Shown here piece by piece: positions 1-64,000 of a stretch of 64,000 nucleotides of DNA (positions are counted from its first letter, which is position 1; the number at the start of each line of letters is the position of its first letter). Where the stretch lies: assembly GCF_017308985.1 (NCBI RefSeq), contig NZ_JADWPE010000002.1:62001-126000 (forward strand). Reading direction: 5' to 3'. This DNA is from Lysobacter changpingensis (lineage in GTDB: Bacteria; Pseudomonadota; Gammaproteobacteria; Xanthomonadales; Xanthomonadaceae). The translations under genes were made by a program, and so were the position numbers. The notes under the pieces are model-generated. The model was not told the DNA's origin. It was given only the letters and a program-made list of their open reading frames with translations, and ran no database searches.

Positions 1-378
1 GCGGCCGAAGGCGATCGCTCGGAGAACGCCGAGTACACCTACCGCAAGAAGCAACTCGCTGAGATCGACCGTCGCGTGCGCTACCTGTCCAAGCGCGTGC
101 CGGCGCTGCGCGTGGTCGATACCGTGCCGAGCGATCCGGATGCGGTGTTCTTCGGCGCGCGCGTGGAGATCGAGAACGTCGCCAGCGGCGAAACGCAGCG
201 CTACCGCATCGTCGGCCCCGACGAGACCGACGCGAAGGCCGGCTGGATCAGCATCGACTCGCCGCTCGCGCGCGCCATGCTGAAGAAGCGGCTGGACGAC
301 GAGTTCGAGGCGATGCTGCCCGGCGGCGCGGCACGTTTCGTGATCGTCGAGGTGGCCTACGACGATGCCGCCGGCTGA
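1..378 (+). CDS. greB: Transcription elongation factor GreB (5' truncated by window edge)
   Basis: The reading frame is open from base 1, so the N-terminus lies outside the window; about 125 residues of the usual ~160 remain. The first residues ([20 protein letters not shown]) are the end of the GreA/GreB coiled-coil domain, and the [12 protein letters not shown] stretch that follows is typical of GreB rather than GreA. The rest is the FKBP-like C-terminal domain, with the GPDETD and SPLARAML motifs. GreB binds the RNA polymerase secondary channel and stimulates cleavage of backtracked transcripts. The stop overlaps the start of the next gene by 14 bases, suggesting coupled translation. Confidence 0.93.
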
Positions 379-847
379 CGCGATCGTCCTGCGCGACGCG
401 ACCGCCGACGATGCCGCGGCGATCAGCGCGCTCGTGATCGCATCGACGCGACGCTGGATCGCGCCCGACTGCACGGACGACGGCATCGCGATGCTGGTCG
501 ACTCGATGGTCCCGGCACGCATCGAGGAGCGCCTGCGCGAAGGGCATCGCCACGTGGTCGCGGAGCAGGTCGCCCCGCACCACGGCACCCGCATCGTCGG
601 CGTCGCGGTGCTGCGGCTTCCCTCGCACCTGTACCACCTGTTCGTGGCCGACGACATGCAACGGCGCGGTATCGCGCGGCGCCTGTGGCAGGCCGTGCGA
701 TACCACGCGGCGCCCGATGCGCCGGTGACGGTGAACGCCTCGTTGCACGCGGTCGAGGCCTACCGGCGGCTCGGCTTCGAAGCCGCGGGACCGGCGCGGT
801 TCGAGCGCGGGCTGCGCTTCGTGCCGATGACCCGCGCACCGCGCTGA
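365..847 (+). CDS. GNAT-family N-acetyltransferase
   Basis: A 160-residue single-domain protein. It opens with [17 protein letters not shown], the usual beta1-alpha1 of GNAT enzymes. The acetyl-CoA pyrophosphate-binding loop is seen as [10 protein letters not shown] at about residues 99-108, followed by the late YRRLGF motif at about residues 133-138. Such enzymes transfer an acetyl group from acetyl-CoA to an amine; the substrate cannot be told from sequence. The ATG at 365 lies inside the end of greB, so the two are probably co-transcribed. The family call is firm and the function open. Confidence 0.85.
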
Positions 848-881
848 CGCGCTTCGCACGCGCCTGCGGTAGCGTGTGCGC

Positions 882-2117
882 ATGGACTCCGACGACCTCC
901 AGGGCCTGCTCACGGCCATCGCCATCGGGCTGCTCATCGGCGTGGTGCGCGAACGCCAGCATCACGACGGCGGCCCGGTCGCGGCCGGCATCCGCACGCA
1001 TGCGATGGTCGCGACGGCCGCGGCGGTCGCGGCGGGGCTCGGGCCGGCGGTGCTGGTCGCGGTGGTGATCGCGGTCGGCGTCCTCGCGGTCGCCGCCTAC
1101 CTGCGAACGCGCACGGACGACCCGGGCCTCACCGGCGAGATGGCGTTGCTGGTCACCGCGACGCTGGCGGCGCTCGCGCGCACGAACGCCGCGGTGGCCG
1201 CCGCGCTCGGCGTGATCTGCGCGGCGCTGCTGTTCGCCAAGCACCCGCTGCGACGGTTCGCGCGCGACGTCGTCAGCGCGCGCGAGGTGCAGGATGCGCT
1301 GCTGCTCGCCACCTCGGCGCTGGTGATCCTGCCGCTGCTGCCGGATTCGGCGATCGATCCCTGGGGCGTGCTGGTGCCGTCGAAACTGTGGCGCCTGGTG
1401 GTGCTGGTGATGGCCGTGGGCATGCTCGGCCATGTCGCGCTGCGCGCGGTCGGCGCGCGCTGGGGGCTGCCGGTCGCGGGGTTCTTTTCCGGATTCGCAT
1501 CGTCCACCGCCGCCGTGGCGGGCTTCGGCCAGCGCACGCGCGATGCAAGCGAACTCACGGCCGGCGCGGCGTCCGCGGCACTGCTGGCGAATCTCGCCTC
1601 GTTGTTGCTGATGATCGGCATCATCGCGACCGCGGCGCCCGCGCTGTTGCGCGCGTGCGCGTGGCCGCTCGCGTCCGCGGCGGGCGTGCTGGCGTTGATG
1701 GCGGCGATCGGCCTGCGTCGCCAGGGCCAGGCGCCCACCCTGCCCGACGAACCGGAAGCGCGCGCGTTCAAGCTGAGCCACGCCTTGCTGCTGGCGCTGG
1801 TGATCGCGCTCGTGCTGGTCGTTTCGGCGTGGCTGCGCAGCGTGTTCGGCGACCTGGGCGCGCTGGCGACGGCGGTGCTGGTCGCGGTGGTGGAACTGCA
1901 TGCGGCGGCGGCGAGCATCGCGCAGCTTTCCGCGGCGGGCGGGATGACGATGGCGCACGCGCAATGGGGCGTGGCGGCGCTGCTCGCATCGAGCGCCATC
2001 GCGAAGACGGCGCTGGCGTTCGCGAGCGGGAACCGCCGCTACGGGGCGCTGGTGGGCGCCGGGTTGATCGGGATGGCGGTGGTGTGCGTGGTGGTGACGG
2101 GAAGCGTGGCGGAGTGA
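882..2117 (+). CDS. MgtC/SapB-type DUF4010 integral membrane protein
   Basis: About 411 residues, mostly hydrophobic, with roughly ten or more predicted membrane segments. The N-terminus (LLTAIAIGLLIGVVRER) and the following HAMVATAAAVAAGLG resemble the MgtC/SapB N-terminal domain. The long C-terminal half, with the GFFSGFASSTAAVAGFG motif, is typical of DUF4010. The role of this family is unknown; MgtC relatives are linked to magnesium limitation and acid survival. I chose the ATG at 882; an in-frame GTG at 876 would add two residues. The gene converges on rimO with about 39 bases between the stops. Confidence 0.8.
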   Translation: MDSDDLQGLLTAIAIGLLIGVVRERQHHDGGPVAAGIRTHAMVATAAAVAAGLGPAVLVAVVIAVGVLAVAAYLRTRTDDPGLTGEMALLVTATLAALARTNAAVAAALGVICAALLFAKHPLRRFARDVVSAREVQDALLLATSALVILPLLPDSAIDPWGVLVPSKLWRLVVLVMAVGMLGHVALRAVGARWGLPVAGFFSGFASSTAAVAGFGQRTRDASELTAGAASAALLANLASLLLMIGIIATAAPALLRACAWPLASAAGVLALMAAIGLRRQGQAPTLPDEPEARAFKLSHALLLALVIALVLVVSAWLRSVFGDLGALATAVLVAVVELHAAAASIAQLSAAGGMTMAHAQWGVAALLASSAIAKTALAFASGNRRYGALVGAGLIGMAVVCVVVTGSVAE

Positions 2118-2122
2118 TGGAA

Positions 2123-2149
2123 GGCGGTCTCGGGACGACGGCGACCGCC
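2123..2149. terminator. Possible bidirectional hairpin between convergent genes
   Basis: GGCGGTC at 2123-2129 pairs with GACCGCC at 2143-2149, between the DUF4010 gene and rimO. There is no T tract, so it is only a weak candidate terminator. Confidence 0.35.
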
Positions 2150-2156
2150 AGACGCC

Positions 2157-3488
2157 TCAATCCTCGAACGCGACCTCACCGAACAGGTCGTGCTCGTCGC
2201 TGCCCATGATTTCAACGTCGACGAATTCGCCGGGCTTCACGCCGGCCATGAACCCGTTCTGGATCTGCACCAGGCCGTCGATCTCCGGCGCGTCGTACAT
2301 CGTGCGCGCGATCGCCAGTTCGCCGTCGAGCGCGTCGACCAGGCAGCGCTGCGTCGTGCCGACCTTCGCTTCCAGCTTCGCGGCGGAGATCTCCGCCTGC
2401 TTCTCCATGAAGCGCGCGAGGCGCTCCTGCTTCACGTCCTCGGGAATCGCGTCGGGCAGCGCGTTGGCCGTGGCGCCTTCCACCGGCGAATAGGCGAACG
2501 CGCCGACGCGGTCGAGCTGCGCTTCGTCGAGGAAATCCAGCAGTTCCTCGAATTCGGCTTCGGTCTCGCCGGGGAAACCGACGATGAAGGTCGAACGGAT
2601 CGCGATGTCCGGCGCGACCGAACGCCAGCGCTGGATGCGTTCGAGCGTCTTTTCCACCGCGCCCGGACGCTTCATCAGCTTCAGCACGCGCGGGCTGGCG
2701 TGCTGGAACGGGATGTCGAGGTAGGGCAGCAGCTTGCCGTCCGCCATCAGCGCAATGATGTCGTCCACGTGCGGATACGGATACACGTAGTGCAGGCGCG
2801 TCCAGATGCCGAGTTCGGCCAGCCCTTCGCACAGCGCCTTCATGCGCGTCTGGTACGACTTGCCGCGCCATTCGCGCTCGGCGTACTTCACGTCGACGCC
2901 GTAGGCGGAGGTATCCTGCGAGATGACCAGCAGTTCCTTCACGCCGCCCATCGCGAGCTTTTCGGCTTCGCGCAGCACCTGGTCGACCGGACGACTGACG
3001 AGGTCGCCGCGCATCGACGGGATGATGCAGAAGCTGCAACGGTGATTGCAGCCTTCGGAAATCTTGAGGTACGCGTAGTGCTTCGGCGTCAGCTTGATGC
3101 CCGTGTCGGGCACCAGGTCCAGGAACGGATCGTGCTTCGGCGGCAACGCCGCGTGCACGGCGGTCATGACGCTGCCGTAATCCTGCGGGCCGCTGATCGA
3201 CAGCACGTCCGGATGCGCCTGGCGGATCTGCTCGGGCTTCTTGCCCAGGCAGCCGGTGACGATGACCTTGCCGTTCTCGGCGATCGCTTCGCCGATGGCG
3301 TCCAGCGATTCGGCCACCGCCGAGTCGATGAAGCCGCAGGTGTTGACCACGACGACGTCGGCGTCGTCGTAGGTCTGCACGATGTCGTATCCCTCCACGC
3401 GCAGCTGGGTGAGGATGCGTTCGGAATCGACCAGCGCCTTCGGGCAACCGAGGCTGACGAAACCGACTTTGGGATTGGCAAGGGACAT
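2157..3488 (-). CDS. rimO: Ribosomal protein uS12 methylthiotransferase RimO
   Basis: A 443-residue MiaB-family radical-SAM enzyme that adds a methylthio group to a conserved aspartate of ribosomal protein S12. In order: an N-terminal UPF0004 domain starting [16 protein letters not shown], with its cluster cysteines (including the TCGF motif); the radical-SAM triad CNHRCSFC at about residues 145-152; and a C-terminal TRAM domain with GEFVDVEI near the end. The length matches the family. The start at 3488 (MSLANPK) is preferred over an upstream in-frame start at 3599, because the extra 37 residues are non-conserved and encoded by an intergenic repeat. Confidence 0.95.
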
Positions 3489-3498
3489 GGAGTAAACC

Positions 3499-3612
3499 GG
3501 GATTCGGGATTGGAGATTCGGGATTGGCAGAGCAACGCCGGTAGCGCATGCGCACTCGCGGCCGCGGGCCGGCGCGGTGCGCGAATCCCGAATCCCCAAT
3601 CTCGAATCCCGG
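3499..3612. repeat. Imperfect long inverted repeat (GGGATTCGGGATTGG type)
   Basis: The left arm at about 3499-3528 (GGGATTCGGGATTGGAGATT...) and the right arm at about 3582-3612 (CGAATCCCGAATCCCCAATC...) are near reverse complements separated by about 55 bases. Each arm is itself a direct repeat of a GGGATTC-containing unit. It lies between divergent rimO and the hydrolase gene and resembles dispersed extragenic palindromes of this bacterial group. Confidence 0.75.
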
Positions 3613-3673
3613 GAATTATAGCCCCGGAGCTAGAATCGTCCGGGTCCCTTCCCCCGCCGAAACTGAACAGCCC

Positions 3674-4342
3674 ATGGCCCACTGGACCGAACTGGACACC
3701 CCCCATGGCCCCGTCCGCGCCTGGCGCGCCGAGCCGGCCGGGCCGTCGCACGGCGCGGTGATCGTGCTGCAGGAGATCTTCGGCGCCAACGCCCACGTCC
3801 GCGCCGTGACCGAGCGCTTTGCCGCCGCGGGCTTCATCGCGCTCGCGCCGGCGCTTTACGACCCCGTGGCGCCCGGCATCGAGCTGGACTACGACGAGGC
3901 CGGCACCCAGCGTGGCGTGGCGCTGCGCAACGAGCTGGGCTTCGATCGCGCGGTGGACATCGTCGCCGTCGCCGCCGAGACGCTGCACGCCGAAGGCCTG
4001 CGCGCGGGCGCGGTGGGGTTCTGCTGGGGCGGCAGCGTGGCGTTCCTTGCGAACACGCGGCTCGGCCTGCCCGCGGTGTCGTACTACGGCGCGCGCACCC
4101 TGCCCTTCCTCGACGAGCCGTTGCGCGCGCCGATGATGTTCCACTTCGGCGAAACCGATTCGAGCATTCCGCCCGCAGCGATCGAACAGCATCGCCGGAA
4201 GCAGCCGCACGCGACGATCCACCTCTACGCCGGCGCCGGCCACGCGTTCAATCGCGACGTCGACAACCACGCCTATGCGCCGGCCGCCGCCGAGACGGCG
4301 TGGCGCCGCACCCTCGATTTCCTGCAGGAGAACCTGCGATGA
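3674..4342 (+). CDS. Dienelactone hydrolase family protein
   Basis: A 222-residue alpha/beta hydrolase. The dienelactone-hydrolase triad is visible: the nucleophile Cys117 in GFCWGG, Asp162 in FGETDSSIP and His190 in GAGHAF, with the accessory Glu34 in QEIFG. Family members hydrolyse dienelactone in chloroaromatic degradation, but most homologues outside such pathways have unknown ester or lactone substrates, and no catabolic genes are adjacent. The ATG at 3674 gives the usual N-terminus; the upstream open frame runs into the repeat. The stop overlaps the next start (ATGA). Confidence 0.9.
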   Translation: MAHWTELDTPHGPVRAWRAEPAGPSHGAVIVLQEIFGANAHVRAVTERFAAAGFIALAPALYDPVAPGIELDYDEAGTQRGVALRNELGFDRAVDIVAVAAETLHAEGLRAGAVGFCWGGSVAFLANTRLGLPAVSYYGARTLPFLDEPLRAPMMFHFGETDSSIPPAAIEQHRRKQPHATIHLYAGAGHAFNRDVDNHAYAPAAAETAWRRTLDFLQENLR

Positions 4343-4767
4343 ACCGCGCCGGGAATCACGGCGGCTGGCAGTTGCACGCGCAGCTCGCACAGGACACGCA
4401 TCCGGTCGCGCATCTGCGCCTGAGCGAGCTGCGGCTGATGGACGATGCGAACCATCCGTGGCTGATCCTCGTGCCGCGCGTCGCCGATGCGGTGGAGCTG
4501 GTCGATCTGGACGCCACGCAGCAGGCCGCGCTGCTGGCCGAGATCAACCTCGCCAGCCACGCGCTGCGCGCGGCGTTCAAGCCCCACAAGCTCAACGTCG
4601 CCGCGCTGGGCAACGTGGTGTCGCAGCTGCACGTGCATGTGATCGCGCGGTTCGCCGACGACATCGCCTGGCCGCGTCCGGTATGGGGCACGGCGAGCGC
4701 GAAGCCCTACACGCCCGAAGCCCTGGTCGCGCGCATCCAGCAGTTGCAGGACGCGCTGAAACAGTGA
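4339..4767 (+). CDS. HIT domain protein
   Basis: A 142-residue histidine-triad protein, a nucleotide-binding hydrolase or transferase of the Hint/Fhit type. The HIT motif is seen as QLHVHVIARF at about residues 96-105. It is preceded by PWLILVPRV and by the helix containing HKLNVAALGN, both typical of the short proteobacterial HIT family. The first histidine of the triad lies in LHVHVI; the expected last histidine is replaced by other residues, which is common in this branch. The substrate is unknown. The start overlaps the hydrolase stop, and its TGA overlaps the pxpB GTG start. Confidence 0.85.
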   Translation: MNRAGNHGGWQLHAQLAQDTHPVAHLRLSELRLMDDANHPWLILVPRVADAVELVDLDATQQAALLAEINLASHALRAAFKPHKLNVAALGNVVSQLHVHVIARFADDIAWPRPVWGTASAKPYTPEALVARIQQLQDALKQ

Positions 4768-5522
4768 GTCCGCGCGCGGCCTGCGACATCGAAGCGCTGG
4801 CCGACGATGCGTGGCTGCTGCGCTTCGGCGATCGGATCGATCCGGAGCTCAACGCGGCCGTGCACGCGATGGCGGCGCGACTGCGGGCGCGGCAGCCCGG
4901 GTGGTTGCGGGATCTGGTGCCGGCGTATGCGAGCCTCGGGGTGTTTTTCGATCCGGCGGAAGATGCGGCGCGGGTGCATGGTGAGTTGCTGGCGCTGGTC
5001 GACGAAGCATCGCCAACGGTGAGCGGGCAACGTGCATCGGGCGGCGATTGTTCGCCCCTTCCCCTGCTTGCAGGGGAGGGAGTGCCGAGACTCGTTGAGA
5101 TCCCGGTGCTCTACGGCGGCGAACACGGGTCCGACCTCGAATCCTCCGCAAGCGAACTCGGCCTTTCCCCGGCCGAACTGATCGCCCGCCACACCGCCGG
5201 CGATTACACCGTCGCGATGATCGGTTTCGCTCCCGGCTTCCCGTACCTCTCCGGCCTCGATCCCGCGCTCGCGCTGCCGCGCCTGGCGACGCCGCGCGCA
5301 CGCGTGGCCGCGGGCAGCGTCGCGATCGGTGGCGCGCAGACCGGCATCTATCCGCGCGAAAGCCCCGGCGGCTGGCGCGTGCTCGGGCGCACGCCGTGGG
5401 TGCTGTTCGATCCGGACCGCCAAGCGCCAACGCGCCTGCTGCCGGGCGACCGCGTGCGTTTCCGCGCGATCGACGCCGACGAGTTCGCGCGTCTGGGACG
5501 CGGGCAGGACACCGCATCGTGA
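4764..5522 (+). CDS. pxpB: 5-oxoprolinase subunit PxpB (KipI family)
   Basis: A 252-residue KipI/Ahs1-type protein, one of three subunits of the ATP-dependent prokaryotic 5-oxoprolinase that converts 5-oxoproline (pyroglutamate) to glutamate. Motifs include the N-terminal WLLRFGDRIDPELNAAV, then GDYTVAMIGFAPGFPYLSGL and IGGAQTGIYPRESPGGW. The GTG start at 4764 overlaps the HIT gene stop; no ATG in this frame gives a complete N-terminus. Oddly, residues about 90-108 form a non-conserved linker encoded by a palindromic GC-rich repeat. The next gene overlaps by four bases. Confidence 0.93.
   Translation: MSPRAACDIEALADDAWLLRFGDRIDPELNAAVHAMAARLRARQPGWLRDLVPAYASLGVFFDPAEDAARVHGELLALVDEASPTVSGQRASGGDCSPLPLLAGEGVPRLVEIPVLYGGEHGSDLESSASELGLSPAELIARHTAGDYTVAMIGFAPGFPYLSGLDPALALPRLATPRARVAAGSVAIGGAQTGIYPRESPGGWRVLGRTPWVLFDPDRQAPTRLLPGDRVRFRAIDADEFARLGRGQDTAS
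5051..5080 (+). repeat. Palindromic repeat inside pxpB coding sequence
   Basis: The sequence TTCGCCCCTTCCCCTGCTTG and its continuation CAGGGGAGGG contain the perfect hairpin CCCCTGCTTGCAGGGG. It closely resembles the intergenic blocks at 39580-39625 and 39780-39825 (CCCTCCCCTGCATTCGCCGG followed by GGAGGGAG). The insertion keeps the pxpB frame open. Confidence 0.7.
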
Positions 5523-6463
5523 CGCGCACCTTGCACGTCCTCGCGCCGGGACTGCTGACCACGGTGCAGGATCGCGGCCGCGGCGGCTGGCGCCATCTCG
5601 GCGTCGCGCTCGCGGGTGCGCTCGACAGCGACGCCGCATCGCTGGCCAACCGGCTCGTCGGCAACGCGGCCGACGCCGCCGTGCTCGAACTGACCCTGCG
5701 CGGGCCGACGCTGCGCTTCGATGCGCCTGCACGCGTCGCACTGGCCGGCGCGGCGACGGCCATGCGGTTCGACGGCGAATGCGTGCCCTGCGGGCGTCCG
5801 GTCGACCTTCCGGCGGGCACGCTCGAACTCGGCGCATTGCGCGGCGGCGCGCGCGCGTGGCTGGCGATCGACGGTGGCATCGATGTCGCCCCGGTGCTCG
5901 GCAGCCGCAGCACCGACCTGCGCGGCGGCTTCGGCGGGTGGGAAGGACGCGCGCTGCGTGCAGGCGACGCGCTTCCGCTCGGCGCGACGCACGCGCGCCC
6001 GATCGATGCGCCGCGCGCGCCGGCGTGGTGGATCGATCCGGCCGACGACGCCCAGCTGCCGATCCGCTATTGCCCGTCCGTGCATCCCGCCGCGACCGCC
6101 CTCGCCCGCCGCGCGTGGAGCGTCAGCGCCAGCAGCAATCGCCAGGGACTGCGGTTGCAGGGCGATGCGCTGGCGTCGACCGGCGGCGACGGCGTCTCCG
6201 AACCGGTCGCGCCCGGCACGATCCAGTTGCCTGCCGACGGCGGCCCCATCGTGCTGCTGCGCGACGCGCAGACCGTCGGCGGCTACGCGAAGCTCGGGCA
6301 CGTGGTCGCCGCCGATCTGCCGCGCCTGGCGCAGTGCGTTCCGGGACAGCCGCTGCATTTCGCGCCCGTGGACGCCGCCACCGCCCATCGGCTGGCTTGC
6401 GCGGCACGTGCGCGCATCGCCAGAATCGGCGTGATGATCGACGCGCGCCTCGCCGCGGTCTGA
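5519..6463 (+). CDS. pxpC: 5-oxoprolinase subunit PxpC (biotin-dependent carboxyltransferase-like, KipA family)
   Basis: A 314-residue KipA/Ahs2-type protein and partner of PxpB. It opens LHVLAPGLLTTVQDRGRGGW, the family signature, followed by GALDSDAASLANRLVGN. Later motifs are YCPSVHP, the SNRQGLRLQG block and the PLRD-type IVLLRDAQTVGGY near the end. The cytoplasmic PxpABC complex uses ATP to open the 5-oxoproline ring. The GTG start at 5519 overlaps the pxpB stop (GTGA), the same arrangement as at the pxpB start. An in-frame upstream ATG at 5396 would lie inside pxpB. Confidence 0.93.
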   Translation: MTRTLHVLAPGLLTTVQDRGRGGWRHLGVALAGALDSDAASLANRLVGNAADAAVLELTLRGPTLRFDAPARVALAGAATAMRFDGECVPCGRPVDLPAGTLELGALRGGARAWLAIDGGIDVAPVLGSRSTDLRGGFGGWEGRALRAGDALPLGATHARPIDAPRAPAWWIDPADDAQLPIRYCPSVHPAATALARRAWSVSASSNRQGLRLQGDALASTGGDGVSEPVAPGTIQLPADGGPIVLLRDAQTVGGYAKLGHVVAADLPRLAQCVPGQPLHFAPVDAATAHRLACAARARIARIGVMIDARLAAV

Positions 6464-6490
6464 ACCTTCCACTCTTCCTGGCGGACTCGA

Positions 6491-6655
6491 ATGAAATCCA
6501 ACATCGTCGGCGCGCTGGTGCTGGTCGTGATCGGCACCCTGTTCCTGCTGAACAACCTCGGCTTCACCGACATGAGCCTCGGCCGGCTGCTGATGACCTG
6601 GTGGCCGGCGATCCTGATCGTGGTCGGCCTGGGCATGCTGTTCAAGCGCGGCTGA
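6491..6655 (+). CDS. Small LiaI/LiaF-like membrane protein (DUF5668 type)
   Basis: A 54-residue protein with two hydrophobic segments, about residues 5-22 and 38-50, joined by a short polar loop. The first carries LFLLNNLGF, and TWWPAILIVVGLGMLFKRG follows at the C-terminus. This is the pattern of the LiaI-LiaF-like transmembrane domain, whose bacterial members take part in envelope-stress sensing or have no known role. It sits 27 bases after pxpC and 20 bases before pxpA on the same strand, so it is probably co-transcribed with them, although nothing in the protein suggests an enzymatic role in 5-oxoproline metabolism. Confidence 0.78.
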   Translation: MKSNIVGALVLVVIGTLFLLNNLGFTDMSLGRLLMTWWPAILIVVGLGMLFKRG

Positions 6656-6675
6656 GGCCGCGCGATCCCAAGCAC

Positions 6676-7431
6676 GTGGGCACGCGCATCGACTTCAATT
6701 GCGACTTGGGCGAAGGCTGCGGCGACGATGCGGCCATCCTTCCGCACGTGACCTCCGCGAGCATCGCCTGCGGCGGCCACGCGGGCGATGATGCATCGAT
6801 GCGCGAAACGCTGCGCCTGTGCCGCGCGCATGGCGTTGCGGCGGGCGCGCATCCTTCGTACGAGGATCGCGAACACTTCGGCCGGCGCGCGCTCGACGTG
6901 CCGCCCGGCGACGTGGCCCGCATGGTGCGTGGGCAGGTGCGACGCCTGCGCGTCATCGCGCAGGAGGAAGGCGTGCCGCTCGCGCACGTCAAACCGCATG
7001 GCGCGCTGTACAACGTCGCGGCGGACGATCGTGCCGTCGCCGACGCGATCGCCGCGACCGTCGCGGACATCGATCCGACGCTGGTGCTCTATGCCTTGTC
7101 GGGCTCGGCGCTGGCGGAGGCCGGCATCGCACAGGGGTTGCGCGTCGCGCATGAAGTCTTCGCCGAACGCGGCTACGACGCGCGCGGGCGGCTGCGTCCG
7201 CGCGGCACGCCCGGCGCGGTGATCGATGCGCTGGACGACTCCATCGCGCAGGTGCGACGCCTTGCGCTGCACGGCGAAGTGCTGGCCGACGATGGCCGCG
7301 TCGTGCGCCTGCGCGCCGACACGCTGTGCCTGCACGGCGATCGCGCGGACGCGGTGCAGTTCGCACGCGCCGTGCGCGAGGCGCTGGAAGCCGACGGCAT
7401 CGCGGTGCGCGCGTTCGGAGCCACCGCATGA
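6676..7431 (+). CDS. pxpA: 5-oxoprolinase subunit PxpA (LamB/YcsF family)
   Basis: A 251-residue LamB/YcsF protein, the third 5-oxoprolinase subunit. It starts IDFNCDLGEGCGDD, followed by the conserved SIACGGHAGDD, AHPSYEDREHFGRR and VKPHGALYN motifs, which carry the conserved Asp and His residues of the polysaccharide-deacetylase-like barrel. I take the GTG at 6676, because it gives the family's standard N-terminus and length and there is no suitable ATG. The TGA overlaps the next ATG. Confidence 0.94.
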   Translation: MGTRIDFNCDLGEGCGDDAAILPHVTSASIACGGHAGDDASMRETLRLCRAHGVAAGAHPSYEDREHFGRRALDVPPGDVARMVRGQVRRLRVIAQEEGVPLAHVKPHGALYNVAADDRAVADAIAATVADIDPTLVLYALSGSALAEAGIAQGLRVAHEVFAERGYDARGRLRPRGTPGAVIDALDDSIAQVRRLALHGEVLADDGRVVRLRADTLCLHGDRADAVQFARAVREALEADGIAVRAFGATA

Positions 7432-8162
7432 ACGAAGCGATCAACTACTGGCCGCTGATCGGCGTCGCATGGGTGGTGGTCGGCTTCGTGCTGCGCGCCA
7501 ATCCGGTGATCGTGGTGGTCAGCGCAGGGCTGGTGAGCGGTCTGCTGGCCGGCAAGTCGATGGGCGAACTGCTGGCGCTGCTCGGCGAAAGCTTCGTCTC
7601 CAACCGCGCGCTGCTGATGTTCGCGATGACGCTGCCGACCATTGGCCTGCTCGAACGCGCCGGCCTGCGCGAGCACGCGCTGCGCTGGATCGAAGGCTGG
7701 CGCCGGCTCACGCTGTCGCGGCTGCTTGCGGGCTACCTCGCCGCGCGGCAGGGCCTGAGCATGCTCGGCCTGATCGACATCGCCGGCCACGCGCAGACCG
7801 TGCGACCGCTGCTCGCGCCGATGGCGGAATCCGCTGCGTCCAAGCCGAACGGCGCGATCTCGCGCGACGACACGCAGAAGGTGCACGCGCTCGCCGCGGC
7901 CACCGACAACGTCGGACGTTTCTTCGGCGAGGACGTGTTCCTGGCTTTCGGCGCGGTGCTGCTGATCCAGGGCTTCTATGCCGAACACGGGATACACCTG
8001 GAGCCGTTGCAGATCGCGTTGTGGGCGCTGCCCACCGCCATCGCCGCGTTCGTGATCCACGCCGTGCGCATCGTGTTCTTCCAGCGCGGTCTCGATCGCC
8101 GCACCGCCGCGCACCGCGCCGCACAAACCAGCGGGAGCGCGCACGCCGATGCTGTCGATTGA
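7428..8162 (+). CDS. DUF969 membrane protein, probable 5-oxoproline permease component
   Basis: A 244-residue membrane protein with about five to six hydrophobic segments. The N-terminus is YWPLIGVAWVVVGFVLRANP, and residues about 100-120 read YLAARQGLSMLGLIDIAGHA, typical of DUF969. DUF969 and DUF979 are nearly always encoded side by side next to pcp and pxp genes, which led to the published idea that the pair forms a 5-oxoproline permease. Here that context is complete. The start overlaps the pxpA stop (ATGA), and the stop lies 14 bases inside the DUF979 gene. The transport role is inferred from context. Confidence 0.85.
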   Translation: MNEAINYWPLIGVAWVVVGFVLRANPVIVVVSAGLVSGLLAGKSMGELLALLGESFVSNRALLMFAMTLPTIGLLERAGLREHALRWIEGWRRLTLSRLLAGYLAARQGLSMLGLIDIAGHAQTVRPLLAPMAESAASKPNGAISRDDTQKVHALAAATDNVGRFFGEDVFLAFGAVLLIQGFYAEHGIHLEPLQIALWALPTAIAAFVIHAVRIVFFQRGLDRRTAAHRAAQTSGSAHADAVD

Positions 8163-9114
8163 ACACTTCTACCTGCTGCTCGCGCTGTTCCTGCTGTACG
8201 CGGGACTGCGCAACCTGCGCGAGCGCCGTTTCGCGCACGCGGCGTTCTGGACGCTGCTGGCGGTGCTGTTCGCAGCCGGAAAACCGGTGCTCGATGCATC
8301 GAAGGACGGCGACCGCTTGCCCGCGCAGGTGGCCGGCGCCGCCGTGATCGCGCTCGCACTGCTCGCCACGCGCATGCGCCGCGAACCGATCGACGAAGCA
8401 CCGCACGCGCAGCGGCTCGCCTCGGCGCAGCGGCTGCGCCACAAGCTGTTCGTGCCGGCGCTGATCATTCCGGTCGTCACGGTGTTGATCGTGCTGTTCG
8501 GGCCGGAACTCGCGTTCGGCGCCACGCCGGTGTTCGGCGAAGGCAGCATCACGCTGATCGGGCTGGCACTGGCGTGCGTCGTCGCGACGTTCGCGGCGAT
8601 GCTGGTCACGCGCGAGCGCCCCATCGCCGCGCTCGGCGAAGGCCGCCGGTTGCTCGACACGATGGGCTGGGCGGCGCTGCTGCCGATCGTGCTGGCGACG
8701 CTGGGCGGCGTGTTCGCGGCGAGCGGCGTCGGGGACGCGGTGGCGTCGATCGTGTCGATGCTGATCCCCGCCGACAGCCGCCTCGCCTGCGTGCTGGCCT
8801 ACGGGCTCGGGATGGTGTTGTTCACGGTGATCATGGGCAACGCGTTCGCGGCGTTCCCGGTGATGACGGCCGGCATCGGCCTGCCGCTGCTCATCCAGCA
8901 GCACGGCGCCGCACCGGCGATCCTGGGCTCCATCGGCATGCTCACCGGCTACTGCGGCACGCTGATGACGCCGATGGCGGCGAACTTCAACCTCGTTCCG
9001 GCCGCGCTGCTGGAACTGGACGATCCGAACGGGGTGATCCGCGCGCAGTTGCCGACGGCCATCCCGCTGCTGCTGGTCAACCTCGCCCTGATGTACTGGC
9101 TTGCCTTCCGATGA
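8149..9114 (+). CDS. DUF979 membrane protein, probable partner of DUF969 in a permease
   Basis: A 321-residue polytopic membrane protein with roughly nine hydrophobic segments. Recognisable DUF979 stretches include the [20 protein letters not shown] motif near residue 230 and [16 protein letters not shown] near residue 272, which look like transporter substrate-site loops. The ATG at 8149 lies inside the end of the DUF969 gene and the stop overlaps pcp, so all three are likely made together. The probable role is uptake of 5-oxoproline or pyroglutamyl peptides; this is inference from gene neighbourhood. Confidence 0.85.
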
Positions 9115-9770
9115 GCGCGAATCCCCTCCCGCACGTGCTGCTGACCGGCTTCGCGCCGTTCGGCGGCGAAGCGACCAACCCGAGTTGGGACGCCGTGCAG
9201 GCGCTGGAAGGCGAGATCGTCGCCGGTCATCGCATCGTCGCGCGCTGCCTGCCGGTGGAGTTCGAGGCATCGCTGCACGCGCTCGCGCAGGCGCTGGACG
9301 AGCTCGCACCGACGCTGGTGATCTGCGTCGGACAGGCCGGCGGACGCGCGCAGATCTCGCTGGAGCGCGTGGCGATCAACGTGATCGACGCGCGCATTCC
9401 CGACAACGCGGGCGCGCAACCGATCGACGAGCCGGTCGCTGCGGATGGACCGGCGGCGTATTTCACCGGATTGCCGGTCAAGGCGATGCTGGCGGCGCTG
9501 CGCAATGCGGGATTTCCCGCGGAGATTTCCCAGACCGCCGGCACGTATGTGTGCAACCACGTGTTCTACGGCCTGATGCACGCGCTGCGCGAGCGGCCCG
9601 GCGTGCGCGGCGGCTTCGTGCACATCCCCTACTCGCCCGCGCAGGCGGCACTGCATGCCGGTGCGCCGAGCCTGCCGGCGACGGTCGTCGCGCAGGCGTT
9701 GCGGCTTGCGGTGGGGATCGCGCTCACGATCGAGCGCGACGTGCGGATGGGCGGTGGCGCCACGCATTGA
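9111..9770 (+). CDS. pcp: Pyroglutamyl-peptidase I (pyrrolidone-carboxylate peptidase)
   Basis: A 219-residue C15 cysteine peptidase that removes N-terminal pyroglutamate from peptides, releasing 5-oxoproline for PxpABC. The catalytic triad is visible: Glu85 in SLERVAIN, Cys148 in YVCNHVFYG and His171 in FVHIPY. The N-terminal [16 protein letters not shown] motif is standard. The ATG at 9111 overlaps the DUF979 stop. It is the last gene of the operon and completes a route from pyroglutamyl peptide to glutamate. Confidence 0.95.
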
Positions 9771-9786
9771 GCAGCAGTGCGTGAGG

Positions 9787-9840
9787 AGGAGCGAGGAGTG
9801 GGCGTCGTTCGTGCCCACCCACGCCCCGTTTCTCGCTCCT
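9787..9840. terminator. Inverted repeat between convergent pcp and M48 genes
   Basis: AGGAGCGAG at 9787-9795 pairs with CTCGCTCCT at 9832-9840, with partly complementary GTGGGCGT and ACGCCCC inside. It sits between convergent genes and may act as a terminator for both. It also resembles the GGAACGAGTGA palindromes near 11971 and 19010. Confidence 0.5.
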
Positions 9841-9846
9841 GACGCG

Positions 9847-10626
9847 TCACTTCTTCCGCGCGATGTACTTCTGCAGATGCGTCACGCGTTCCTGCGAAGC
9901 CGGATGGTCGTCGAGGAAGGACGTCTTCACCTTGCCGTCCTGCGCGGCGAGCTTCTGCATCCCGCGCACCGAGGCGTTCGGGTCCATCTTGTGGCGGCGC
10001 AGGAAATCCGCGCCGTATTCGTCCGCCTGCGTTTCGTTCGCGCGGCTGAACTTCGCGTTGACCGCCGCCTCGCCGATCGCGCCGATGTCGGACGCCGCCA
10101 GCTTGCCGACCGCGCCGCCCATCGCGGCCACGCCCTTGCGCGCGGCGCTGGACAGGTACGCGGCGCGGTAGTGTTCCTTGCTGTGGCCGTGCTTGACGTG
10201 GCCGATCTCATGGCCGATGACCGACATCAACTCCGCGTCGTCGGGCATCAGGTCCATCAGGCCGGCGAACACGCGCACCGAACCGTCGGGCACGGCGAAC
10301 GCGTTGACGTCCTTCACCAGGTACACCTTGAAGTTGAGCCGCAGGCCGTCCTCGCCTTCCATGCCCTGCGAGAGCCTGGCCAGGCGCTTCGCATAGGCGT
10401 TGCCGGCGGGTGCGACCGGGTTTTCCTTGTCCATCTGCGCGACCGATTTCGCGCCCAGTTCGACGACCTGCGCGTCGGTCAGCGTGAGACCGGTGATCGC
10501 GGTGGTGCCGGCGTCCTTCAGGCCCTGGCTGCCGAGCAGGTCGGCGAGCTTTCCGGCGCTGGCGCTCCCGGCCATGCACAGCAGGCCGGCCATCGTCAGG
10601 GCGAGTCGTGTCGTGTTGCGTGTCAT
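9847..10626 (-). CDS. M48-family zinc metalloprotease, secreted
   Basis: A 259-residue exported protease. The N-terminus is a signal peptide with a likely AxA cleavage site near residue 24. The zinc motif HEIGH (His139, Glu140, His143) lies in GHEIGHVKHGHS, and Glu198 in ETQADEYG is the third zinc ligand. It resembles the LoiP/YcaL group of short periplasmic M48 proteases that act in envelope quality control, but lacks their C-terminal TPR repeats and a lipobox. Conserved VPDGSVRVFAGL precedes the active site. It ends convergently with pcp. Confidence 0.88.
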   Translation of the reverse strand: MTRNTTRLALTMAGLLCMAGSASAGKLADLLGSQGLKDAGTTAITGLTLTDAQVVELGAKSVAQMDKENPVAPAGNAYAKRLARLSQGMEGEDGLRLNFKVYLVKDVNAFAVPDGSVRVFAGLMDLMPDDAELMSVIGHEIGHVKHGHSKEHYRAAYLSSAARKGVAAMGGAVGKLAASDIGAIGEAAVNAKFSRANETQADEYGADFLRRHKMDPNASVRGMQKLAAQDGKVKTSFLDDHPASQERVTHLQKYIARKK

Positions 10627-10716
10627 GCGGCGTCTCCATCGCGCGGGGATCGCGCGTCGGGCGGATTTTCGATCGTGCGCGCGGCCCGCCCCATCGGAGG
10701 AATCCGAATGGCGCAG

Positions 10717-10740
10717 GAAAAAGGCCCGCAGTGCGGGCCT
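10717..10740 (-). terminator. Rho-independent terminator after the RDD gene
   Basis: Read on the minus strand, GGCCCGCACTGCGGGCC is followed by five T residues. It lies 33 bases downstream of the RDD gene stop and just upstream of the M48 gene. Confidence 0.85.
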
Positions 10741-10772
10741 TCGGATTTCCCGTTACCTCGACGGCAACGACG

Positions 10773-11273
10773 TCAGTCCGCTTCGACCACGCGCGTATCG
10801 GCGACGAGGTCGTGAATGCAGCGACGGTCCGAACGGAAGATGAAGAGCACGTTTACGATGCTCAACACGCCGCCCACCAGCGGCACCAGGCCGATGCCGT
10901 TGGAGAACAGGTAGCGGCGTCCCATCAACACGCCCAGGCCGGGCTGCTGCCCGTCCATGTCGACGATGCGGATGCCGACCACTTTCTTGCCCCAGGTCTG
11001 CGCGCTGGCGTTGAGCGGCACGAACTGGATGGCGAAGAACAGGACCAGGCCGAACAGGCCCCAGCCCAGCTGCGTCATCAGCCCTGCGCCCTGCGCGAGC
11101 GCGGTGAAATACCCGCCGTAGATCATGATCGGGATGAACACCGCGAGGGCGATGAGGCCGTCCACGATGGCCGCGGCGAGACGCTTGCCGCGGCTGGCGG
11201 GCACGAGCCCGTCGGGCGGCAACACGTCGGCGACCTGCGCCTGCGGGCGCTGGTAAGGATTGTGCTGTTCCAC
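10773..11273 (-). CDS. RDD-domain membrane protein
   Basis: A 166-residue protein. After a polar, proline-rich N-terminus of about 25 residues comes the RDD domain, beginning ASRGKRLAAAIVDGLIAL with the arginine and aspartates of the family name. There are three hydrophobic segments, with GKKVVGIRIVDMDG between the second and third. RDD proteins are inner-membrane proteins of mostly unknown function; some act in Na+/H+ exchange, which is not evident here. The gene is followed by a strong terminator and preceded by a 75-base gap to dcd. Confidence 0.85.
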   Translation of the reverse strand: MEQHNPYQRPQAQVADVLPPDGLVPASRGKRLAAAIVDGLIALAVFIPIMIYGGYFTALAQGAGLMTQLGWGLFGLVLFFAIQFVPLNASAQTWGKKVVGIRIVDMDGQQPGLGVLMGRRYLFSNGIGLVPLVGGVLSIVNVLFIFRSDRRCIHDLVADTRVVEAD

Positions 11274-11348
11274 TGCGATTTCCCCTTCGAGTGAATGTGC
11301 GTTGCGTTGGCCGGCTTCCCCTGGTGCACCGCCGCCGGCCGGGGGCGG

Positions 11349-11921
11349 TCAGGTGCGCGGCAGCGTGACGCCGGTCTGGCCCTGGTACTTGCCGCCGCGA
11401 TCCTTGTAGGAGGTGTCGCAGACTTCGTCGGACTGGAAGAACAGCATCTGCGCCACGCCCTCGTTCGCGTAGATGCGCGCCGGCAGCGGCGTGGTGTTGC
11501 TGAATTCGAGCGTGACGTGGCCTTCCCATTCCGGCTCCAGCGGCGTCACGTTGACGATGATGCCGCAGCGCGCGTAGGTGCTCTTCCCCAGGCAGACGAC
11601 GAGCACGTCGCGCGGGATGCGGAAGTACTCGACCGTGCGCGCCAGCGCGAAGGAATTCGGCGGAATGATGCAGACGTCGCTTTCGATGTCGACGAAGCTG
11701 CCGTTGTCGAAGTGCTTCGGGTCGACGATCGTGGAGTTGATGTTGGTGAACACCTTGAACTCGCGCGAGCAGCGCACGTCGTAGCCGTAGCTGGAAGTGC
11801 CGTAGCTGACGATGCGGTGGCCGTCCGCCGCGGTCTTGACCTGACCGGGCTCGAACGGCTCGATCATGCCGTTGGGCTGCTCGGACATGCGGCGGATCCA
11901 GCGGTCGGACTTGATGCTCAT
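11349..11921 (-). CDS. dcd: dCTP deaminase
   Basis: A 190-residue enzyme that deaminates dCTP to dUTP, the main route to dTTP precursors in gammaproteobacteria. The N-terminus [12 protein letters not shown] is canonical. [20 protein letters not shown] contains the catalytic glutamate and nucleotide-binding residues, and [12 protein letters not shown] is the C-terminal tail that closes over the active site. The start at 11921 is chosen over an upstream start at 12020 because the extra residues come from the intergenic repeat. It lies downstream of apbC on the same strand. Confidence 0.96.
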
Positions 11922-11970
11922 GCGGTTGGCGCGGCTCGGGCGTGGGAAGGGGGATTGTGCCGGAAAAGCA

Positions 11971-12033
11971 GGAACGAGTGACGAGGCATGGGAAACGCGA
12001 GGAAAAGCCGGGCTTTCCACTCGTTTCCGTTCC
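11971..12033. repeat. Palindromic repeat of the GGAACGAGTGA type
   Basis: GGAACGAGTG at 11971-11980 is matched by ACTCGTTTCCGTTCC at 12019-12033, with an inner AAAGCCGGGCTTT hairpin near 12004-12016. It lies between apbC and dcd. A close relative lies at 19010-19070. Confidence 0.65.
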
Positions 12034-12053
12034 TCTCCCTCGCTTCCGGTCCC

Positions 12054-13136
12054 TTACACCAGCGAGGCCGAAAGCGGCGTCGCCACCCGCGGCCGGCGGG
12101 CCAGTTCGACCGCCATGCGCAGCGCCGTGGCGCGATACGCCGCGGCGGCGGCGCTCGCCGGCGCGGCGACGACCACCGGCGAGCCGGCATCGCCCTGCTC
12201 GCGGATCGCGATCTCCAGCGGCAGGCTGCCCAGCAGCGGGACGCCGTACTGCTCGGCCATGCGACGGCCGCCGCCCTCGCCGAAGACGTGCTCGGCGTGG
12301 CCGCAGTTCGAGCACACGTGCACCGCCATGTTCTCCACCAGGCCCAGCACCGGCACGTGGACCTTCTCGAACATCTTCAGTGCCTTGCGCGCATCCAGCG
12401 TCGCCACGTCCTGCGGCGTGGTCACGATCACCGCGCCCGCGACCGGGATCTTCTGCGCCAGGGTCAGCTGGATGTCGCCCGTGCCCGGCGGCAGGTCGAC
12501 GATGAGGTAATCCAGGTCCCCGCTGAGCGAATGGCCCCAGCGGGTCTCGCCCAGCAGCTGGGTGAGCGCGGAGGTCGCCATCGGGCCGCGCCAGATCATC
12601 GGCGTGTCCTGGTCCACCAGCAGGCCGATGGACATCGCTTCCACGCCGTGCGCCTGCATCGGTTCGATGGTCTTGCCATCCGGGCTGTCCGGGCGGCCAT
12701 CGAGGCCGAGCATCGTCGGGATGCTGGGGCCGTAGATGTCCGCATCGAGCACGCCCACGCGCGCGCCCTCGCCCGCCAGCGCGAGCGCCAGGTTCACCGC
12801 CGTGGTCGACTTGCCCACGCCGCCCTTGCCCGATCCCACCGCGATGAGGTTGCGCACGTTCGGCAGCGGCGAAAGATTCGGCTGCACCGCATGCGAGGCG
12901 ATGCGCGGATGCAGGTCGAGCCGCGTCAACGCCAGTCCTTCGTCGGCGAGCAGCCGCTGCACGTCCGCTTCGAGCCGCGGACGCAACGACGCGCACGGGA
13001 ACCCAGGGACGATTTCTACCACCGCGCGGCCGTCCGCCACGGCGACGCGAACGCGCGCGTTCGCGTCATTGAGCGAGAGGTCCGCATCGAAAACGCGGAG
13101 CGCGCCGATGCGCTGCTCCAGAAGCTGATTGATCAC
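12054..13136 (-). CDS. apbC: Iron-sulfur cluster carrier protein ApbC/Mrp
   Basis: A 360-residue MinD/ParA-type P-loop ATPase that carries Fe-S clusters to target apoproteins in the cytoplasm. It has an N-terminal MIP18/DUF59-like domain (residues 1-90), the deviant Walker A motif GSGKGGVGKST at about 102-112, LDADIYGPSIP and DYLIVDLPPGTGD, and the cluster-binding pair CSNC near residue 278. The length and domain order match gammaproteobacterial Mrp. Genomes of this group often carry it near metG, as here, though a TonB receptor and a DUF2147 gene intervene. Confidence 0.95.
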   Translation of the reverse strand: MINQLLEQRIGALRVFDADLSLNDANARVRVAVADGRAVVEIVPGFPCASLRPRLEADVQRLLADEGLALTRLDLHPRIASHAVQPNLSPLPNVRNLIAVGSGKGGVGKSTTAVNLALALAGEGARVGVLDADIYGPSIPTMLGLDGRPDSPDGKTIEPMQAHGVEAMSIGLLVDQDTPMIWRGPMATSALTQLLGETRWGHSLSGDLDYLIVDLPPGTGDIQLTLAQKIPVAGAVIVTTPQDVATLDARKALKMFEKVHVPVLGLVENMAVHVCSNCGHAEHVFGEGGGRRMAEQYGVPLLGSLPLEIAIREQGDAGSPVVVAAPASAAAAAYRATALRMAVELARRPRVATPLSASLV

Positions 13137-13304
13137 GTCGCAACCTTCTGTTTTGCCAGTTATGGCGACAAGGAAAACGCGGCTAATTTCCCGTTAAGCA
13201 CATGTTACGGTCCGATGACCGGGCCATGACGAGGGATACGAGTCCGGAATGAACGGAAGCACGTGCCTGCTCTCTCCTTGACGTCCATTTAGGGGTTCAA
13301 CCAG

Positions 13305-16130
13305 ATGCCAGTATCCAACAATCGGCTGCGCCGCAGCCGACTGAGCACCGCTTTGCTCGTCGCATCGCTCATGCCCGTCGCCGGCGTGGCGATGGCCCAG
13401 GAAGCCGGATCCGCCACCGACCTCGACAAGGTCACGGTCACCGGTTCGCTGATTCCGCAGACGCAGATCGAGAACTTCACGCCGGTCACCGTGATCTCGG
13501 CCGAAGACATCCAGATGCGCGGCTTCACCAGCGTGTCGGACGTGCTGCAGCAGTCCACGTTCCAGACCGGCGGCCTGCAGGGCGGCCAGACCTCGGCCTC
13601 GTTCACGCAGGGCGCCGAAGCGTCGGGCATGTTCGGCCTCGATCCGGGCTACACCAAGTACCTGATCAACGGCCGCCCGATGGCCAATTATCCGGCCCTG
13701 TACAACGGTTCGGACACCTTCAACAACATCAGCGGCATCCCGGTCGACCTGGTCGAGCGCATCGAGATCCTGCCGGGCGGCCAGTCGTCGCTGTACGGCT
13801 CCGACGCGATCGCCGGCGTGGTGAACGTGATCCTGAAGAAGAACGTCGACGGCCTGTCGGTGAACCTGCGCGGTGGCGCGTACAGCGACGGCGGCGGCGA
13901 CAGCTTCCGCGTCAGCGTGTCCGACGGCTTCACCAGCGCCGACGGCCGCCTGAACCTGATCGGCGGCCTGCAGTACGAGACCCGCGATCCGATCTGGGGC
14001 TACCAGCGCGACCTCACCAAGCAGTACAACCCCAACGGCTATTCCGCCGCTGCGGCCAGCCGCGACTACGTGGTGATCAACGGCTCGGCCGGCAACTCGT
14101 ACCTGTTCCTGGATCCGGCCAACTGCGCGAACGTGACCGGCCAGTTCGGCGGCACCGAGGGCCTGCAGTCGCGGCCGAACCTCGGCCAGTACTGCGGTTC
14201 GTTCAGCACGCCGGGCTACCGCACGCTGCTCAACGGCAAGGAAGCCACGCAGATCTACGGGCATGGCACGTACGACCTGACCGACAACGTCCAGCTCTAC
14301 GCCGACGTGCTAACCAACCACGAGGACGTGGAGTACGCCACCGGTTCGGGCTACACCTGGTGGGGCACCAGCGCGAAGTACGGCTACTACTACGATCCGG
14401 ACCAGGATGCGTTCCTGAACCTGCAGCGCGCGTTCTCGCCCGAGGACATCGGCGGCCAGGGCTTCAAGGACATCATGAACACCGACCGCAACCGTTCCTA
14501 CCAGGTCACCCTGGGCGCGAGCGGCATGTTCGGCAGCAACTGGGACTGGGACGTCGGCTTCACCCGCACCGAGTACAAGCTGACCGAGCACCAGTGGGTC
14601 CGCTTCGCCGACGCGATCGACAACTACTTCCTCGACCACGTGCTGGGCCCGCAGCTGGGCACGGAAAGCGGCTATCCGATCTTCCGTCCGAATTACGCGG
14701 CCTTCTACACGCCGATGTCGCCGTCCGACTTCGCCAGCTTCACCGGCTTCGTCGACACGCGCAGCAAGACCACCGACAACACCCTGCGTGCGCAGCTGAC
14801 CAACTCGGCGCTGTTCTCGCTGCCGGGCGGCGATGCCGGCCTGGCGGTGGTGGTCGAGGGCGGCACGCAGAGCTGGGACTACACGCCCGACGCGCGCCTG
14901 ATGCAGGATCCGGAGACGCTGGAATCGGAGATCTGGGGCCTGACCTCGGTGAACGGTTCGGGCGATCGCGACCGCTATGCGGTGACCGGCGAACTGCGCC
15001 TGCCGCTGTGGGAGCCGCTGACGGTGACGGTGTCCGGCCGCTACGACGCGTTCAAGGTCGCCGGCCAGACCATCGACAAGCCCACCTACAGCATCGGCGT
15101 GGAATACCGTCCGGTCGAAAGCTTCCTGCTGCGCGGCAAGTACGGCACGGCGTTCCGCGCGCCGACGCTGTCGGACGTGTTCCAGGGCCTGAGCGGCTAC
15201 TACAGCTCCGACACCGATTACTACCGCTGCTCGCTGGAAGGCTACACGCCGGGCAACACCCAGGACTGCGCGTACGACAGCACGCAGTACTTCGGCCAGC
15301 AGTCGGGCAACCCGGACCTGCAGCCGATCGAGGCCGACGTGTGGAACGCCGGTTTCGTGTGGGCGCCGATCAACAACCTCTCGTTCTCGATGGATTACTT
15401 CCACTGGGACATCCGCGACGAGGTCGACCAGCTCAGCAGCGACCAGCTGCTGCTGGCCGAGTACTTCTGCCGCACCGGCCAGGCCAACACCGCCTCGGCC
15501 AGCTGCGACAACGCCCTCGCCTGGGTGACCCGCGGCGCCAACAACGAGATCCAGCAGATCTACACACCGAAGATCAACGTCTCGCAGCAGAAGCTGGAAG
15601 CGGTCACCGCCAGCCTCAACTACGTGCTGGACATCGGCAAGTGGGGCTCGCTGGCCTTCGCCGGCAACTACACCAACAACCTCAAGCACACGGTCACGCC
15701 GCTGCCGGGTGAGGACGAGATCGACCTGCTGCGCGATCCGTACTACATGTGGGTGTACGACGCCTATGCGAAGACCCGCGCCGACGCGTCGGTGGGCTGG
15801 AACATCGGCAAGCTGACCACCACCGTGTACGCCAACCGCATCGGCAAGACGCCGAACTACGTGGCCTACGCGACCGGCTCGTGGGACGACGAGATCAACG
15901 GTGCGCGCGCCGGCTGGTTCGCGCCGTACTCGACCTACAACCTGACGTTCAACTACGACGCGACCGACAACATCCGCCTGTCGCTCCTGGTCAACAACGT
16001 CCTCGACAAGACGCCGGAAGACCAGGCGTCGAACTTCCCGGGCACGGAGGACACGCCGTACAACAACTACCTGTACAGCGCGTACGGCCGCTCCATGTAC
16101 GTGGAGATGCGCTACAACTTCGGCAAGTAA
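13305..16130 (+). CDS. TonB-dependent outer-membrane receptor
   Basis: A 941-residue TonB-dependent transporter. A signal peptide ends near residue 34 (GVAMAQ), followed by a TonB-box-like KVTVTGS, a plug domain (residues about 55-170, with SLYGSDAIAGVVNVILKK) and a long beta-barrel. Two cysteines in YRCSLEGYTPGNTQDCAYD suggest disulfide-linked loops. The chain ends in a barrel strand YVEMRYNFGK. Receptors with SLIPQTQIENFTPVTVI plugs are common and multiply paralogous in xanthomonads and often import plant- or peptide-derived compounds; no neighbouring enzyme reveals the substrate. It is followed by a strong terminator. Confidence 0.92.
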   Translation: MPVSNNRLRRSRLSTALLVASLMPVAGVAMAQEAGSATDLDKVTVTGSLIPQTQIENFTPVTVISAEDIQMRGFTSVSDVLQQSTFQTGGLQGGQTSASFTQGAEASGMFGLDPGYTKYLINGRPMANYPALYNGSDTFNNISGIPVDLVERIEILPGGQSSLYGSDAIAGVVNVILKKNVDGLSVNLRGGAYSDGGGDSFRVSVSDGFTSADGRLNLIGGLQYETRDPIWGYQRDLTKQYNPNGYSAAAASRDYVVINGSAGNSYLFLDPANCANVTGQFGGTEGLQSRPNLGQYCGSFSTPGYRTLLNGKEATQIYGHGTYDLTDNVQLYADVLTNHEDVEYATGSGYTWWGTSAKYGYYYDPDQDAFLNLQRAFSPEDIGGQGFKDIMNTDRNRSYQVTLGASGMFGSNWDWDVGFTRTEYKLTEHQWVRFADAIDNYFLDHVLGPQLGTESGYPIFRPNYAAFYTPMSPSDFASFTGFVDTRSKTTDNTLRAQLTNSALFSLPGGDAGLAVVVEGGTQSWDYTPDARLMQDPETLESEIWGLTSVNGSGDRDRYAVTGELRLPLWEPLTVTVSGRYDAFKVAGQTIDKPTYSIGVEYRPVESFLLRGKYGTAFRAPTLSDVFQGLSGYYSSDTDYYRCSLEGYTPGNTQDCAYDSTQYFGQQSGNPDLQPIEADVWNAGFVWAPINNLSFSMDYFHWDIRDEVDQLSSDQLLLAEYFCRTGQANTASASCDNALAWVTRGANNEIQQIYTPKINVSQQKLEAVTASLNYVLDIGKWGSLAFAGNYTNNLKHTVTPLPGEDEIDLLRDPYYMWVYDAYAKTRADASVGWNIGKLTTTVYANRIGKTPNYVAYATGSWDDEINGARAGWFAPYSTYNLTFNYDATDNIRLSLLVNNVLDKTPEDQASNFPGTEDTPYNNYLYSAYGRSMYVEMRYNFGK

Positions 16131-16153
16131 ACGTTTCGCTTCGCGAAGTCCCG

Positions 16154-16182
16154 GACCCCGCCGCGAGGCGGGGTCTTTTTTT
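16154..16182 (+). terminator. Rho-independent terminator after the TonB receptor
   Basis: GACCCCGC and GCGGGGTC form the stem around a short loop, followed by seven T residues. It starts 24 bases after the receptor stop. Confidence 0.92.
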
Positions 16183-16267
16183 GCGTGCGGCAGGCGTCCG
16201 GGACGGGGTTCCGTACGCCATCGGATGCGGTATAACTGGGCGGAATTCGATCCCTGGGAGGGGACAC

Positions 16268-16702
16268 ATGCGCACCAAGTTGCTCACCCTGTTGTTGCTG
16301 GCCCTGCCGCTGGGCGCCTTCGCCCAGACCTCGCCCGTGGGCCAGTGGACCACCATCGACGACAAGACGCAGAAGCCCAAGTCGGTGGTCGAGATCTACG
16401 AAGCGAAGGACGGCAGCCTCGCCGGCCGCGTGACGGAGATCCTCCAGTCCGATCGCGGCCCGAACCCGGTCTGCGACAAGTGCTCCGGCGAGCGCAAGAA
16501 CAAGCCGGTCAAGGGCATGGTGATCCTGTGGGGCATCAAGCAGAAGGGCGAGACCTGGGAAGGCGGGCAGATCCTCGACCCGGCCAGCGGCAAGGTCTAT
16601 TCGGTCAAGGTCACCCCGGTGGACAACGGCAACAAGCTGGAAGTGCGCGGCTTCATGGGCTTCTCGCTGCTGGGCCGCACGCAGACCTGGAACCGCCGCT
16701 GA
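16268..16702 (+). CDS. DUF2147 secreted protein
   Basis: A 144-residue protein with a clear signal peptide cleaved near LGAFAQ (residue about 20). The mature part begins SPVGQWTTIDDKTQKPKSVV and ends FMGFSLLGRTQTWNRR, which are the start and end signatures of DUF2147. Two cysteines in VCDKCSGE could form a disulfide in the periplasm. Solved relatives have a lipocalin-like barrel, but the ligand and role are unknown. A GGGAGGGG ribosome binding site precedes the ATG. It is flanked by terminators on both sides, so it is probably a single transcription unit. Confidence 0.88.
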   Translation: MRTKLLTLLLLALPLGAFAQTSPVGQWTTIDDKTQKPKSVVEIYEAKDGSLAGRVTEILQSDRGPNPVCDKCSGERKNKPVKGMVILWGIKQKGETWEGGQILDPASGKVYSVKVTPVDNGNKLEVRGFMGFSLLGRTQTWNRR

Positions 16703-16721
16703 CGGCGCTCCCGGCTTCGAC

Positions 16722-16754
16722 GAACGCCCCGGCATGCCGGGGCGTTCTGCTTTT
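16722..16754 (+). terminator. Rho-independent terminator after the DUF2147 gene
   Basis: GAACGCCCCGGCATGCCGGG is the start of a perfect 26-base palindrome (16722-16747), followed by TGCTTTT. Confidence 0.92.
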
Positions 16755-16804
16755 GTGGGCCGGGCTGGATCGACGGCCGCATCCGGGAAGCCACCGTCAC
16801 GTTT

Positions 16805-16835
16805 CCCCGGGGGCGCTTCGCTTACCCGGGCTACA
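16805..16835. repeat. REP-like element, single copy
   Basis: CGCTTCGCTTACCCGGGCTA forms most of this element. It is one orientation of a dispersed repeat also seen near 28510, 35042, 39511, 39714, 58522 and 61381. Confidence 0.85.
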
Positions 16836-16908
16836 AAGGCCCGTGCGTCGTCGGGGGCGTGCGACGCGCATGCGATAATCCCCGGCTCTCTTCGCATTCC
16901 GGTCCCCC

Positions 16909-19002
16909 ATGTCCCGCGAGTTCGTCGTTTCCTGCGCCCTGCCCTACGCCAACGGGCACCTGCACCTGGGCCACCTGGTCGGCTACACCCAGGCCGACAT
17001 CTGGTGCCGCGCCCAGCGCATGGCCGGCCACAAGGCCTGGTACGTGTGCGCCGACGACACCCACGGCACGCCGATCATGCTCGCCGCCGAGAAGGCCGGG
17101 CAGTCGCCGGAAGCCTTCATCGCCGGCATCCAGGCCAGCCACGAGCGCGACTTCGCCGATTTCGGCGTCGCCTTCGATCATTACGACTCGACCAATTCCG
17201 AACGCAACCGCGTCCTGACCGAGGCGATCTACGCCAAGCTCGACAACAACGGCCACATCGCGCGCCGCTCGGTCGCGCAGCTGTACGACCCGGTCAAGGG
17301 CATGTTCCTGCCCGACCGCTACGTGAAGGGCATCTGCCCCAACTGCGGCACGCCCGACCAGTACGGGGACAACTGCGAGAACTGCGGCGCGACCTACTCG
17401 CCGACCGAACTGAAGGAACCGCGCTCGGTCATCAGCGGCGCCACGCCGGAGCTGCGCGAGTCCGAACACTTCTTCTTCGAGGTCGGCCAGTTCGCCGGCT
17501 TCCTGCGCGAATGGCTCGCCGGCGACGTCGCGCTTCCCGGCGTGAAGGCGAAGCTCCAGGAATGGCTGGACGCCGAGGGCGGCCTGCGCGCGTGGGACAT
17601 CTCGCGCGACGCGCCGTACTTCGGTTTCCAGATCCCCGGCCATCCGGGCAAGTACCTGTACGTCTGGCTGGACGCGCCGATCGGCTACCTGTCCAGCTTC
17701 CAGGCGCTGTGCGAGCGCGAAGGCCTGGACTTCTGGTCCTACCTGCGCCGCGACAGCCCGGCCGAACTGCACCACTTCATCGGCAAGGACATCGTCAACT
17801 TCCACGGCCTGTTCTGGCCGGCGGTGCTGCACGGCGCGGGCTTCCGCGCGCCGACGCGGCTGCACGTCAACGGCTATCTCACCGTCGACGGCGCCAAGAT
17901 GTCCAAGTCGCGCGGCACCTTCGTCATGGCGCGCACCTATCTCGACGCCGGCCTCGATCCCGAAGCGCTGCGTTACTACTACGCCACGAAGTCGGCCGGC
18001 AGCGTCGACGACGTCGACCTCAACCTCGAGGACTTCGTTCAGCGCGTCAACTCGGACTTGGTCGGCAAGCTCGTGAACATCGCGAGCCGATGCGCCGGAT
18101 TCATCGGAAAGTACTTCGACGGCCAGCTTTCCACCGAACGGCCATTGGAGGACAGCGAGGAAGCGGCACTGCTTCGTCACATCTACTCCCTGGCAGACGA
18201 CATCCCCGCAAAATACGCCGAAGACGATTTCGCCGACGTAGCACGCACCGTCATGATGCTTGCCGACCGGACGAACGAGTACATCGCGCGACGCGCGCCA
18301 TGGCAGCTGGCGAAGGACGAATCCAGGCGATCAGAACTGCAGATCGTCTGCACGACTGCGTTGAACGCGTTCCACGTATTGAATGCATGCCTGAAGCCGA
18401 TCGTCCCGGAAATCGCTTGCCGCGGCGAGCAGTTCCTCAACAAGCCAGTGCAGCATTTCCATGAACTGAATTACTCGCAGCTCCTGCTCAATCACAGGAT
18501 CAACGAGTACACCCCGCTGTTCACCCGCATCGACCCGAAACAGATCCAGACCATGATCGACGCTTCCAAGGATTCGCTGGCCCCGAAGGCCGACGCCAGG
18601 ACTGAAACCACCGCCAAGGCCGAACCCAAGGCCGCCGCCGCACCGGCGCCTGCCGCGGGCGATGCCGCACCGACCATCGGCATCGACGACTTCGCCAAGC
18701 TCGACCTGCGCGTGGGCAAGGTGGTCGCGTGCGAATTCGTGGAAGGCTCCGACAAGCTGCTGCGTTTCGAACTCGACGCCGGCGAGCTGGGCACGCGCCA
18801 GATCTTCTCCGGCATCCGCGGTTCCTACGGCGAACCGGAAAAGCTCGTCGGCCGCAGCGTCGTGTTCATCGCCAACCTCGCGCCGCGCAAGATGCGCTTC
18901 GGCACCAGCGAGGGAATGATCCTGTCGGCCGGTTTCGACGGCGGCTCGCTGCACCTGCTCGATGCGGATGCAGGCGTGCAGCCGGGGGCGCCGGTGCGCT
19001 GA
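16909..19002 (+). CDS. metG: Methionine-tRNA ligase
   Basis: A 697-residue class I aminoacyl-tRNA synthetase charging tRNA-Met. The HIGH motif is HLHLGH at residues 18-22 and onward, a zinc knuckle CPNCG...CENCG lies at about 144-162, and the KMSKS motif is at residues 330-334. An Ala/Lys-rich linker at about 560-590 leads to a C-terminal tRNA-binding (EMAP/Trbp111-like) dimerisation domain. The stretch at about 18040-18540, coding part of the anticodon-binding domain, is lower in GC and uses rarer codons than the rest, suggesting a recombinant segment. The reading frame is intact. Confidence 0.97.
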   Translation: MSREFVVSCALPYANGHLHLGHLVGYTQADIWCRAQRMAGHKAWYVCADDTHGTPIMLAAEKAGQSPEAFIAGIQASHERDFADFGVAFDHYDSTNSERNRVLTEAIYAKLDNNGHIARRSVAQLYDPVKGMFLPDRYVKGICPNCGTPDQYGDNCENCGATYSPTELKEPRSVISGATPELRESEHFFFEVGQFAGFLREWLAGDVALPGVKAKLQEWLDAEGGLRAWDISRDAPYFGFQIPGHPGKYLYVWLDAPIGYLSSFQALCEREGLDFWSYLRRDSPAELHHFIGKDIVNFHGLFWPAVLHGAGFRAPTRLHVNGYLTVDGAKMSKSRGTFVMARTYLDAGLDPEALRYYYATKSAGSVDDVDLNLEDFVQRVNSDLVGKLVNIASRCAGFIGKYFDGQLSTERPLEDSEEAALLRHIYSLADDIPAKYAEDDFADVARTVMMLADRTNEYIARRAPWQLAKDESRRSELQIVCTTALNAFHVLNACLKPIVPEIACRGEQFLNKPVQHFHELNYSQLLLNHRINEYTPLFTRIDPKQIQTMIDASKDSLAPKADARTETTAKAEPKAAAAPAPAAGDAAPTIGIDDFAKLDLRVGKVVACEFVEGSDKLLRFELDAGELGTRQIFSGIRGSYGEPEKLVGRSVVFIANLAPRKMRFGTSEGMILSAGFDGGSLHLLDADAGVQPGAPVR

Positions 19003-19009
19003 ACGACCA

Positions 19010-19086
19010 GGAACGAGTGATCAGGAGTGAGAAGCGAGTGACGCCGGCACTCCTACTCGTTTCTCGTTCCTCTCCCCTCGTTTTTT
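19010..19086. repeat. Palindromic repeat followed by T tract, possible metG terminator
   Basis: GGAACGAGTGATCAGGAGTG at 19010 is complemented by ACTCGTTTCTCGTTCC at 19055-19070, and six T residues follow at 19081-19086. It belongs to the same family as the palindrome at 11971 and may double as a terminator for metG. Confidence 0.6.
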
Positions 19087-19093
19087 CCCGCTC

Positions 19094-19495
19094 ATGGACC
19101 TGACCGAACGCCTCGACCGCCTGCTCCCGCAAACCCAATGCGGGCAGTGCGGCTACGCGGGCTGCCGTCCTTATGCGGAGGCGATGGCGCGCGGCGAGGC
19201 GGAGGTCGACCGCTGTCCGCCCGGCGGCGACGAGGGCGCGCGTGCGCTCGCGAAGCTGCTGGACGTGCCGGCGAAACCGTTCGACCGGACGCGCGGCGAA
19301 CACAAGCCGCCACAGGTGGCGCTGATCGTCGAAGCGGACTGCATCGGCTGCACCAAATGCATCCAGGCGTGCCCCGTGGACGCGATCGTCGGCGGTTCCA
19401 GGCACATGCACACCGTCATCGACCCGCTGTGCACCGGCTGCGAGCTGTGCGTGCCGGCGTGCCCGGTGGATTGCATCGTGATGGTGGCGGCGTAG
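19094..19495 (+). CDS. RnfB-like soluble ferredoxin
   Basis: A 133-residue iron-sulfur protein like the Rnf electron-transport subunit B, without its N-terminal membrane anchor. The N-terminal half carries the four-cysteine cluster motif Cys16, Cys19, Cys24 and Cys41 ([15 protein letters not shown]). The C-terminal half has two [4Fe-4S] ferredoxin motifs, [12 protein letters not shown] and [12 protein letters not shown]. No other rnf gene is adjacent. Xanthomonads are known to carry such an isolated short RnfB near metG and apbC; its electron partner is unknown. It begins eight bases after a T tract that may end metG transcription. Confidence 0.88.
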
Positions 19496-19512
19496 GCGTT
19501 CGCCCCCGAAAA

Positions 19513-19555
19513 GTCATCCCGGCGAAGACCGGGAGACGCTGGGTGAACCGGGATG
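19513..19555. repeat. GTCATCCCGGCGAAGACCGG-type repeat
   Basis: A short dispersed repeat in the 103-base gap between convergent genes. It resembles, in the opposite orientation, the elements at 39972, 40042 and 44691 (GGGATTCCCGCCTTCGCGGG followed by AATGACGG). Confidence 0.6.
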
Positions 19556-19598
19556 AGCTGGGTGAAGTGAACGCCCCGGAAGCGCAGGAGAAACAGCG

Positions 19599-20636
19599 TT
19601 ACCTCGCCGACGCGTTCGCAGGCGCGCCTTGCGTCGCCCCACCCGCAGGCGCTGCTTCCGGCACGCACACCGAGCACACGCGCTCCACCGCATAGCCCTT
19701 CGCGCGCAACTTCTCGACCACGCCATCCTCGCCGAGCAGGTGCAGCGCGCCGACGACCACCAGCGTGTCGCCCTTCTTCTGTCCGTCGAGCATCTGCTGG
19801 ATCTGCGGCACCCACGCGTCGTTGCGCTCGACGTTGACCATGCGGTACGTCTCGGGCGTTTTCTCGCGCATTTCCTCGCGCGTGAGCGTGTCCAGCCGCG
19901 CGAGGTCGCCGTCGCGCCACGCGTTGTGCAGGTCGCTGAGCATGCCGGGCATTTCCATGGGCTTGTCGAGGAATTCCTTCAGCGACTTCACCTGCTCGTC
20001 CATCGGCGTGGAATCGAGCACGCTCAGCTGCAGGTCGATCGACTCCAGTCCGCCGGTCGCCTTTCCGCTCGCGCGCGCCTGCTGCATCAGCACCTGGTCC
20101 AGGCCCTTTTCCTGCTGGAAGCCCATCTGCTGCGAGATGCCCAGCATCAACGAGAGGTTCACGAACCACGGCTCGTACGCGTCGAACTGCGCGATGGATT
20201 CGTCGTAACGGGCAAGGATGCGGTTGAACTTCTCGCGCATGGTCGGCGGCAGCACCTGGCTGAGCGTGCGTCCATCCGCATAGCCGGCGGCGGCGAGGAA
20301 TTTCTGCCCCGTCGCCGGATCCAGCAACTGCTCCGGCGGCACTTCGAAAACGACCTTGTCGGCGCTTGCGAACGCCTGGTCGATGTCGGACGAGAGCGGG
20401 TAATCGTCGGCCTTGAGCAGGTGGAACGAGCCGAGCAGGTACACCGCGTTGTCGCGATCGGACACCTTCCACAGCAGCGGCACCGGCGGCGCCTTTGCCG
20501 TCGCGGTGGCGACGCCTGCGCCTGGTGCGACCGGAGCCGGCTGCGACGGCGAGCGCGCCTGCTCGACAGCGAGGGCCATCGACATCAGGCCCGCGGCAGC
20601 GAGGAGCGAAAGGCAGAGCAGCTTCAGGCGGCGCAT
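19599..20636 (-). CDS. TraB/GumN family protein
   Basis: A 345-residue exported protein. A signal peptide ends near residue 23, and a Pro/Ala-rich spacer follows. The TraB/GumN fold signatures are LLGSFHLLK near residue 67 and VVVGALHLLGEDGVVEKL near residue 305, with the conserved YEPWF motif between. Related TIKI proteins are membrane-associated metalloproteases that use the GxxH histidine; bacterial members, including GumN beside the xanthan gum cluster, have no defined role. It lies 16 bases after the DUF1684 gene on the same strand, so the two probably share a transcript with mutL. Confidence 0.87.
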   Translation of the reverse strand: MRRLKLLCLSLLAAAGLMSMALAVEQARSPSQPAPVAPGAGVATATAKAPPVPLLWKVSDRDNAVYLLGSFHLLKADDYPLSSDIDQAFASADKVVFEVPPEQLLDPATGQKFLAAAGYADGRTLSQVLPPTMREKFNRILARYDESIAQFDAYEPWFVNLSLMLGISQQMGFQQEKGLDQVLMQQARASGKATGGLESIDLQLSVLDSTPMDEQVKSLKEFLDKPMEMPGMLSDLHNAWRDGDLARLDTLTREEMREKTPETYRMVNVERNDAWVPQIQQMLDGQKKGDTLVVVGALHLLGEDGVVEKLRAKGYAVERVCSVCVPEAAPAGGATQGAPANASAR

Positions 20637-20652
20637 CGGGTGGTGGTCCGGA

Positions 20653-21597
20653 TCAGGGAGCGGAGTGGGCGTAGGTCTTCTCGCCGGCCTGGATCGCCAC
20701 GTCCAGCCGGTTTTCCGGCGGCGGCAGCGGGCAGGTCGCGAACGGGGTGAACGCGCACGGCGGATTGTGCGCCTGGTTGAAATCGAGCACGACGGTGCCG
20801 CCCACGCCGGGCTTGGCGACGTCGAGGAAGCGTCCGGCCGGATAGCTGCCGTGTCCGCTGGTGCGATCGGCGAAGACCAGGAACAGCGTGTCGCCGCCCT
20901 CGTCGAGCGCTTCGATGCGGAAGGTCTTGCCGCCGTGCTGGAACTCGATCGCGCCCGGATTCGGCACCGCGTCGGTGGTGCCGATGATGTTGGCGATCTC
21001 CAGCGTCTTGCCCGCCGGATGCGGCACGAAGCGGCCTTCCACGCGCCAGTCGGCGCTGGTCGGCCAGTACTCGATGCCGCGGAAGCCGGTGCGCGTGGGC
21101 GCGTCGGCGTGCTTCACGCGCAGCAGGTAGCGATCGCCGCGCTTGATCACCGTCGCCACGCCCTTGCCTTCATCGAACGCGATGACGCTGGGCCCGGCCG
21201 GCGCGTCGTCGGCGCGCAGGAACGTCTCGCCGGTGAACGGCTGGCCATCGAGCGTCATCGCCACGCCCTTCTCCGCGACGAAGCGGATGCCGCCCTTGCC
21301 CAGGTCGATCATGCCCAGGTGCGCCGGACCGACCGCCAGCTTGATCCCGTTGCCGGCGGAAGCGCCGACGTAATGCGCGCCCGGGTCGATCCAGTGCAGC
21401 CCGACCAGACTGGTCCAGCCGTCGGGCCGGGTCAGCTCGGCGATGCGCGTCTGGCGCACCACGTCCAGCTCGCGCTGGAAGGCCACCTGCGCCGCCTTCG
21501 CCTGTTCGGCGCTCGCGGCATCGTCCCGGCCTGGCCCGCAGGCGGTGATCGCACCCAGCATCATGAGGATCAGTGCCCCCTTCGCGACTGAAGCCAT
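20653..21597 (-). CDS. DUF1684 lipoprotein
   Basis: A 314-residue protein beginning with a lipoprotein signal peptide; the lipobox AITAC places the lipidated cysteine at residue 20. The DUF1684 body includes GWTSLVGLHWIDPGAHYVG, GYRGIEYWP-like FRGIEYWPTSADWRVE and a C-terminal LDFNQAHNPPCAFTPF with CPLPPPENRL. The function of this family is not established. The start codon immediately abuts the mutL stop, so the two are probably translated from one message. Confidence 0.88.
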   Translation of the reverse strand: MASVAKGALILMMLGAITACGPGRDDAASAEQAKAAQVAFQRELDVVRQTRIAELTRPDGWTSLVGLHWIDPGAHYVGASAGNGIKLAVGPAHLGMIDLGKGGIRFVAEKGVAMTLDGQPFTGETFLRADDAPAGPSVIAFDEGKGVATVIKRGDRYLLRVKHADAPTRTGFRGIEYWPTSADWRVEGRFVPHPAGKTLEIANIIGTTDAVPNPGAIEFQHGGKTFRIEALDEGGDTLFLVFADRTSGHGSYPAGRFLDVAKPGVGGTVVLDFNQAHNPPCAFTPFATCPLPPPENRLDVAIQAGEKTYAHSAP

Positions 21598-23454
21598 TCA
21601 ACGTCCTCGCAGGAACCAGCGGTCGATGTCGGGCAGCGTGAACCGCGCCCAGGTGGGACGGCCATGATTGCACTGGCCGGAGCGCTCGGTGATTTCCATC
21701 TCGCGCAACAGGGCATTCATCTCGGGCAGAGTGAGACGCCGGTTCGCGCGCACCGCGCCGTGGCAGGCCATCGTCGCGAGCAGTTCGTCGCGCGCGGCGG
21801 CGACGCGGCGGGATTCGCCATGTTCGCGGAGGTCGGCCAGCACGTCGCGCAGCAGCGCCTCGACGTCGCCGTGCGCGAGCAGCGCCGGCACCGCGCGCAA
21901 GGTCAGCGACTGCGGGCCGCTGCGGGTCACTTCGAAGCCGAGTTCGGCCAGCGTCCGCGCCTCGCGTTCGGCGACTTCGGCCTCGCGCTCGGATACCGCC
22001 AGCGTCGCCGGGACGAGCAGCGGCTGCGTGCGCAGGCCTTCCCCGTCGTGCGCTGTCTTGAGCTTCTCGTAGCCGATGCGCTCGTGCGCGGCGTGCATGT
22101 CGACGACGATCAGGCCTTCCGCGCTCTCGGCGAGGATGTAGATGCCATGCAATTGCGCGATCGCATAACCGAGCGGCGGCAGCGTGGCGTCCTCGCCGTG
22201 CGGCAACGTCGCCGGTTGCGACACCTGCGCGAACGACGGCGCCACCGCGGTCGCGGCCCCGCCGCCGTACAGCGCCGCGTAACCGGCGCGGGTGTCCGCC
22301 ACCTGCATCGGCAGCGGCGACTGCGTGGCGCGATCGAGATACCCGTAGGCCGGCGCCGCGCTGGCATGACCGCCGAATGCGGGCGTCGCCACCGCGTCGT
22401 TCGCCGGCATGCCGGCGACGCCCGCGACCGTGCCGGCGCGCGTTTCGGCCAGCGCGTCCTGCAGGGTGCGGTAGACGAAATCGTGGATCAGCCGCGCGTC
22501 GCGGAACCGCACTTCGTGCTTGGCCGGATGCACGTTGACGTCGACGCGGCGCGGGTCGAGTTCGAGGAACAGCACGTACGCCGGCTGGCGGCCGTGGAAG
22601 AGCACGTCGGCATACGCCTGCTTGATCGCGTGCGCGATGCTGCGATCGCGCACCGCGCGGCCGTTGACGTAGAGGTATTGCTGGTCGGCGCTGGCGCGGT
22701 TGTAGGCGGGCTGCGCGATCCACCCGTGCAGGCGCAGGCCGGCGCCGGCGTGTTCGACGCGCAGCGCGTTGCGGGCGAATTCCTCGCCAAGCGCTTCGTG
22801 CAGGCGCACTTCGGACAACAGGGCCTGCCCCGGACCGGATCCGGGGTCGCCCTCGCCTTTCCAGCGACGCGACGGCTTGCCGTTGTGCGAGACGCGCAGT
22901 TCGACGTCCGGACGCGCGAGCGCCAGCTGCCGCAGCCATTCCTCGATGTGGCCGAGCTCGGTGCGCTCGGCCTTCAGGAACTTGCGCCGCGCCGGCACGT
23001 TGAAGAACAGGTCGCGCACCTCGACCGTCGTCCCCGGCGGGTGCGGCTTCGGCATGACCTCGCCGGGACGGCCGCCGTCGATTTCCAGCGTCGCCGCGCG
23101 ATCGCTGCCCACGCGGCGCGAGGTGAGCGCGAAGCGGCTGACCGAGGCGATCGAGGGCAGCGCCTCGCCACGGAAACCGAGCGTCGCCACGCCTTCCAGG
23201 TCGTCGAGCGAGGCGATCTTGCTGGTCGCGTGGCGCGAGACCGCAAGCGGCAGTTCGCCGGGCTCGATGCCCTTGCCGTCGTCGCGGATGCGGATCAGGC
23301 GGACGCCGCCTTCTTCCAGGTCGATGTCGATGCGGCGCGCGCCGGCGTCGAGCGCGTTCTCGACGAGCTCCTTGACCACCGAAGCGGGACGCTCGATGAC
23401 CTCGCCGGCGGCGATCTGGTTGATGAGGGTGTCGGGGAGCTGGCGGATCGTCAC
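21598..23454 (-). CDS. mutL: DNA mismatch repair protein MutL
   Basis: A 618-residue GHKL ATPase linking MutS mismatch recognition to strand incision. N-terminal ATPase motifs are [20 protein letters not shown] with the catalytic Glu, DDGKGI and [10 protein letters not shown]. The C-terminal domain carries [12 protein letters not shown] at residues 452-463, fitting the DQHA(X)2E(X)4E metal-binding motif, plus ACHGAVRAN and QCNHGRPTW. These are the marks of MutL proteins with intrinsic nicking activity, unlike the E. coli protein that relies on MutH. The gene lies downstream of amiC. Confidence 0.96.
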
Positions 23455-23642
23455 GGCTGGGCGAAGCGGTCCGGAATCGCGGAAGAATCGCCACGCATGA
23501 TAGCCGACGGCGCCGCCCCGCTCGCCGTGCCGGACGGAAAAAAACCTGCGGAACGCTGGGCCCGCCTTCGATACGGATCAACGTCGATGGGGCGGATACG
23601 GCGAGGCGTGTCCGCGCTTTCAGGTCCGATTGGATCCGCGGC

Positions 23643-25301
23643 TCAGAGGCTGCCGCCGCTCGCTTCGCCACCCGATGCGTACTGCGCGTCGGCGCGCGCC
23701 GCGTAGAGCGTGCCCGGCGGCGGTTGGCGGGTGAAATAGGTGTTGACGCCATCCAGCACCGCACGCGCGAGCTTGCGCTGGTGGCCGGGATCGTTGAGCC
23801 GCTTCTCTTCTTCGGGATTCGAGATGAAGGCGGTTTCGACCAGCATCGCCGGCATGTCGGACGTGCGCAGCACGGCGAAGTTGGCGCGCTCGATGTTCGG
23901 CTTGTGGTTGTTGCCCACGCGCTTGAGGCCGTCGAGCACATGGCCGGCGGCGTCCTCGGAGGCCTTCATGTGGCCGCTCTGGGTAAGGTCGAGCAGCACC
24001 GAGGCCAGCGTGTTGCTGGTCTGCTCCAGGCGCACGCCGCCGATGAGATCGGACGCGTTTTCCTTGTCGGCCAGCCAGCGGGCGCGCTGCGAGGACGCGC
24101 CCTTGAGCGACAACACGTACACCGACGAGCCGCGCGCGGCGCGGTTTTCCGCGGCGTCGGCATGGATGGAGATGAACATGTCCGCCTTGGCCGCGCGCGC
24201 CAGCTGCGCGCGACGCGGCAGCGGGATGAACACGTCGGTGTCGCGCGTGAGGTAGGCCTTCAGGCCCGGGGTGGCGTTGACCTGCCGCGCCAGTTCGCGG
24301 GCGATCGCCAGCGTCGCGTCCTTCTCGCGCTTGCCCGACGGGCCGATCGCGCCCGGGTCCTGCCCGCCGTGGCCGGCGTCGATGGCGATGACCAGCGGAC
24401 GCATGCCGCGACCGCGCATCACGTCCTTCATCGTCTTGACCGGCGCCTGCTTCGCGGGCGCTTCGGCTTCGGCTGCCGTCGCGTTACCCGACGCGGCCAG
24501 CGCCGAACCTGGCATGGGCGTCGGTACGCCGGTGGCGATGCGGGTCGGAACGCCGGTGGCGATGGTGGTCGCGACGGGCGGCTTCGCCGGCGCGATCGTG
24601 TTCTGCGAAGCCGTCGCCGGCAGCAGCGTGGCTGCGGACGCGATCGGCGTGACGCTCGGCATCGCCGACGGCGGAACGGTCGCGGCGGACGCCGGCGCGG
24701 CGGACGGCGTCGGCGCGGCGGTGCTCTCGTTGCGCGCGACGATCTCGGTGATCAGGCGCGTCGTCGCCGCCGACGAGGCGGCCGGGTCGAACTTCGGTGC
24801 CAGGGATTCGGCCGGCGGTGCGGCAGCGGTTGCGACCGCCGGCGCGACGGCAGCGGGCTGCGCGGGCGCGGAGGCGACGGCCGCGGCGGACGAAGCGCCG
24901 TCGCCCGGCCATTCCAGCACCAGGCGCGGACCGTCGCCGGCCTGTTCGATGCGCGGCTTGAGCACGGCGACCGGCTGGGCCAGATCGAACACGATGCGGG
25001 CCGTCCCGGGCGTCGGTTCGCCGGTGCGGACCGACTTCACCACGCCGACAGCGGACGGCAGACGCAGGCCGCGGGCCAGCGCGGAGGACGGAAGGTCGAT
25101 GACGAGGCGATCCGGCCCCTTGAGGCTGATGACCTTGAATTCGGCGGCACGGTCCAGGGCGATTTCGGCGCGGGTGCCGGTGGCGCCGTCGCGCAGTTCC
25201 AAGCCCTTGATTTCACTGGCGTGGGCGAGATTCCAGGCCAGCGCCGCGAGCAGCGCGAGGCCGAGCAGGCATTTCTGGACGGTGGCGGCCTTGACACGCA
25301 T
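23643..25301 (-). CDS. amiC: N-acetylmuramoyl-L-alanine amidase (AmiC/AmiB type)
   Basis: A 552-residue periplasmic amidase that cleaves the peptide stem from glycan strands during septum splitting. It has a signal peptide (residues 1-28), an AMIN targeting domain (about 30-130, starting EIKGLELRDGATGTRAEI), a long Ala/Pro/Thr/Val-rich linker (about 135-300) and an Amidase_3 catalytic domain. The zinc ligands sit in IDAGHGGQDPGA (His), KREKDATL (Glu) and ISIHADAAE (His), with a later VETAFISNPEEE. No LysM repeat is present. The linker holds a tandem 24-base duplication. Confidence 0.93.
   Translation of the reverse strand: MRVKAATVQKCLLGLALLAALAWNLAHASEIKGLELRDGATGTRAEIALDRAAEFKVISLKGPDRLVIDLPSSALARGLRLPSAVGVVKSVRTGEPTPGTARIVFDLAQPVAVLKPRIEQAGDGPRLVLEWPGDGASSAAAVASAPAQPAAVAPAVATAAAPPAESLAPKFDPAASSAATTRLITEIVARNESTAAPTPSAAPASAATVPPSAMPSVTPIASAATLLPATASQNTIAPAKPPVATTIATGVPTRIATGVPTPMPGSALAASGNATAAEAEAPAKQAPVKTMKDVMRGRGMRPLVIAIDAGHGGQDPGAIGPSGKREKDATLAIARELARQVNATPGLKAYLTRDTDVFIPLPRRAQLARAAKADMFISIHADAAENRAARGSSVYVLSLKGASSQRARWLADKENASDLIGGVRLEQTSNTLASVLLDLTQSGHMKASEDAAGHVLDGLKRVGNNHKPNIERANFAVLRTSDMPAMLVETAFISNPEEEKRLNDPGHQRKLARAVLDGVNTYFTRQPPPGTLYAARADAQYASGGEASGGSL
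24520..24567. repeat. Tandem 24-base duplication in the amiC linker
   Basis: GTCGGTACGCCGGTGGCGAT and the adjacent GTCGGAACGCCGGTGGCGAT begin two successive units. On the coding strand they give two copies of an IATGVPT(R/P) peptide. Confidence 0.75.
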
Positions 25302-25388
25302 GGCCGGTAGTCAAGCACCGCGATATTAAATTTGCAAGCACTTTTCCCTTACGAATCCGGCACCTGGCGACTTTTCCTGCAAATCCGT

Positions 25389-25865
25389 TCAGGAGTCGCC
25401 TGCAACTTCGTGCCCCGAAGACACCCGCCCGGCCCAGGCGTCGCCGACCGGCGAGCCCGGGTGCAGGCGGGCGATCCGCCCCGGTCCACGCATGGACAGC
25501 TCGACGGTCAGGTCCGGCGCCGGCAGCGCACCGACGCCCCGCTCCGGCCATTCGACCAGCCACAGCCGCACTTCCGCGCCGTCGAGACCGAGGAATTCCA
25601 GCTCGCCAGGATCTGCGATGCGATAGAGATCCAGATGCCACGCCTCGCCGCCATCGGCCAAGGGATAACGTTCGACCAGCGTGTACGTCGGACTGCGGAT
25701 CGCGCCCTGCACGCCAAGCGCGCGCAACAACGCCCGCGCGATCGTCGACTTGCCCGCGCCCAGGTCGCCGTGCAGATGCACCACCGCCTGCGCGGGACGC
25801 GTCAACGCCAGGCGCGCGCCCAACGCGTCGGTGGCATCGGCATCGGGCAACCACAGTTCGGTCAT
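25389..25865 (-). CDS. tsaE: tRNA threonylcarbamoyladenosine biosynthesis protein TsaE
   Basis: A 158-residue P-loop ATPase working with TsaB, TsaD and TsaC to form t6A37 in ANN-decoding tRNAs. Walker A is GDLGAGKST at residues 33-41. IRSPTYTLVERYPL and AWHLDLYRIADPGELEFLGL are the family signatures, with catalytic-region WLVEWPERG following. The start at 25865 overlaps the nnr stop (ATGA). The C-terminal 25 residues are longer than usual and poorly conserved. Confidence 0.95.
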   Translation of the reverse strand: MTELWLPDADATDALGARLALTRPAQAVVHLHGDLGAGKSTIARALLRALGVQGAIRSPTYTLVERYPLADGGEAWHLDLYRIADPGELEFLGLDGAEVRLWLVEWPERGVGALPAPDLTVELSMRGPGRIARLHPGSPVGDAWAGRVSSGHEVAGDS

Positions 25866-27376
25866 CGCATCGGCTCCGGGACGTACGGTTCTGGATTGGC
25901 GAAATGCCGCAACCACGGCATGAGATCGCTGGGAAGCAGCCCGCGTTCGCCGCCGTCGTGCGCGGCGGCGTCGCCCGCCGCCGAATGCAGCAGCGCGCCG
26001 CACGCGGCGGCATCGAAGGCGTTCAGCCCCTGCGCGCGCAGTGCGGCGATCACGCCGCTGAGCACGTCGCCCATGCCGCCGACCGCCATGCCGGGATTGC
26101 CCGCGCCGATCACGCGCGGCGTTTCGTGCGCGGCGGCGACTATCGTGCCCGCACCCTTGAGCACGACCACGCACGCATAGCGATCGCACAACGCACGTGC
26201 GGCGGCGAAGCGATCGCGCTGGATGTCGGCGGTGTTCGCATCGAGCAGGCGCGCTGCTTCGCCCGGATGGGGCGTGATCACCGCATCGGCCGGCAACGCG
26301 AACGGGCGCGTCGCCAGCAGGTTCAACGCATCGGCATCGAGCAGCAGCGGCTTTCCGCTGGCGATCGCGCGCTCGTACAGCGGCAGGCTCCATGGGCCCT
26401 GCCCGAGCCCGGGGCCGAGCGCGACCGCATCCGCGCGATCGAGCGCGGCATGCAGCGCATCTGCATCGCCGACGTCGTGCGCCATCGCTTCGGGCAATCG
26501 CGCGAGCAGCGGCGCGACGTGACGTTCGCGCGTGGCGGCTTCCACCAGTCCCGCACCGCTGCGCAGTGCCGCTTCCGCGCAGAGCATGATCGCGCCGCCG
26601 CTGCCGTGATCCCCGCCAATGCACAGCACGCGGCCGTTGCGGCCCTTGTGGCTGTCGCGCGGACGCGGCGCGAGCCAGCGCGGCAGATCGGCGGCGGCGA
26701 GGCGTTCGGCGATGGCGGCGACGCCGTCGAAATCGGCGGGTCCGAGATCGAGCGATGCGAGCGCCAGCGTGCCGGCATGATCGAGCGCGACACCGGTGCG
26801 CAACCCGGCTTTGGGCGCGATGAATTCGATCGTGCGCGCGGCGATCACCGCCTCGCCCGGCGCGCCGCCACGATCGGCATCGATGCCGCTGGGAACGTCG
26901 AGCGCGAACACCGGCGCACGGCTCGCGTTCATCGCGGCGATCAGCGCCCGCGTCGCCGCATCCGGCGCGCGTGCGAAGCCGATGCCGAACAGCGCGTCGA
27001 TGACGACGTCGCACGGCGGCAAGGCGTGGTCGAACATTTCGTTCGCGCCGCCGCATTGCGCGTATTCATCGGCGGCACGGCGCGCGAGCTCGCTTCGCGG
27101 AGCGTGTTCAGGCAGACGGACGACGCGCACGTCGCGTCCGGACTCGCGCGCGTGGCGTGCGAGCACGTAACCGTCTCCCCCGTTGTTGCAGGGGCCGCAC
27201 ACGACGACGATCCGCATCGCCTGCGGCCAGCGCATGAGGAGATCGCGCCATGCGGCCTGGCCGGCGCGGCGCATCAGTTCGAACCCGTCGCCCAGGCGCT
27301 GCGTCGCGTGTGCCTCCAGCCGTCGCAGCGCGGCGGCGTCGAACAGCGCGTGGGAGGGATGGGCGGCGTGGGCCAT
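25862..27376 (-). CDS. nnr: Bifunctional NAD(P)HX epimerase/dehydratase
   Basis: A 504-residue fusion that repairs hydrated NAD(P)H. The N-terminal YjeF_N epimerase domain (about 1-210) holds VVCGPCNNGGDGYVLAR and VIDALFGIGF. The C-terminal ribokinase-like, ADP-dependent dehydratase (about 225-500) holds NGRVLCIGGDHGSGGAIM, AVALGPGLGQG, PLLLDADALNLL, ITPHPGEAARLL and the GNPGMAVGGMGDVLSG anion-hole motif. The length is standard. It heads the nnr-tsaE-amiC-mutL minus-strand cluster and diverges from queG with only 25 bases between start codons. Confidence 0.96.
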   Translation of the reverse strand: MAHAAHPSHALFDAAALRRLEAHATQRLGDGFELMRRAGQAAWRDLLMRWPQAMRIVVVCGPCNNGGDGYVLARHARESGRDVRVVRLPEHAPRSELARRAADEYAQCGGANEMFDHALPPCDVVIDALFGIGFARAPDAATRALIAAMNASRAPVFALDVPSGIDADRGGAPGEAVIAARTIEFIAPKAGLRTGVALDHAGTLALASLDLGPADFDGVAAIAERLAAADLPRWLAPRPRDSHKGRNGRVLCIGGDHGSGGAIMLCAEAALRSGAGLVEAATRERHVAPLLARLPEAMAHDVGDADALHAALDRADAVALGPGLGQGPWSLPLYERAIASGKPLLLDADALNLLATRPFALPADAVITPHPGEAARLLDANTADIQRDRFAAARALCDRYACVVVLKGAGTIVAAAHETPRVIGAGNPGMAVGGMGDVLSGVIAALRAQGLNAFDAAACGALLHSAAGDAAAHDGGERGLLPSDLMPWLRHFANPEPYVPEPMR

Positions 27377-27401
27377 CGCGCGATTCTATACTTGGCATGC
27401 C

Positions 27402-28499
27402 GTGAATCCCGCCGCTTCGCCCCCGTCCCTGCCCGCCCCCGCGCCCGATTACGGCGTGCTGGCTGCGCGCGTGCGCGAACTGGCTCGCGAGTTCGGCTTC
27501 CAGCGCTGCGGCATCGCCGGCGTCGAACTCGGCGAGGACGAAGCGCACCTGCGCGACTGGCTCGCACAGGGGCTGTACGGTTCGATGGACTGGATGGCGC
27601 GCCATGGCGAACTGCGCGCGCGTCCGCACGAACTGCATCCGGGTACGGTGCGCGTGATCTCGGTCGGCCTCGATTACGGGCGCGACACCGATGAAGCCTG
27701 GGCCACGCTCGACGACGCCGAACGCGCGTACGTCGCGCGTTACGCGCTGGGCCGCGATTACCACAAGCTCATGCGCCAGCGCCTGCAACGTCTCGCCGAC
27801 CGTATCGCCGAGGTCGTCGGTCCGTTCGGCCATCGCGTGTTCGTCGATTCGGCACCGGTGCTGGAGCGCGCGCTCGCGCGCAACGCGGGACTTGGCTGGA
27901 TCGGCAAGCACACCTGCCTGATCGACAAGGACGGCGGTTCGTTCTTCTTCCTCGGCGAGATCTACGTCGACCTGCCGCTGCCGATCGACGCGCCCGCGAG
28001 CGCGCACTGCGGCACGTGCCGGCGCTGCATCGACATATGCCCGACGCAGGCGATCGTCGCGCCGTACCGGCTGGATGCGCGGCGCTGCATCGCGTATCTC
28101 ACGATCGAGCACGAAGGCACGATTCCCGAAGACCTGCGCGCGCCGATCGGCAACCGCATCTTCGGTTGCGACGACTGCCAGCTGGCGTGCCCCTGGAACA
28201 AGTTCGCCCGACGCACGGACGAGCCGGATTTCCGCGTACGCAACGACCTGGACAAGGCGACGCTGGTGGATCTGTTCGCGTGGAGCGAGGAGGAGTTCCT
28301 GCAACGCACGGAGGGTACGGCGATCCGTCGCAGCGGGCATGAACGGTGGTTGCGGAATATCGCCGTCGCGCTGGGGAATGCACCCTCGACGCCGGAGGTG
28401 ATCGGCGCGCTGCGTGGGCGATGGACGTCCGCGAGCCCGATGGTGCGCGAGCACATCGAGTGGGCGCTGCGGCGGCATGGGGTGGGTCCGGCGAGCTGA
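27402..28499 (+). CDS. queG: Epoxyqueuosine reductase QueG
   Basis: A 365-residue cobalamin- and Fe-S-dependent enzyme that makes the last step of queuosine synthesis on tRNA. The two [4Fe-4S] motifs are CGTCRRCIDICPTQAI and CDDCQLACPWN at about residues 203-270. RVISVGLDYG, YHKLMRQRLQ and FVDSAPVLERALARNAGLGW are typical QueG blocks. The GTG at 27402 is chosen because it lies just upstream of the conserved DYGVLAARVRELAREFGF; ATG codons further upstream would sit within nnr. It is divergent from nnr. Confidence 0.94.
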   Translation: MNPAASPPSLPAPAPDYGVLAARVRELAREFGFQRCGIAGVELGEDEAHLRDWLAQGLYGSMDWMARHGELRARPHELHPGTVRVISVGLDYGRDTDEAWATLDDAERAYVARYALGRDYHKLMRQRLQRLADRIAEVVGPFGHRVFVDSAPVLERALARNAGLGWIGKHTCLIDKDGGSFFFLGEIYVDLPLPIDAPASAHCGTCRRCIDICPTQAIVAPYRLDARRCIAYLTIEHEGTIPEDLRAPIGNRIFGCDDCQLACPWNKFARRTDEPDFRVRNDLDKATLVDLFAWSEEEFLQRTEGTAIRRSGHERWLRNIAVALGNAPSTPEVIGALRGRWTSASPMVREHIEWALRRHGVGPAS

Positions 28500-28509
28500 C
28501 GCCGCGCTT

Positions 28510-28585
28510 GTGTAGCCCGGGTAAGCGAAGCGCACCCGGGGACTTTGGCGCATGACCCGGGTGCGCTGCGCTTACCCGGGCTACA
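28510..28585. repeat. REP-like inverted pair
   Basis: TGTAGCCCGGGTAAGCGAAG at 28511 and, reversed, GCGCTTACCCGGGCTACA ending at 28585 flank a short spacer. This forms a long hairpin between convergent queG and pgi and may also end transcription. Confidence 0.88.
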
Positions 28586-28609
28586 AGAACCTTGCTACGA
28601 ATGCGTCCG

Positions 28610-30124
28610 CTATCGGCCGCGCAGCTGTTCCAGCAACGCGCGCGTCACCGGATCGTCCGCCTGCGCCTGACCTTCCAGCGCCGGCAGCAGCCGGTTCGCG
28701 ACCTGCTTGCCCAGCTCCACGCCGAACTGGTCGAAGGCGTTGATGCCCCACACCAGCGACTGCAGGTACACGCTGTGTTCGTACAGCGCGAGCAGCGCGC
28801 CGAAGCTGTGCGGCGTCAGTGCGTCGAGCAGGATCGTCGTCGTCGGGCGACCGCCGGCGTACGCGCGGTGCGGGTCGTCGCTCGCCTGGCCGTTCGCGAA
28901 CGCTTCGGTCTGCGCGAGCAGGTTGGCCTGCAGCGCGCGATGGTTCTGCGGATACGGCGCATCGGCGCGGATCACACCGATGAAGTCCGCAGGCACGATC
29001 GACGTGCCCTGGTGCAGCGCCTGGAAGAAGCTGTGCTGCGTGTCGGTGCCGGCGCCGCCCCACCATACCGGCACGGTTTCCACGCCGACCGGCGTGCCGT
29101 CGGTGCGCGTGGACTTGCCGAGGCTTTCCATCACCAACTGCTGCAGGTAGTTCGACAGCAGCTTCAGGCGTTCGTCGTACGGCAGCACGGCCTGCGTCGA
29201 ATAGCCCAGGCCGTTGCGGTTCCACACGCCGGTCAGCGCGTGCCAGAACGCAAGGTTCGATTCGGCCGGCGTGCGCAGGACGTGCGCGTCCATTTCGGCG
29301 GCGCCCGCGAGCATCTGCTCGAAGGCGTCCATGCCGATCGCCAGCGCGATCGGTAAACCCACCGCCGACCACAGCGAATAACGGCCGCCGACCCAGTCCC
29401 ACATCGGCAGGATGCGTTCGGCGGGAATCGAGAACGTCTGCGCCGCACGCTCGACGTTCGCCGACACGGCGTACAGCCGCTCCGTGCCGCCGAGCCAGTC
29501 GCGCAGGATCGCGCCGTTGAGCAGCGTTTCCTGCGTGCCGAAGGTCTTGGAAATCAGCACCGCGGCGGTGCGCGCGGGATCGAGCCCGGCCAGCACGCGC
29601 TGCGCCGCATGGCCGTCGACGTTGCTGAGGAAATGCACGCGCAGGCGGCCGGGCTTCGCGCCGCCCAATGCATCCACGGCCAGGCGCGGACCGAGATCGG
29701 AACCGCCGATGCCGACGCTGACAACGTCGGTGATGCCGCTGCTGGAAAGCGATTCGACCAGCGCGCGCATCCGCGTGCGCGCTTCGAGCGCCTGCGCGTG
29801 GGCCGCCTTTGCGACGGGCGCGTCCGACAGGTCGCTGCGCAGCGACGTGTGCAGCACGCTGCGGCCTTCGGTGAGGTTGATCTTCTCGCCGTCGAACAGC
29901 GCCTTCAGTCGCGCGGGGGCATCGACCGACTGCGCGAGTGCGAACAACGCGGCGAGCGCGTCGCGGTCGTAATGCTGGCGGGCGAAGTTGGCGTAGATCG
30001 GGCCGACGCGCAGCGCGAACTCCTGCGCGCGCGCCGGATCGCCGGCGATCAGCTTCGCAAGCGGGGTCTGGACGACGCGCCCGGCCTGGGCGCGGAGCTG
30101 GCTCAGACGGGCGGCGGCATCCAT
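28610..30124 (-). CDS. pgi: Glucose-6-phosphate isomerase
   Basis: A 504-residue cytoplasmic enzyme interconverting glucose-6-phosphate and fructose-6-phosphate, in glycolysis/gluconeogenesis and at the head of nucleotide-sugar synthesis. Motifs: [20 protein letters not shown] near residue 130, [49 protein letters not shown] (substrate His) and [18 protein letters not shown] (catalytic Lys) near residue 475. It is somewhat shorter than the 549-residue E. coli protein, as in other xanthomonads. It lies eight bases after panD and probably shares its transcript. Confidence 0.96.
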
Positions 30125-30132
30125 GGGCGGGG

Positions 30133-30513
30133 TCAGGCCGCCTGGGCCGGCATCGAACGGTTCGTGTGCGTCAGCGCGTTGTCGCGGTCGACGTACACCA
30201 GCGTCGGCTTGTACTTGGCCGCTTCGGCCTCGTCGCACACGCCGTAGGCGCAGATGATCACGAGGTCCCCGGGCTGCGCGCAGTGCGCGGCGGCGCCGTT
30301 CACCGAGATCACGCCGCTGCCCTCTTCGCCGCGGATGGCGTAGGTGACGAAGCGCTGGCCGTTGTTCACGTTGTAGATGTGGATCTGCTCGTATTCGCGG
30401 ATGCCGGAGATGTCGAGCAGGCGGCCGTCGATCGCGCACGAGCCTTCGTAATGCAGCTCGGCGTGGGTCACCGTGGCGCGGTGGATCTTGGCCTTGAGGA
30501 TGTTCAGTTGCAT
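30133..30513 (-). CDS. panD: Aspartate 1-decarboxylase proenzyme
   Basis: A 126-residue pyruvoyl enzyme that makes beta-alanine from aspartate for pantothenate synthesis. The self-cleavage site is Gly24-Ser25 in YEGSCAID, after which Ser25 becomes the pyruvoyl group. [20 protein letters not shown] at the start and YVDRDN near the end match the family. It is located between panC and pgi on the same strand. A 146-base gap upstream of it may hold its own promoter. Confidence 0.96.
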
Positions 30514-30659
30514 GGGGTTCGGCTCCGGCCGCAGCGCTCGGGCGCCGGGCGTGCAAGGGATTTGGGCAAGTCTAGCAGCGCATGGCGCGGTGCAACATCA
30601 TCCGGCCTTCGCGATTGGCGCCGGCGCTGGAACGCTCCGGATCACCGCGGCGCGCCCGT

Positions 30660-31508
30660 TCAGACCGTGAACTCGAGGTTGTCGATCAGGCGGGTCCGGC
30701 CGAGCCGGGCCGCGATCAGCGCGACCATGGAACCGGTTTCACCGGCCGCCGGTTCGGTCAGGTCGGGCCGGCGAACGACGGCGTAATCCGGGACGAACCC
30801 GGCGGCGGCCAGGCGCTCGTCCGCCTGCGTCTCCACCGCCTCGCGGGGCTGGCCATCGCGCAGCGCCTGCGCCATCGCCGCGAGGCAGCGGCTGATCTCC
30901 GCCGCCTGCGCGCGTTCCCCGGCGGACAGGTACTGGTTGCGCGAACTCATCGCCAGCCCGTTCGCCTCGCGCACGATGTCGGCGCCGACCACCTCGATCG
31001 GAAACGCCAGGTCGCGCACCATGTAACGCACGACGGCGAGCTGCTGGTAGTCCTTGCGACCGAACACCGCCACGTCCGGCTGCACCTGGTTGAACAGCCG
31101 CGAAACCACGGTGGCCACGCCATCGAAATGGCCCGGCCGGTGCGCGCCTTCCAGCGTGCTGGTGACGCCGGGCACCTGCACGCGCACGGTCGCTTCCACG
31201 CCGTACGGGTACATGGTTTCCACCGACGGCAGCCACATCGCATCGCAACCGGCCGCGTCCAGTCCGTCCGCATCGGCCTGCGGCGTGCGCGGATAGCGCG
31301 CGAAATCCTCGTTCGGCCCGAACTGCGTCGGATTGACGAACACGCTGGCGACCACGCGGTCGGCGAGTTCGCGCGCGCGCTTCACCAGCGAGAAATGCCC
31401 GGCGTGCAGGTTGCCCATGGTGGGAACGAAGGCGATGCGCAGGCCATCGCGCTTCCAGCCGCGCACGCGTTCGCGCAGCGGGTCGAGGTCGGTGAAGGTT
31501 TCGATCAT
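30660..31508 (-). CDS. panC: Pantothenate synthetase
   Basis: A 282-residue ATP-dependent ligase joining pantoate and beta-alanine. The HxGH motif is seen in VPTMGNLHAGHFSLVKRA, and SVFVNPTQFGPNEDF, FGRKDYQQL and AMSSRNQYLS (KMSKS-like loop) are all present. The start at 31508 (MIETF) gives the standard N-terminus; an upstream start at 31547 would add 13 non-conserved residues. It is separated from panB by about 145 bases. Confidence 0.96.
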   Translation of the reverse strand: MIETFTDLDPLRERVRGWKRDGLRIAFVPTMGNLHAGHFSLVKRARELADRVVASVFVNPTQFGPNEDFARYPRTPQADADGLDAAGCDAMWLPSVETMYPYGVEATVRVQVPGVTSTLEGAHRPGHFDGVATVVSRLFNQVQPDVAVFGRKDYQQLAVVRYMVRDLAFPIEVVGADIVREANGLAMSSRNQYLSAGERAQAAEISRCLAAMAQALRDGQPREAVETQADERLAAAGFVPDYAVVRRPDLTEPAAGETGSMVALIAARLGRTRLIDNLEFTV

Positions 31509-31653
31509 GTCGGAGTGTTCTGGACGCGGATTACACGGAAGGAGCACGGATCACACGGGCAAGGCGAAGCGATACGCGGAACGGGACGATGAATCGCTGT
31601 GCGACCGCCCCGCCTTCATCCGCTTCTATCGGCTTGTCCGCCCAATCCTGCGG

Positions 31654-32472
31654 TCAGGCGTACGAATGCCCGGCATCCGGGAACGAGCCGTCCCGCACCG
31701 CCTGCGCATACGCGGCGAAGGCGCCTGCGATCGAACCGCCTTCGGCAAGGAAATCCTTCACGAAGCGCGGACGGCGATGGCCGGAGTTCACGCCGAGCAG
31801 GTCGTGCAGCACCAGCACCTGGCCATCGCACTGCGGACCGGCGCCGATGCCGATGGTGGGAATGTCGAGATCGCCGGTGATCGCCGCGGCGACCGGCGTC
31901 GGCACGCATTCGAGCACCAGCAGCGTCGCGCCCGCCTCCTGCACGGCGCGCGCGTCTTCGCGCAGGCGCCTGGCGGCAGCCTCGTCGCGCCCCTGCACCT
32001 TGTAGCCGCCCAGGCGCAGCACCGACTGTGGCGTCAGGCCGAGATGCGCGCAGACGGGAATCTCGCGATCGACCAGGAAGCGGATCACGTCCAGCTTGTG
32101 CGCGGCGCCTTCCAGCTTGACCATCGTCGCACCCGCCTGGAGCAGCCGGACGGATGCCTCCAGCGCGCGTTCCGGCGTGGCGTCCGCGCCGAACGGCAGG
32201 TCGGCGATCAGCAGCGCCTTGCCGAGTCCGCGAGCGACGCAGGCGGTGTGATAGGCGACATCGGCCACCGTCACCGGCAGCGTGCTGTCGTGGCCCTGCA
32301 CCACCATGCCCAGCGAGTCGCCGATCAGCACCAGGTCGATACCGGCGTCATCCATCGTGCGGGCGAACCCGGCGTCGTAGCAGGTCAGCATGACCAGCTT
32401 GCGGCCGTCGCGCTTGGCCTGCGCGAGCGCGGGCACGGTCCAGGGCTTTTCGTTCGGCGTTCCGCTGTACAT
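31654..32472 (-). CDS. panB: 3-methyl-2-oxobutanoate hydroxymethyltransferase
   Basis: A 272-residue TIM-barrel enzyme that makes ketopantoate from alpha-ketoisovalerate with methylenetetrahydrofolate, the first step of pantothenate synthesis. Visible motifs are [39 protein letters not shown] (metal-binding Asp), [15 protein letters not shown] and [15 protein letters not shown]. It lies 24 bases after folK on the same strand. Confidence 0.96.
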
Positions 32473-32496
32473 GGGGATGTGCGCTGGCGCGAACGC

Positions 32497-33027
32497 TCAG
32501 GCGGAGTCGAGGGGGTCCGCATACGTTACCCCCTCGACCTGCGCCGGTGCCATCCTCGACAGCGCCTGTGCGGCGGTGCCGACGCCGGGGATGCACGCGT
32601 CCGGCGCGATTTCGGCCAGCGGCACCAGCACGAAGGCGCGCTCGTGCAGGCGCGGGTGCGGGACGTGCAGGCCGGGTTCGTCGATGCGCGTCTCGCCGTA
32701 GAGCAGCAGGTCGAGGTCGAGCGTGCGCGGGCCCCAGCGATCGCTGCCATCGGCCAGGCGCTGGCGGCCGGCATGGCGCTCGATCTCCAGCAGGTCCTCC
32801 AGCAACCGGCGCGGCGCGCGGCGGGTGTGCAGCATCGCGACGGCGTTGATGAAGTCCGGCTGTTCGGTCACGCCCCAGGCGGGCGTGCGATACAGCTTCG
32901 AGGCACGCACGAGGCGAGTGTCAGGCAGCGCGTCGAGCGCCCGCAGCGCCGCTCTCAGCGTGGCGACGCTGTCGCCGAGGTTGCTGCCCAGGCCGATGAA
33001 GGCCGGGCACGGGAGCGCTTCGTTCAT
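32497..33027 (-). CDS. folK: 2-amino-4-hydroxy-6-hydroxymethyldihydropteridine pyrophosphokinase
   Basis: A 176-residue HPPK of folate synthesis, transferring pyrophosphate from ATP to the pterin. The N-terminal FIGLGSNLGD and DRWGPRTLDLDLLLYG (the two magnesium-binding aspartates) are diagnostic, followed by VPHPRLHERAFVLVPLAEIA. It lies between pcnB (nine bases upstream) and panB, an arrangement conserved among gammaproteobacteria. Confidence 0.96.
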   Translation of the reverse strand: MNEALPCPAFIGLGSNLGDSVATLRAALRALDALPDTRLVRASKLYRTPAWGVTEQPDFINAVAMLHTRRAPRRLLEDLLEIERHAGRQRLADGSDRWGPRTLDLDLLLYGETRIDEPGLHVPHPRLHERAFVLVPLAEIAPDACIPGVGTAAQALSRMAPAQVEGVTYADPLDSA

Positions 33028-33036
33028 TCGCCAGGG

Positions 33037-34365
33037 TTATTCGCCGCCGTTCGCGGTCTTGCGGCGACGGCGACGGCGCTTGCGCGGCGCGTCGCCTTCT
33101 TCGGTCGACTCGGATTCGCGATGCGCGTCGAGCTGCGCGGCCAGCGCGTCGCCCGGATTGGTCTGCGCCTCGCGCCAGAACGCGACGTCCTCGGCGTGCT
33201 CGTCGGATGCGGCCAGCCGCAGGTTGAGGAAGTCGAACGCCGCGCGGAACCGCGGATGCGCGAGCGTGCGGAACACGCGCTTGCGCTGGCGCTGCGAGAA
33301 CCGCGACTGCAGCAGCCAGATTTCCTGCATCGGCAGCGAGAAACGGCGCGGCAGCGCGATGGTTTCCAACTGGTGCACGGTGACGCGGTCGGCCGCGCGA
33401 CGCTGCGCCTCGGCGGCGTGCACGCCCTGCGCCTGCAGCGAGATCAGGGCGCGGCAGTACGCCGGCCACAGCAGCAGCGCGAACAGGAACGCCGGCGACA
33501 CCGGCTCGTCGTTCGCCACGCGCGCATCGGTGCCCCGCAGGCCGGCCAGCAGCATGCGACGCAGCGCGCCGCTGCGGTTGGACTTCAACGCGGCGGCGGT
33601 TTCCGGCAACAGCGCCGGCAGCAGGCCGTGGCGCTCCAGCCCCAGGAAACTCTTCACCGCATGGCCGGAGAGGAACAGCTTCAGGCATTCCTCGAACAAC
33701 CGTGCCGGCGCCGCCTCGCGCAGCAGCGGCGCCAGTTGCGGGATGGGCCTGGCGGTCGCGTCCTCGATCTCGAAATCCAGCTTCGCCGCCAGCCGCACCG
33801 CGCGCAGCATGCGCACTGGGTCTTCGCGGTAGCGCGTCTCCGGATCGCCGATCAGGCGCATCAGCCGGTTGCGCACGTCGTCGAAACCGCCGGTGTAGTC
33901 GCGCACCGAGAAGTCCTCGATCGCGTAATACAGCGCGTTGGCGGTGAAGTCGCGGCGGATCGCGTCCTCCTCGATCGTGCCGTACACGTTGTCGCGCAGC
34001 ACGCGCCCGCCTTCGTGCAGCTCGCGGTCGCCGCTGCCGTCGTCGCTGTTGGCGCGGAACGTCGCCACTTCGATGATCTCGCGGCCGTAGACCACGTGCG
34101 CCAGGCGGAAGCGGCGGCCGATCAGGCGGCAGTTGCGGAACAGGCCCTTGACCTCTTCCGGCGTGGCGTTGGTGGCGACGTCGAAGTCCTTCGGGTGGCC
34201 GCCGATGAGCAGGTCGCGCACGGCGCCGCCGACCAGGTAGGCGTCGAAACCGCCTTCCCGCAGCCGGTAGAGCACGCGCAGGGCGTTGGGGCTGATGTCG
34301 CGGCGCGAGACGTTGTGCTGGTCGCGCGGGATGATCTGCAATTGGGGTCGGATGTCGGGTTGCAT
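33037..34365 (-). CDS. pcnB: Poly(A) polymerase I
   Basis: A 442-residue nucleotidyltransferase that adds 3' poly(A) tails to RNA and so promotes its decay. The catalytic motif is YLVGGAVRDLLIGGHPKDFD (GG and DxD), with later RRDFTANALYY and the RMLRAVRLAAKLDFEI helix. The C-terminus is strongly basic (RKRRRRRRK), typical of PcnB and useful for telling it from CCA-adding enzymes, as is its position next to folK. The start at 34365 (MQPDIRP) is preferred; an upstream frame would run antisense through the tRNA gene. Confidence 0.94.
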   Translation of the reverse strand: MQPDIRPQLQIIPRDQHNVSRRDISPNALRVLYRLREGGFDAYLVGGAVRDLLIGGHPKDFDVATNATPEEVKGLFRNCRLIGRRFRLAHVVYGREIIEVATFRANSDDGSGDRELHEGGRVLRDNVYGTIEEDAIRRDFTANALYYAIEDFSVRDYTGGFDDVRNRLMRLIGDPETRYREDPVRMLRAVRLAAKLDFEIEDATARPIPQLAPLLREAAPARLFEECLKLFLSGHAVKSFLGLERHGLLPALLPETAAALKSNRSGALRRMLLAGLRGTDARVANDEPVSPAFLFALLLWPAYCRALISLQAQGVHAAEAQRRAADRVTVHQLETIALPRRFSLPMQEIWLLQSRFSQRQRKRVFRTLAHPRFRAAFDFLNLRLAASDEHAEDVAFWREAQTNPGDALAAQLDAHRESESTEEGDAPRKRRRRRRKTANGGE

Positions 34366-34402
34366 CAGGCGGGCGCGCCGCGGGTCCTTGGAAAGTAGGC
34401 CG

Positions 34403-34431
34403 TTGCCGCCGGCAACAGCGCCGCATATACT
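34403..34431 (+). promoter_or_regulatory. Sigma-70 promoter for tRNA-Glu
   Basis: The -35 box TTGCCG (34403-34408) and the -10 box TATACT (34426-34431) are separated by exactly 17 bases. Transcription would begin near 34438, about 40 bases before the mature tRNA. Confidence 0.8.
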
Positions 34432-34479
34432 AGCAAGCCGCGTTGTGTTGAGAGCCTGCGCGGGGTTCACCGCTCCAAA

Positions 34480-34555
34480 GCTCCCATCGTCTAGAGGCCT
34501 AGGACACCGCCCTCTCAAGGCAGTAACACGGGTTCGAATCCCGTTGGGAGTACCA
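34480..34555 (+). tRNA. tRNA-Glu (anticodon CTC)
   Basis: A 76-base cloverleaf with encoded CCA. The acceptor stem GCTCCCA/TGGGAGT has a G-U first pair. The D arm GTCTAGAGGCCTAGGAC is typical of tRNA-Glu. The anticodon loop CTCTCAA reads CTC, for GAG codons. The T arm is GGGTTCGAATCCC. The anticodon stem CCGCC/GGCAG contains one C-A mismatch where a usual tRNA-Glu has CCGCC/GGCGG. It is followed directly by a terminator. Confidence 0.95.
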
Positions 34556-34561
34556 ATTCCG

Positions 34562-34590
34562 AAGCCCGCGCAGCGATGCGCGGGCTTTTT
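34562..34590 (+). terminator. Rho-independent terminator after tRNA-Glu
   Basis: AAGCCCGCGCAGCGATGCGC begins the hairpin, completed by GGGCTT and a run of T residues. It starts seven bases after the tRNA. Confidence 0.92.
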
Positions 34591-34624
34591 CTTTGCCCCA
34601 CCGGGCCCATCCGCCAAGGACGGG

Positions 34625-34654
34625 TTGGGGCCCGCGCCGGCGAATCGCTAAACT
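34625..34654 (+). promoter_or_regulatory. Possible promoter for fdxA
   Basis: TTGGGG (34625-34630) and TAAACT (34649-34654) have 18-base spacing, 50 bases before the fdxA start. The -35 match is partial. Confidence 0.4.
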
Positions 34655-34704
34655 AGCGCGATGCGGCGCGCCCGTTCGCGCGCCATCTTCACGGAACCGT
34701 CGTC

Positions 34705-35028
34705 ATGCCCTTCGTCGTCACCGAGAACTGCATCAAGTGCAAGTACACCGACTGCGTGGAGGTGTGCCCGGTCGACTGTTTCCACGAGGGCCCGAACTTC
34801 CTGGTGATCGATCCGGACGAGTGCATCGACTGCACCCTGTGCGAGCCGGAATGCCCGATCAACGCGATCTACCCCGAGGACGATGTGCCCGCCGGCCAGG
34901 AGGTCTACGTCGCGCTCAATGCCGAGCTGTCGAAGGCCTGGCCGGTGATCACCACGCGCAAGGACCCGCTGCCGGACGCCAAGGAGTGGGAAGGCAAGCC
35001 GGGGAAGCTGGATCTGCTGGAGCGCTGA
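34705..35028 (+). CDS. fdxA: Ferredoxin FdxA (7Fe type)
   Basis: A 107-residue cytoplasmic electron carrier with one [3Fe-4S] and one [4Fe-4S] cluster. The cysteines are arranged as [17 protein letters not shown] and [12 protein letters not shown], followed by the [10 protein letters not shown] and KKDPLPDA-type C-terminal extension that marks the FdxA family. The start [12 protein letters not shown] is canonical. It is a single-gene unit between a terminator and a REP pair; its redox partner is not shown by context. Confidence 0.95.
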
Positions 35029-35041
35029 GGCGCCGTGCTCT

Positions 35042-35123
35042 TGTAGCCCGGTAAGCGAAGCGCACCCGGGGATAGCGCGGCAGCCATCGTTCGACCCGGG
35101 TGCGCTTCGCTTACCCGGGCTAC
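35042..35123. repeat. REP-like inverted pair
   Basis: TGTAGCCCGGTAAGCGAAGC (one base shorter than other copies) at 35042 and the reverse GCGCTTCGCTTACCCGGGCT ending near 35123 flank a 20-base spacer. It lies between fdxA and the bamC-like gene. Confidence 0.88.
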
Positions 35124-35147
35124 CAAGGCAGCAACGTCGCAAACGAA

Positions 35148-35172
35148 AACGGGCGCCATCCGGCGCCCGTTT
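35148..35172. terminator. Bidirectional terminator
   Basis: AAACGGGCGCCATCCGGCGC continues with CCGTTT, a symmetric hairpin with A and T runs on both sides. It can serve fdxA on the plus strand and the bamC-like/dapA unit on the minus strand. Confidence 0.75.
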
Positions 35173-35196
35173 CGCGTTTCATGGCTGACGCGCCGC

Positions 35197-35697
35197 TTAC
35201 TGCGCGCCGAGCGCCGTGCGCAGCGTGTCGATGAGCTTCTTCGGCGCCGCGCCCGTGGCCGGCAGGCCGCGCGGATCGACGGCGGTCACGTACGCACCGG
35301 TGTCGGCGCCGGCGACGCGCACGAGGAAGTTGGCCCCCTCGTAGCTGACGTCGTACACGCCCAGCGCTTCCGCCCGGCTGGTGATGGTCACGCCCTGCAC
35401 CGCGGCCAGCGCTTCGCCGACCTTGGCGAAGGCGTCCTCGCGGTTGGTCGCCATGCCGAAGCCGCCCGAGGCCTGGCCGGACTCCACCGCCTGGCGGGCG
35501 GCGGCCGAAGGCACGTTCACGGCGGTGTCGGTGCGCGGCAGGTCCAGGTCCGGCGGGACTTCGAGCGGGCGCGTTTCCGGGCTCTGCGCGTAGAGGTCGC
35601 TGCCCTTGCGGAACCAGCTGCAGCCGGAGCCGAGCGCGACGCCCGCCAGCAACAGGCCGGCCACGGCGGCGCGGGACATCGAAACGTTAGGACGCAT
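35197..35697 (-). CDS. BamC-like outer-membrane lipoprotein (short form)
   Basis: A 166-residue lipoprotein; the signal peptide ends in the lipobox LGSGC with lipidated Cys26. The region after it, RPLEVPPDLDLPRTD, matches the BamC/NlpB N-terminal lasso that binds BamD. The position directly after dapA is that of bamC in E. coli. The rest forms one domain rather than the two helix-grip domains of the ~344-residue E. coli protein, so it is a short or degenerate BamC. The name rests on context plus this motif. Confidence 0.72.
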   Translation of the reverse strand: MRPNVSMSRAAVAGLLLAGVALGSGCSWFRKGSDLYAQSPETRPLEVPPDLDLPRTDTAVNVPSAAARQAVESGQASGGFGMATNREDAFAKVGEALAAVQGVTITSRAEALGVYDVSYEGANFLVRVAGADTGAYVTAVDPRGLPATGAAPKKLIDTLRTALGAQ

Positions 35698-35715
35698 GTA
35701 GGTCTCCTGCAGGGT

Positions 35716-36621
35716 TCAGGCCACGAGCGATTCGCGGCATTCCAGTTCGAGTTCGGCCACCAGCGCGGCGATGGCCGCGGCGGTGCCGGCATGTGCGGCC
35801 GAGAGCGGCAGCAGCGGCAGGCGCAGCCCATGGCCGATGCCCTGTCGCGCCAGCAGCGCCTTGACGGGGATCGGGTTGGGCTCGACGCCGAGGAAGTCGT
35901 AGGTCGTCTGCAGGCGCGCATCCAGTGCGAGCGCGGCATCGCGCTGGCCGGCACGCGCCAGGTCGGCGAGCCTGCGGAACGCATGCGGCACCACGTTCGA
36001 AGCCACCGAGATGACGCCGTCGGCGCCGGCGAACATCGCGCGGCACGCGGTCGGATCGTCGCCGCTGAGGACCGCGAAATCCTCGCTGCGCAGCGCCAGC
36101 AGCGCGGCCATGCGCTCGGGTTCGCTGCGCGCTTCCTTGATGCCGACGATGCGCGCATGCGCGACGAGTTCGGCCACGGTTTCCGGCAGCAGGTCGCCGC
36201 CGGTGCGGCCGGGCACGTTGTACAGGACGACCGGCAGCGCGCCGTCGTCGGCGATGGCGCGGTAGTGCGCGACCAGGCCGGCCTGGGTCGGGCGCACGTA
36301 CGGCGGCGTCACCACCAGCGCGGCATCGGCGCCGAGCGCGGCGACGCGACGGGTGAGTTCGATCGTCTTGGCGGTGTTCGAAAGGCCGGTGCCGGCCAGG
36401 ACCGGAATGCGTCCGCCCACGCGCTCCACCGCGGTGCGCAGCAGCGTGTCGTATTCGGCGTCGTACAGCGCCGCCGCCTCGCCGGTCGAGCCGGCCACGA
36501 CGATGGCCTGGGTGCCGGCCGCGAGCTGCGCGTCGAGCAGCCGGTTCCATGCGTCGAGATCGATTTCGCCGGCCGCGGTGAAAGGCGTGGCCAGCGCGGT
36601 GATGCTGCCGGAAAGTCGCAA
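35716..36621 (-). CDS. dapA: 4-hydroxy-tetrahydrodipicolinate synthase
   Basis: A 301-residue class I aldolase that condenses pyruvate with aspartate semialdehyde, the first committed step of lysine and diaminopimelate synthesis. [10 protein letters not shown] begins the barrel, [12 protein letters not shown] holds the substrate threonines, [13 protein letters not shown] holds the tyrosine, and VGIKEARSE holds the Schiff-base lysine. A TTG at 36621 gives the standard N-terminus; an ATG further upstream (36807) would add 62 non-conserved residues and run through the gcvR promoter. It is followed by the BamC-like gene. Confidence 0.93.
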
Positions 36622-36743
36622 GGTCGAAGGTCCGAGGCCGCGTTTGCTGGGAAGTCCGCGCCGGTGCGCGCGGGGGTTGGTCGAAGCGTCGGAGCGGGCG
36701 TTCGAACGATGTCGAACGCGCGCGCAGCGCCTTGAGATGTTAC

Positions 36744-36773
36744 TTGCGGCCCGAAAGCGCGGGCAAGTATGCT
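36744..36773 (+). promoter_or_regulatory. Possible promoter for gcvR-bcp
   Basis: TTGCGG (36744-36749) and TATGCT (36768-36773) are 18 bases apart. A transcript would start near 36780, giving a leader of about 65 bases before gcvR. Confidence 0.5.
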
Positions 36774-36846
36774 CCCCGCCAAGCACGGGCCCCTCACGGG
36801 CCACCATTCAGTATCCGAGCCCAGGCTCACCAGGACAGGCGCCGCC

Positions 36847-37407
36847 TTGACCGATTCCGCATCCCGGCCGTCGCCGAACGAAAACCACCTCCTGATCAAC
36901 GCCTACACGACGCATCCGGAGTCGCCGCTGCTTTCGGTGACGCGCCGCATCGCCGATTCGGGCTGCAATCTGGTGGACGCGCGCCTGGCCACCGTCGGCC
37001 GCGACGTGTCGGTGACCACGCTCGCCGTGGGTTCGTGGGACGCGGTCGCCAAGCTGGAAGCCATGCTCACGCGCCTGGAGCGCGAGGAAGGCCTCAAGCT
37101 GGTGTGGTACCGCACCGGCGCCAAGCAGGTGCAGTCGAACCTGCTGCCGTACGTGGTGGAAGTGGTCGCCGCCGACAAGCCGGGCATCCTGTTCCAGCTG
37201 GCCGATTTCTTCGACCGCCAGGGCATCACCATCGAAAGCCTGCATTCCTCGCGTTACCGCGCGATGCAGACCGGCGCGGAGATGTTCTCCGCGCAGATCA
37301 CCATCGGCGTGCCCTCGAGCATGCACATCGCCGCGCTGCGCGACGATTTCCTCGAATTCTGCGACCACCTCAACCTCGACGCGATCATGGACCCGATGAA
37401 GTTCTGA
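36847..37407 (+). CDS. gcvR: Glycine cleavage system transcriptional repressor GcvR (ACT-domain)
   Basis: A 186-residue protein of two ACT-like domains. The first begins HLLINAYTTHPESPLLSVTR and the second PYVVEVVAADKPGILFQLAD. In E. coli, GcvR binds GcvA and glycine to control the glycine cleavage genes; no gcv genes are nearby, so the regulatory target is assumed from the family. A TTG start at 36847, preceded by AGGACAGG, gives the usual length; the ATG at 36769 would add 26 residues from the promoter region. It is followed by bcp and divergent from dapA, as in E. coli. Confidence 0.85.
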   Translation: MTDSASRPSPNENHLLINAYTTHPESPLLSVTRRIADSGCNLVDARLATVGRDVSVTTLAVGSWDAVAKLEAMLTRLEREEGLKLVWYRTGAKQVQSNLLPYVVEVVAADKPGILFQLADFFDRQGITIESLHSSRYRAMQTGAEMFSAQITIGVPSSMHIAALRDDFLEFCDHLNLDAIMDPMKF

Positions 37408-37436
37408 TCGCCCCGCGATACGAACTGCACACGACG

Positions 37437-37919
37437 ATGCTCGATACCGGCGACGCAATCCCGAAGAACGTTTCCACCCTGCCCCTGGCGCTGTCCAGCG
37501 GCGAAACCGCGCAACTGAAGGATTTCGCAGGCGGCTGGCTGGTGCTGTACTTCTACCCGAAGGACAGCACGCCCGGCTGCACCACCGAAGGCATCGACTT
37601 CAACGCGCTGCTGTCGAAGTTCAGGAAGCTGGGCGCCACCGTGCTGGGCGTGTCGCGCGACTCGATCAAGTCGCACCAGAACTTCTGCGCCAAGCAGGGT
37701 TTCAAGTTCGACCTCGTCAGCGACGGCGACGAAGCGCTGTGCAACGCCTTCGGCGTGATCAAGCCGAAGAAGCTGTACGGCCGCGAGTACGTCGGCGTCG
37801 AGCGCAGCACCTTCCTGATCGATCCCAAGGGCGTCATCGCCCAGTCATGGCGCCCGGTGAAAGTGCCCGGCCATGCGCAGGCCGTGCTCGATTCGCTCAA
37901 GGAACACGCAACGCAGTGA
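37437..37919 (+). CDS. bcp: Thioredoxin-dependent thiol peroxidase (BCP/PrxQ)
   Basis: A 160-residue peroxiredoxin reducing hydroperoxides. The peroxidatic cysteine lies in YFYPKDSTPGCTTEGIDF at residue about 47, with the active-site Thr and Pro, and the conserved VLGVSRDSIKSHQNF follows. The second conserved BCP cysteine five residues later is replaced by a non-cysteine residue, so a distal Cys (FCAKQGF or ALCNAFG) may be the resolving one. RSTFLIDPKGVI marks the C-terminal strand. It lies 29 bases after gcvR. Confidence 0.93.
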   Translation: MLDTGDAIPKNVSTLPLALSSGETAQLKDFAGGWLVLYFYPKDSTPGCTTEGIDFNALLSKFRKLGATVLGVSRDSIKSHQNFCAKQGFKFDLVSDGDEALCNAFGVIKPKKLYGREYVGVERSTFLIDPKGVIAQSWRPVKVPGHAQAVLDSLKEHATQ

Positions 37920-38079
37920 TCCCCGCCGCCCGCCCGCAACGCCGCCGTCCCGCACCGCGGGCCACGGCGGCGTCGCCGTGCGCGCGCGGTAGCGCAGTCA
38001 GGTTTCCCGTCCCGCGAAGCAGTACACCACACGGCAACACCCCGTTCTCCAGGCAGTCCCACCCGCATCGGAGCAGTCG

Positions 38080-39477
38080 ATGACCAGAAGCAAGCGGATC
38101 TACGTGCTAGACACCAACGTCCTCATGCACGACCCGACCGCGCTGTTCAAATTCGAGGAACACGATGTCTACCTGCCCATGCAGGTCATCGAAGAACTCG
38201 ACAACGCCAAGAAAGGCACCTCCGAAGCCAGTCGCAACGCGCGCCAGGTCAGCCGCTTCCTCAACGAGCTGATCGAGGCCGCCGGCACCGACAAGATCGC
38301 CGAAGGCATCCCGCTCAACCGCCCGCAGGGCCTGCAGCTGCGCGGCGCGCAGAGCATCGGCCGGCTGCGGTTCCAGACGCGCGACTTCGATTCGGGCAAG
38401 CGCTTCGGCGCGGTGATCCCGGACAACCACATCCTGGGTTCCATCCTGGCGCTGAAGGAAGCCGAACCCGGCGTGCCGGTGGTGTTCATTTCCAAGGACG
38501 TGAACCTGCGCATCAAGGCGTCCATCGCCGGCATCGTGTCGGAGGATTACGAGAACGACCGCGCGCTCGACGACTTCAGCCTGCTCTACACCGGCGCCAC
38601 CGCGCTGCCGGAGGATTTCTGGCAGCGTTACGGCAAGGACCTCAAGTCGTGGACCGAGAAGGGCCGCACGTTCTACGAGATCCGCCGCAAGGACGAGGAC
38701 GACTTCCACCCCAACCAGTTCCTCTTCCTGCCCGGCGACGAGGAATCCGAACTCAAGGTCGCGCGCGTCGACGACGAGAAGGCGGTGCTGCAGATCGTCG
38801 ACGACTACCGCCATCACCAGCACGCCGTGTGGGGCATCGCCGCGCGCAACCGCGAACAGAATTTCGCGCTCAACGCGCTGATGGACCCGGAGATCGACTT
38901 CGTCACCCTGCTCGGCACCGCCGGCACCGGCAAGACCCTGCTCGCGCTGGCCGCGGGCCTGGCGCAGACGATGGACCAGCAGCGTTACCGCGAGATCATC
39001 ATGACCCGCGCGACGGTGAGCGTCGGCGAGGACATCGGCTTCCTGCCCGGCACGGAAGAGGAAAAGATGACGCCGTGGATGGGCGCGCTGACCGACAACC
39101 TGGAAGTGCTCACGCACAATCAGGACGGCGGCAGTTGGGGCCGCGCGGCGACCAACGACCTGCTCGCCAGCCGCATCAAGATCCGCTCGCTGAACTTCAT
39201 GCGTGGCCGCACGTTCCTGAGCCGCTGGCTGATCCTGGACGAAGCACAGAACCTCACGCCCAAGCAGATGAAGACGCTGATCACGCGCGCCGGCCCGGGC
39301 ACGAAGATCGTGTGCCTGGGCAACGTCGAGCAGATCGACACGCCGTACCTGACCGAAACCACGTCGGGCCTGACCTACGCGGTGGACCGCTTCAAGAACT
39401 GGGAGCACAGCGCGCACGTGACGCTGCGCCGCGGCGAGCGGTCGCGGTTGGCGGATTATGCGTCGGAGGTTCTGTAG
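38080..39477 (+). CDS. PhoH-like PIN-domain ATPase
   Basis: A 465-residue protein of the PhoH2 type. The N-terminal PIN ribonuclease domain (about 1-190) has YVLDTNVLMHDP, the conserved EELDNAKKG and DVNLRIKA acidic sites. The C-terminal PhoH helicase-like ATPase (about 230-460) has Walker A LLGTAGTGKTLLALAAG and Walker B LILDEAQNLTPKQMKTLI. Related PIN-PhoH proteins unwind and cut RNA. Unlike many PhoH2 genes, no antitoxin-like gene overlaps its start; the upstream 160 bases show no ORF with support. Confidence 0.92.
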   Translation: MTRSKRIYVLDTNVLMHDPTALFKFEEHDVYLPMQVIEELDNAKKGTSEASRNARQVSRFLNELIEAAGTDKIAEGIPLNRPQGLQLRGAQSIGRLRFQTRDFDSGKRFGAVIPDNHILGSILALKEAEPGVPVVFISKDVNLRIKASIAGIVSEDYENDRALDDFSLLYTGATALPEDFWQRYGKDLKSWTEKGRTFYEIRRKDEDDFHPNQFLFLPGDEESELKVARVDDEKAVLQIVDDYRHHQHAVWGIAARNREQNFALNALMDPEIDFVTLLGTAGTGKTLLALAAGLAQTMDQQRYREIIMTRATVSVGEDIGFLPGTEEEKMTPWMGALTDNLEVLTHNQDGGSWGRAATNDLLASRIKIRSLNFMRGRTFLSRWLILDEAQNLTPKQMKTLITRAGPGTKIVCLGNVEQIDTPYLTETTSGLTYAVDRFKNWEHSAHVTLRRGERSRLADYASEVL

Positions 39478-39510
39478 GGCTTTGGGTGTTTGCAGGAAAC
39501 CGTGCCGCTC

Positions 39511-39542
39511 CTGTAACCCGGGTAAGCGAAGCGCACCTGGGG
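39511..39542. repeat. REP-like element
   Basis: CTGTAACCCGGGTAAGCGAA, then GCGCACCTGGGG: a slightly diverged copy of the dispersed REP sequence, at the head of the first composite unit. Confidence 0.85.
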
Positions 39543-39713
39543 CCTGTCGCGCTTGAACCACGCGCATCGTGTGCCATTTCACCCCTCTCCAACCCTCCCC
39601 TGCATTCGCCGGGGAGGGAGTTCCAGCTCCTCTCCCTCCGGGAGAGGGTTGGGGTGGGAGGGTCGGGACGTGCGGCAACGCCCGCGCTCGCGATGTGCGC
39701 TTTCGAAGCGCTT

Positions 39714-39745
39714 CTGTAGCCCGGGTAAGCGGAGCGCACCCGGGG
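39714..39745. repeat. REP-like element
   Basis: CTGTAGCCCGGGTAAGCGGA, then GCGCACCCGGGG: at the head of the second composite unit, about 203 bases after the first. Confidence 0.85.
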
Positions 39746-39971
39746 CCTGTCACGCTCGAACCAGGCGCACCGTTTGCCACTTCACCCCTCCCCAACCCTC
39801 CCCTGCATTCGCCGGGGAGGGAGTTCTGAGCCCCTCGACCTCCGGGAGTGAGGGGCGGTGCTTTTAGCCCCTCTCCCTGCGGGAGAGGGATTGGGTGAGG
39901 GGCGGGGCGTGCGGTAACGCCGGCGCTCGCGATGTGTGCTTTCGAAGTCACGACGAAGCCCAACAGCAAAT

Positions 39972-40069
39972 GGGTTCCAGCTTTCGCTGGAATGACGGTG
40001 AGCTTGGGAACCGTCAATGGAGTGCCCAAACGTCACGAGCCTGGATCCCGGCCTTCGCCGGGATGACGG
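39972..40069. repeat. Two GGAATGACGG-type palindromic elements
   Basis: GGGTTCCAGCTTTCGCTGGA followed by ATGACGG (39972-39998), and GGATCCCGGCCTTCGCCGGG followed by ATGACGG (40043-40069). Each has a small hairpin with a TTCG-containing loop. The same family occurs at 44691 and, inverted, at 19513. Confidence 0.75.
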
Positions 40070-40272
40070 TGCATTTTTTTGGGAAACGACCTTGGCGTTG
40101 GGAACGCCGGCGCTTCGACCACAACGACAACGACAATGCCCCACGGGGCGACGCCGATCCCCACAGCGCACTGAAAAACCCCCCCCAGCACCCCGCGCCC
40201 ATCAACGCCGCCGCAACACGGCACAATGACGCAATCCTCCAACCGCAATCCTCCAACGGGACACGCGCACCC

Positions 40273-40949
40273 ATGATCACCCGCCTCCCCACCTGGGTCT
40301 GGCTCGGCGCCGCCACGCTCGCGATGGTCGCGGGGATGGTGAATGTGGTGGGTTACCTCGGTTTCGAACACCAGGCGGTGACGCACCTCACCGGCACGAC
40401 CACGCTGCTCGGCGCGGCGATCGCGCATGGCGATGCGCGCGCGAGCGGCCACCTGGTGCTCGTGGTGATGTCGTTCGTCGGCGGCGCGGTGCTCAGCGGG
40501 TTCATCATCCAGGACAGCACGTTGCGCCTGGGCCGGCGCTACGGCGTGGCGCTCTCCATCGAAGCGGCGCTGCTGGTCGCGGCGGTGCCGCTGTTCGAAC
40601 GCCAGCAGATCGCCGGCGCCGCGCTCGCCGCGATGGCCTGCGGCCTGCAGAACGCGATGACCGCGACCTACAGCGGCACGCTCGTGCGCACCTCGCACCT
40701 CACCGGCATGTTCACCGACCTGGGCGTGTTCCTCGGCCATCGCCTGCGCGGCGTGCCGGCCGAACCGCGCCGGCTCTGGCTGTGCCTGGCGATCGTCGGC
40801 GGCTTCCTGCTCGGCGGCGTGGTCGGCGCGTCGCTGTTCCCGCACCTGGCCTACCGCACGCTGTACGTGCCGGCCGCGATCACCGGCGTCACCGGCGTCG
40901 CCTACGTCGCCTATCGCCTGCACCGCGGTCCGGCAGGCACACTGTCGCC

Positions 40950-40953
<4 letters not shown>
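40273..40953 (+). CDS. DUF1275 (YoaK-like) membrane protein
   Basis: A 226-residue inner-membrane protein with about six hydrophobic segments. The N-terminus [20 protein letters not shown] and the repeated FTDLG motif ([10 protein letters not shown], after [14 protein letters not shown]) are typical of the DUF1275/YoaK family, whose function is unknown. The ATG at 40273 follows an ACCC spacer; an in-frame ORF that starts earlier (39895) consists of repeat sequence and is not believed. The stop overlaps the thiD start (ATGA). Confidence 0.87.
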
Positions 40954-41763
<810 letters not shown>

Positions 41764-41771
<8 letters not shown>

Positions 41772-42621
41772 CGCCTCGCCGCCGCAGGACCTCCGCGCGC
41801 TCGAACCCGAGGCGACGGCCGATGACGGCCATCGCTTCAAACCGATCGCGCGCATCCCGCAAGCGCCGCGTGCCAGCCTGCTCTGGCTGCCGGCCATGGG
41901 CATCGGCGCGAAGCATTACGTGCCCTTCGCCGAAGCGCTGGCACGACGCGGCATCGCGGTGTTCGTGCACGAATGGCGCGGCGGCGGCTCCAGCAGCGTG
42001 CGTGCGGACCGCCAGACCGGCTGGGGTTATCGCGAACTGCTCACGCTCGACCTCCCCGCCAGCGAAGCGCTGGTCGCCGCGCACGCCCCCGACGTGCCGC
42101 GCATCCTCGGCGGCCACAGCCTGGGTGGGCAACTGGCGTGCTGCCGGCTCGCCCTTTCGCCGGAAAGCGCGCAACGCCTGTGGCTGGTCGGCAGCGGCGC
42201 GCCGTACTGGCGCGCGTTCCCGATGAAGACCGCGTGGTGGCTGCCGTTCGTGTACCGGTTCCTCGCGTGGCTCGCCGATTTCCACGGCGCCCTGCCCGGC
42301 CGCCGCATCGGTTTCGGCGGACAGGAAGCGCGCGGCGTGATCCGCGACTGGAGCCTCACCGGCCTGTCCGGCCGCTATGCCGCGCGCGGCGTGGACGTCG
42401 ACCTGGAATCGGCGATGGCCGCCCTCACCCTCGACGCGCACGCGGTGGTGCTCGCGCGCGACTGGCTCGGGCCGGAATCCTCGCTGCGTTTCCTGCTGTC
42501 GAAACTGCGCCGCGCGACGACGCGCATCGACGTGCTCGACGCCGCCGCGCTGGGCGCGCGCGCCGATCACTACGCCTGGATGAAGCAGCCCTACGCGGTG
42601 GTCGACGCGCTGCTGCGCTGA
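41764..42621 (+). CDS. Alpha/beta hydrolase
   Basis: A 285-residue protein with an alpha/beta hydrolase core. The nucleophile elbow is GGHSLGGQLA near residues 117-126. The preceding LLWLPAMGIGAKHYVPFAEAL holds the oxyanion region, and HEWRGGGSSS follows strand 4. The catalytic His is likely in ARADHYAWM near residue 271. It resembles short-chain lipase- or esterase-like proteins of unknown substrate. It overlaps thiD by eight bases; no functional link to thiamine is evident. Confidence 0.82.
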
Positions 42622-42774
42622 CCGCCCGATCCGCGCGGCGACCGTTCCCGCCGCCCGCCTGCGTTACCCGCAATGAGGCCGCTCCCTCGCCGAGGGGAGT
42701 GGGCCGGAACCCGGCCGCGCGCCGGGCATACACGCGGTTCCGCCGCAAGGCGGCGCAACGGGGGGCGAGATCGC

Positions 42775-44568
42775 ATGGGCGGATGGGTTTCCAGGGCACC
42801 GGCTGCATGGATCGCGGTGAAGCTCGTGCTGATCGGCACCTATCTGCTGGGCACCAACCGCCTGCTCGCCGAGCGCGTGGCCCACATCGGGCTGCAACCC
42901 GGCCTGGCGGTGTTCGCCGCGGTCTGGCTGTTGTGCATCGTCACCATGCTGGTACTCGCGTTCCACGCGCGCACGCCCGCGCGCGTCGTGTGGAGCGCGG
43001 TCTTCTTCCTCGGCAGCAGTTTCACCCTCGCCCACGCGCTGATCGTGTCGCGCCACCTGGGCCTGATCGAGTTCGAACAGCTCCTCGGCCTGGTCGGTTT
43101 CGCCGGGAACCTGAAGGGTTTCCACGACGCGCAGATCCTGCAGGCGGTCGCGTGGTCCGCGCTCGGGGTCATCGCGATCAACCTGCCGCCGTGGCTCGCG
43201 CCGCCGGATTCGCCATCGCTGCTGCGCTGGCCGCAACGCAATCCGGGGCTGCTGCAACTGCTGCCGGTGGTGGCGATCGGCGTGCTTCTCTACCTGCGCG
43301 GCGGCGAAGGCTCCAACGGGTTTCCGGGGCAATACAACACCGCCGCGTTCGCCGGCGTGCTCGGCGCGGAAAAACTGCTCGCGCCGCCCGCGCCCGAACG
43401 CGAGGACATCGCGCTGGCGCACCTGGGCCAACGGCCGTTCCGCCACATCGTGCTGGTGATGGACGAAAGCGTGCGCGGCGATTACGTCGACCTCAACGTC
43501 GAGGACGGCGTGGAAACCGGCCTGCGTCCGCTCGGAAGCGCGTTGGCGAACTTCGGCGTCGCGGCGTCCACGGCGAACTGCTCGTCCACCTCGAACGCGA
43601 GCGTGCGCTACGGCGTCACGCGCGAGCGGTACCTGAAGGACCTGCAGGTCAATCCGTCCTTCTGGCGCTACGCCGCGCGTGCGGGCTACCGCACGATCTA
43701 CATCGACGCGCAGCGCCACGACGGCAAGCTGCAGAACTTCATGGACCGGCGCGAGGTCGGCGAGATCGACGAGTTCGTGCAGGTCGGCACGGCGTTCGCG
43801 CCGGACGCGAAGGACATCGAGGCCGGGCGCCTGCTCAACCGCGTGCTGCTGCGCGACCGCCCCAGCTTCACCTACGTCAACAAGATGGGCTGCCACTTCC
43901 CGTACGAAGGCAAGTATCCGGCCGCGAACACGCTGTATTCGCCGACGTTGTCGCGCGCGTTCGTGTCGAAGGAGGCCGACGACGGTTCCGGCTATCGACA
44001 GGCCGAGAACGCCGAGCAGCGCTGGCGCCAGGTCAACAGCTACCGCAACTGCCTGGCCTGGAACACGCGCGGCTTCTTCCGCGAAGCGCTCGCGAACGTG
44101 GACCTCGCCGACACGCTGATCCTCTACACCGCCGACCACGGCCAGAATTTCCACGAGGACGGCAGCCCCGGCGAGCAGACGCATTGCACGATCGGCCCCG
44201 CCTCGCCGAGCGAAGGCCGCGTGCCGCTGGCGGCGATCACGCGCAACGCCGAGCTCTCGCCGCTGCTGCGCGACGCCGCGCGACGCAACCACGACCGCGC
44301 CAGCGCGTTCAACGTCTATCCCACGCTGCTCGCGTCGATGGGTTATGCCCCACCCTCCGCCGAAAGCCGCTTCGAAGCGGGCCTGTTCGACGCGCTGCCG
44401 GACCACGGCAACCGCTTCCTCTCCACCTACTTCGTGCGCTTCGGCCGCGAACCGGTGTGGAATTCGATCGGCCAGGGCGGCCAACTCCGCGACGGATTGC
44501 AGCAGGCGCTGGCGGACGACCGCCGGCGCGCGGAGCTGGATGCGAGCACGGCGAGCGGTGCGCCGTAA
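42775..44568 (+). CDS. Sulfatase-family membrane protein, phosphoethanolamine-transferase-like
   Basis: A 597-residue protein with four to five N-terminal membrane segments (about 10-185) and a periplasmic alkaline-phosphatase-fold domain. RHIVLVMDESVRGDYVDLNV gives the metal- and nucleophile-region residues, and ILYTADHGQNFHEDG with a following EQTHCTIG gives the metal-binding Asp and His residues. The architecture matches EptA/CptA-type transferases that decorate lipid A or core sugars, although the nucleophile position holds Ser rather than the usual Thr. The ATG at 42775 follows a GGGGGCGAGA ribosome binding site; an upstream start at 42673 is less likely. The donor and acceptor are not known. 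Confidence 0.83.
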   Translation: MGGWVSRAPAAWIAVKLVLIGTYLLGTNRLLAERVAHIGLQPGLAVFAAVWLLCIVTMLVLAFHARTPARVVWSAVFFLGSSFTLAHALIVSRHLGLIEFEQLLGLVGFAGNLKGFHDAQILQAVAWSALGVIAINLPPWLAPPDSPSLLRWPQRNPGLLQLLPVVAIGVLLYLRGGEGSNGFPGQYNTAAFAGVLGAEKLLAPPAPEREDIALAHLGQRPFRHIVLVMDESVRGDYVDLNVEDGVETGLRPLGSALANFGVAASTANCSSTSNASVRYGVTRERYLKDLQVNPSFWRYAARAGYRTIYIDAQRHDGKLQNFMDRREVGEIDEFVQVGTAFAPDAKDIEAGRLLNRVLLRDRPSFTYVNKMGCHFPYEGKYPAANTLYSPTLSRAFVSKEADDGSGYRQAENAEQRWRQVNSYRNCLAWNTRGFFREALANVDLADTLILYTADHGQNFHEDGSPGEQTHCTIGPASPSEGRVPLAAITRNAELSPLLRDAARRNHDRASAFNVYPTLLASMGYAPPSAESRFEAGLFDALPDHGNRFLSTYFVRFGREPVWNSIGQGGQLRDGLQQALADDRRRAELDASTASGAP

Positions 44569-44690
44569 CGCGCGGCCTCGCTTCCGCTCCTTATCCGAGG
44601 CCTCCGCTTTTCAGACGACGTCCGCGCGCAGGCCGGGACCCAACGCTCCGGGCCATCGCGTTTTCCGGAGAGCGTGATCCGCCCGACAGT

Positions 44691-44718
44691 GGGATTCCCG
44701 CCTTCGCGGGAATGACGG
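44691..44718. repeat. GGGATTCCCGCCTTCGCGGG-type palindromic element
   Basis: The hairpin CCCGCCTTCGCGGG followed by AATGACGG lies in the 191-base gap between convergent genes. It is related to the elements at 39972 and 40042. Confidence 0.75.
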
Positions 44719-44759
44719 CGTCTTCGACGATGCCCGCACCGCGGAGCGACGCAGGCCGT

Positions 44760-45848
44760 TCACACCACATCCACCGCCCGGGACCCGCCAATCCGCGCAC
44801 GCCGTCCACGCGACGACGCGGGCTCGCGCCGCGCGACCGTCCGATACCCTTCCGGATTCATCGCCTGCCAGCGCCACGCATCGCGGCACATCGCATCCAC
44901 GTCGAACTGCGCGCGCCATCCGAACAACGCGTGCGCGAGCGACGGATCGGCGTAGACGGACGCGGCATCGCCCGCGCGACGCCCGACGATCTCGTAGGCG
45001 ATGCGCCGTCCGCTCGCGCGTTCGAACGCATGCACCAGTTCCAGCACGCTCACGCCGCGTCCGGTGCCGAGGTTGACGGTCACGCTGGCATCGGCTCGCA
45101 CCATGTACTCCAGCGCGTCCACGTGCGCGCGCGCCAGGTCCACCACGTGGATGTAGTCGCGCACGCCGGTCCCGTCCACGGTCGGATAATCGCCGCCGAA
45201 CACGCGCAGCTTCTCGCGCGCGCCCACCGCGACCTGGCAGATGTAGGGCATCAGGTTGGTCGGCTCGCCGCAGGGGTCCTCGCCGATCAGGCCCGACGCA
45301 TGCGCGCCGACCGGATTGAAATAGCGCAGGTTCGCGGCGCGGAATTCGGGATCGGCCGTGCACAGATCGCCGATCAGCTGCTCGGCCACCAACTTCGTGC
45401 GGCCGTACGGATTCATCACCGACAGCCCCGCGTCCTCGCGCACCGGCACGCGCTCCGGCTCGCCGTAGACCGTCGCGGACGAACTGAACACCAGCCGTCG
45501 CACGCCCGCTCCGCGCATCGCCTGCAGCAGGACGATGGTGCCGCTGATGTTGTTGTCGAAGTAGTCCAGCGGCCGGCGGCAGGAATCGCCCACCGCCTTG
45601 AGCGCCGCGAAGTGCAGCACGGCGTCGAAGCGGTACGTCGCGAACAGCGCCGTCATCGCCGCGCGGTCGCGCAGGTCCGCGCGGTGCACGGGAATCGGCA
45701 CGCCGGCGAGCCGGCGCAGTCGCGGGATCACGCGCGGCGACGAGTTCACGCCACTGTCGGCGATCACCACGGAATGACCGCGCTCGATCAGGCCCAGGCA
45801 GGTGTGGCTGCCGATGTAACCGGCGCCTCCGCAGACGAGGATTCGCAT
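44760..45848 (-). CDS. galE: UDP-glucose 4-epimerase
   Basis: A 362-residue short-chain dehydrogenase interconverting UDP-glucose and UDP-galactose, feeding the adjacent exopolysaccharide genes. The NAD-binding motif is GGAGYIGSHTCLGLIERG at the N-terminus, and the catalytic Ser and Tyr-Lys pair lie in FSSSATVYG and NPYGRTKLV. YFNPVGAHASGLIGEDP and GDYPTVDGTGVRDYIHVVDL are GalE-type blocks. The last ~20 residues after the NPEGY motif are an extra, arginine-rich tail. It diverges from the EPS operon with 262 bases between starts. Confidence 0.94.
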   Translation of the reverse strand: MRILVCGGAGYIGSHTCLGLIERGHSVVIADSGVNSSPRVIPRLRRLAGVPIPVHRADLRDRAAMTALFATYRFDAVLHFAALKAVGDSCRRPLDYFDNNISGTIVLLQAMRGAGVRRLVFSSSATVYGEPERVPVREDAGLSVMNPYGRTKLVAEQLIGDLCTADPEFRAANLRYFNPVGAHASGLIGEDPCGEPTNLMPYICQVAVGAREKLRVFGGDYPTVDGTGVRDYIHVVDLARAHVDALEYMVRADASVTVNLGTGRGVSVLELVHAFERASGRRIAYEIVGRRAGDAASVYADPSLAHALFGWRAQFDVDAMCRDAWRWQAMNPEGYRTVARREPASSRGRRARIGGSRAVDVV

Positions 45849-46110
45849 GAGGATCCCGATGTGTCGGGCGACTTCCGGACAAGTCGGCCCTTGCAAGTCG
45901 AAGCAGGGCCGCCGCGACACGCGGCCGCCCTGCACGCTCCGCCGCGAACGACGGCTCCCCGGACACCGGTCGTCCGGCGTCCTGACCCTTCCAACGCAAA
46001 GCGCCGCTCGCTCCGGCAAGGATCCGGCAAGCGTGTTCGCCGCACGCGCAGGTGGCCGGAAATCCGCCCCCGCGCCGTTCGCTCATGTCGAATGCAAGGG
46101 GGTTTTGCGT
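45849..46110. other. Divergent regulatory region, galE / EPS operon
   Basis: A 262-base gap between the divergent galE and wza-like starts. I see no supported ORF and no strong -35/-10 pair. It must hold the promoters of both units. Confidence 0.6.
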
Positions 46111-46749
46111 ATGCGCACGTTCAGTACCCGCACGATCGGCACCTTCGTCGCCGTCCTCGCCACGATGCTCTTCCTTTCCGCCTGCGCGTCTTCGGGCGGC
46201 AGCGCCAACGCACCGCCGCCGGCGGAATCGGAAAACCTGGTCGACGCCTACCAGATCGGCATCGACGACATCGTGCAGGTGTCGGTGTGGCGCAATCCGG
46301 AGCTGGGCATCACCGTTCCGGTGCGTCCGGACGGCAGGATTTCCGTCCCGCTGGTCGGCGACGTCGCCGCAGGCGGACGCACGCCGAACGCGGTGGCGAA
46401 GGAAATCCAGGAACGCCTCGCCGTGTTCGTGCGCGATCCGCAGGTCGCGGTGATCCTCACCGACCTTCGCAGCCACGAATACCTCTCGCGCGTGCGCGTC
46501 ACCGGCGCGGTGCGCCAGCCGATCTCCATTCCCTTCCGCCAGGGCATGACCGTGCTCGACGCCGTGCTCGCCGCCGGCGGCGTCACCGAGTTCGCCGCGC
46601 CCGCGAAGTCCGACCTGTATCGCAAAACCGGCGACAGCACGCGCAGCTATGCGGTGCGGCTGGACCACATCCTGGAAGACGGCGACCTGACGACCAACTT
46701 CAAGGTCGCGCCGGGCGATGTCATCACCGTTCCGGAACGCACGCTGTGA
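46111..46749 (+). CDS. Wza-like polysaccharide export lipoprotein
   Basis: A 212-residue exported lipoprotein; the lipobox LSAC gives lipidated Cys near residue 25. It contains the Poly_export domain (YQIGIDDIVQVSVWRNPELG, PVRPDGRISVPLVGDV) and one SLBB domain (RVTGAVRQPISIPFRQGMTVLDAVLAAGG), ending at PGDVITVPERTL. It would form the outer-membrane export channel for the polymer. It is shorter than E. coli Wza (379 residues) and resembles the export proteins of exosortase-associated EPS clusters. AAGGGGG precedes the ATG, and the stop overlaps a GTG of the next gene. Confidence 0.93.
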   Translation: MRTFSTRTIGTFVAVLATMLFLSACASSGGSANAPPPAESENLVDAYQIGIDDIVQVSVWRNPELGITVPVRPDGRISVPLVGDVAAGGRTPNAVAKEIQERLAVFVRDPQVAVILTDLRSHEYLSRVRVTGAVRQPISIPFRQGMTVLDAVLAAGGVTEFAAPAKSDLYRKTGDSTRSYAVRLDHILEDGDLTTNFKVAPGDVITVPERTL

Positions 46750-46754
46750 ACGGC

Positions 46755-48359
46755 ATGTCGACGGAACTCACGGTCCCGGAGACCCGTCCCTCCGCGATCG
46801 CGGCGATGGTGCCGGTGGCGTTCGAGGAATGGCGCCGCCGCCCGGTGCTGCTGGCGACGGTGTTCACGCTGATCGCACTGGGCGCGCTCGTCTTCGGGAT
46901 GCTGCTGCCGAAGAAATACAACTCGCAGACGACGATCCTGGTCGAGGAAAGCAACATCATCAAGCCGCTGATGGAAGGCCGCGCCGTGCCGACCAGCGTG
47001 GTGAGCCGCGCGGCGATCACGCGCGAGGTCGCCTTCAGTCGCAGGACGATGGACGAGATCCTCAAGACCGGCGGCTGGATGAAATCCAATCCGACGCCGG
47101 TGCAGCAGGACCAGCTGATCGAGGTGATCACCGGCCGCACGATCATCTCCAACCCGCGCGACAACCTGATCCGCGTGTCGTACACGGACACCGACCCGGC
47201 GCGCGCGCACGCCGTCACCAAGCGCTTCGCCGAACTGATCATCGAGCAGAGCCTGGCGACCAAGGAACGCGAGAGCCGCGACGCGTACGACTTCATCGAC
47301 TCGCAGGTGCGCGCCTACCACAAGAAGCTCACCGACGCCGAATCCAAGCTGGAGGCGTATCGCAAGTCCAATCCGGACGCGCGCCCGGGCATCGACGGCG
47401 ACGTGAACTCGCGCATCGCCGAGTTGCGCCGCATGGTCGACACCTCGCGCATGGAGCTGATGGACCTGGAATCGCAGGGCAACGCGCTGCAGGGCCAGCT
47501 CAACGGCGAGAACGAGGTGAACGTGGTGCAGACGCGCTCGGGCCAGCTGCTCGCGCGCATGGCCGAGCTGGAATCCGAGCACGACCGCCTGCTGATGAAC
47601 TACACCGAGCAGCATCCGGACGTGGTCCGCGTGGCGCACCAGATCCGCGACCTGGAAGAGGAAGTGCGCCGCGAGGACGCGCGCCAGGCCGCGCGCAAGA
47701 GCGCACCGCCCTCGCCCGGCGCGGCGAACGACACCAGCACCGGCGGCACCGCGCTGGGCGGCGTGGCTTCGTTCAATCCGCTGTACGGCGAACTCAAGAG
47801 CAAGCTCGCCGAGAACCGCCGCCAGGCCGCCGCGGTGACCTCGCGCATCAACACCAGCCAGGCGCTGCTCGACCAGGAACTGGCCCGCAGCCGCCACATC
47901 GCCGCATCGGAAAGCACGATGGCCGAGCTGTCGCGCGATTACGAAGTCAACCGCGATCTCTACCAGGACCTGCTCAAGCGCCGCGAGAACGCGCGCGTGT
48001 CGATGAGCCTGGATTCCGAGCAGCGCGGCCTGAGTTTCCGCATCCAGGAACCGGCGACGTATCCGCTGCGCGGCGTCGGCCTGCGCCTGGTGCACGTGGC
48101 GGGCGCCGGCCTCGGCGCCGCCGCGCTGGCGCCGCTGGTGCTGCTGTTCGGCTTCGTGCGGCTCGATCCGCGCGTGCGTTCGCCCTACCAGGTCGAAACC
48201 GCATCGGCGTTGCCGGTGCTCGGCACGGTGCCGCGTTACCGCACCGTGACCTCGCGCCGCATGGCGATGCGCCGCTTCGTGATCGCCGCGATGATTTTCC
48301 TGGTGGTGCCGCTCGTTTACGGCCTGACCCTCATCCTCAAGATGGTGACCCTGCAATGA
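46755..48359 (+). CDS. GNVR/Wzz-domain chain-length determinant protein
   Basis: A 534-residue inner-membrane polysaccharide co-polymerase. It has an N-terminal Wzz region with a membrane segment at about residues 30-50, a long periplasmic coiled-coil part (about 150-430), a GNVR-type region around YEVNRDLYQDLLKRRENARVSM, and two C-terminal membrane segments (about 455-475 and 510-530). It sets chain length and works with the neighbouring kinase-like protein. I chose the ATG at 46755; a GTG at 46746, overlapping the previous stop as GTGA, is equally plausible. Its stop overlaps the next ATG. Confidence 0.92.
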   Translation: MSTELTVPETRPSAIAAMVPVAFEEWRRRPVLLATVFTLIALGALVFGMLLPKKYNSQTTILVEESNIIKPLMEGRAVPTSVVSRAAITREVAFSRRTMDEILKTGGWMKSNPTPVQQDQLIEVITGRTIISNPRDNLIRVSYTDTDPARAHAVTKRFAELIIEQSLATKERESRDAYDFIDSQVRAYHKKLTDAESKLEAYRKSNPDARPGIDGDVNSRIAELRRMVDTSRMELMDLESQGNALQGQLNGENEVNVVQTRSGQLLARMAELESEHDRLLMNYTEQHPDVVRVAHQIRDLEEEVRREDARQAARKSAPPSPGAANDTSTGGTALGGVASFNPLYGELKSKLAENRRQAAAVTSRINTSQALLDQELARSRHIAASESTMAELSRDYEVNRDLYQDLLKRRENARVSMSLDSEQRGLSFRIQEPATYPLRGVGLRLVHVAGAGLGAAALAPLVLLFGFVRLDPRVRSPYQVETASALPVLGTVPRYRTVTSRRMAMRRFVIAAMIFLVVPLVYGLTLILKMVTLQ

Positions 48360-49138
48360 GCGCCGCTCCTTCCGAAGCCGTACTGGACACCACGGACGAC
48401 CGCGCCACCGGAAGCGCCGCGACCGATCGCGAGGACGCGCCCGAACGCGACCTGCGTCCGACCATCCCGCGCAGCGCCGGCGTTGCCGCGCTCACGCCCT
48501 CGCAGCTGGAGGACCGCGCGATCATCCATCGCGGCGGCGTGTCGAGGCCGGAGGTCGATGCGTTCCGCGAACTGCGCACGCGCCTGCTTTCCGCGGTCGA
48601 AGGCAGCTTCGTCGCGCTGGTGGCGCCGGTGAGCAGCGGCAGCGGCGGCAGTTTCGTAGCGCGCAACCTCGCCACGGCGATGGCCTTCGACGAAACCAGG
48701 AGCGCGCTGCTGGTCGACTGCGACCTGCGCCATCCCTCGCAGCAGCGCACGATGAAGATCGACGCCGACAACGGCGGGCTCGTGGAATACCTCGAGAACG
48801 CCGATGCGGATCTGTCCGACGTGATCTACGAAACCGGCGTCACCGGGCTTCGCCTGATTCCCGCCGGCACCACGCGCGAGATCGGCGCGGAGTACTTCTC
48901 GTCCGTGCGCATGCGGCTTCTGCTGGATTCGATCCGCAGCCGGCACCCGAACTGCTACGTGTTCCTCGACGGGCCGCCGGTGCGCGGCACGCCGGACGCA
49001 CGCATCCTGGCCGACATCGCCGACGTGGTGATCCTCGTCGCCGGATACGGGCGCGATACGGCGTCGACGATCGCGCAGGCCGCGGCGAACTTCGATCCGG
49101 CCAAGTTCGCCGGCGTGGTGTTCAACGAAGGCGTTTGA
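48356..49138 (+). CDS. CpsD/BY-kinase-like protein with a degenerate P-loop
   Basis: A 260-residue protein of the MinD/bacterial tyrosine kinase fold encoded after the chain-length protein. It keeps the Walker A'-like ALLVDCDLRHPS (about 117-128) and Walker B-like YVFLDGPPVRGTPDARILAD (from residue 201). However, the P-loop position reads APVSSGSGGSF (90-100), with no Lys or Thr/Ser-Lys pair. The usual C-terminal tyrosine cluster is also absent; the chain ends in FNEGV. It may therefore be a structural partner of the co-polymerase rather than an active kinase. A 40-residue acidic N-terminal tail precedes the domain. Confidence 0.85.
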   Translation: MSAAPSEAVLDTTDDRATGSAATDREDAPERDLRPTIPRSAGVAALTPSQLEDRAIIHRGGVSRPEVDAFRELRTRLLSAVEGSFVALVAPVSSGSGGSFVARNLATAMAFDETRSALLVDCDLRHPSQQRTMKIDADNGGLVEYLENADADLSDVIYETGVTGLRLIPAGTTREIGAEYFSSVRMRLLLDSIRSRHPNCYVFLDGPPVRGTPDARILADIADVVILVAGYGRDTASTIAQAAANFDPAKFAGVVFNEGV

Positions 49139-49202
49139 ACGACGCAAGCTTCGGCACCCGCGGCTTCAGGACCGTCCGGCCACAAGACATCAGGGAGATC
49201 GA

Positions 49203-50564
49203 ATGGCCAGCGCAAGAATCCAACCGGTCGCAGGGCCATCCCCGCGATCCGCGCTCTGCATCGGCCTGCTGGCCGCGCTTCCCGCGATGCTGCCGCACGC
49301 CGCGCGCGCGGCGCAGATCAATTACTCCATCGGCGGACGCGTCGAGCACAGCGACAACATCGCGCTGACGCAGACCAATCCGCAGGAGGAAAGCACGCTC
49401 GCCACCGACGTCGCCTTCGACCTGACCCAGACCGGCCGCAACACCACGCTGGCCGCGAGCGGCGGCGTGGAATACCTGTACTACACCGGCGACCTGTTCG
49501 ACGACGACGTGCGCGCCTCGCTGGTGGGCACGTTCAACTGGAACACCTGGCAGGACCGGATGAAGGTCATCATCGAGGACTACGCGAACTACGAGCCGAT
49601 CGACGTGCTCGCCGCCGATGCGCCCAACAACCAGCAGCAGGTGAACGTGTTCGTCGCCGGCACGCAGTTCAACCTGCGCCCGGGCGATGCCACCCGCGTG
49701 CGCGTGGATCTTCGCTACAACAACTACTGGGCCGAGGAAAGCGACGATTTCAACGGCGATCGCTACAACGCCGCCTTCACCCTGTGGCAGGAACCCGGCC
49801 CGACCACGCGCATCGCCTTCACCGTGGAAGGCAGCGAAGTGCAGTACGACCAGGTGAGCCTGGACACGCTCGGCGCCGATTACCGCCGCCTCGACAGCTA
49901 CCTCACCTGGAACCGCAACCTCGCCAACATCGACCTGGAAGTGCGCGCGGGTTACTCGTGGGTCGAACTCACCGACTACAACACCAAGGACGACGCGCCG
50001 CTGTTCCGCACCGTGCTGACCTGGCGGGCGACCTCACGCAGCACGCTCGACATGGGCGTGTACTACCAGTTCTCCGACGCCGCGCAGGAACTGATGACCA
50101 ACGCCGTCGATCCGACCGCCAGTCCAACGGCGCCCGGCGGCGCGCCGACGCCCGATCCGACCGACGTCACCATCGGCCCGGACCTGTACCGCCAGCGCCG
50201 CGTCGACGTGGGCTACCGCTACAACGGCGAACGCCTCGACGCCAGCATCCGGCCGTACTACGAGGACAACGACTACATCGACCCCACCGCCGAGAGCGAA
50301 GGCAGCTACGGCATCGGCGTGGGGCTGAGCTGGGCGATCACGCCGTCGCTGTACCTCAACGGTTCGGTGTCGGCGGGCTTCCGCAGTTTCGACAGCTTCG
50401 ACCGCGACGACGACGACTTCTCCGTTTACATCGGCATGACGAAGATCCTCACCCGCCACTGGAGCCTGGGCTTCGACCTGCGCCACCAGGAACGCGACAG
50501 CAACGCCAACGAAGCGAGCTATGACGAGAATGCCGCCATCTTCAGCGTTCGCTATACCCGCTGA
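49203..50564 (+). CDS. Outer-membrane beta-barrel protein (EPS/exosortase-associated type)
   Basis: A 453-residue protein with a long signal peptide cleaved near HAARAAQ (residue about 37), then alternating amphipathic strands throughout. There are many Tyr, Asp and Asn residues and a closing strand NAAIFSVRYTR. It starts INYSIGGRVEHSDNIALTQT, like the TIGR03016-type and BBP2-type outer-membrane proteins found in exosortase-associated EPS clusters. It probably helps polymer export or secretion across the outer membrane. A Pro-rich loop (TASPTAPGGAPTPDPTDV) lies near residue 310. The stop overlaps the next gene by about 44 bases. Confidence 0.85.
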   Translation: MASARIQPVAGPSPRSALCIGLLAALPAMLPHAARAAQINYSIGGRVEHSDNIALTQTNPQEESTLATDVAFDLTQTGRNTTLAASGGVEYLYYTGDLFDDDVRASLVGTFNWNTWQDRMKVIIEDYANYEPIDVLAADAPNNQQQVNVFVAGTQFNLRPGDATRVRVDLRYNNYWAEESDDFNGDRYNAAFTLWQEPGPTTRIAFTVEGSEVQYDQVSLDTLGADYRRLDSYLTWNRNLANIDLEVRAGYSWVELTDYNTKDDAPLFRTVLTWRATSRSTLDMGVYYQFSDAAQELMTNAVDPTASPTAPGGAPTPDPTDVTIGPDLYRQRRVDVGYRYNGERLDASIRPYYEDNDYIDPTAESEGSYGIGVGLSWAITPSLYLNGSVSAGFRSFDSFDRDDDDFSVYIGMTKILTRHWSLGFDLRHQERDSNANEASYDENAAIFSVRYTR

Positions 50565-51735
50565 GCCGCGCGCCCTCGCGCGCGTCGCCGACGAGCGCAT
50601 CGCGCTGCTGCTGGTGACCGACACGCCGGTGCTCGCGCCCGGCGGCAGCGAACGGTTCCTGCAGAACCTCGCCACGCGCCTGCCCGCGGATGCGTACCGC
50701 ATCACGCTGGTGCAACTGCACGAACAGTCGATGCCGGGCAACCACGGCCGCCAGCTGTTGAAGCAACCGCACCTGCGCATGCTCTCGCTGCCGGTGCATG
50801 CGGTGTACGACCGCACCGGCCTGCGCGCGTGGCGCGAACTGTCGGCGATGCTGCGCCGCGAGCGTTTCGACGTCGTGCAGTCGCAGCACGAGAAGGCCGA
50901 CGTGCTCAACGCGCTGCTTCCGCGCCGGCCCGGGACGGTGCACATCTCCAACCGGCGCGACATGGGCTTCAAGAAGAGCCCGAAGCTGCAGCAGGCGTTC
51001 CGCTGGCTCAATCCGCGCTTCGATACGGTGGTGGCGCCGGCGCGGCAGATCCTGTCCGGGCTCGCGCAATGCGAGAAGCTCGACGCGTTGCGCATGACGT
51101 GGATCCCCAACGGCGTGGACACGCGCCACTACGCGCCGGCGCCGTTGCAGCGCCGGCTCGACACGCGCGCGGTGCTCGGGCTGGACGCGGACGCCATCGT
51201 GTTCGGCTGCGTCGCGCGCATGCAGCCGGTGAAGCGCCATGTCGACCTGCTCGACGCCTTCGCCAGCGTGCGACGCAACGTGCCGCAGGCGCGCCTGCTG
51301 CTGGTCGGCGACGGCCCGGACCTGCCGATGATCCGCGCCCGCATCGCCGGGCAGGGCCTGGTCGAGGACGTCCACCTGCTGAGCTTCCGCGACGACGTCG
51401 CCGATCTGCTGCCGGCGATGGACGCGCTGGTGCTGTGCTCCTCCAGCGAGGGCATGTCCAACGCGATCCTCGAGGCGATGGCATGCGGCCTGCCGGTCGT
51501 CGCGACCGCGGTCGGCGGAAACCTGCACCTGGTGCAGCACGAACAGACCGGGTTGCTGGTGCCGCCGCTGGATCCGATCTCGCTGGCCGCGGCGCTGCAA
51601 TGGCTGGCGCAATCGCCGCATGCGCGCCGGCGCATGGGGCTGGCCGCGCGCACGCGCATCGAGCGCGAGTTCTCGCTCGACGCGATGGTGCTCGCGTTCG
51701 ACCGCCTGTATCGCCGCCTGCTTGGACGCGATTGA
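50521..51735 (+). CDS. Glycosyltransferase family 4 protein (first)
   Basis: A 404-residue GT-B enzyme. The acceptor half starts ALLLVTDTPVLAPGGSERFL, and the donor half carries IPNGVDTRHYAP, ARMQPVKRHVDLLDAF and the EX7E-type EGMSNAILEAMACGLPVVATAVGG. The latter is typical of Glycos_transf_1 (GT4) enzymes adding sugars to lipid-linked intermediates. The sugar is not predictable. The ATG at 50521 (or 50533) lies within the end of the barrel gene, so translation is likely coupled. It is the first of three GT4 genes in the operon. Confidence 0.91.
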   Translation: MTRMPPSSAFAIPAEPRALARVADERIALLLVTDTPVLAPGGSERFLQNLATRLPADAYRITLVQLHEQSMPGNHGRQLLKQPHLRMLSLPVHAVYDRTGLRAWRELSAMLRRERFDVVQSQHEKADVLNALLPRRPGTVHISNRRDMGFKKSPKLQQAFRWLNPRFDTVVAPARQILSGLAQCEKLDALRMTWIPNGVDTRHYAPAPLQRRLDTRAVLGLDADAIVFGCVARMQPVKRHVDLLDAFASVRRNVPQARLLLVGDGPDLPMIRARIAGQGLVEDVHLLSFRDDVADLLPAMDALVLCSSSEGMSNAILEAMACGLPVVATAVGGNLHLVQHEQTGLLVPPLDPISLAAALQWLAQSPHARRRMGLAARTRIEREFSLDAMVLAFDRLYRRLLGRD

Positions 51736-51750
51736 GGCCGCGAGGACGCC

Positions 51751-52920
51751 ATGAACGAATCGCGCCCCTTCGTCCTGCAGGTCCGCTCGAGCGCCGGCTT
51801 GTATGGCGCCGATCGCGTGGTGCTCGCGCTGAATCGCGCGCTCGATCGCGGCGGCGCACGCAGCCGCCTTTTGAGCATCAACAACTACCGCATGCACGAA
51901 CAGGCGCTGCACGACGTCGCCTCCGCGACCGGCCAGGACACGGTCCTGCTGCCCTGCCGTGGCCGCGTCGATGCGGCCACCATCGGCGCGATCGCCGCGC
52001 AGATCGGCGCCACGCGCGACCGCGCCGGCACGCCGCCGGTCGTGCACGTGCACGACTACAAGAGCGCCTTCTACGCCTGGCTCGCCACGCGCCGCGAACA
52101 TCACCTCGGAAAGCCCGCGCCGCTGGTCGCCACGCTGCACGGCTGGGTCGAATCCTCCGCGTCGCTGCGCCTGTACACGCAGCTGGAACTCGCGCTGCTG
52201 CGCCGCTTCGATGCGCTGGTGGTCGTGGCCGGCGAGCAGGTCGACCGCCTCGCGCGTGCCGGCGTTCCGCGCGCGCGCATCCGTCACATCGACAACGGCA
52301 TCGATTGCCCGGTGCGCGATGAAGCCGGCGCCGCGATGCTGCGCGCGCAACTGGGCCTTTCGCCGGGCTCGCGCGTGTTCTCCGCCGTCGCGCGGCTGTC
52401 GAGCGAGAAGAACATCGCGATGCTGCTGCGCGCCTTCGTTCCGGTCGCCGCGCGCCATGCGGACGCCGTGCTGCTGGTCGTCGGCGATGGCCCGCTGCGC
52501 GAGGAACTCGAAACGCTGGCGACGCAGCTCGGCATCACGCAGCGCGTCCGCTTCCTCGGCATGCGCCACGACATGCCGGCCGTCCACACGCTCACCGATC
52601 ACCTCGTGCTGCCCTCGCTCACCGAAGGCATGCCGCTGGTGGTGCTGGAAGCGATGGCCTGCGAAGTTCCGGTGATCGCCAGCGCCGTCGGCGACATCCC
52701 GCGCCTGCTCGCACGCAGCGCGCATGGGCGCACCGTTCCGCCGGGCGATGTGGTCGCCCTCGAGATGGCGCTGGACGACGCGATGAGCGCACCCCGTGTC
52801 CGCGACACCGTGGCGCGCGATCACGTGCGCGAACGCCACAGCGCGCAGGCGATGGCGGCCGAGTACCTGGCGCTGTACCGCGGACTGCTGGAGAAACGCC
52901 ATGCGCGGCGCGCATCCTGA
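51751..52920 (+). CDS. Glycosyltransferase family 4 protein (second)
   Basis: A 389-residue GT-B enzyme. The N-terminal half contains SSAGLYGADRVVLALNRAL and the acceptor-side LVATLHGWVESS. The donor-side half contains IDNGIDCPVRDE, ARLSSEKNIAMLLRAF and LTEGMPLVVLEAMACEVPVIASAVGDIP, the GT4 signature. It follows the first GT4 by 15 bases and overlaps the next gene by 20 bases. Its sugar donor is unknown. Confidence 0.91.
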   Translation: MNESRPFVLQVRSSAGLYGADRVVLALNRALDRGGARSRLLSINNYRMHEQALHDVASATGQDTVLLPCRGRVDAATIGAIAAQIGATRDRAGTPPVVHVHDYKSAFYAWLATRREHHLGKPAPLVATLHGWVESSASLRLYTQLELALLRRFDALVVVAGEQVDRLARAGVPRARIRHIDNGIDCPVRDEAGAAMLRAQLGLSPGSRVFSAVARLSSEKNIAMLLRAFVPVAARHADAVLLVVGDGPLREELETLATQLGITQRVRFLGMRHDMPAVHTLTDHLVLPSLTEGMPLVVLEAMACEVPVIASAVGDIPRLLARSAHGRTVPPGDVVALEMALDDAMSAPRVRDTVARDHVRERHSAQAMAAEYLALYRGLLEKRHARRAS

Positions 52921-54262
52921 CGCTGGTGGATCGCGATTCCCGCTCGCGGCGCGTGCGTTGCGCGGCGCGATGCCGGCCGGCACGCGCACGCGCCTGCCCG
53001 TGCTTCCGGGCGCACCGAGTGCCGCGCGGGCGAGCGCCCGGCCGGCGACCGCACGCGCGCCGCGCAACTGGCCGCTGTTCGTGTTCCTGATCCTGCTGCC
53101 GCTGCAGAACATCACCGCCGGCTATCTGCCGAACATCGGCGGTGGGTTGAACTTCCTCAACCTCATGTTCCTGGTCTCGCTGTTCACCGCGATGGCGCAG
53201 GGCGGGAAGCTCGCGCCGAACGAGCCGGTGAACACGTGGACGGCGATCTACGCGATCTACATGACGCTGTCGATGCTCATCGGTTTCCATTTCGTCAACG
53301 AGCCGACCAACCACTTCAACCAGCTCAAGGACCACATGGTCGGGCTGTTCGTGGTGTACGTGGTGCAGATGAGCGTGCGCGACTGGAACGGCGTGCGCAT
53401 GGTGGTCCTGGCCACGCTGCTGCCGCTGCCGTACATCGCCAAGGTGGTGTGGAACCAGCACCGCAGCGTCGCCAGCACGCACTACACCGACGACCTGCGC
53501 ATCAGCGGCACCTTCGCGCTGCTCGGCGCCAACGAGTTCGCCGCGTTCTGCGTGACCGTGGCGGTGGTGCTGTTCGCGCTGCTGCTCGCGTGCCGGCTGT
53601 CGCGCAAGTGGAAGCTGCTGCTGCTCGGCGGCATCGGCTGCATGATCGTCGGCGTGCTGTACGCCTACTCGCGCACGGCCTACATCAGCCTGATCATGGG
53701 CATGGTGGTGGTGATCCTGGTCTGGCGCGGACGGATGAAGCTGATCCTGCCGCTGTGCCTGGCGGTCGTGGTGCTGCCGGCGGTGCTTCCCAAGTCGGTG
53801 GTCGAACGTTTCGACAGCACCACGGTGGAGGAAGGCAAGCGCGACGAAAGCACCGAGCTGCGCATCGAGTACTGGAAGATCGCGTGGTCGAACTTCGTAC
53901 GCAATCCGGTGGTCGGCACCGGCTACCACACCTTCCACCATCGCGAGATCAATCCCTACGGCCGCGACACCCACAACCTCTACATCCGCATGCTCAGCGA
54001 AGGCGGCGTGCTCGGCGCGATCTCGCTGCTGGGCATCCTGCTGGCGGTGCTGAGGACCTCGTTGCGCGAGGTCGCTCAGGCGCGCACCGGCACCTGGCGC
54101 TACGCGCTGGCCCTGGGAATGATGGGCGCCTGGGTGTCGATGATCATCAGCAACCTGTTCGGCGACCGTTTCACGTATTACCCGGTGATCGCCTACTTCT
54201 GGGCCTATGTGGCCCTGGTCGTGAAGGCGCGCCACCTGCCGCCGGAGGATTCCACGCGATGA
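52901..54262 (+). CDS. O-antigen ligase/polymerase-like membrane protein
   Basis: A 453-residue polytopic protein with about ten hydrophobic segments after a basic, poorly conserved N-terminal 50 residues. It has the Wzy_C/O-antigen ligase features: a large periplasmic loop with VVGTGYHTFHHREINPYGRD followed by THNLYIRMLSEGGVLG, which carries the conserved His and Arg residues. It could polymerise repeat units or transfer them to an acceptor. The ATG at 52901 gives the longest plausible N-terminus, and the stop overlaps the deacetylase start. Confidence 0.86.
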   Translation: MRGAHPDAGGSRFPLAARALRGAMPAGTRTRLPVLPGAPSAARASARPATARAPRNWPLFVFLILLPLQNITAGYLPNIGGGLNFLNLMFLVSLFTAMAQGGKLAPNEPVNTWTAIYAIYMTLSMLIGFHFVNEPTNHFNQLKDHMVGLFVVYVVQMSVRDWNGVRMVVLATLLPLPYIAKVVWNQHRSVASTHYTDDLRISGTFALLGANEFAAFCVTVAVVLFALLLACRLSRKWKLLLLGGIGCMIVGVLYAYSRTAYISLIMGMVVVILVWRGRMKLILPLCLAVVVLPAVLPKSVVERFDSTTVEEGKRDESTELRIEYWKIAWSNFVRNPVVGTGYHTFHHREINPYGRDTHNLYIRMLSEGGVLGAISLLGILLAVLRTSLREVAQARTGTWRYALALGMMGAWVSMIISNLFGDRFTYYPVIAYFWAYVALVVKARHLPPEDSTR

Positions 54263-55299
54263 CCGTCCTGCTTCGCACCTGGGTGCGTTACTGCCTCGCA
54301 TTGTGCAGCCATTACAGCGGGCTCGATGGCCTGTACCGCAAGCTCAGCGGCGCGGGGCTGGTGATCCTGATGCTGCATCGCCTGCGCGACGACCACGACC
54401 CCTACCCCTTGAGCGTCTCGCGCACGCAACTGCGGCAGATGCTCGCGTGGCTGCGCGCGCGCGGCGCGCTGGTCGGGCTGGACGACGGCCTGCGCGAACT
54501 CTCGCCCGAGCGCGCGCAGAAGACCCGCTATGCGCTCACCTTCGACGACGGCTATCGCGACAACCTCGGCCTGATCGACGCGAACCTCGGCGGGCCGGTC
54601 CCGGCGGTCGTCTACGTCGCCACCGGCCACATCGGCGGCGAACCGATCTGGGCGTACCGCCTCGTGCACGCGGTGGAATCGCGCAGTCGCGACCAGATCG
54701 ACCTCGGCGGCCTGGGGCTCGGACACTTCGACCTGTCGCTCGCCGACGATCGCCATCGTCTCTACACGCTGCTGCCACCGCGCCTGAAAACGCTGGAACC
54801 TGCCGAACTGGAAGCGTGGGTCGACCACGTCTGCGAGCAGGCGCGTCCGCGCCCGCTGCCGCACGAGGATCGCGAGATGCTCGACTGGAACGACGTGCGT
54901 CGCCTGGCCGACGGCGGCATCGAGATCGGCGGCCACACGTGCAGCCACGCGATTCTCAGCCGCCTCGACGACGCCGCCGCTGGCGAGGAAATCGGCCTGT
55001 CGCGCGCGAGCATCGCCGCCGAACTCGGGCACGCGCCGCGCCATTTCGCCTATCCCAATGGCGGCCGTACCGATTTCGGTGAACGCGACGCGCGCCTGGT
55101 GCGCGACGCGGGTTTCGCCACCGCGACCACGTCGATCGAAGGCGTGAACCGTCCCGGCGCCGATCCCTACCGCCTGCTGCGCTTCAACGTGCACGAAGCG
55201 CGTTTCCGCGCGCCGTCCGGGCGCCTGTCGAAGGCGCTGTTCTTCAGCGAGACCAGCGGCATGCTCGGCTGGCTGCGCGGACTGCGCGCCGCCGCATGA
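54259..55299 (+). CDS. Polysaccharide deacetylase family protein (first)
   Basis: A 346-residue NodB-homology protein. The metal-binding and catalytic Asp pair lies in LTFDDGYRDNLGLID, the HxxxH metal motif in GGHTCSHAIL, and FAYPNGGRTDF holds a later active-site region. About 90 residues between the first two motifs form an insertion not seen in short family members. No signal peptide is clear; residues 1-45 are moderately hydrophobic. It may N- or O-deacetylate the polymer or its lipid-linked precursor. ATGA overlap links it to the ligase gene. Confidence 0.88.
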   Translation: MTVLLRTWVRYCLALCSHYSGLDGLYRKLSGAGLVILMLHRLRDDHDPYPLSVSRTQLRQMLAWLRARGALVGLDDGLRELSPERAQKTRYALTFDDGYRDNLGLIDANLGGPVPAVVYVATGHIGGEPIWAYRLVHAVESRSRDQIDLGGLGLGHFDLSLADDRHRLYTLLPPRLKTLEPAELEAWVDHVCEQARPRPLPHEDREMLDWNDVRRLADGGIEIGGHTCSHAILSRLDDAAAGEEIGLSRASIAAELGHAPRHFAYPNGGRTDFGERDARLVRDAGFATATTSIEGVNRPGADPYRLLRFNVHEARFRAPSGRLSKALFFSETSGMLGWLRGLRAAA

Positions 55300-55321
55300 G
55301 ACCCGTGGCGAGGGCATCGAC

Positions 55322-56086
55322 ATGAGCGCGCTTCCCATCCTGATGTACCACGGCCTGCACCGCGAGACGTCCTCGCGCGGGCGTTTCGATCCGGTGTACA
55401 GCGTGCATCCGGAGATGTTCGCGCGGCAGCTCGACTGGCTGGTGCAGCAGGGCCATCGCGCGCCGTTGCTGGAAGACGCGCTGTCGGGTTCCGGCGATGC
55501 ACGCGACGTGATCATCACCTTCGACGACGGCGACGTGTCCAACGTCGAGATCGCGCTGCCGCTGCTGCTCGAACGCGGGCTGCGCGCGGAGTTCTTCGTC
55601 ACCACCGACTTCATCGGCCAGTGCGGCATGCTCGCGCCGGACGACATCCGCCGCCTCGCGGCCCACGGCATGGGCATCGGCTCGCACGGACGCACGCATG
55701 CGTTCCTGTCGGACCTGGACACGACCGACCTGATGGCCGAACTCGACGACAGCCGCTGCCGGTTGCAGGCAATCTGCGGCCGGCCGATCGATTCGCTCGC
55801 GCTGCCCGGCGGTCGTGGCGGCGAGCGCGAACTGAACGCAGCGCAGCGGCTCGGCTACCGGCATCTGCTCGGCTCCGTGCCGGGGCCGAACCGGCGTCGT
55901 CGTGGCGATGCGTGGCTGCAGCGGTTGCCGGTCACGCGCACGCTCTCGCTGGACGATTTCGCCGCGCTGGTGCACTGGCGCGGATTGCCGGCACGCTGGA
56001 TGCAGGCACGTCACGCCGCGCTCGCGCTGCCCAAGCGCGTGCTCGGCAACGACGGCTACCAGCGTTTGCGCGAGCGCCTGCTGTGA
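55322..56086 (+). CDS. Polysaccharide deacetylase family protein (second)
   Basis: A 254-residue NodB-homology protein, shorter than its neighbour and lacking the insertion. The motifs are PILMYHGLH at the N-terminus, VIITFDDGDVSNVEIALPLLL with the Asp pair, and IGSHGRTHAFLSDL with the HxxxH metal ligands; SLALPGGRGGERE is the later motif. There is no signal peptide, so it may act in the cytoplasm on precursors or be exported by another route. It overlaps the next gene (GTGA). Confidence 0.88.
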   Translation: MSALPILMYHGLHRETSSRGRFDPVYSVHPEMFARQLDWLVQQGHRAPLLEDALSGSGDARDVIITFDDGDVSNVEIALPLLLERGLRAEFFVTTDFIGQCGMLAPDDIRRLAAHGMGIGSHGRTHAFLSDLDTTDLMAELDDSRCRLQAICGRPIDSLALPGGRGGERELNAAQRLGYRHLLGSVPGPNRRRRGDAWLQRLPVTRTLSLDDFAALVHWRGLPARWMQARHAALALPKRVLGNDGYQRLRERLL

Positions 56087-57231
56087 ACGCCGCGCTGCTG
56101 TTCTGGTCGTGCATCGCGCTGGTCGCCTGGGCGTACGCGGGCTATCCGCTGTTCACGGCGTTGCTTGCGCGACGCTATGGCGACGCGCCGCTGCACGATC
56201 CGCGCGGCGGCGACGATGACGAATGCGAACCGATGACCGTCGTCATCGCCGCCTTCGACGAGGAAGCGCGCGTCGCCGCGCGCATCCGCGACATCCTCGA
56301 CCAGGACTACCCCGCCGACAGGCTGCAGGTACTGGCGATCAGCGACGGCAGCCGCGACGGCACCGCGCGCGCCGCCGCATCGCTCGGCGACGATCGCGTG
56401 CGCGTGCTCGATCTGCCGCACAACGTCGGCAAGGCGGCGGCGCTCACCCTGGGCATGCGCCAGGTCGACACGCCGCTGGTCGCCTTCACCGATGCACGGC
56501 AACGCTTCGCACCGGGCGCACTGCGCGCGTTGGCGGCGCCGTTCGCCGATCCGTCCATCGGCGCGGTGAGCGGCGAGCTGGTGATCGCCGCCGCCGATCA
56601 CGGCACCGGCGAAGGCGTCGGACTGTACTGGCGCATGGAAAAACGCCTGCGTTCGGACGAAGCGAAGCTGGGGTGGCTGCATGGCGTCAGCGGCTCGATC
56701 CACGCGATGCGCCGCACGTTGTTCGTGCCGATTCCCGCGAACACCGTGCTCGACGACATGTGGATGCCGCTGCAGGTGCTGCGCTCGGGCCATCGCGTGT
56801 GGATGGCGCGCGAGGCGCTCGCGTTCGACCGGGCCAGCCACAGCGTGGACGAGGAATTCCAGCGCAAGCTGCGCACGCTCGCGGGCAACTGGCAGCTGAT
56901 CGCGCGCCTGCCGTGGCTGCTGGACCCGTTCGCGAACCCGGCGTTCTTCGCGTGGTTCTCGCACAAGTTCCTGCGCCTGCTGGTGCCGTGGGCGTTGCTG
57001 GTCGCGCTGGCGGCGTCCGCGTTCGCGGAAGGCGCCCTGCATCGCATCGCCTTCGGCCTCCAATTGCTCGCCTACGCGGGCGCGCTGGGTGGACTGGTGT
57101 TGCCGCGCGTGGCCGCGCGATTGCCGTTGCTGCCGGCGGCGAGCAGTTTCGTGATGCTCAACTTCGCCGCGCTGTTGTCGCTTCCCGCGTCGCTGGCGAT
57201 GGACCCGGCGCGGCTGTGGAAGAAACACTGA
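56083..57231 (+). CDS. Glycosyltransferase family 2 membrane protein
   Basis: A 382-residue processive-type GT2. A hydrophobic N-terminal anchor (residues 1-25) is followed by PMTVVIAAFDEEARVAARIR, the nucleotide-binding ISDGSRDGT, NVGKAAALTLGM, VAFTDARQRFAP (DxR variant of DxD), and DDMWMPLQV and QRKLRTLAGNWQ (QxxRW-like). Two or three C-terminal membrane segments follow. It probably extends the lipid-linked glycan at the inner membrane. The GTG at 56083 overlaps the previous stop, and there is no better ATG. Confidence 0.88.
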   Translation: MNAALLFWSCIALVAWAYAGYPLFTALLARRYGDAPLHDPRGGDDDECEPMTVVIAAFDEEARVAARIRDILDQDYPADRLQVLAISDGSRDGTARAAASLGDDRVRVLDLPHNVGKAAALTLGMRQVDTPLVAFTDARQRFAPGALRALAAPFADPSIGAVSGELVIAAADHGTGEGVGLYWRMEKRLRSDEAKLGWLHGVSGSIHAMRRTLFVPIPANTVLDDMWMPLQVLRSGHRVWMAREALAFDRASHSVDEEFQRKLRTLAGNWQLIARLPWLLDPFANPAFFAWFSHKFLRLLVPWALLVALAASAFAEGALHRIAFGLQLLAYAGALGGLVLPRVAARLPLLPAASSFVMLNFAALLSLPASLAMDPARLWKKH

Positions 57232-57240
57232 GGACGCACG

Positions 57241-58488
57241 ATGGCCCGCATCCTTGCCGTGACCAGCCGCCTTCCCTTCCCGCCGCGCGAAGGTCACCAG
57301 CTGCGCGCGTGGCACGTGCTGCGCGCGCTCGCATCGAAGCACGAGGTGACGCTGCTGAGCTTCCAGCGCAAGGACGATCTCCCCGACGAAGCCGCGACGC
57401 TGCACGCGGCGATGGCGCGCGTGGAAACCTTCCGCATTCCCGGCGAACGCTCGCGTGGCGCGCTCGCGCGCGCGGTGCTGCGCGGCACGCTCACGCCGAC
57501 GCCTTTCCTCGTCGCCAAGTACGACTCGCCCGCGCTGCGCGCGCGGCTGAGCGCTCTCGCGCGCGATGCCGATCTGGTGCACTTCGACATGCTGCCGCTG
57601 ATCGCGCACGCGGACTGCGTGCCCGACGGCGTGCCGATCGCGCTGAACGCGCACAACGTCGAGCATCGCCTGCTCGCCGCGCGCGCCGGGATCGAAACAC
57701 GACCGTGGGCGCGGCGCTTCCTTTCCGGCCAGGTCGACAGGCTGCAGGCGTTCGAGCGTCGCGCCTGCGAGCGCGCCGACGCGGTGCTGGCGTGCTCGCA
57801 GGTGGATGCGCAGGGGCTGCGCGAACTCGTGCCGGACTGCAACGTGCACGTCGTCGCCAATGGCGTCGATCTGGAAACGAACCGCCCCGCCGCGCACGCG
57901 CCGGATGCGGAACGGCTGGTGTTCGTCGGCCAGATGGGCTGGTTTCCGAATCGCGATGGCGTGGACTGGTTCCTGCGCGAGGTGTTCCCGCGCATCCTCG
58001 CGCGCCGCCCGACGGCGCGCTTCGAACTGGTCGGCAAGGCCGAAGGCTTCGATGTTCCCGCCAACGTGCGCGCGAACGTCGACCTCGCCGGTTTCGTCGA
58101 CGACCTGCGTCCGCACGTGCACGACGCGTCGGTCTACGTCGTCCCGTTGCGCGCGGGCAGCGGCACGCGGCTGAAGGTGCTCGAGGCGATGGCGCTGGGC
58201 AAGGCGATCGTCACCACTACCATCGGCAGCGAAGGCATCGCGCTTCGCCATGGCCGCAGCGCGTTGTATGCGGACGATGCGGAGGCCTTCGCCGAATCCG
58301 TGTTGTCGCTGCTCCAGTCCCCGGAGCGCACGACCGCACTCGGCATCCAGGCGCGTCGACTGGCGGAAGACGAGTACGGCTGGGATGCGATCGGCACGCG
58401 GCTGCTGCGTGCGTACGAGCCGTTGCTGGGCGGGAACCTGCGGCCGGTGCGCGCGGCTGCGGCGACGCTGGGGGCGGTGGAGGCCTAG
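57241..58488 (+). CDS. Glycosyltransferase family 4 protein (third; exosortase-locus type)
   Basis: A 415-residue GT-B enzyme. It opens ILAVTSRLPFPPREGHQLRA and has LNAHNVEHRLLA, ACSQVDAQGLRE, VANGVDLETNRP, FVGQMGWFPNRDGVDWFLRE and AGSGTRLKVLEAMALGKAIV, a close pattern match to the TIGR03087-type glycosyltransferases found in exosortase-associated EPS clusters. That comparison is from memory of the family, not from a search. It is the last gene of the plus-strand EPS operon and is followed by a REP pair. Confidence 0.9.
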   Translation: MARILAVTSRLPFPPREGHQLRAWHVLRALASKHEVTLLSFQRKDDLPDEAATLHAAMARVETFRIPGERSRGALARAVLRGTLTPTPFLVAKYDSPALRARLSALARDADLVHFDMLPLIAHADCVPDGVPIALNAHNVEHRLLAARAGIETRPWARRFLSGQVDRLQAFERRACERADAVLACSQVDAQGLRELVPDCNVHVVANGVDLETNRPAAHAPDAERLVFVGQMGWFPNRDGVDWFLREVFPRILARRPTARFELVGKAEGFDVPANVRANVDLAGFVDDLRPHVHDASVYVVPLRAGSGTRLKVLEAMALGKAIVTTTIGSEGIALRHGRSALYADDAEAFAESVLSLLQSPERTTALGIQARRLAEDEYGWDAIGTRLLRAYEPLLGGNLRPVRAAAATLGAVEA

Positions 58489-58521
58489 CGCAACCCCGCG
58501 TTCGCCATTTCTCCTGGCCGT

Positions 58522-58598
58522 TGTAGCCCGGGTAAGCGAAGCGCACCCGGGGCGCGGCCACTTCTCCAACCCGGTGCGCTTCGCTTGCCCGGGCTACA
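58522..58598. repeat. REP-like inverted pair
   Basis: TGTAGCCCGGGTAAGCGAAG at 58522 and a reverse copy ending GCTTGCCCGGGCTACAG near 58598 lie between convergent genes. It may serve as a terminator for the EPS operon. Confidence 0.88.
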
Positions 58599-58612
58599 GA
58601 AGCCAACCACGA

Positions 58613-59368
58613 CTATCGGGCCGACAAACCAGGCCCACGCCCCCGCGCCCGCCATCGATAACTCACCACCCCCATCACCTCATACAGCGCCACCTGCGTC
58701 TTCTGCATCGCCGACAGCTGCGGCAGGAAGTACCCGACGCTTCCCATCGGCACATACGCCGAATCGCTCGCCACCATGCACGGCACGAAGCCCGCCGCGC
58801 GGAACGCCACCGCCGCGCGCGGCAGGTGCGTGGCCGAACTCACCACGCGCACGCGCGCCGGCAACGTGCCGCGCAACGCCATCGCGCTTTCCCAGGTGGT
58901 GGTCGATTGCGCTTCCTCGCGCAGCCACTGCGCCGGCACGCCCCAGTCCTGCGCGAGCCGCGCGAGCACCGCCGCCTCGCTGATCGCGAACGGCCCGCCG
59001 CCGGCGATGGTCATCGTCACCGGCGCGCCACGGCGCCACAGTTCGACGCCGCCCCGCAGCCGACGCCAGCTCGACGGCGTCAGCGCGATGTAATCGTCGT
59101 GCGCGCGTGGTTCGTCCTGCAGGCCACCGGCGAGCACCACGATCGGCGCCTGCGCATCCCGCGCATCGCAGCGCGCCTCGCGGGGAACGCCGCCTTCGAC
59201 CATGCGGATCAGCGTATTCGCGCCCAGCGGCGTGCACAGCAGCACGATCGCGATGCCCGCGATCGCCAGCACCACGCGCCACCACGCGCGGGCCCGCGCC
59301 CACGTCAGCCACGTGGCCGCCATCCACAGCAGGGCCCAGGTCATCGGCGAGAGCAGGAGGGAGTGCAT
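58613..59368 (-). CDS. DUF218 (YdcF/SanA-like) membrane protein
   Basis: A 251-residue protein with two N-terminal hydrophobic segments (about 3-20 and 28-48) and a cytoplasmic or periplasmic DUF218 domain. This contains APIVVLAGG, YIALTPSSWRRLRGGVELWRRG, the TTWESAMALRG stretch and VRVVSSATHLPRA with its conserved His. Such proteins (SanA, ElyC) affect envelope integrity and lipid-carrier use; the enzymatic activity is not proved. Start choice is uncertain: ATG at 59368 is used, and 59398 or 59419 are possible. Confidence 0.83.
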   Translation of the reverse strand: MHSLLLSPMTWALLWMAATWLTWARARAWWRVVLAIAGIAIVLLCTPLGANTLIRMVEGGVPREARCDARDAQAPIVVLAGGLQDEPRAHDDYIALTPSSWRRLRGGVELWRRGAPVTMTIAGGGPFAISEAAVLARLAQDWGVPAQWLREEAQSTTTWESAMALRGTLPARVRVVSSATHLPRAAVAFRAAGFVPCMVASDSAYVPMGSVGYFLPQLSAMQKTQVALYEVMGVVSYRWRARGRGPGLSAR

Positions 59369-59485
59369 GGCCGGCGCAGTCTTGCATGAACGGGCCATGG
59401 GCGCGAGGCGGCCGAACATGCGCGCGCAACGCGTTCTCCACGGTAACGGGCCCTGCCCGATCCCTCCCCCGCGCCGGAATCCGAC

Positions 59486-61330
59486 ATGGCCATCCTGCGG
59501 CTTCGTCCCCTCGCCTTCGCCCTGCTGCCCGCGTGCGCGCTAGCCGCGATGGCGATGCCCGTGCCCGCGTTCGCCGACACGTACTACGTCCGCACCGACG
59601 GCGGCGACGACGAACAGTGCAACGGTCGGGCCGACGCGCCGTATCCCGGCAGCGGCAGCGGCGTGGACTGCGCATGGCGTCATCCGAACTACGCGTTGCC
59701 GACCAGCGATCGCCCGCGCATCGACGGCGGCGACACGCTGATCATCGGCCCGGGCGAATACATGATCGGCTGGGAATCGCCAGGCCTTTCGACGAAAAGC
59801 ACGCGCTGCGATTCGAGCGCGCCCTACGACTGCTATCCGGCCGCGCCGCCGAGCGGCACGCCGCAGGCGCGCACGCGCATCCTCGGCGCGGGTTTCGACA
59901 GCGGCTGCAAGGCGCCACCGAAACTGTGGGGCACCAACCGCGTGGACCTCGTCCTCAACCTGCAGGACGCCGACAACGTCGAAGTCGGATGCCTCGAGAT
60001 CACCGACAAGAGCGATTGCGTCGAATTCCACGCGAACGACGCCGTGCGTTGCGAGCGCGACTCGCCGCCGTTCGGGCAATGGGCGTCGATCGGCATCGGC
60101 GCCAAGCGTTCGAAGAACGTGTGGCTGCACGATCTGGACATCCACGGCCTGTCGGGCCGCGGCATCATGGCCGGCGGCCTGCGCGACTGGACGATCGAAC
60201 GCGTGCGCATCCACGCCAACGGCTGGGCCGGCTGGGACGGCGACGTGGGCGAAGGCGAGAGTTCCAACGAAGGCGACATCGTGTTCCGCAACGTGGAAAT
60301 CGCCTGGAACGGCTGCGCCGAGCGCTGGCAGACCGGCGAACCGTTCGCGTGCTGGGCGCAGGAGGAAGGCGGCTACGGCGACGGCCTCGGCACCGGCCGG
60401 ACCAACGGCCACTGGCTGGTGGAAGATTCGCGCATCCACCACAACACCTCCGACGGACTCGATCTGCTGTACACCGACGAATCGAAGACCGCCACCGTCG
60501 TCGTGCGCCGCGTGTACGCCGCGGCGAACGCGGGCAACCAGGTGAAGACCGCGGGGAACGCGCTGGTCGAGAACTCGGTGATCGTCGGCCAGTGCGCGTA
60601 CTTCCACGGGAAATACGACATGAGCGACGGCGACATGTGCCGCGCGTACGGCAATGCGTTGTCGGTCGGCGTCGGTCCGAAACAAACCGCGACCGTGCGC
60701 CACAACACCATCACCGGCGAAGGCGACTGTCTGATCCTCACCGCCGGGGGCAACGCGAGCTCGCGCGTGGAAATCCAGAACAATGCGCTGATCGGCCAGA
60801 AGGACGTCACCGCCAGCGACGGCGACATGCGCAGCTGCGCGCATTACGCCGACAAGAGCACGGCGGTGGTGAGCTTCGAAGGCAACGCGTTCTGGAACGT
60901 CAAGGACGACATGTGCCCGGCCGGCAACGTGTGCGGGCGCGAGCCGAAGCTGGCGAGCATCGAGCTTTCGACGTTCGATCCGATGCCGCTCGCGGGCAGC
61001 CCGCTGATCGACCGCGCGACGCAGCAGACCAGCGTGACCTCGGATTTCCTGCGCCAGTCGCGGCCGAAGGGCTCGGCGGCGGACATCGGGGCGGTGGAGT
61101 TCCAGGACGGCCAGGCGGGCGCGCCGACGGTGGGCGCGCCGGCCGCGGGTGCGCCTGCCGCGCGGGAACCTGGCTCGCGTGCGGAAGATGCTGCGATCGA
61201 CGACACGACCGGCGCAGCGGCGCCGAAGCAGTCGTCGACGTGGATGATCGGCACGCTGGCGGCGGCTTCGTTGTTGACCGCCGGCGTGGCGGCGGCGCTG
61301 CGGAAGATGCGGGGGCGGAAGACGGCGTGA
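59486..61330 (+). CDS. Secreted right-handed parallel beta-helix protein with C-terminal membrane anchor
   Basis: A 614-residue protein. A signal peptide ends near residue 30 (AFAD), followed by many short beta-helix coils with repeated patterns such as KNVWLHDLDIHG, RDWTIERVRIHANG and GDIVFRNVEIAWNG, and several cysteine pairs. The PbH1-like region reaches about residue 520. A Pro/Ala-rich linker (about 545-580) is followed by a hydrophobic helix (about 584-604) and a basic end RKMRGRKTA. It may be a polysaccharide lyase or glycan-binding protein held at the cell surface. No PEP motif precedes the helix. Confidence 0.85.
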   Translation: MAILRLRPLAFALLPACALAAMAMPVPAFADTYYVRTDGGDDEQCNGRADAPYPGSGSGVDCAWRHPNYALPTSDRPRIDGGDTLIIGPGEYMIGWESPGLSTKSTRCDSSAPYDCYPAAPPSGTPQARTRILGAGFDSGCKAPPKLWGTNRVDLVLNLQDADNVEVGCLEITDKSDCVEFHANDAVRCERDSPPFGQWASIGIGAKRSKNVWLHDLDIHGLSGRGIMAGGLRDWTIERVRIHANGWAGWDGDVGEGESSNEGDIVFRNVEIAWNGCAERWQTGEPFACWAQEEGGYGDGLGTGRTNGHWLVEDSRIHHNTSDGLDLLYTDESKTATVVVRRVYAAANAGNQVKTAGNALVENSVIVGQCAYFHGKYDMSDGDMCRAYGNALSVGVGPKQTATVRHNTITGEGDCLILTAGGNASSRVEIQNNALIGQKDVTASDGDMRSCAHYADKSTAVVSFEGNAFWNVKDDMCPAGNVCGREPKLASIELSTFDPMPLAGSPLIDRATQQTSVTSDFLRQSRPKGSAADIGAVEFQDGQAGAPTVGAPAAGAPAAREPGSRAEDAAIDDTTGAAAPKQSSTWMIGTLAAASLLTAGVAAALRKMRGRKTA

Positions 61331-61380
61331 CGAGGGCATGCCTGCGCCGATGACCTGCACGCTCATCGGAGTGGCGCTCC

Positions 61381-61478
61381 TGTAGCCCGGGTAAGCTCTT
61401 GTAGCCCGGGTAAGCGCAGCGCACCCGGGGAGCGCGGGGCGCCTCCGACCCGGGTGCGCTTCGCTTACCCGGGCTACA
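61381..61478. repeat. REP-like cluster: truncated, full and inverted copies
   Basis: A truncated copy TGTAGCCCGGGTAAGC at 61381-61396, a full copy at 61400-61430 and a reverse copy ending at 61478. This makes it the most complex REP site in the window. Confidence 0.88.
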
Positions 61479-61546
61479 ACAGCAGCAACAACGGCATAAC
61501 GCCGACACCAACAACAAACAGCAACAGCAACGACAACTCCAAGCCG

Positions 61547-63043
61547 CTACCCCGCCACCCCCTCCCCCACCCGCCGCTGCACCGCGCGCAGCTTCGGATG
61601 CAGCATCCCGCGCAGCCGGGCGTCCAGTGTCAGCAGCACCAGCAGATACGGCCCGCCGATCAGCATTCCGCCGACCAGCATCCGCTGCCAGCCGGGGCGC
61701 AGCGACAGCTGCAGCGTGAGCCATTCACCGGCGAGCGCCGCCAACGCCGCGACCGCCACCGTTCCCAACGTGCGTCGATCCGGGAACTGGCGCAGCGCGG
61801 GATCCACGAGCAGGCATGCCGCCACGCTCGACACCGTCGAACTCACCAGGGTCGCGTACGCCGCGCCCATCACGCCGTACGCGGGAATCCACAGCAGGTT
61901 GAGCAGCGAGTTCACCGCCACCGCCAGGCCCATCAACGCCAGCACCGTCTTCGTGCGCCGTTCCAGCACCAGGCCGAAGCCGCACACCAGCACCACCGGC
62001 AGCACCGCGTTCATCGCGCCCATCCACTCGAAAACCGGGCCCGATCGCGACTTGTCCGCGCCGCTCAGCGCGATGATGAGGTCCGTGCCCAGGCACCACA
62101 GCAACATCGCGACGCCGATCGCGGCATAGGTCATCGGCACGAGCATCGTTCGCTTGAGCGCGCGCACGGCCGCCGCGCCGTCGGTGGTGAACACGCGGTT
62201 GGCCGCCGGCGTGAACGACTCGAACACGGTGAGGTTCATGAACATGTGCACCTGCATTGCCAGCGCCGCGCCGACGCTGTAGATGCCCACCACCGCGAAA
62301 TCGCCGGACAGGCTCTTGAGCATGATGCGATCGATCGACACCAGCGCGACGGCGAGGATCTCCGTCGCCACCAGCGGCATGCCGTACGCGAACGACTGGC
62401 GAAGCTCCGCCGGATCCATCGAGCGTCGCGCGAAATGCAGGTGCCGCCGCGCCCACGCGAGGTAGAACACCATGCCGATCACCACCGCCAGCAGCTTTCC
62501 GCCGTACGCCGCCGCGGCGGTGTGCTGCACGGCGAGCACCGCGCCGAGCATCAGCGCCAGCTGCAGCCACCGCCACGCCACGCGCGTGAGCATCACCGTG
62601 CGCGACTGCTCGGTCACGCGCAGCACGGTTTCCACCAGGCTGGAATAGACCAGCATCGGCGTCATCACCAGCGCCATCCAGAACACCGGCGCATGCCCCT
62701 CGCCGGTGACGTAGCCGTGCACGATCACGATCGCGCCGACCAACGCCCACAACGCCAGCGAGCCGATCATCGGCAGGTAGAACAGGTTGGTGGCGAACGA
62801 ACGCATGCGCGCGTCGTCACCGCCGTGCGGATAGAAGCGCTGGATCGAATGCTGCGCGCCGAGCTTGGCAACGGCCACCGCCATCAGCACCCAGGTTTCG
62901 TAGTAGCCCAGGATGCCGTACTGCGTGTTGTCGAGCAGCCGCGTGAGCAGCGGGAAGGACACCAGCCCCGCCATCATCACCAACAGGTTGGCGGTGGAAT
63001 AGCGCAGGTAATGCCGGGCCAGGCCGGGCGTGGACGCGGTCAT
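61547..63043 (-). CDS. Wzx-type oligosaccharide flippase
   Basis: A 498-residue polytopic protein with about 12-14 membrane segments, starting YLRYSTANLLVMMAGLVSFP followed by LLTRLLDNTQYGILGYYETW, the standard MOP/MATE-like polysaccharide transporter start. Later features include GMPLVATEILAVALVSIDRI, and no water-soluble domain is present. It would flip the lipid-linked repeat unit from cytoplasm to periplasm, where the ligase/polymerase acts. It is four bases downstream of the hydrolase gene on the minus strand. Confidence 0.91.
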   Translation of the reverse strand: MTASTPGLARHYLRYSTANLLVMMAGLVSFPLLTRLLDNTQYGILGYYETWVLMAVAVAKLGAQHSIQRFYPHGGDDARMRSFATNLFYLPMIGSLALWALVGAIVIVHGYVTGEGHAPVFWMALVMTPMLVYSSLVETVLRVTEQSRTVMLTRVAWRWLQLALMLGAVLAVQHTAAAAYGGKLLAVVIGMVFYLAWARRHLHFARRSMDPAELRQSFAYGMPLVATEILAVALVSIDRIMLKSLSGDFAVVGIYSVGAALAMQVHMFMNLTVFESFTPAANRVFTTDGAAAVRALKRTMLVPMTYAAIGVAMLLWCLGTDLIIALSGADKSRSGPVFEWMGAMNAVLPVVLVCGFGLVLERRTKTVLALMGLAVAVNSLLNLLWIPAYGVMGAAYATLVSSTVSSVAACLLVDPALRQFPDRRTLGTVAVAALAALAGEWLTLQLSLRPGWQRMLVGGMLIGGPYLLVLLTLDARLRGMLHPKLRAVQRRVGEGVAG

Positions 63044-63047
63044 CGGG

Positions 63048-63953
63048 TCAGGGCGTCCCCGCGTCGCCGAACTGTTCGCGCATCCAGGCCGCGATGCGCG
63101 CGAGCAGCACGCGGCGATGCTTGCGCAGGTAGAAGGTGTGGTCGTACTCGCGCCAGAATTCCAGGCTCACCTGTTTCTCCTGCGCGGCGCGACCGAGGCT
63201 CGCGGGCAACTGCGCGCGATGGTTGAAGTAGTGATAGGCGCCGCCGGTGAAGACGAACAGCAGCCGCGTGTCGCGCGCGACCATGTCGGCGACCATGCGC
63301 TGCGCCTGCGCGCGCGCGGGCCAGTCGCGGAAATCCGACAGCGAAGGGCGTGGATTGCGGCGCGACATGAGGAAGCGCAGCACCTTGCCGAAATCCAGCA
63401 GCCGCGGCAGTGCATGCCGCACCCAGAAGCCGGGCGTGGGATACGCGACGCCGTCGAGCAGGATCGCGCCGGCCACGCGCGGATCGACCGCGCCCACGTG
63501 GAAGGCATCGTCCGCACCCGAGCACAGGCCGCACAGCACGAAGCGTTCGGCGCCCGCCTCCTGTGCGAGCAGGCGCATCGCCGCGTCGGTTTCGCGGTGG
63601 CGACGTTCGCCGGACGCCTTGCCCGGCAGCTCGCTGTCGCCCAGCCCCGACTGATCGAAGCGCAGAACCGCGAAGCCCTGCGCCGCGAGCATGCGCGCGA
63701 TGTCGACGTGTGCGCGGAACGGGCCGGTGTGGCGCGTGAGGCCGGCGTTGAGCAGCAACACGCCGATCTTCGATGCGACGCCGTCCGGGCGCGTGATCAC
63801 GCCGACGAGGCCATCGCCGAAGCGATGCGCCGTTTCGATGCAGGCGTCCTGCGCGGGTCCAGGCGTGCGTTCGCGCGTGGGCGCGGGCGCGGATTCCAGG
63901 CGCGCTTCGGGCACGCGCGCGTCGAGTCGTTTCTGGTTGAATTGCAGGTTCAC
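63048..63953 (-). CDS. Alpha/beta hydrolase, exosortase-locus type
   Basis: About 301 residues. The core has VLLLNAGLTRHTGPFRAHVD, FAVLRFDQSGLGDSELPGKA and the nucleophile-region FVLCGLCSGADDAFHVGA (Ser in LCSGAD), with the catalytic His likely in EYDHTFYLRKH near the end. It looks like the hydrolases found beside exosortase A genes; this is my family recognition, not a search result. The GTG at 63953 overlaps the stop of the gene to its right; an alternative GTG at 63956 adds one residue. Confidence 0.78.
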   Translation of the reverse strand: MNLQFNQKRLDARVPEARLESAPAPTRERTPGPAQDACIETAHRFGDGLVGVITRPDGVASKIGVLLLNAGLTRHTGPFRAHVDIARMLAAQGFAVLRFDQSGLGDSELPGKASGERRHRETDAAMRLLAQEAGAERFVLCGLCSGADDAFHVGAVDPRVAGAILLDGVAYPTPGFWVRHALPRLLDFGKVLRFLMSRRNPRPSLSDFRDWPARAQAQRMVADMVARDTRLLFVFTGGAYHYFNHRAQLPASLGRAAQEKQVSLEFWREYDHTFYLRKHRRVLLARIAAWMREQFGDAGTP

Positions 63954-64000
63954 CACGGCACCTGTCCGGTCATGCGCTGCGCGAGCTGGGCCACGGCGCG
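63950..64000 (-). CDS. C-terminal tail of an unidentified gene (5' truncated by window edge)
   Basis: The minus-strand frame open to the right edge ends RAVAQLAQRMTGQVPW then TGA at 63950-63952, overlapping the next gene's GTG. Only 16 codons are visible, so the product cannot be named. In exosortase-type loci, a second hydrolase or an acyl-CoA ligase is often found in this position. Confidence 0.55.
   Translation of the reverse strand, partial: RAVAQLAQRMTGQVPW

Follow-up and report, generated by a model that had tools for sequence, protein, structure and literature searches.

Among described systems, the XrtA/PEP-CTERM (EpsH) exopolysaccharide (EPS) system (PMC1569441) is one of the closest to the locus of Lysobacter changpingensis studied here. 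The two share proteins scoring over cut-off with TIGR03027, TIGR03007, TIGR03016, and TIGR03013, as well as similar glycosyltransferases, deacetylases, and a ligase. Unlike that system, the Lysobacter locus is without an exosortase or a credible PEP-CTERM protein, its chain-length protein falls in a separate branch, and its kinase has neither the Walker-A lysine nor the tyrosine tail. The stand-alone BY-kinases that accompany PCP-2B chain-length proteins, such as WzeX and WzeS of Myxococcus xanthus (PMC7310880), are likewise small separate kinase-like proteins beside a GNVR protein; the difference, read from the motifs of the Lysobacter kinase, is that it lacks the nucleotide-binding lysine and the tyrosine cluster.

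The window is the whole stretch of DNA analysed, 64,000 nt in length, and all positions refer to it. Gene calls and NCBIfam searches confirmed that the EPS genes named in the preliminary description were all present between 46111 and 64000 in the order given there (Wza-like, GNVR, kinase-like, barrel, glycosyltransferases, ligase, TIGR03087-like protein, flippase, and hydrolase). The plus strand carries a Wza-like outer-membrane export protein (46111..46749; TIGR03027, 198 bits, cut-off 180), a GNVR/Wzz-type chain-length co-polymerase (46755..48359; TIGR03007, 335 bits, cut-off 279; assigned also by its position in the tree below), a stand-alone BY-kinase homologue that is a probable pseudokinase by motif comparison (48356..49138; TIGR03018, 150 bits, below the cut-off of 231), and an outer-membrane beta-barrel that passes its model marginally (49203..50564; TIGR03016, 93.3 bits, cut-off 90.85). 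These are followed by two GT4 glycosyltransferases (50521..51735, TIGR03088-like, 217 bits against a cut-off of 409; 51751..52920, TIGR03088, 148 bits, below cut-off), an O-antigen ligase/Wzy-like membrane protein (52901..54262; TIGR03097-like, 76 bits, cut-off 188), a polysaccharide deacetylase-like protein with weak PgaB/HfsH matches whose place in the order is kept in close relatives (54259..55299), a polysaccharide deacetylase (55322..56086; PdaA/NodB-type matches below cut-off), a GT2 glycosyltransferase (56083..57231; MftF/PgaC-type matches below cut-off), and a TIGR03087-like GT4 glycosyltransferase (57241..58488; 218 bits, cut-off 317). Further on lie a YdcF/ElyC-like membrane protein on the minus strand (58613..59419; ElyC, 60 bits, cut-off 205), a beta-helix-type protein with a choice-of-anchor Q domain on the plus strand (59486..61330; NF041518 over cut-off), and, again on the minus strand, a Wzx-type flippase (61547..63043; HfsF-like, 60 bits, cut-off 700) and two proteins of alpha/beta-hydrolase fold, Hydr1 (63048..63956; TIGR03100-like, 73 bits, cut-off 168) and the start of Hydr2 (63950..64000, continuing to 64759 outside the window; TIGR03101-like, 61 bits, cut-off 203).

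XrtA-type NCBIfam cut-offs were thus passed by Wza, the GNVR protein, and the barrel, as well as by EpsB, the priming transferase (TIGR03013), beyond the window edge, bearing out the resemblance to XrtA/PEP-CTERM clusters proposed earlier. The remaining named EPS genes (kinase-like, glycosyltransferases, ligase, flippase, and hydrolase) had NCBIfam matches that were all below cut-off. For the parts of a Wzx/Wzy pathway, this means that the transferase, the PCP, and Wza scored over cut-off, and the flippase and the Wzy-like protein were matched only below it. A genome-wide search for the TIGR03015 secretion ATPase gave one match (E 2.7e-75), and as a marker of the system it is uninformative, matching 175 of 274 genomes of the class. 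We consider it reasonably probable that the locus encodes a Wzx/Wzy-type EPS assembly and export system belonging to a branch sister to the XrtA/PEP-CTERM systems, whose own loci have no XrtA, with a scaffold-like kinase homologue and a hydrolase-based release device as parts of the same explanation.

Hydrolases of XrtA loci have an acyl-CoA ligase, a carrier protein, and a decarboxylase as neighbours. Hydr1 had been described as an alpha/beta hydrolase of exosortase-locus type; its likeness to TIGR03100 holds, below cut-off, but the gene proved to be the last of a second operon (Hydr2, NRPS, PKS/NRPS) that lies mostly outside the window. The NRPS (64756-70875, beyond Hydr2) and the PKS/NRPS (70872-78125, beyond the NRPS) were identified by Pfam domains, with condensation, adenylation, carrier, ketosynthase, and acyltransferase domains over cut-off, and a phosphopantetheinyl-transferase-like gene (80933-81793) is found nearby, below NCBIfam cut-offs. 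The domains are arranged as A-T-KS-AT-T-aminotransferase, then C-A-T-C-T-TE-T. In microcystin McyE and mycosubtilin MycA, a KS-AT-T-aminotransferase module followed by C-A-T is expected to introduce a beta-amino acid, and the Lysobacter assembly line has the same arrangement. Judged from this domain order, the line should yield a short peptide that contains a beta-amino acid and, presumably, glycine, the latter according to the adenylation specificity code. The code of the starter A domain, taken from an alignment, is DILAIGGIMK and varies between lineages.

Unlike McyE and MycA, the Lysobacter line is linked to EPS genes, and in the relatives scanned the Arg/Cys hydrolase pair either follows the last NRPS protein or is fused to it. 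Pfam detected no thioesterase in 6/6 separate last NRPS proteins of relatives; the NRPS of L. changpingensis retains an internal one, which weighs against the release device proposed below. Hydr1 carries Cys145 in the nucleophile elbow, plus His273 and Asp168, a proposed triad argued from strand and motif order rather than from distances (AF2 model, pLDDT 87.8). The cysteine is kept in 91/91 stretches (84 distinct sequences), although loci L090-L168 were retrieved by patterns containing the Cys or His motif; the elbow of one genome (G005) reads GICSAAD. Hydr2 has an arginine at the nucleophile place in 90/90 stretches. In 10 loci, Hydr2 is fused in frame to the end of the NRPS, and in all 10 a carrier motif separates the two. 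Fold searches showed nothing more specific than the alpha/beta-hydrolase fold that esterases and lipases share, and the best-matching families, TIGR03100 and TIGR03101, were both far below their curated cut-offs; these XrtA-associated hydrolases 1 and 2 have the fold in common with Hydr1 and Hydr2, which differ from them in being tied to NRPS/PKS lines. From this arrangement, we infer that Hydr1 and Hydr2 may form a release or transfer device of the NRPS/PKS line. Hydr2 would be positioned at the last carrier domain, the usual place of a thioesterase, and the cysteine of Hydr1 would accept the thioester, after which water or an acceptor would receive the product. The acceptor might be a sugar of the locus polysaccharide, which is the least certain step.

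Whether the module belongs with the EPS genes bears on the strongest competing explanation, according to which the product of the NRPS/PKS operon is a free secondary metabolite and the operon no more than a neighbour of the EPS genes, with Hydr1 and Hydr2 as release or editing enzymes without a role in the polysaccharide. Hydr1-like genes occurred in 23 of 119 family genomes, and all 23 carry the EPS chain-length gene, against 45 of 119 overall (Fisher 1.9e-12, uncorrected for relatedness of the genomes). This co-occurrence argues against a mere neighbourhood, as does the distance, since Hydr1 lay within 30 kb of the chain-length gene on the same contig in at least 16 of the 23 (17 when a one-contig genome is taken to be circular), and so does the relationship of both hydrolases to families named for EPS loci. 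An NRPS/PKS adjoined Hydr1 in 20 of these 23 genomes, the other three being without an NRPS/PKS of this kind; of the 79 named loci, 67 have one there. The free-metabolite explanation gains from the loci of Longimicrobiales, Granulosicoccaceae, and Piscinibacter, where no clear glycan gene was found among the eight neighbours scanned, from the inconstant code of the starter A domain, and from genome G013, where 733 kb of one contig separate the module and the chain-length gene; in G089, the two are on different contigs. Four more distant loci showed one clear glycan gene among 10 neighbouring proteins scanned. No paper listed in searches of the open-licence PMC literature evidently described NRPS genes in exosortase-type EPS loci. 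Altogether, a free metabolite is a serious contender to which we give somewhat less than an even chance.

For the EPS genes themselves, the relationship to XrtA systems was assessed from the chain-length protein, which 45 of 119 Lysobacteraceae genomes carry in full length. In a class survey of 274 genomes, 38 of 55 chain-length loci scoring at least 425 bits had a TIGR03109 (XrtA) match within 20 kb, compared with 1 of 25 loci scoring 279-425 bits; this count omitted six weak or second TIGR03109 rows, none of which is on the same contig as any of the listed chain-length genes. Three of the 55 high-scoring loci were in genomes without any TIGR03109 match. A tree of 63 chain-length proteins split into a clade of 23 rows and one of 40 (support 100/100), the former containing all 12 rows labelled XrtA-linked. 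The L. changpingensis protein lies outside that clade, within the 40-row clade, whose loci have no XrtA. Among the other-family genomes of the 40-row clade, 7 of 19 had a TIGR03109 match elsewhere, one of them over cut-off; it is thus the loci of this branch, and not all of its genomes, that are without XrtA.

The kinase homologue follows the same division. In L. changpingensis, it has SSGSGGS in place of the Walker-A lysine motif and no C-terminal tyrosine cluster. By alignment, the Walker-A lysine was missing from 19/19 other-family loci of the 40-row clade and from 45/45 Lysobacteraceae (21 of the 45 are represented in the tree), and the same 64 kinases had no tyrosine in their last 20 residues, whereas in the XrtA-linked 23-row clade both features were retained in 19/19 loci. 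The homologue is therefore probably a pseudokinase, as read from these motifs, and the loss is probably a single evolutionary event counted many times. It may scaffold the chain-length protein rather than work as an autophosphorylating switch. The consulted parts of PMC7310880 and PMC7484181 contain nothing on pseudokinases.

These results bear on whether an ordinary XrtA system recently lost its exosortase in the Lysobacter lineage. Export proteins over XrtA-family cut-offs would suit such a loss, but the chain-length branch spans many families with no XrtA within 20 kb of its loci, and the kinase diverged together with the chain-length protein; moreover, XrtA over cut-off was found in none of the 119 sampled Lysobacteraceae genomes, L. 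changpingensis included. Tree position, kinase divergence, and absence of XrtA across the family thus indicate a related system, and a recent local loss is very unlikely. Of the earlier proposal of a related system that had lost its exosortase, the relationship stands, whereas a loss does not follow from two sister branches in an unrooted tree, and the locus may never have had one.

The window contains no exosortase gene by PF09721 or TIGR03109, as first reported. The suggestion that one lies just past the right edge was ruled out by gene calls over 34 kb rightward, profile searches of selected genes, and genome scans, with no PF09721 match in the genome, right flank included. The genome-wide search that the preliminary description called for returned no credible PEP-CTERM protein either, the one weak match (E 0.02) falling, as read from its sequence, on the final membrane helix of a protein that resembles a transporter. 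It had paired such a double absence with stronger matches to ordinary Wzy-type loci as grounds for dropping the resemblance; the absence was found, but for the export proteins XrtA-type models outscored the others listed. PF09721 did detect short proteins resembling exosortases in 11 of the 119 family genomes, indicating that the profile is sensitive in Lysobacteraceae. Their role as locus partners is unsupported: their matches span no more than a portion of the profile, and they are encoded on another contig than the chain-length gene (G022, G033, G067, and G100) or in genomes where no full-length chain-length gene was found. For seven genomes whose exosortase matches are longer, eight of these matches were checked with their surroundings, and none overlapped a Hydr1 stretch. 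The beta-helix protein has a signal-like stretch at its N-terminus and a membrane segment at its C-terminus. Its C-terminal tail was rejected as a conserved sorting signal, since of 23 matching frames only those of L. changpingensis and two close relatives have it; at least two of the frames without it end at contig or stretch borders, and it was not seen in the other complete homologues listed. A very divergent exosortase or other sorting enzyme missed by the models, suggested by the resemblance of this membrane segment and basic tail to a sorting signal, is very unlikely given the sensitivity of PF09721 in the family and the confinement of the tail to three genomes.

A more specific and decidedly tentative reading joins these strands: a widespread exosortase-free EPS branch with a dead BY-kinase homologue, whose polymer in Lysobacteraceae would bear a glycine-containing beta-amino-acyl peptide made by the NRPS/PKS and attached by a two-part acyltransferase. 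One part would be an Arg protein with no catalytic function of its own, in the position of a thioesterase, and the other its Cys partner. If this were true, XrtA-associated hydrolases 1 and 2 would be misnamed, and their substrates in XrtA loci would likewise be acyl groups bound to a carrier.

Curated models label the branch an XrtA system despite the lack of XrtA at the locus. The branch would uncouple polymer export from kinase cycling, and if the kinase homologue is dead, control of polymerisation must run without tyrosine phosphorylation. The hydrolase pair would give a concrete function to two families named solely by neighbourhood, and it raises the possibility of peptide-decorated exopolysaccharides.

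All genes named in the preliminary description were found between 46111 and 63956 on the Lysobacter changpingensis stretch, which spans positions 62001-126000 of contig C2 in a genome of 4.06 Mb and nine contigs (completeness 100). The Wza-like, GNVR and outer-membrane barrel proteins exceeded the cut-offs of XrtA-type NCBIfam models, the barrel by a narrow margin, and the kinase-like protein, two glycosyltransferases, the ligase, the hydrolase and the flippase matched below the cut-offs. The beta-helix protein at 59486-61330 carries a C-terminal membrane segment and basic tail in this genome and in two close relatives; its other homologues with a complete end are without both.

Gene calls were made with a simple script. 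The edge hydrolase (Hydr1, TIGR03100-like, 63048-63956) adjoins, on its right, a partner hydrolase (Hydr2, TIGR03101-like, 63950-64759), a nonribosomal peptide synthetase (NRPS) of domain order C-A-T-C-T-TE-T (64756-70875) and a PKS/NRPS hybrid of order A-T-KS-AT-T-class III aminotransferase (70872-78125). Both orders come from Pfam domains and sequence reading; since Pfam locates the best stretch per domain only, the order of repeated C and T domains was partly read from the sequence. Also right of the window are a DnaJ-like gene (78386-79267; 386-1267 of fetched locus L003), an EpsB priming transferase (TIGR03013, 537 bits against a cut-off of 393), a phosphopantetheinyl-transferase-like gene and a TviB-type UDP-sugar dehydrogenase. 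The DnaJ-like gene recurred near exopolysaccharide (EPS) genes in 28 of 43 Lysobacteraceae neighbourhoods.

The earlier suggestion that an exosortase lies just past the right edge did not hold, as a PF09721 search returned no match anywhere in the genome. Among 119 sampled Lysobacteraceae genomes, 11 had PF09721 matches, all aligned between profile positions 92 and 251 of 254, and these are thus part-length exosortase forms. The short exosortase-like proteins of these 11 genomes (L004-L011 and other places) sit apart from the EPS locus. No match to the exosortase XrtA exceeded the TIGR03109 cut-off in the 119 genomes, and one genome had a weak match. PEP-CTERM proteins, the targets of XrtA, were searched for with TIGR02595 (E up to 0.1), and 17 of the 119 genomes had matches; 16 had a single match of E > 0.006, and one (G112) had two that were better than those of the other 16. 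The match in the genome of the window, as read from its sequence, is the final helix of a protein resembling a transporter. By comparison, PMC1569441 reports that positive genomes have between one and 65 PEP-CTERM domains each (median 8), and that all of them but one have EpsH homologues.

Full-length TIGR03007 chain-length (GNVR) proteins were present in 45 of the 119 genomes, 38 over the cut-off and seven just below it. In a class survey of 274 genomes, loci were scored as linked when a TIGR03109 match lay within 20 kb on the same contig, and contig ends may conceal linkage in these counts. At 425 bits or more (n = 55), 38 loci were linked, 13 had a match on another contig only, one had a match farther off and three had none, and at 279-425 bits (n = 25) the numbers were one linked, eight elsewhere in the genome and 16 none. 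One of the seven loci below the chain-length cut-off was linked. A tree of 63 chain-length proteins, from 43 loci (one from the family) and 20 of the 43 family neighbourhoods, revealed two clades of 23 and 40 rows with support of 100/100. All 12 rows labelled XrtA-linked fell in the first clade, and all 21 Lysobacteraceae rows, including that of the window, fell in the second. The second clade holds 19 further rows, none of them linked, but seven of their genomes had a TIGR03109 match elsewhere; XrtA is thus missing from the loci of this branch, though not from all of its genomes. As judged from this unrooted tree, the locus of the window is an old separate branch without XrtA at the locus, and not a local loss.

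BY-kinase activity requires a Walker-A lysine and a tyrosine cluster. In the small BY-kinase-like protein encoded beside the chain-length gene, the lysine was kept in all 19 first-clade loci counted (G210, G175, G405 and G253, with no kinase detected, were left out) and was missing from all 19 second-clade loci of other families and from 45/45 Lysobacteraceae loci, 21 of which are in the tree. At least three tyrosines occurred among the last 20 residues in 19/19 first-clade proteins versus 0/64 of the others, which have zero; these counts exclude the reference row, a repeat of the genome of the window. The kinase homologue is dead-looking. Together, the comparisons show an EPS locus without an exosortase, on a separate branch, with a kinase homologue whose active parts are absent from the sequence.

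Named relatives of Hydr1 were from Lysobacter species and other Lysobacteraceae. TIGR03100-like genes occurred in 23 of the 119 genomes (E up to 1e-10; none over the cut-off), and each of these 23 belongs to the 45 that carry the chain-length gene (Fisher 1.9e-12). This value and the other co-occurrence counts take no account of phylogeny. The two genes lay within 30 kb on the same contig in 16 of the 23 (a 17th if its contig is circular), on separate contigs in five and 733 kb apart in one. NRPS/PKS genes resembling those of the window flanked Hydr1 in 20 of the 23; one genome (G094) had only acyl-ligase-sized matches beside it, and two (G022 and G067) had no NRPS/PKS matches there. Named Hydr1 loci came from Lysobacteraceae, Dokdonella, Granulosicoccaceae, Burkholderiales, Gemmatimonadota, Acidobacteria, Myxococcales and others. 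Of 79 such loci obtained in one scan, 67 had both C and A domains, or else KS/AT domains, within the fetched stretch (short contigs are among the other 12). An exosortase search covering 49 genomes of these 79 loci gave longer matches in seven genomes, and none of the eight matches fetched from them overlapped a Hydr1 stretch. The sequences show a conserved NRPS/PKS-Hydr2-Hydr1 operon joined to the EPS locus in many Lysobacteraceae.

Both hydrolases were present together in 90 of 91 stretches, of which 84 had distinct Hydr1 sequences and six places were present twice. Every Hydr1 had a cysteine in the nucleophile elbow (G-x-C-S-G/A-A) and a late histidine (91/91 for each), counts biased by the selection of 79 stretches with patterns containing one of these motifs; the 11 stretches from a family-profile search (six being the repeated places), free of this bias, had the same motifs. 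Hydr2 had an arginine at the place corresponding to this cysteine in 90/90. In the AlphaFold model of the window's Hydr1 (pLDDT 87.8), Cys145 lies between strand 138-144 and helix 146-157, Asp168 follows strand 161-167 and His273 follows strand 263-268; in that of Hydr2 from L. soli (L091; pLDDT 88.8), the arginine is residue 120, after strand 113-119. The solved structures that resemble the models are esterases and lipases, which share the common alpha/beta-hydrolase fold.

The NRPS of the window retains a thioesterase, followed by a trailing carrier domain. In six relatives (L104, L146, L153, L125, L163 and L115), Pfam detected no thioesterase in the last NRPS protein, and four of these proteins had a carrier domain at the C-terminus; L104 and L163 had two carrier stretches each, with a location given for one. 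A TE domain resembling that of the window was found in 11 of the 79 loci, immediately before Hydr2 in five. In ten loci, including L102 and L103 with identical Hydr1, Hydr2 shared one open frame behind NRPS domains. All ten frames had a carrier motif between the NRPS domains and Hydr2 and a Pfam carrier domain, placed right before Hydr2 in five (L110, L116, L123, L131 and L138).

The specificity positions of the NRPS A domain, placed by hand with GrsA numbering, read DILQLGVVWK, which would be a glycine code. Among 75 listed rows of 124 aligned A domains, 71 varied only at the sixth to eighth places or by L/M, the rows being non-independent. The starter A-domain code differed among lineages and the glycine-like code was nearly constant, suggesting that the first residue of the peptide probably differs by species.

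We propose that Hydr2 would be positioned at the terminal carrier domain and that the Hydr1 cysteine would accept the acyl group, after which the product would be released or transferred. That the polysaccharide is the acceptor is speculative, and the presence of the operon away from EPS genes too counts against it. The cut-offs of TIGR03007, TIGR03027, TIGR03016 and TIGR03013 let in a branch whose loci have no XrtA, and a genome with no exosortase at all can therefore receive the label of an XrtA system.
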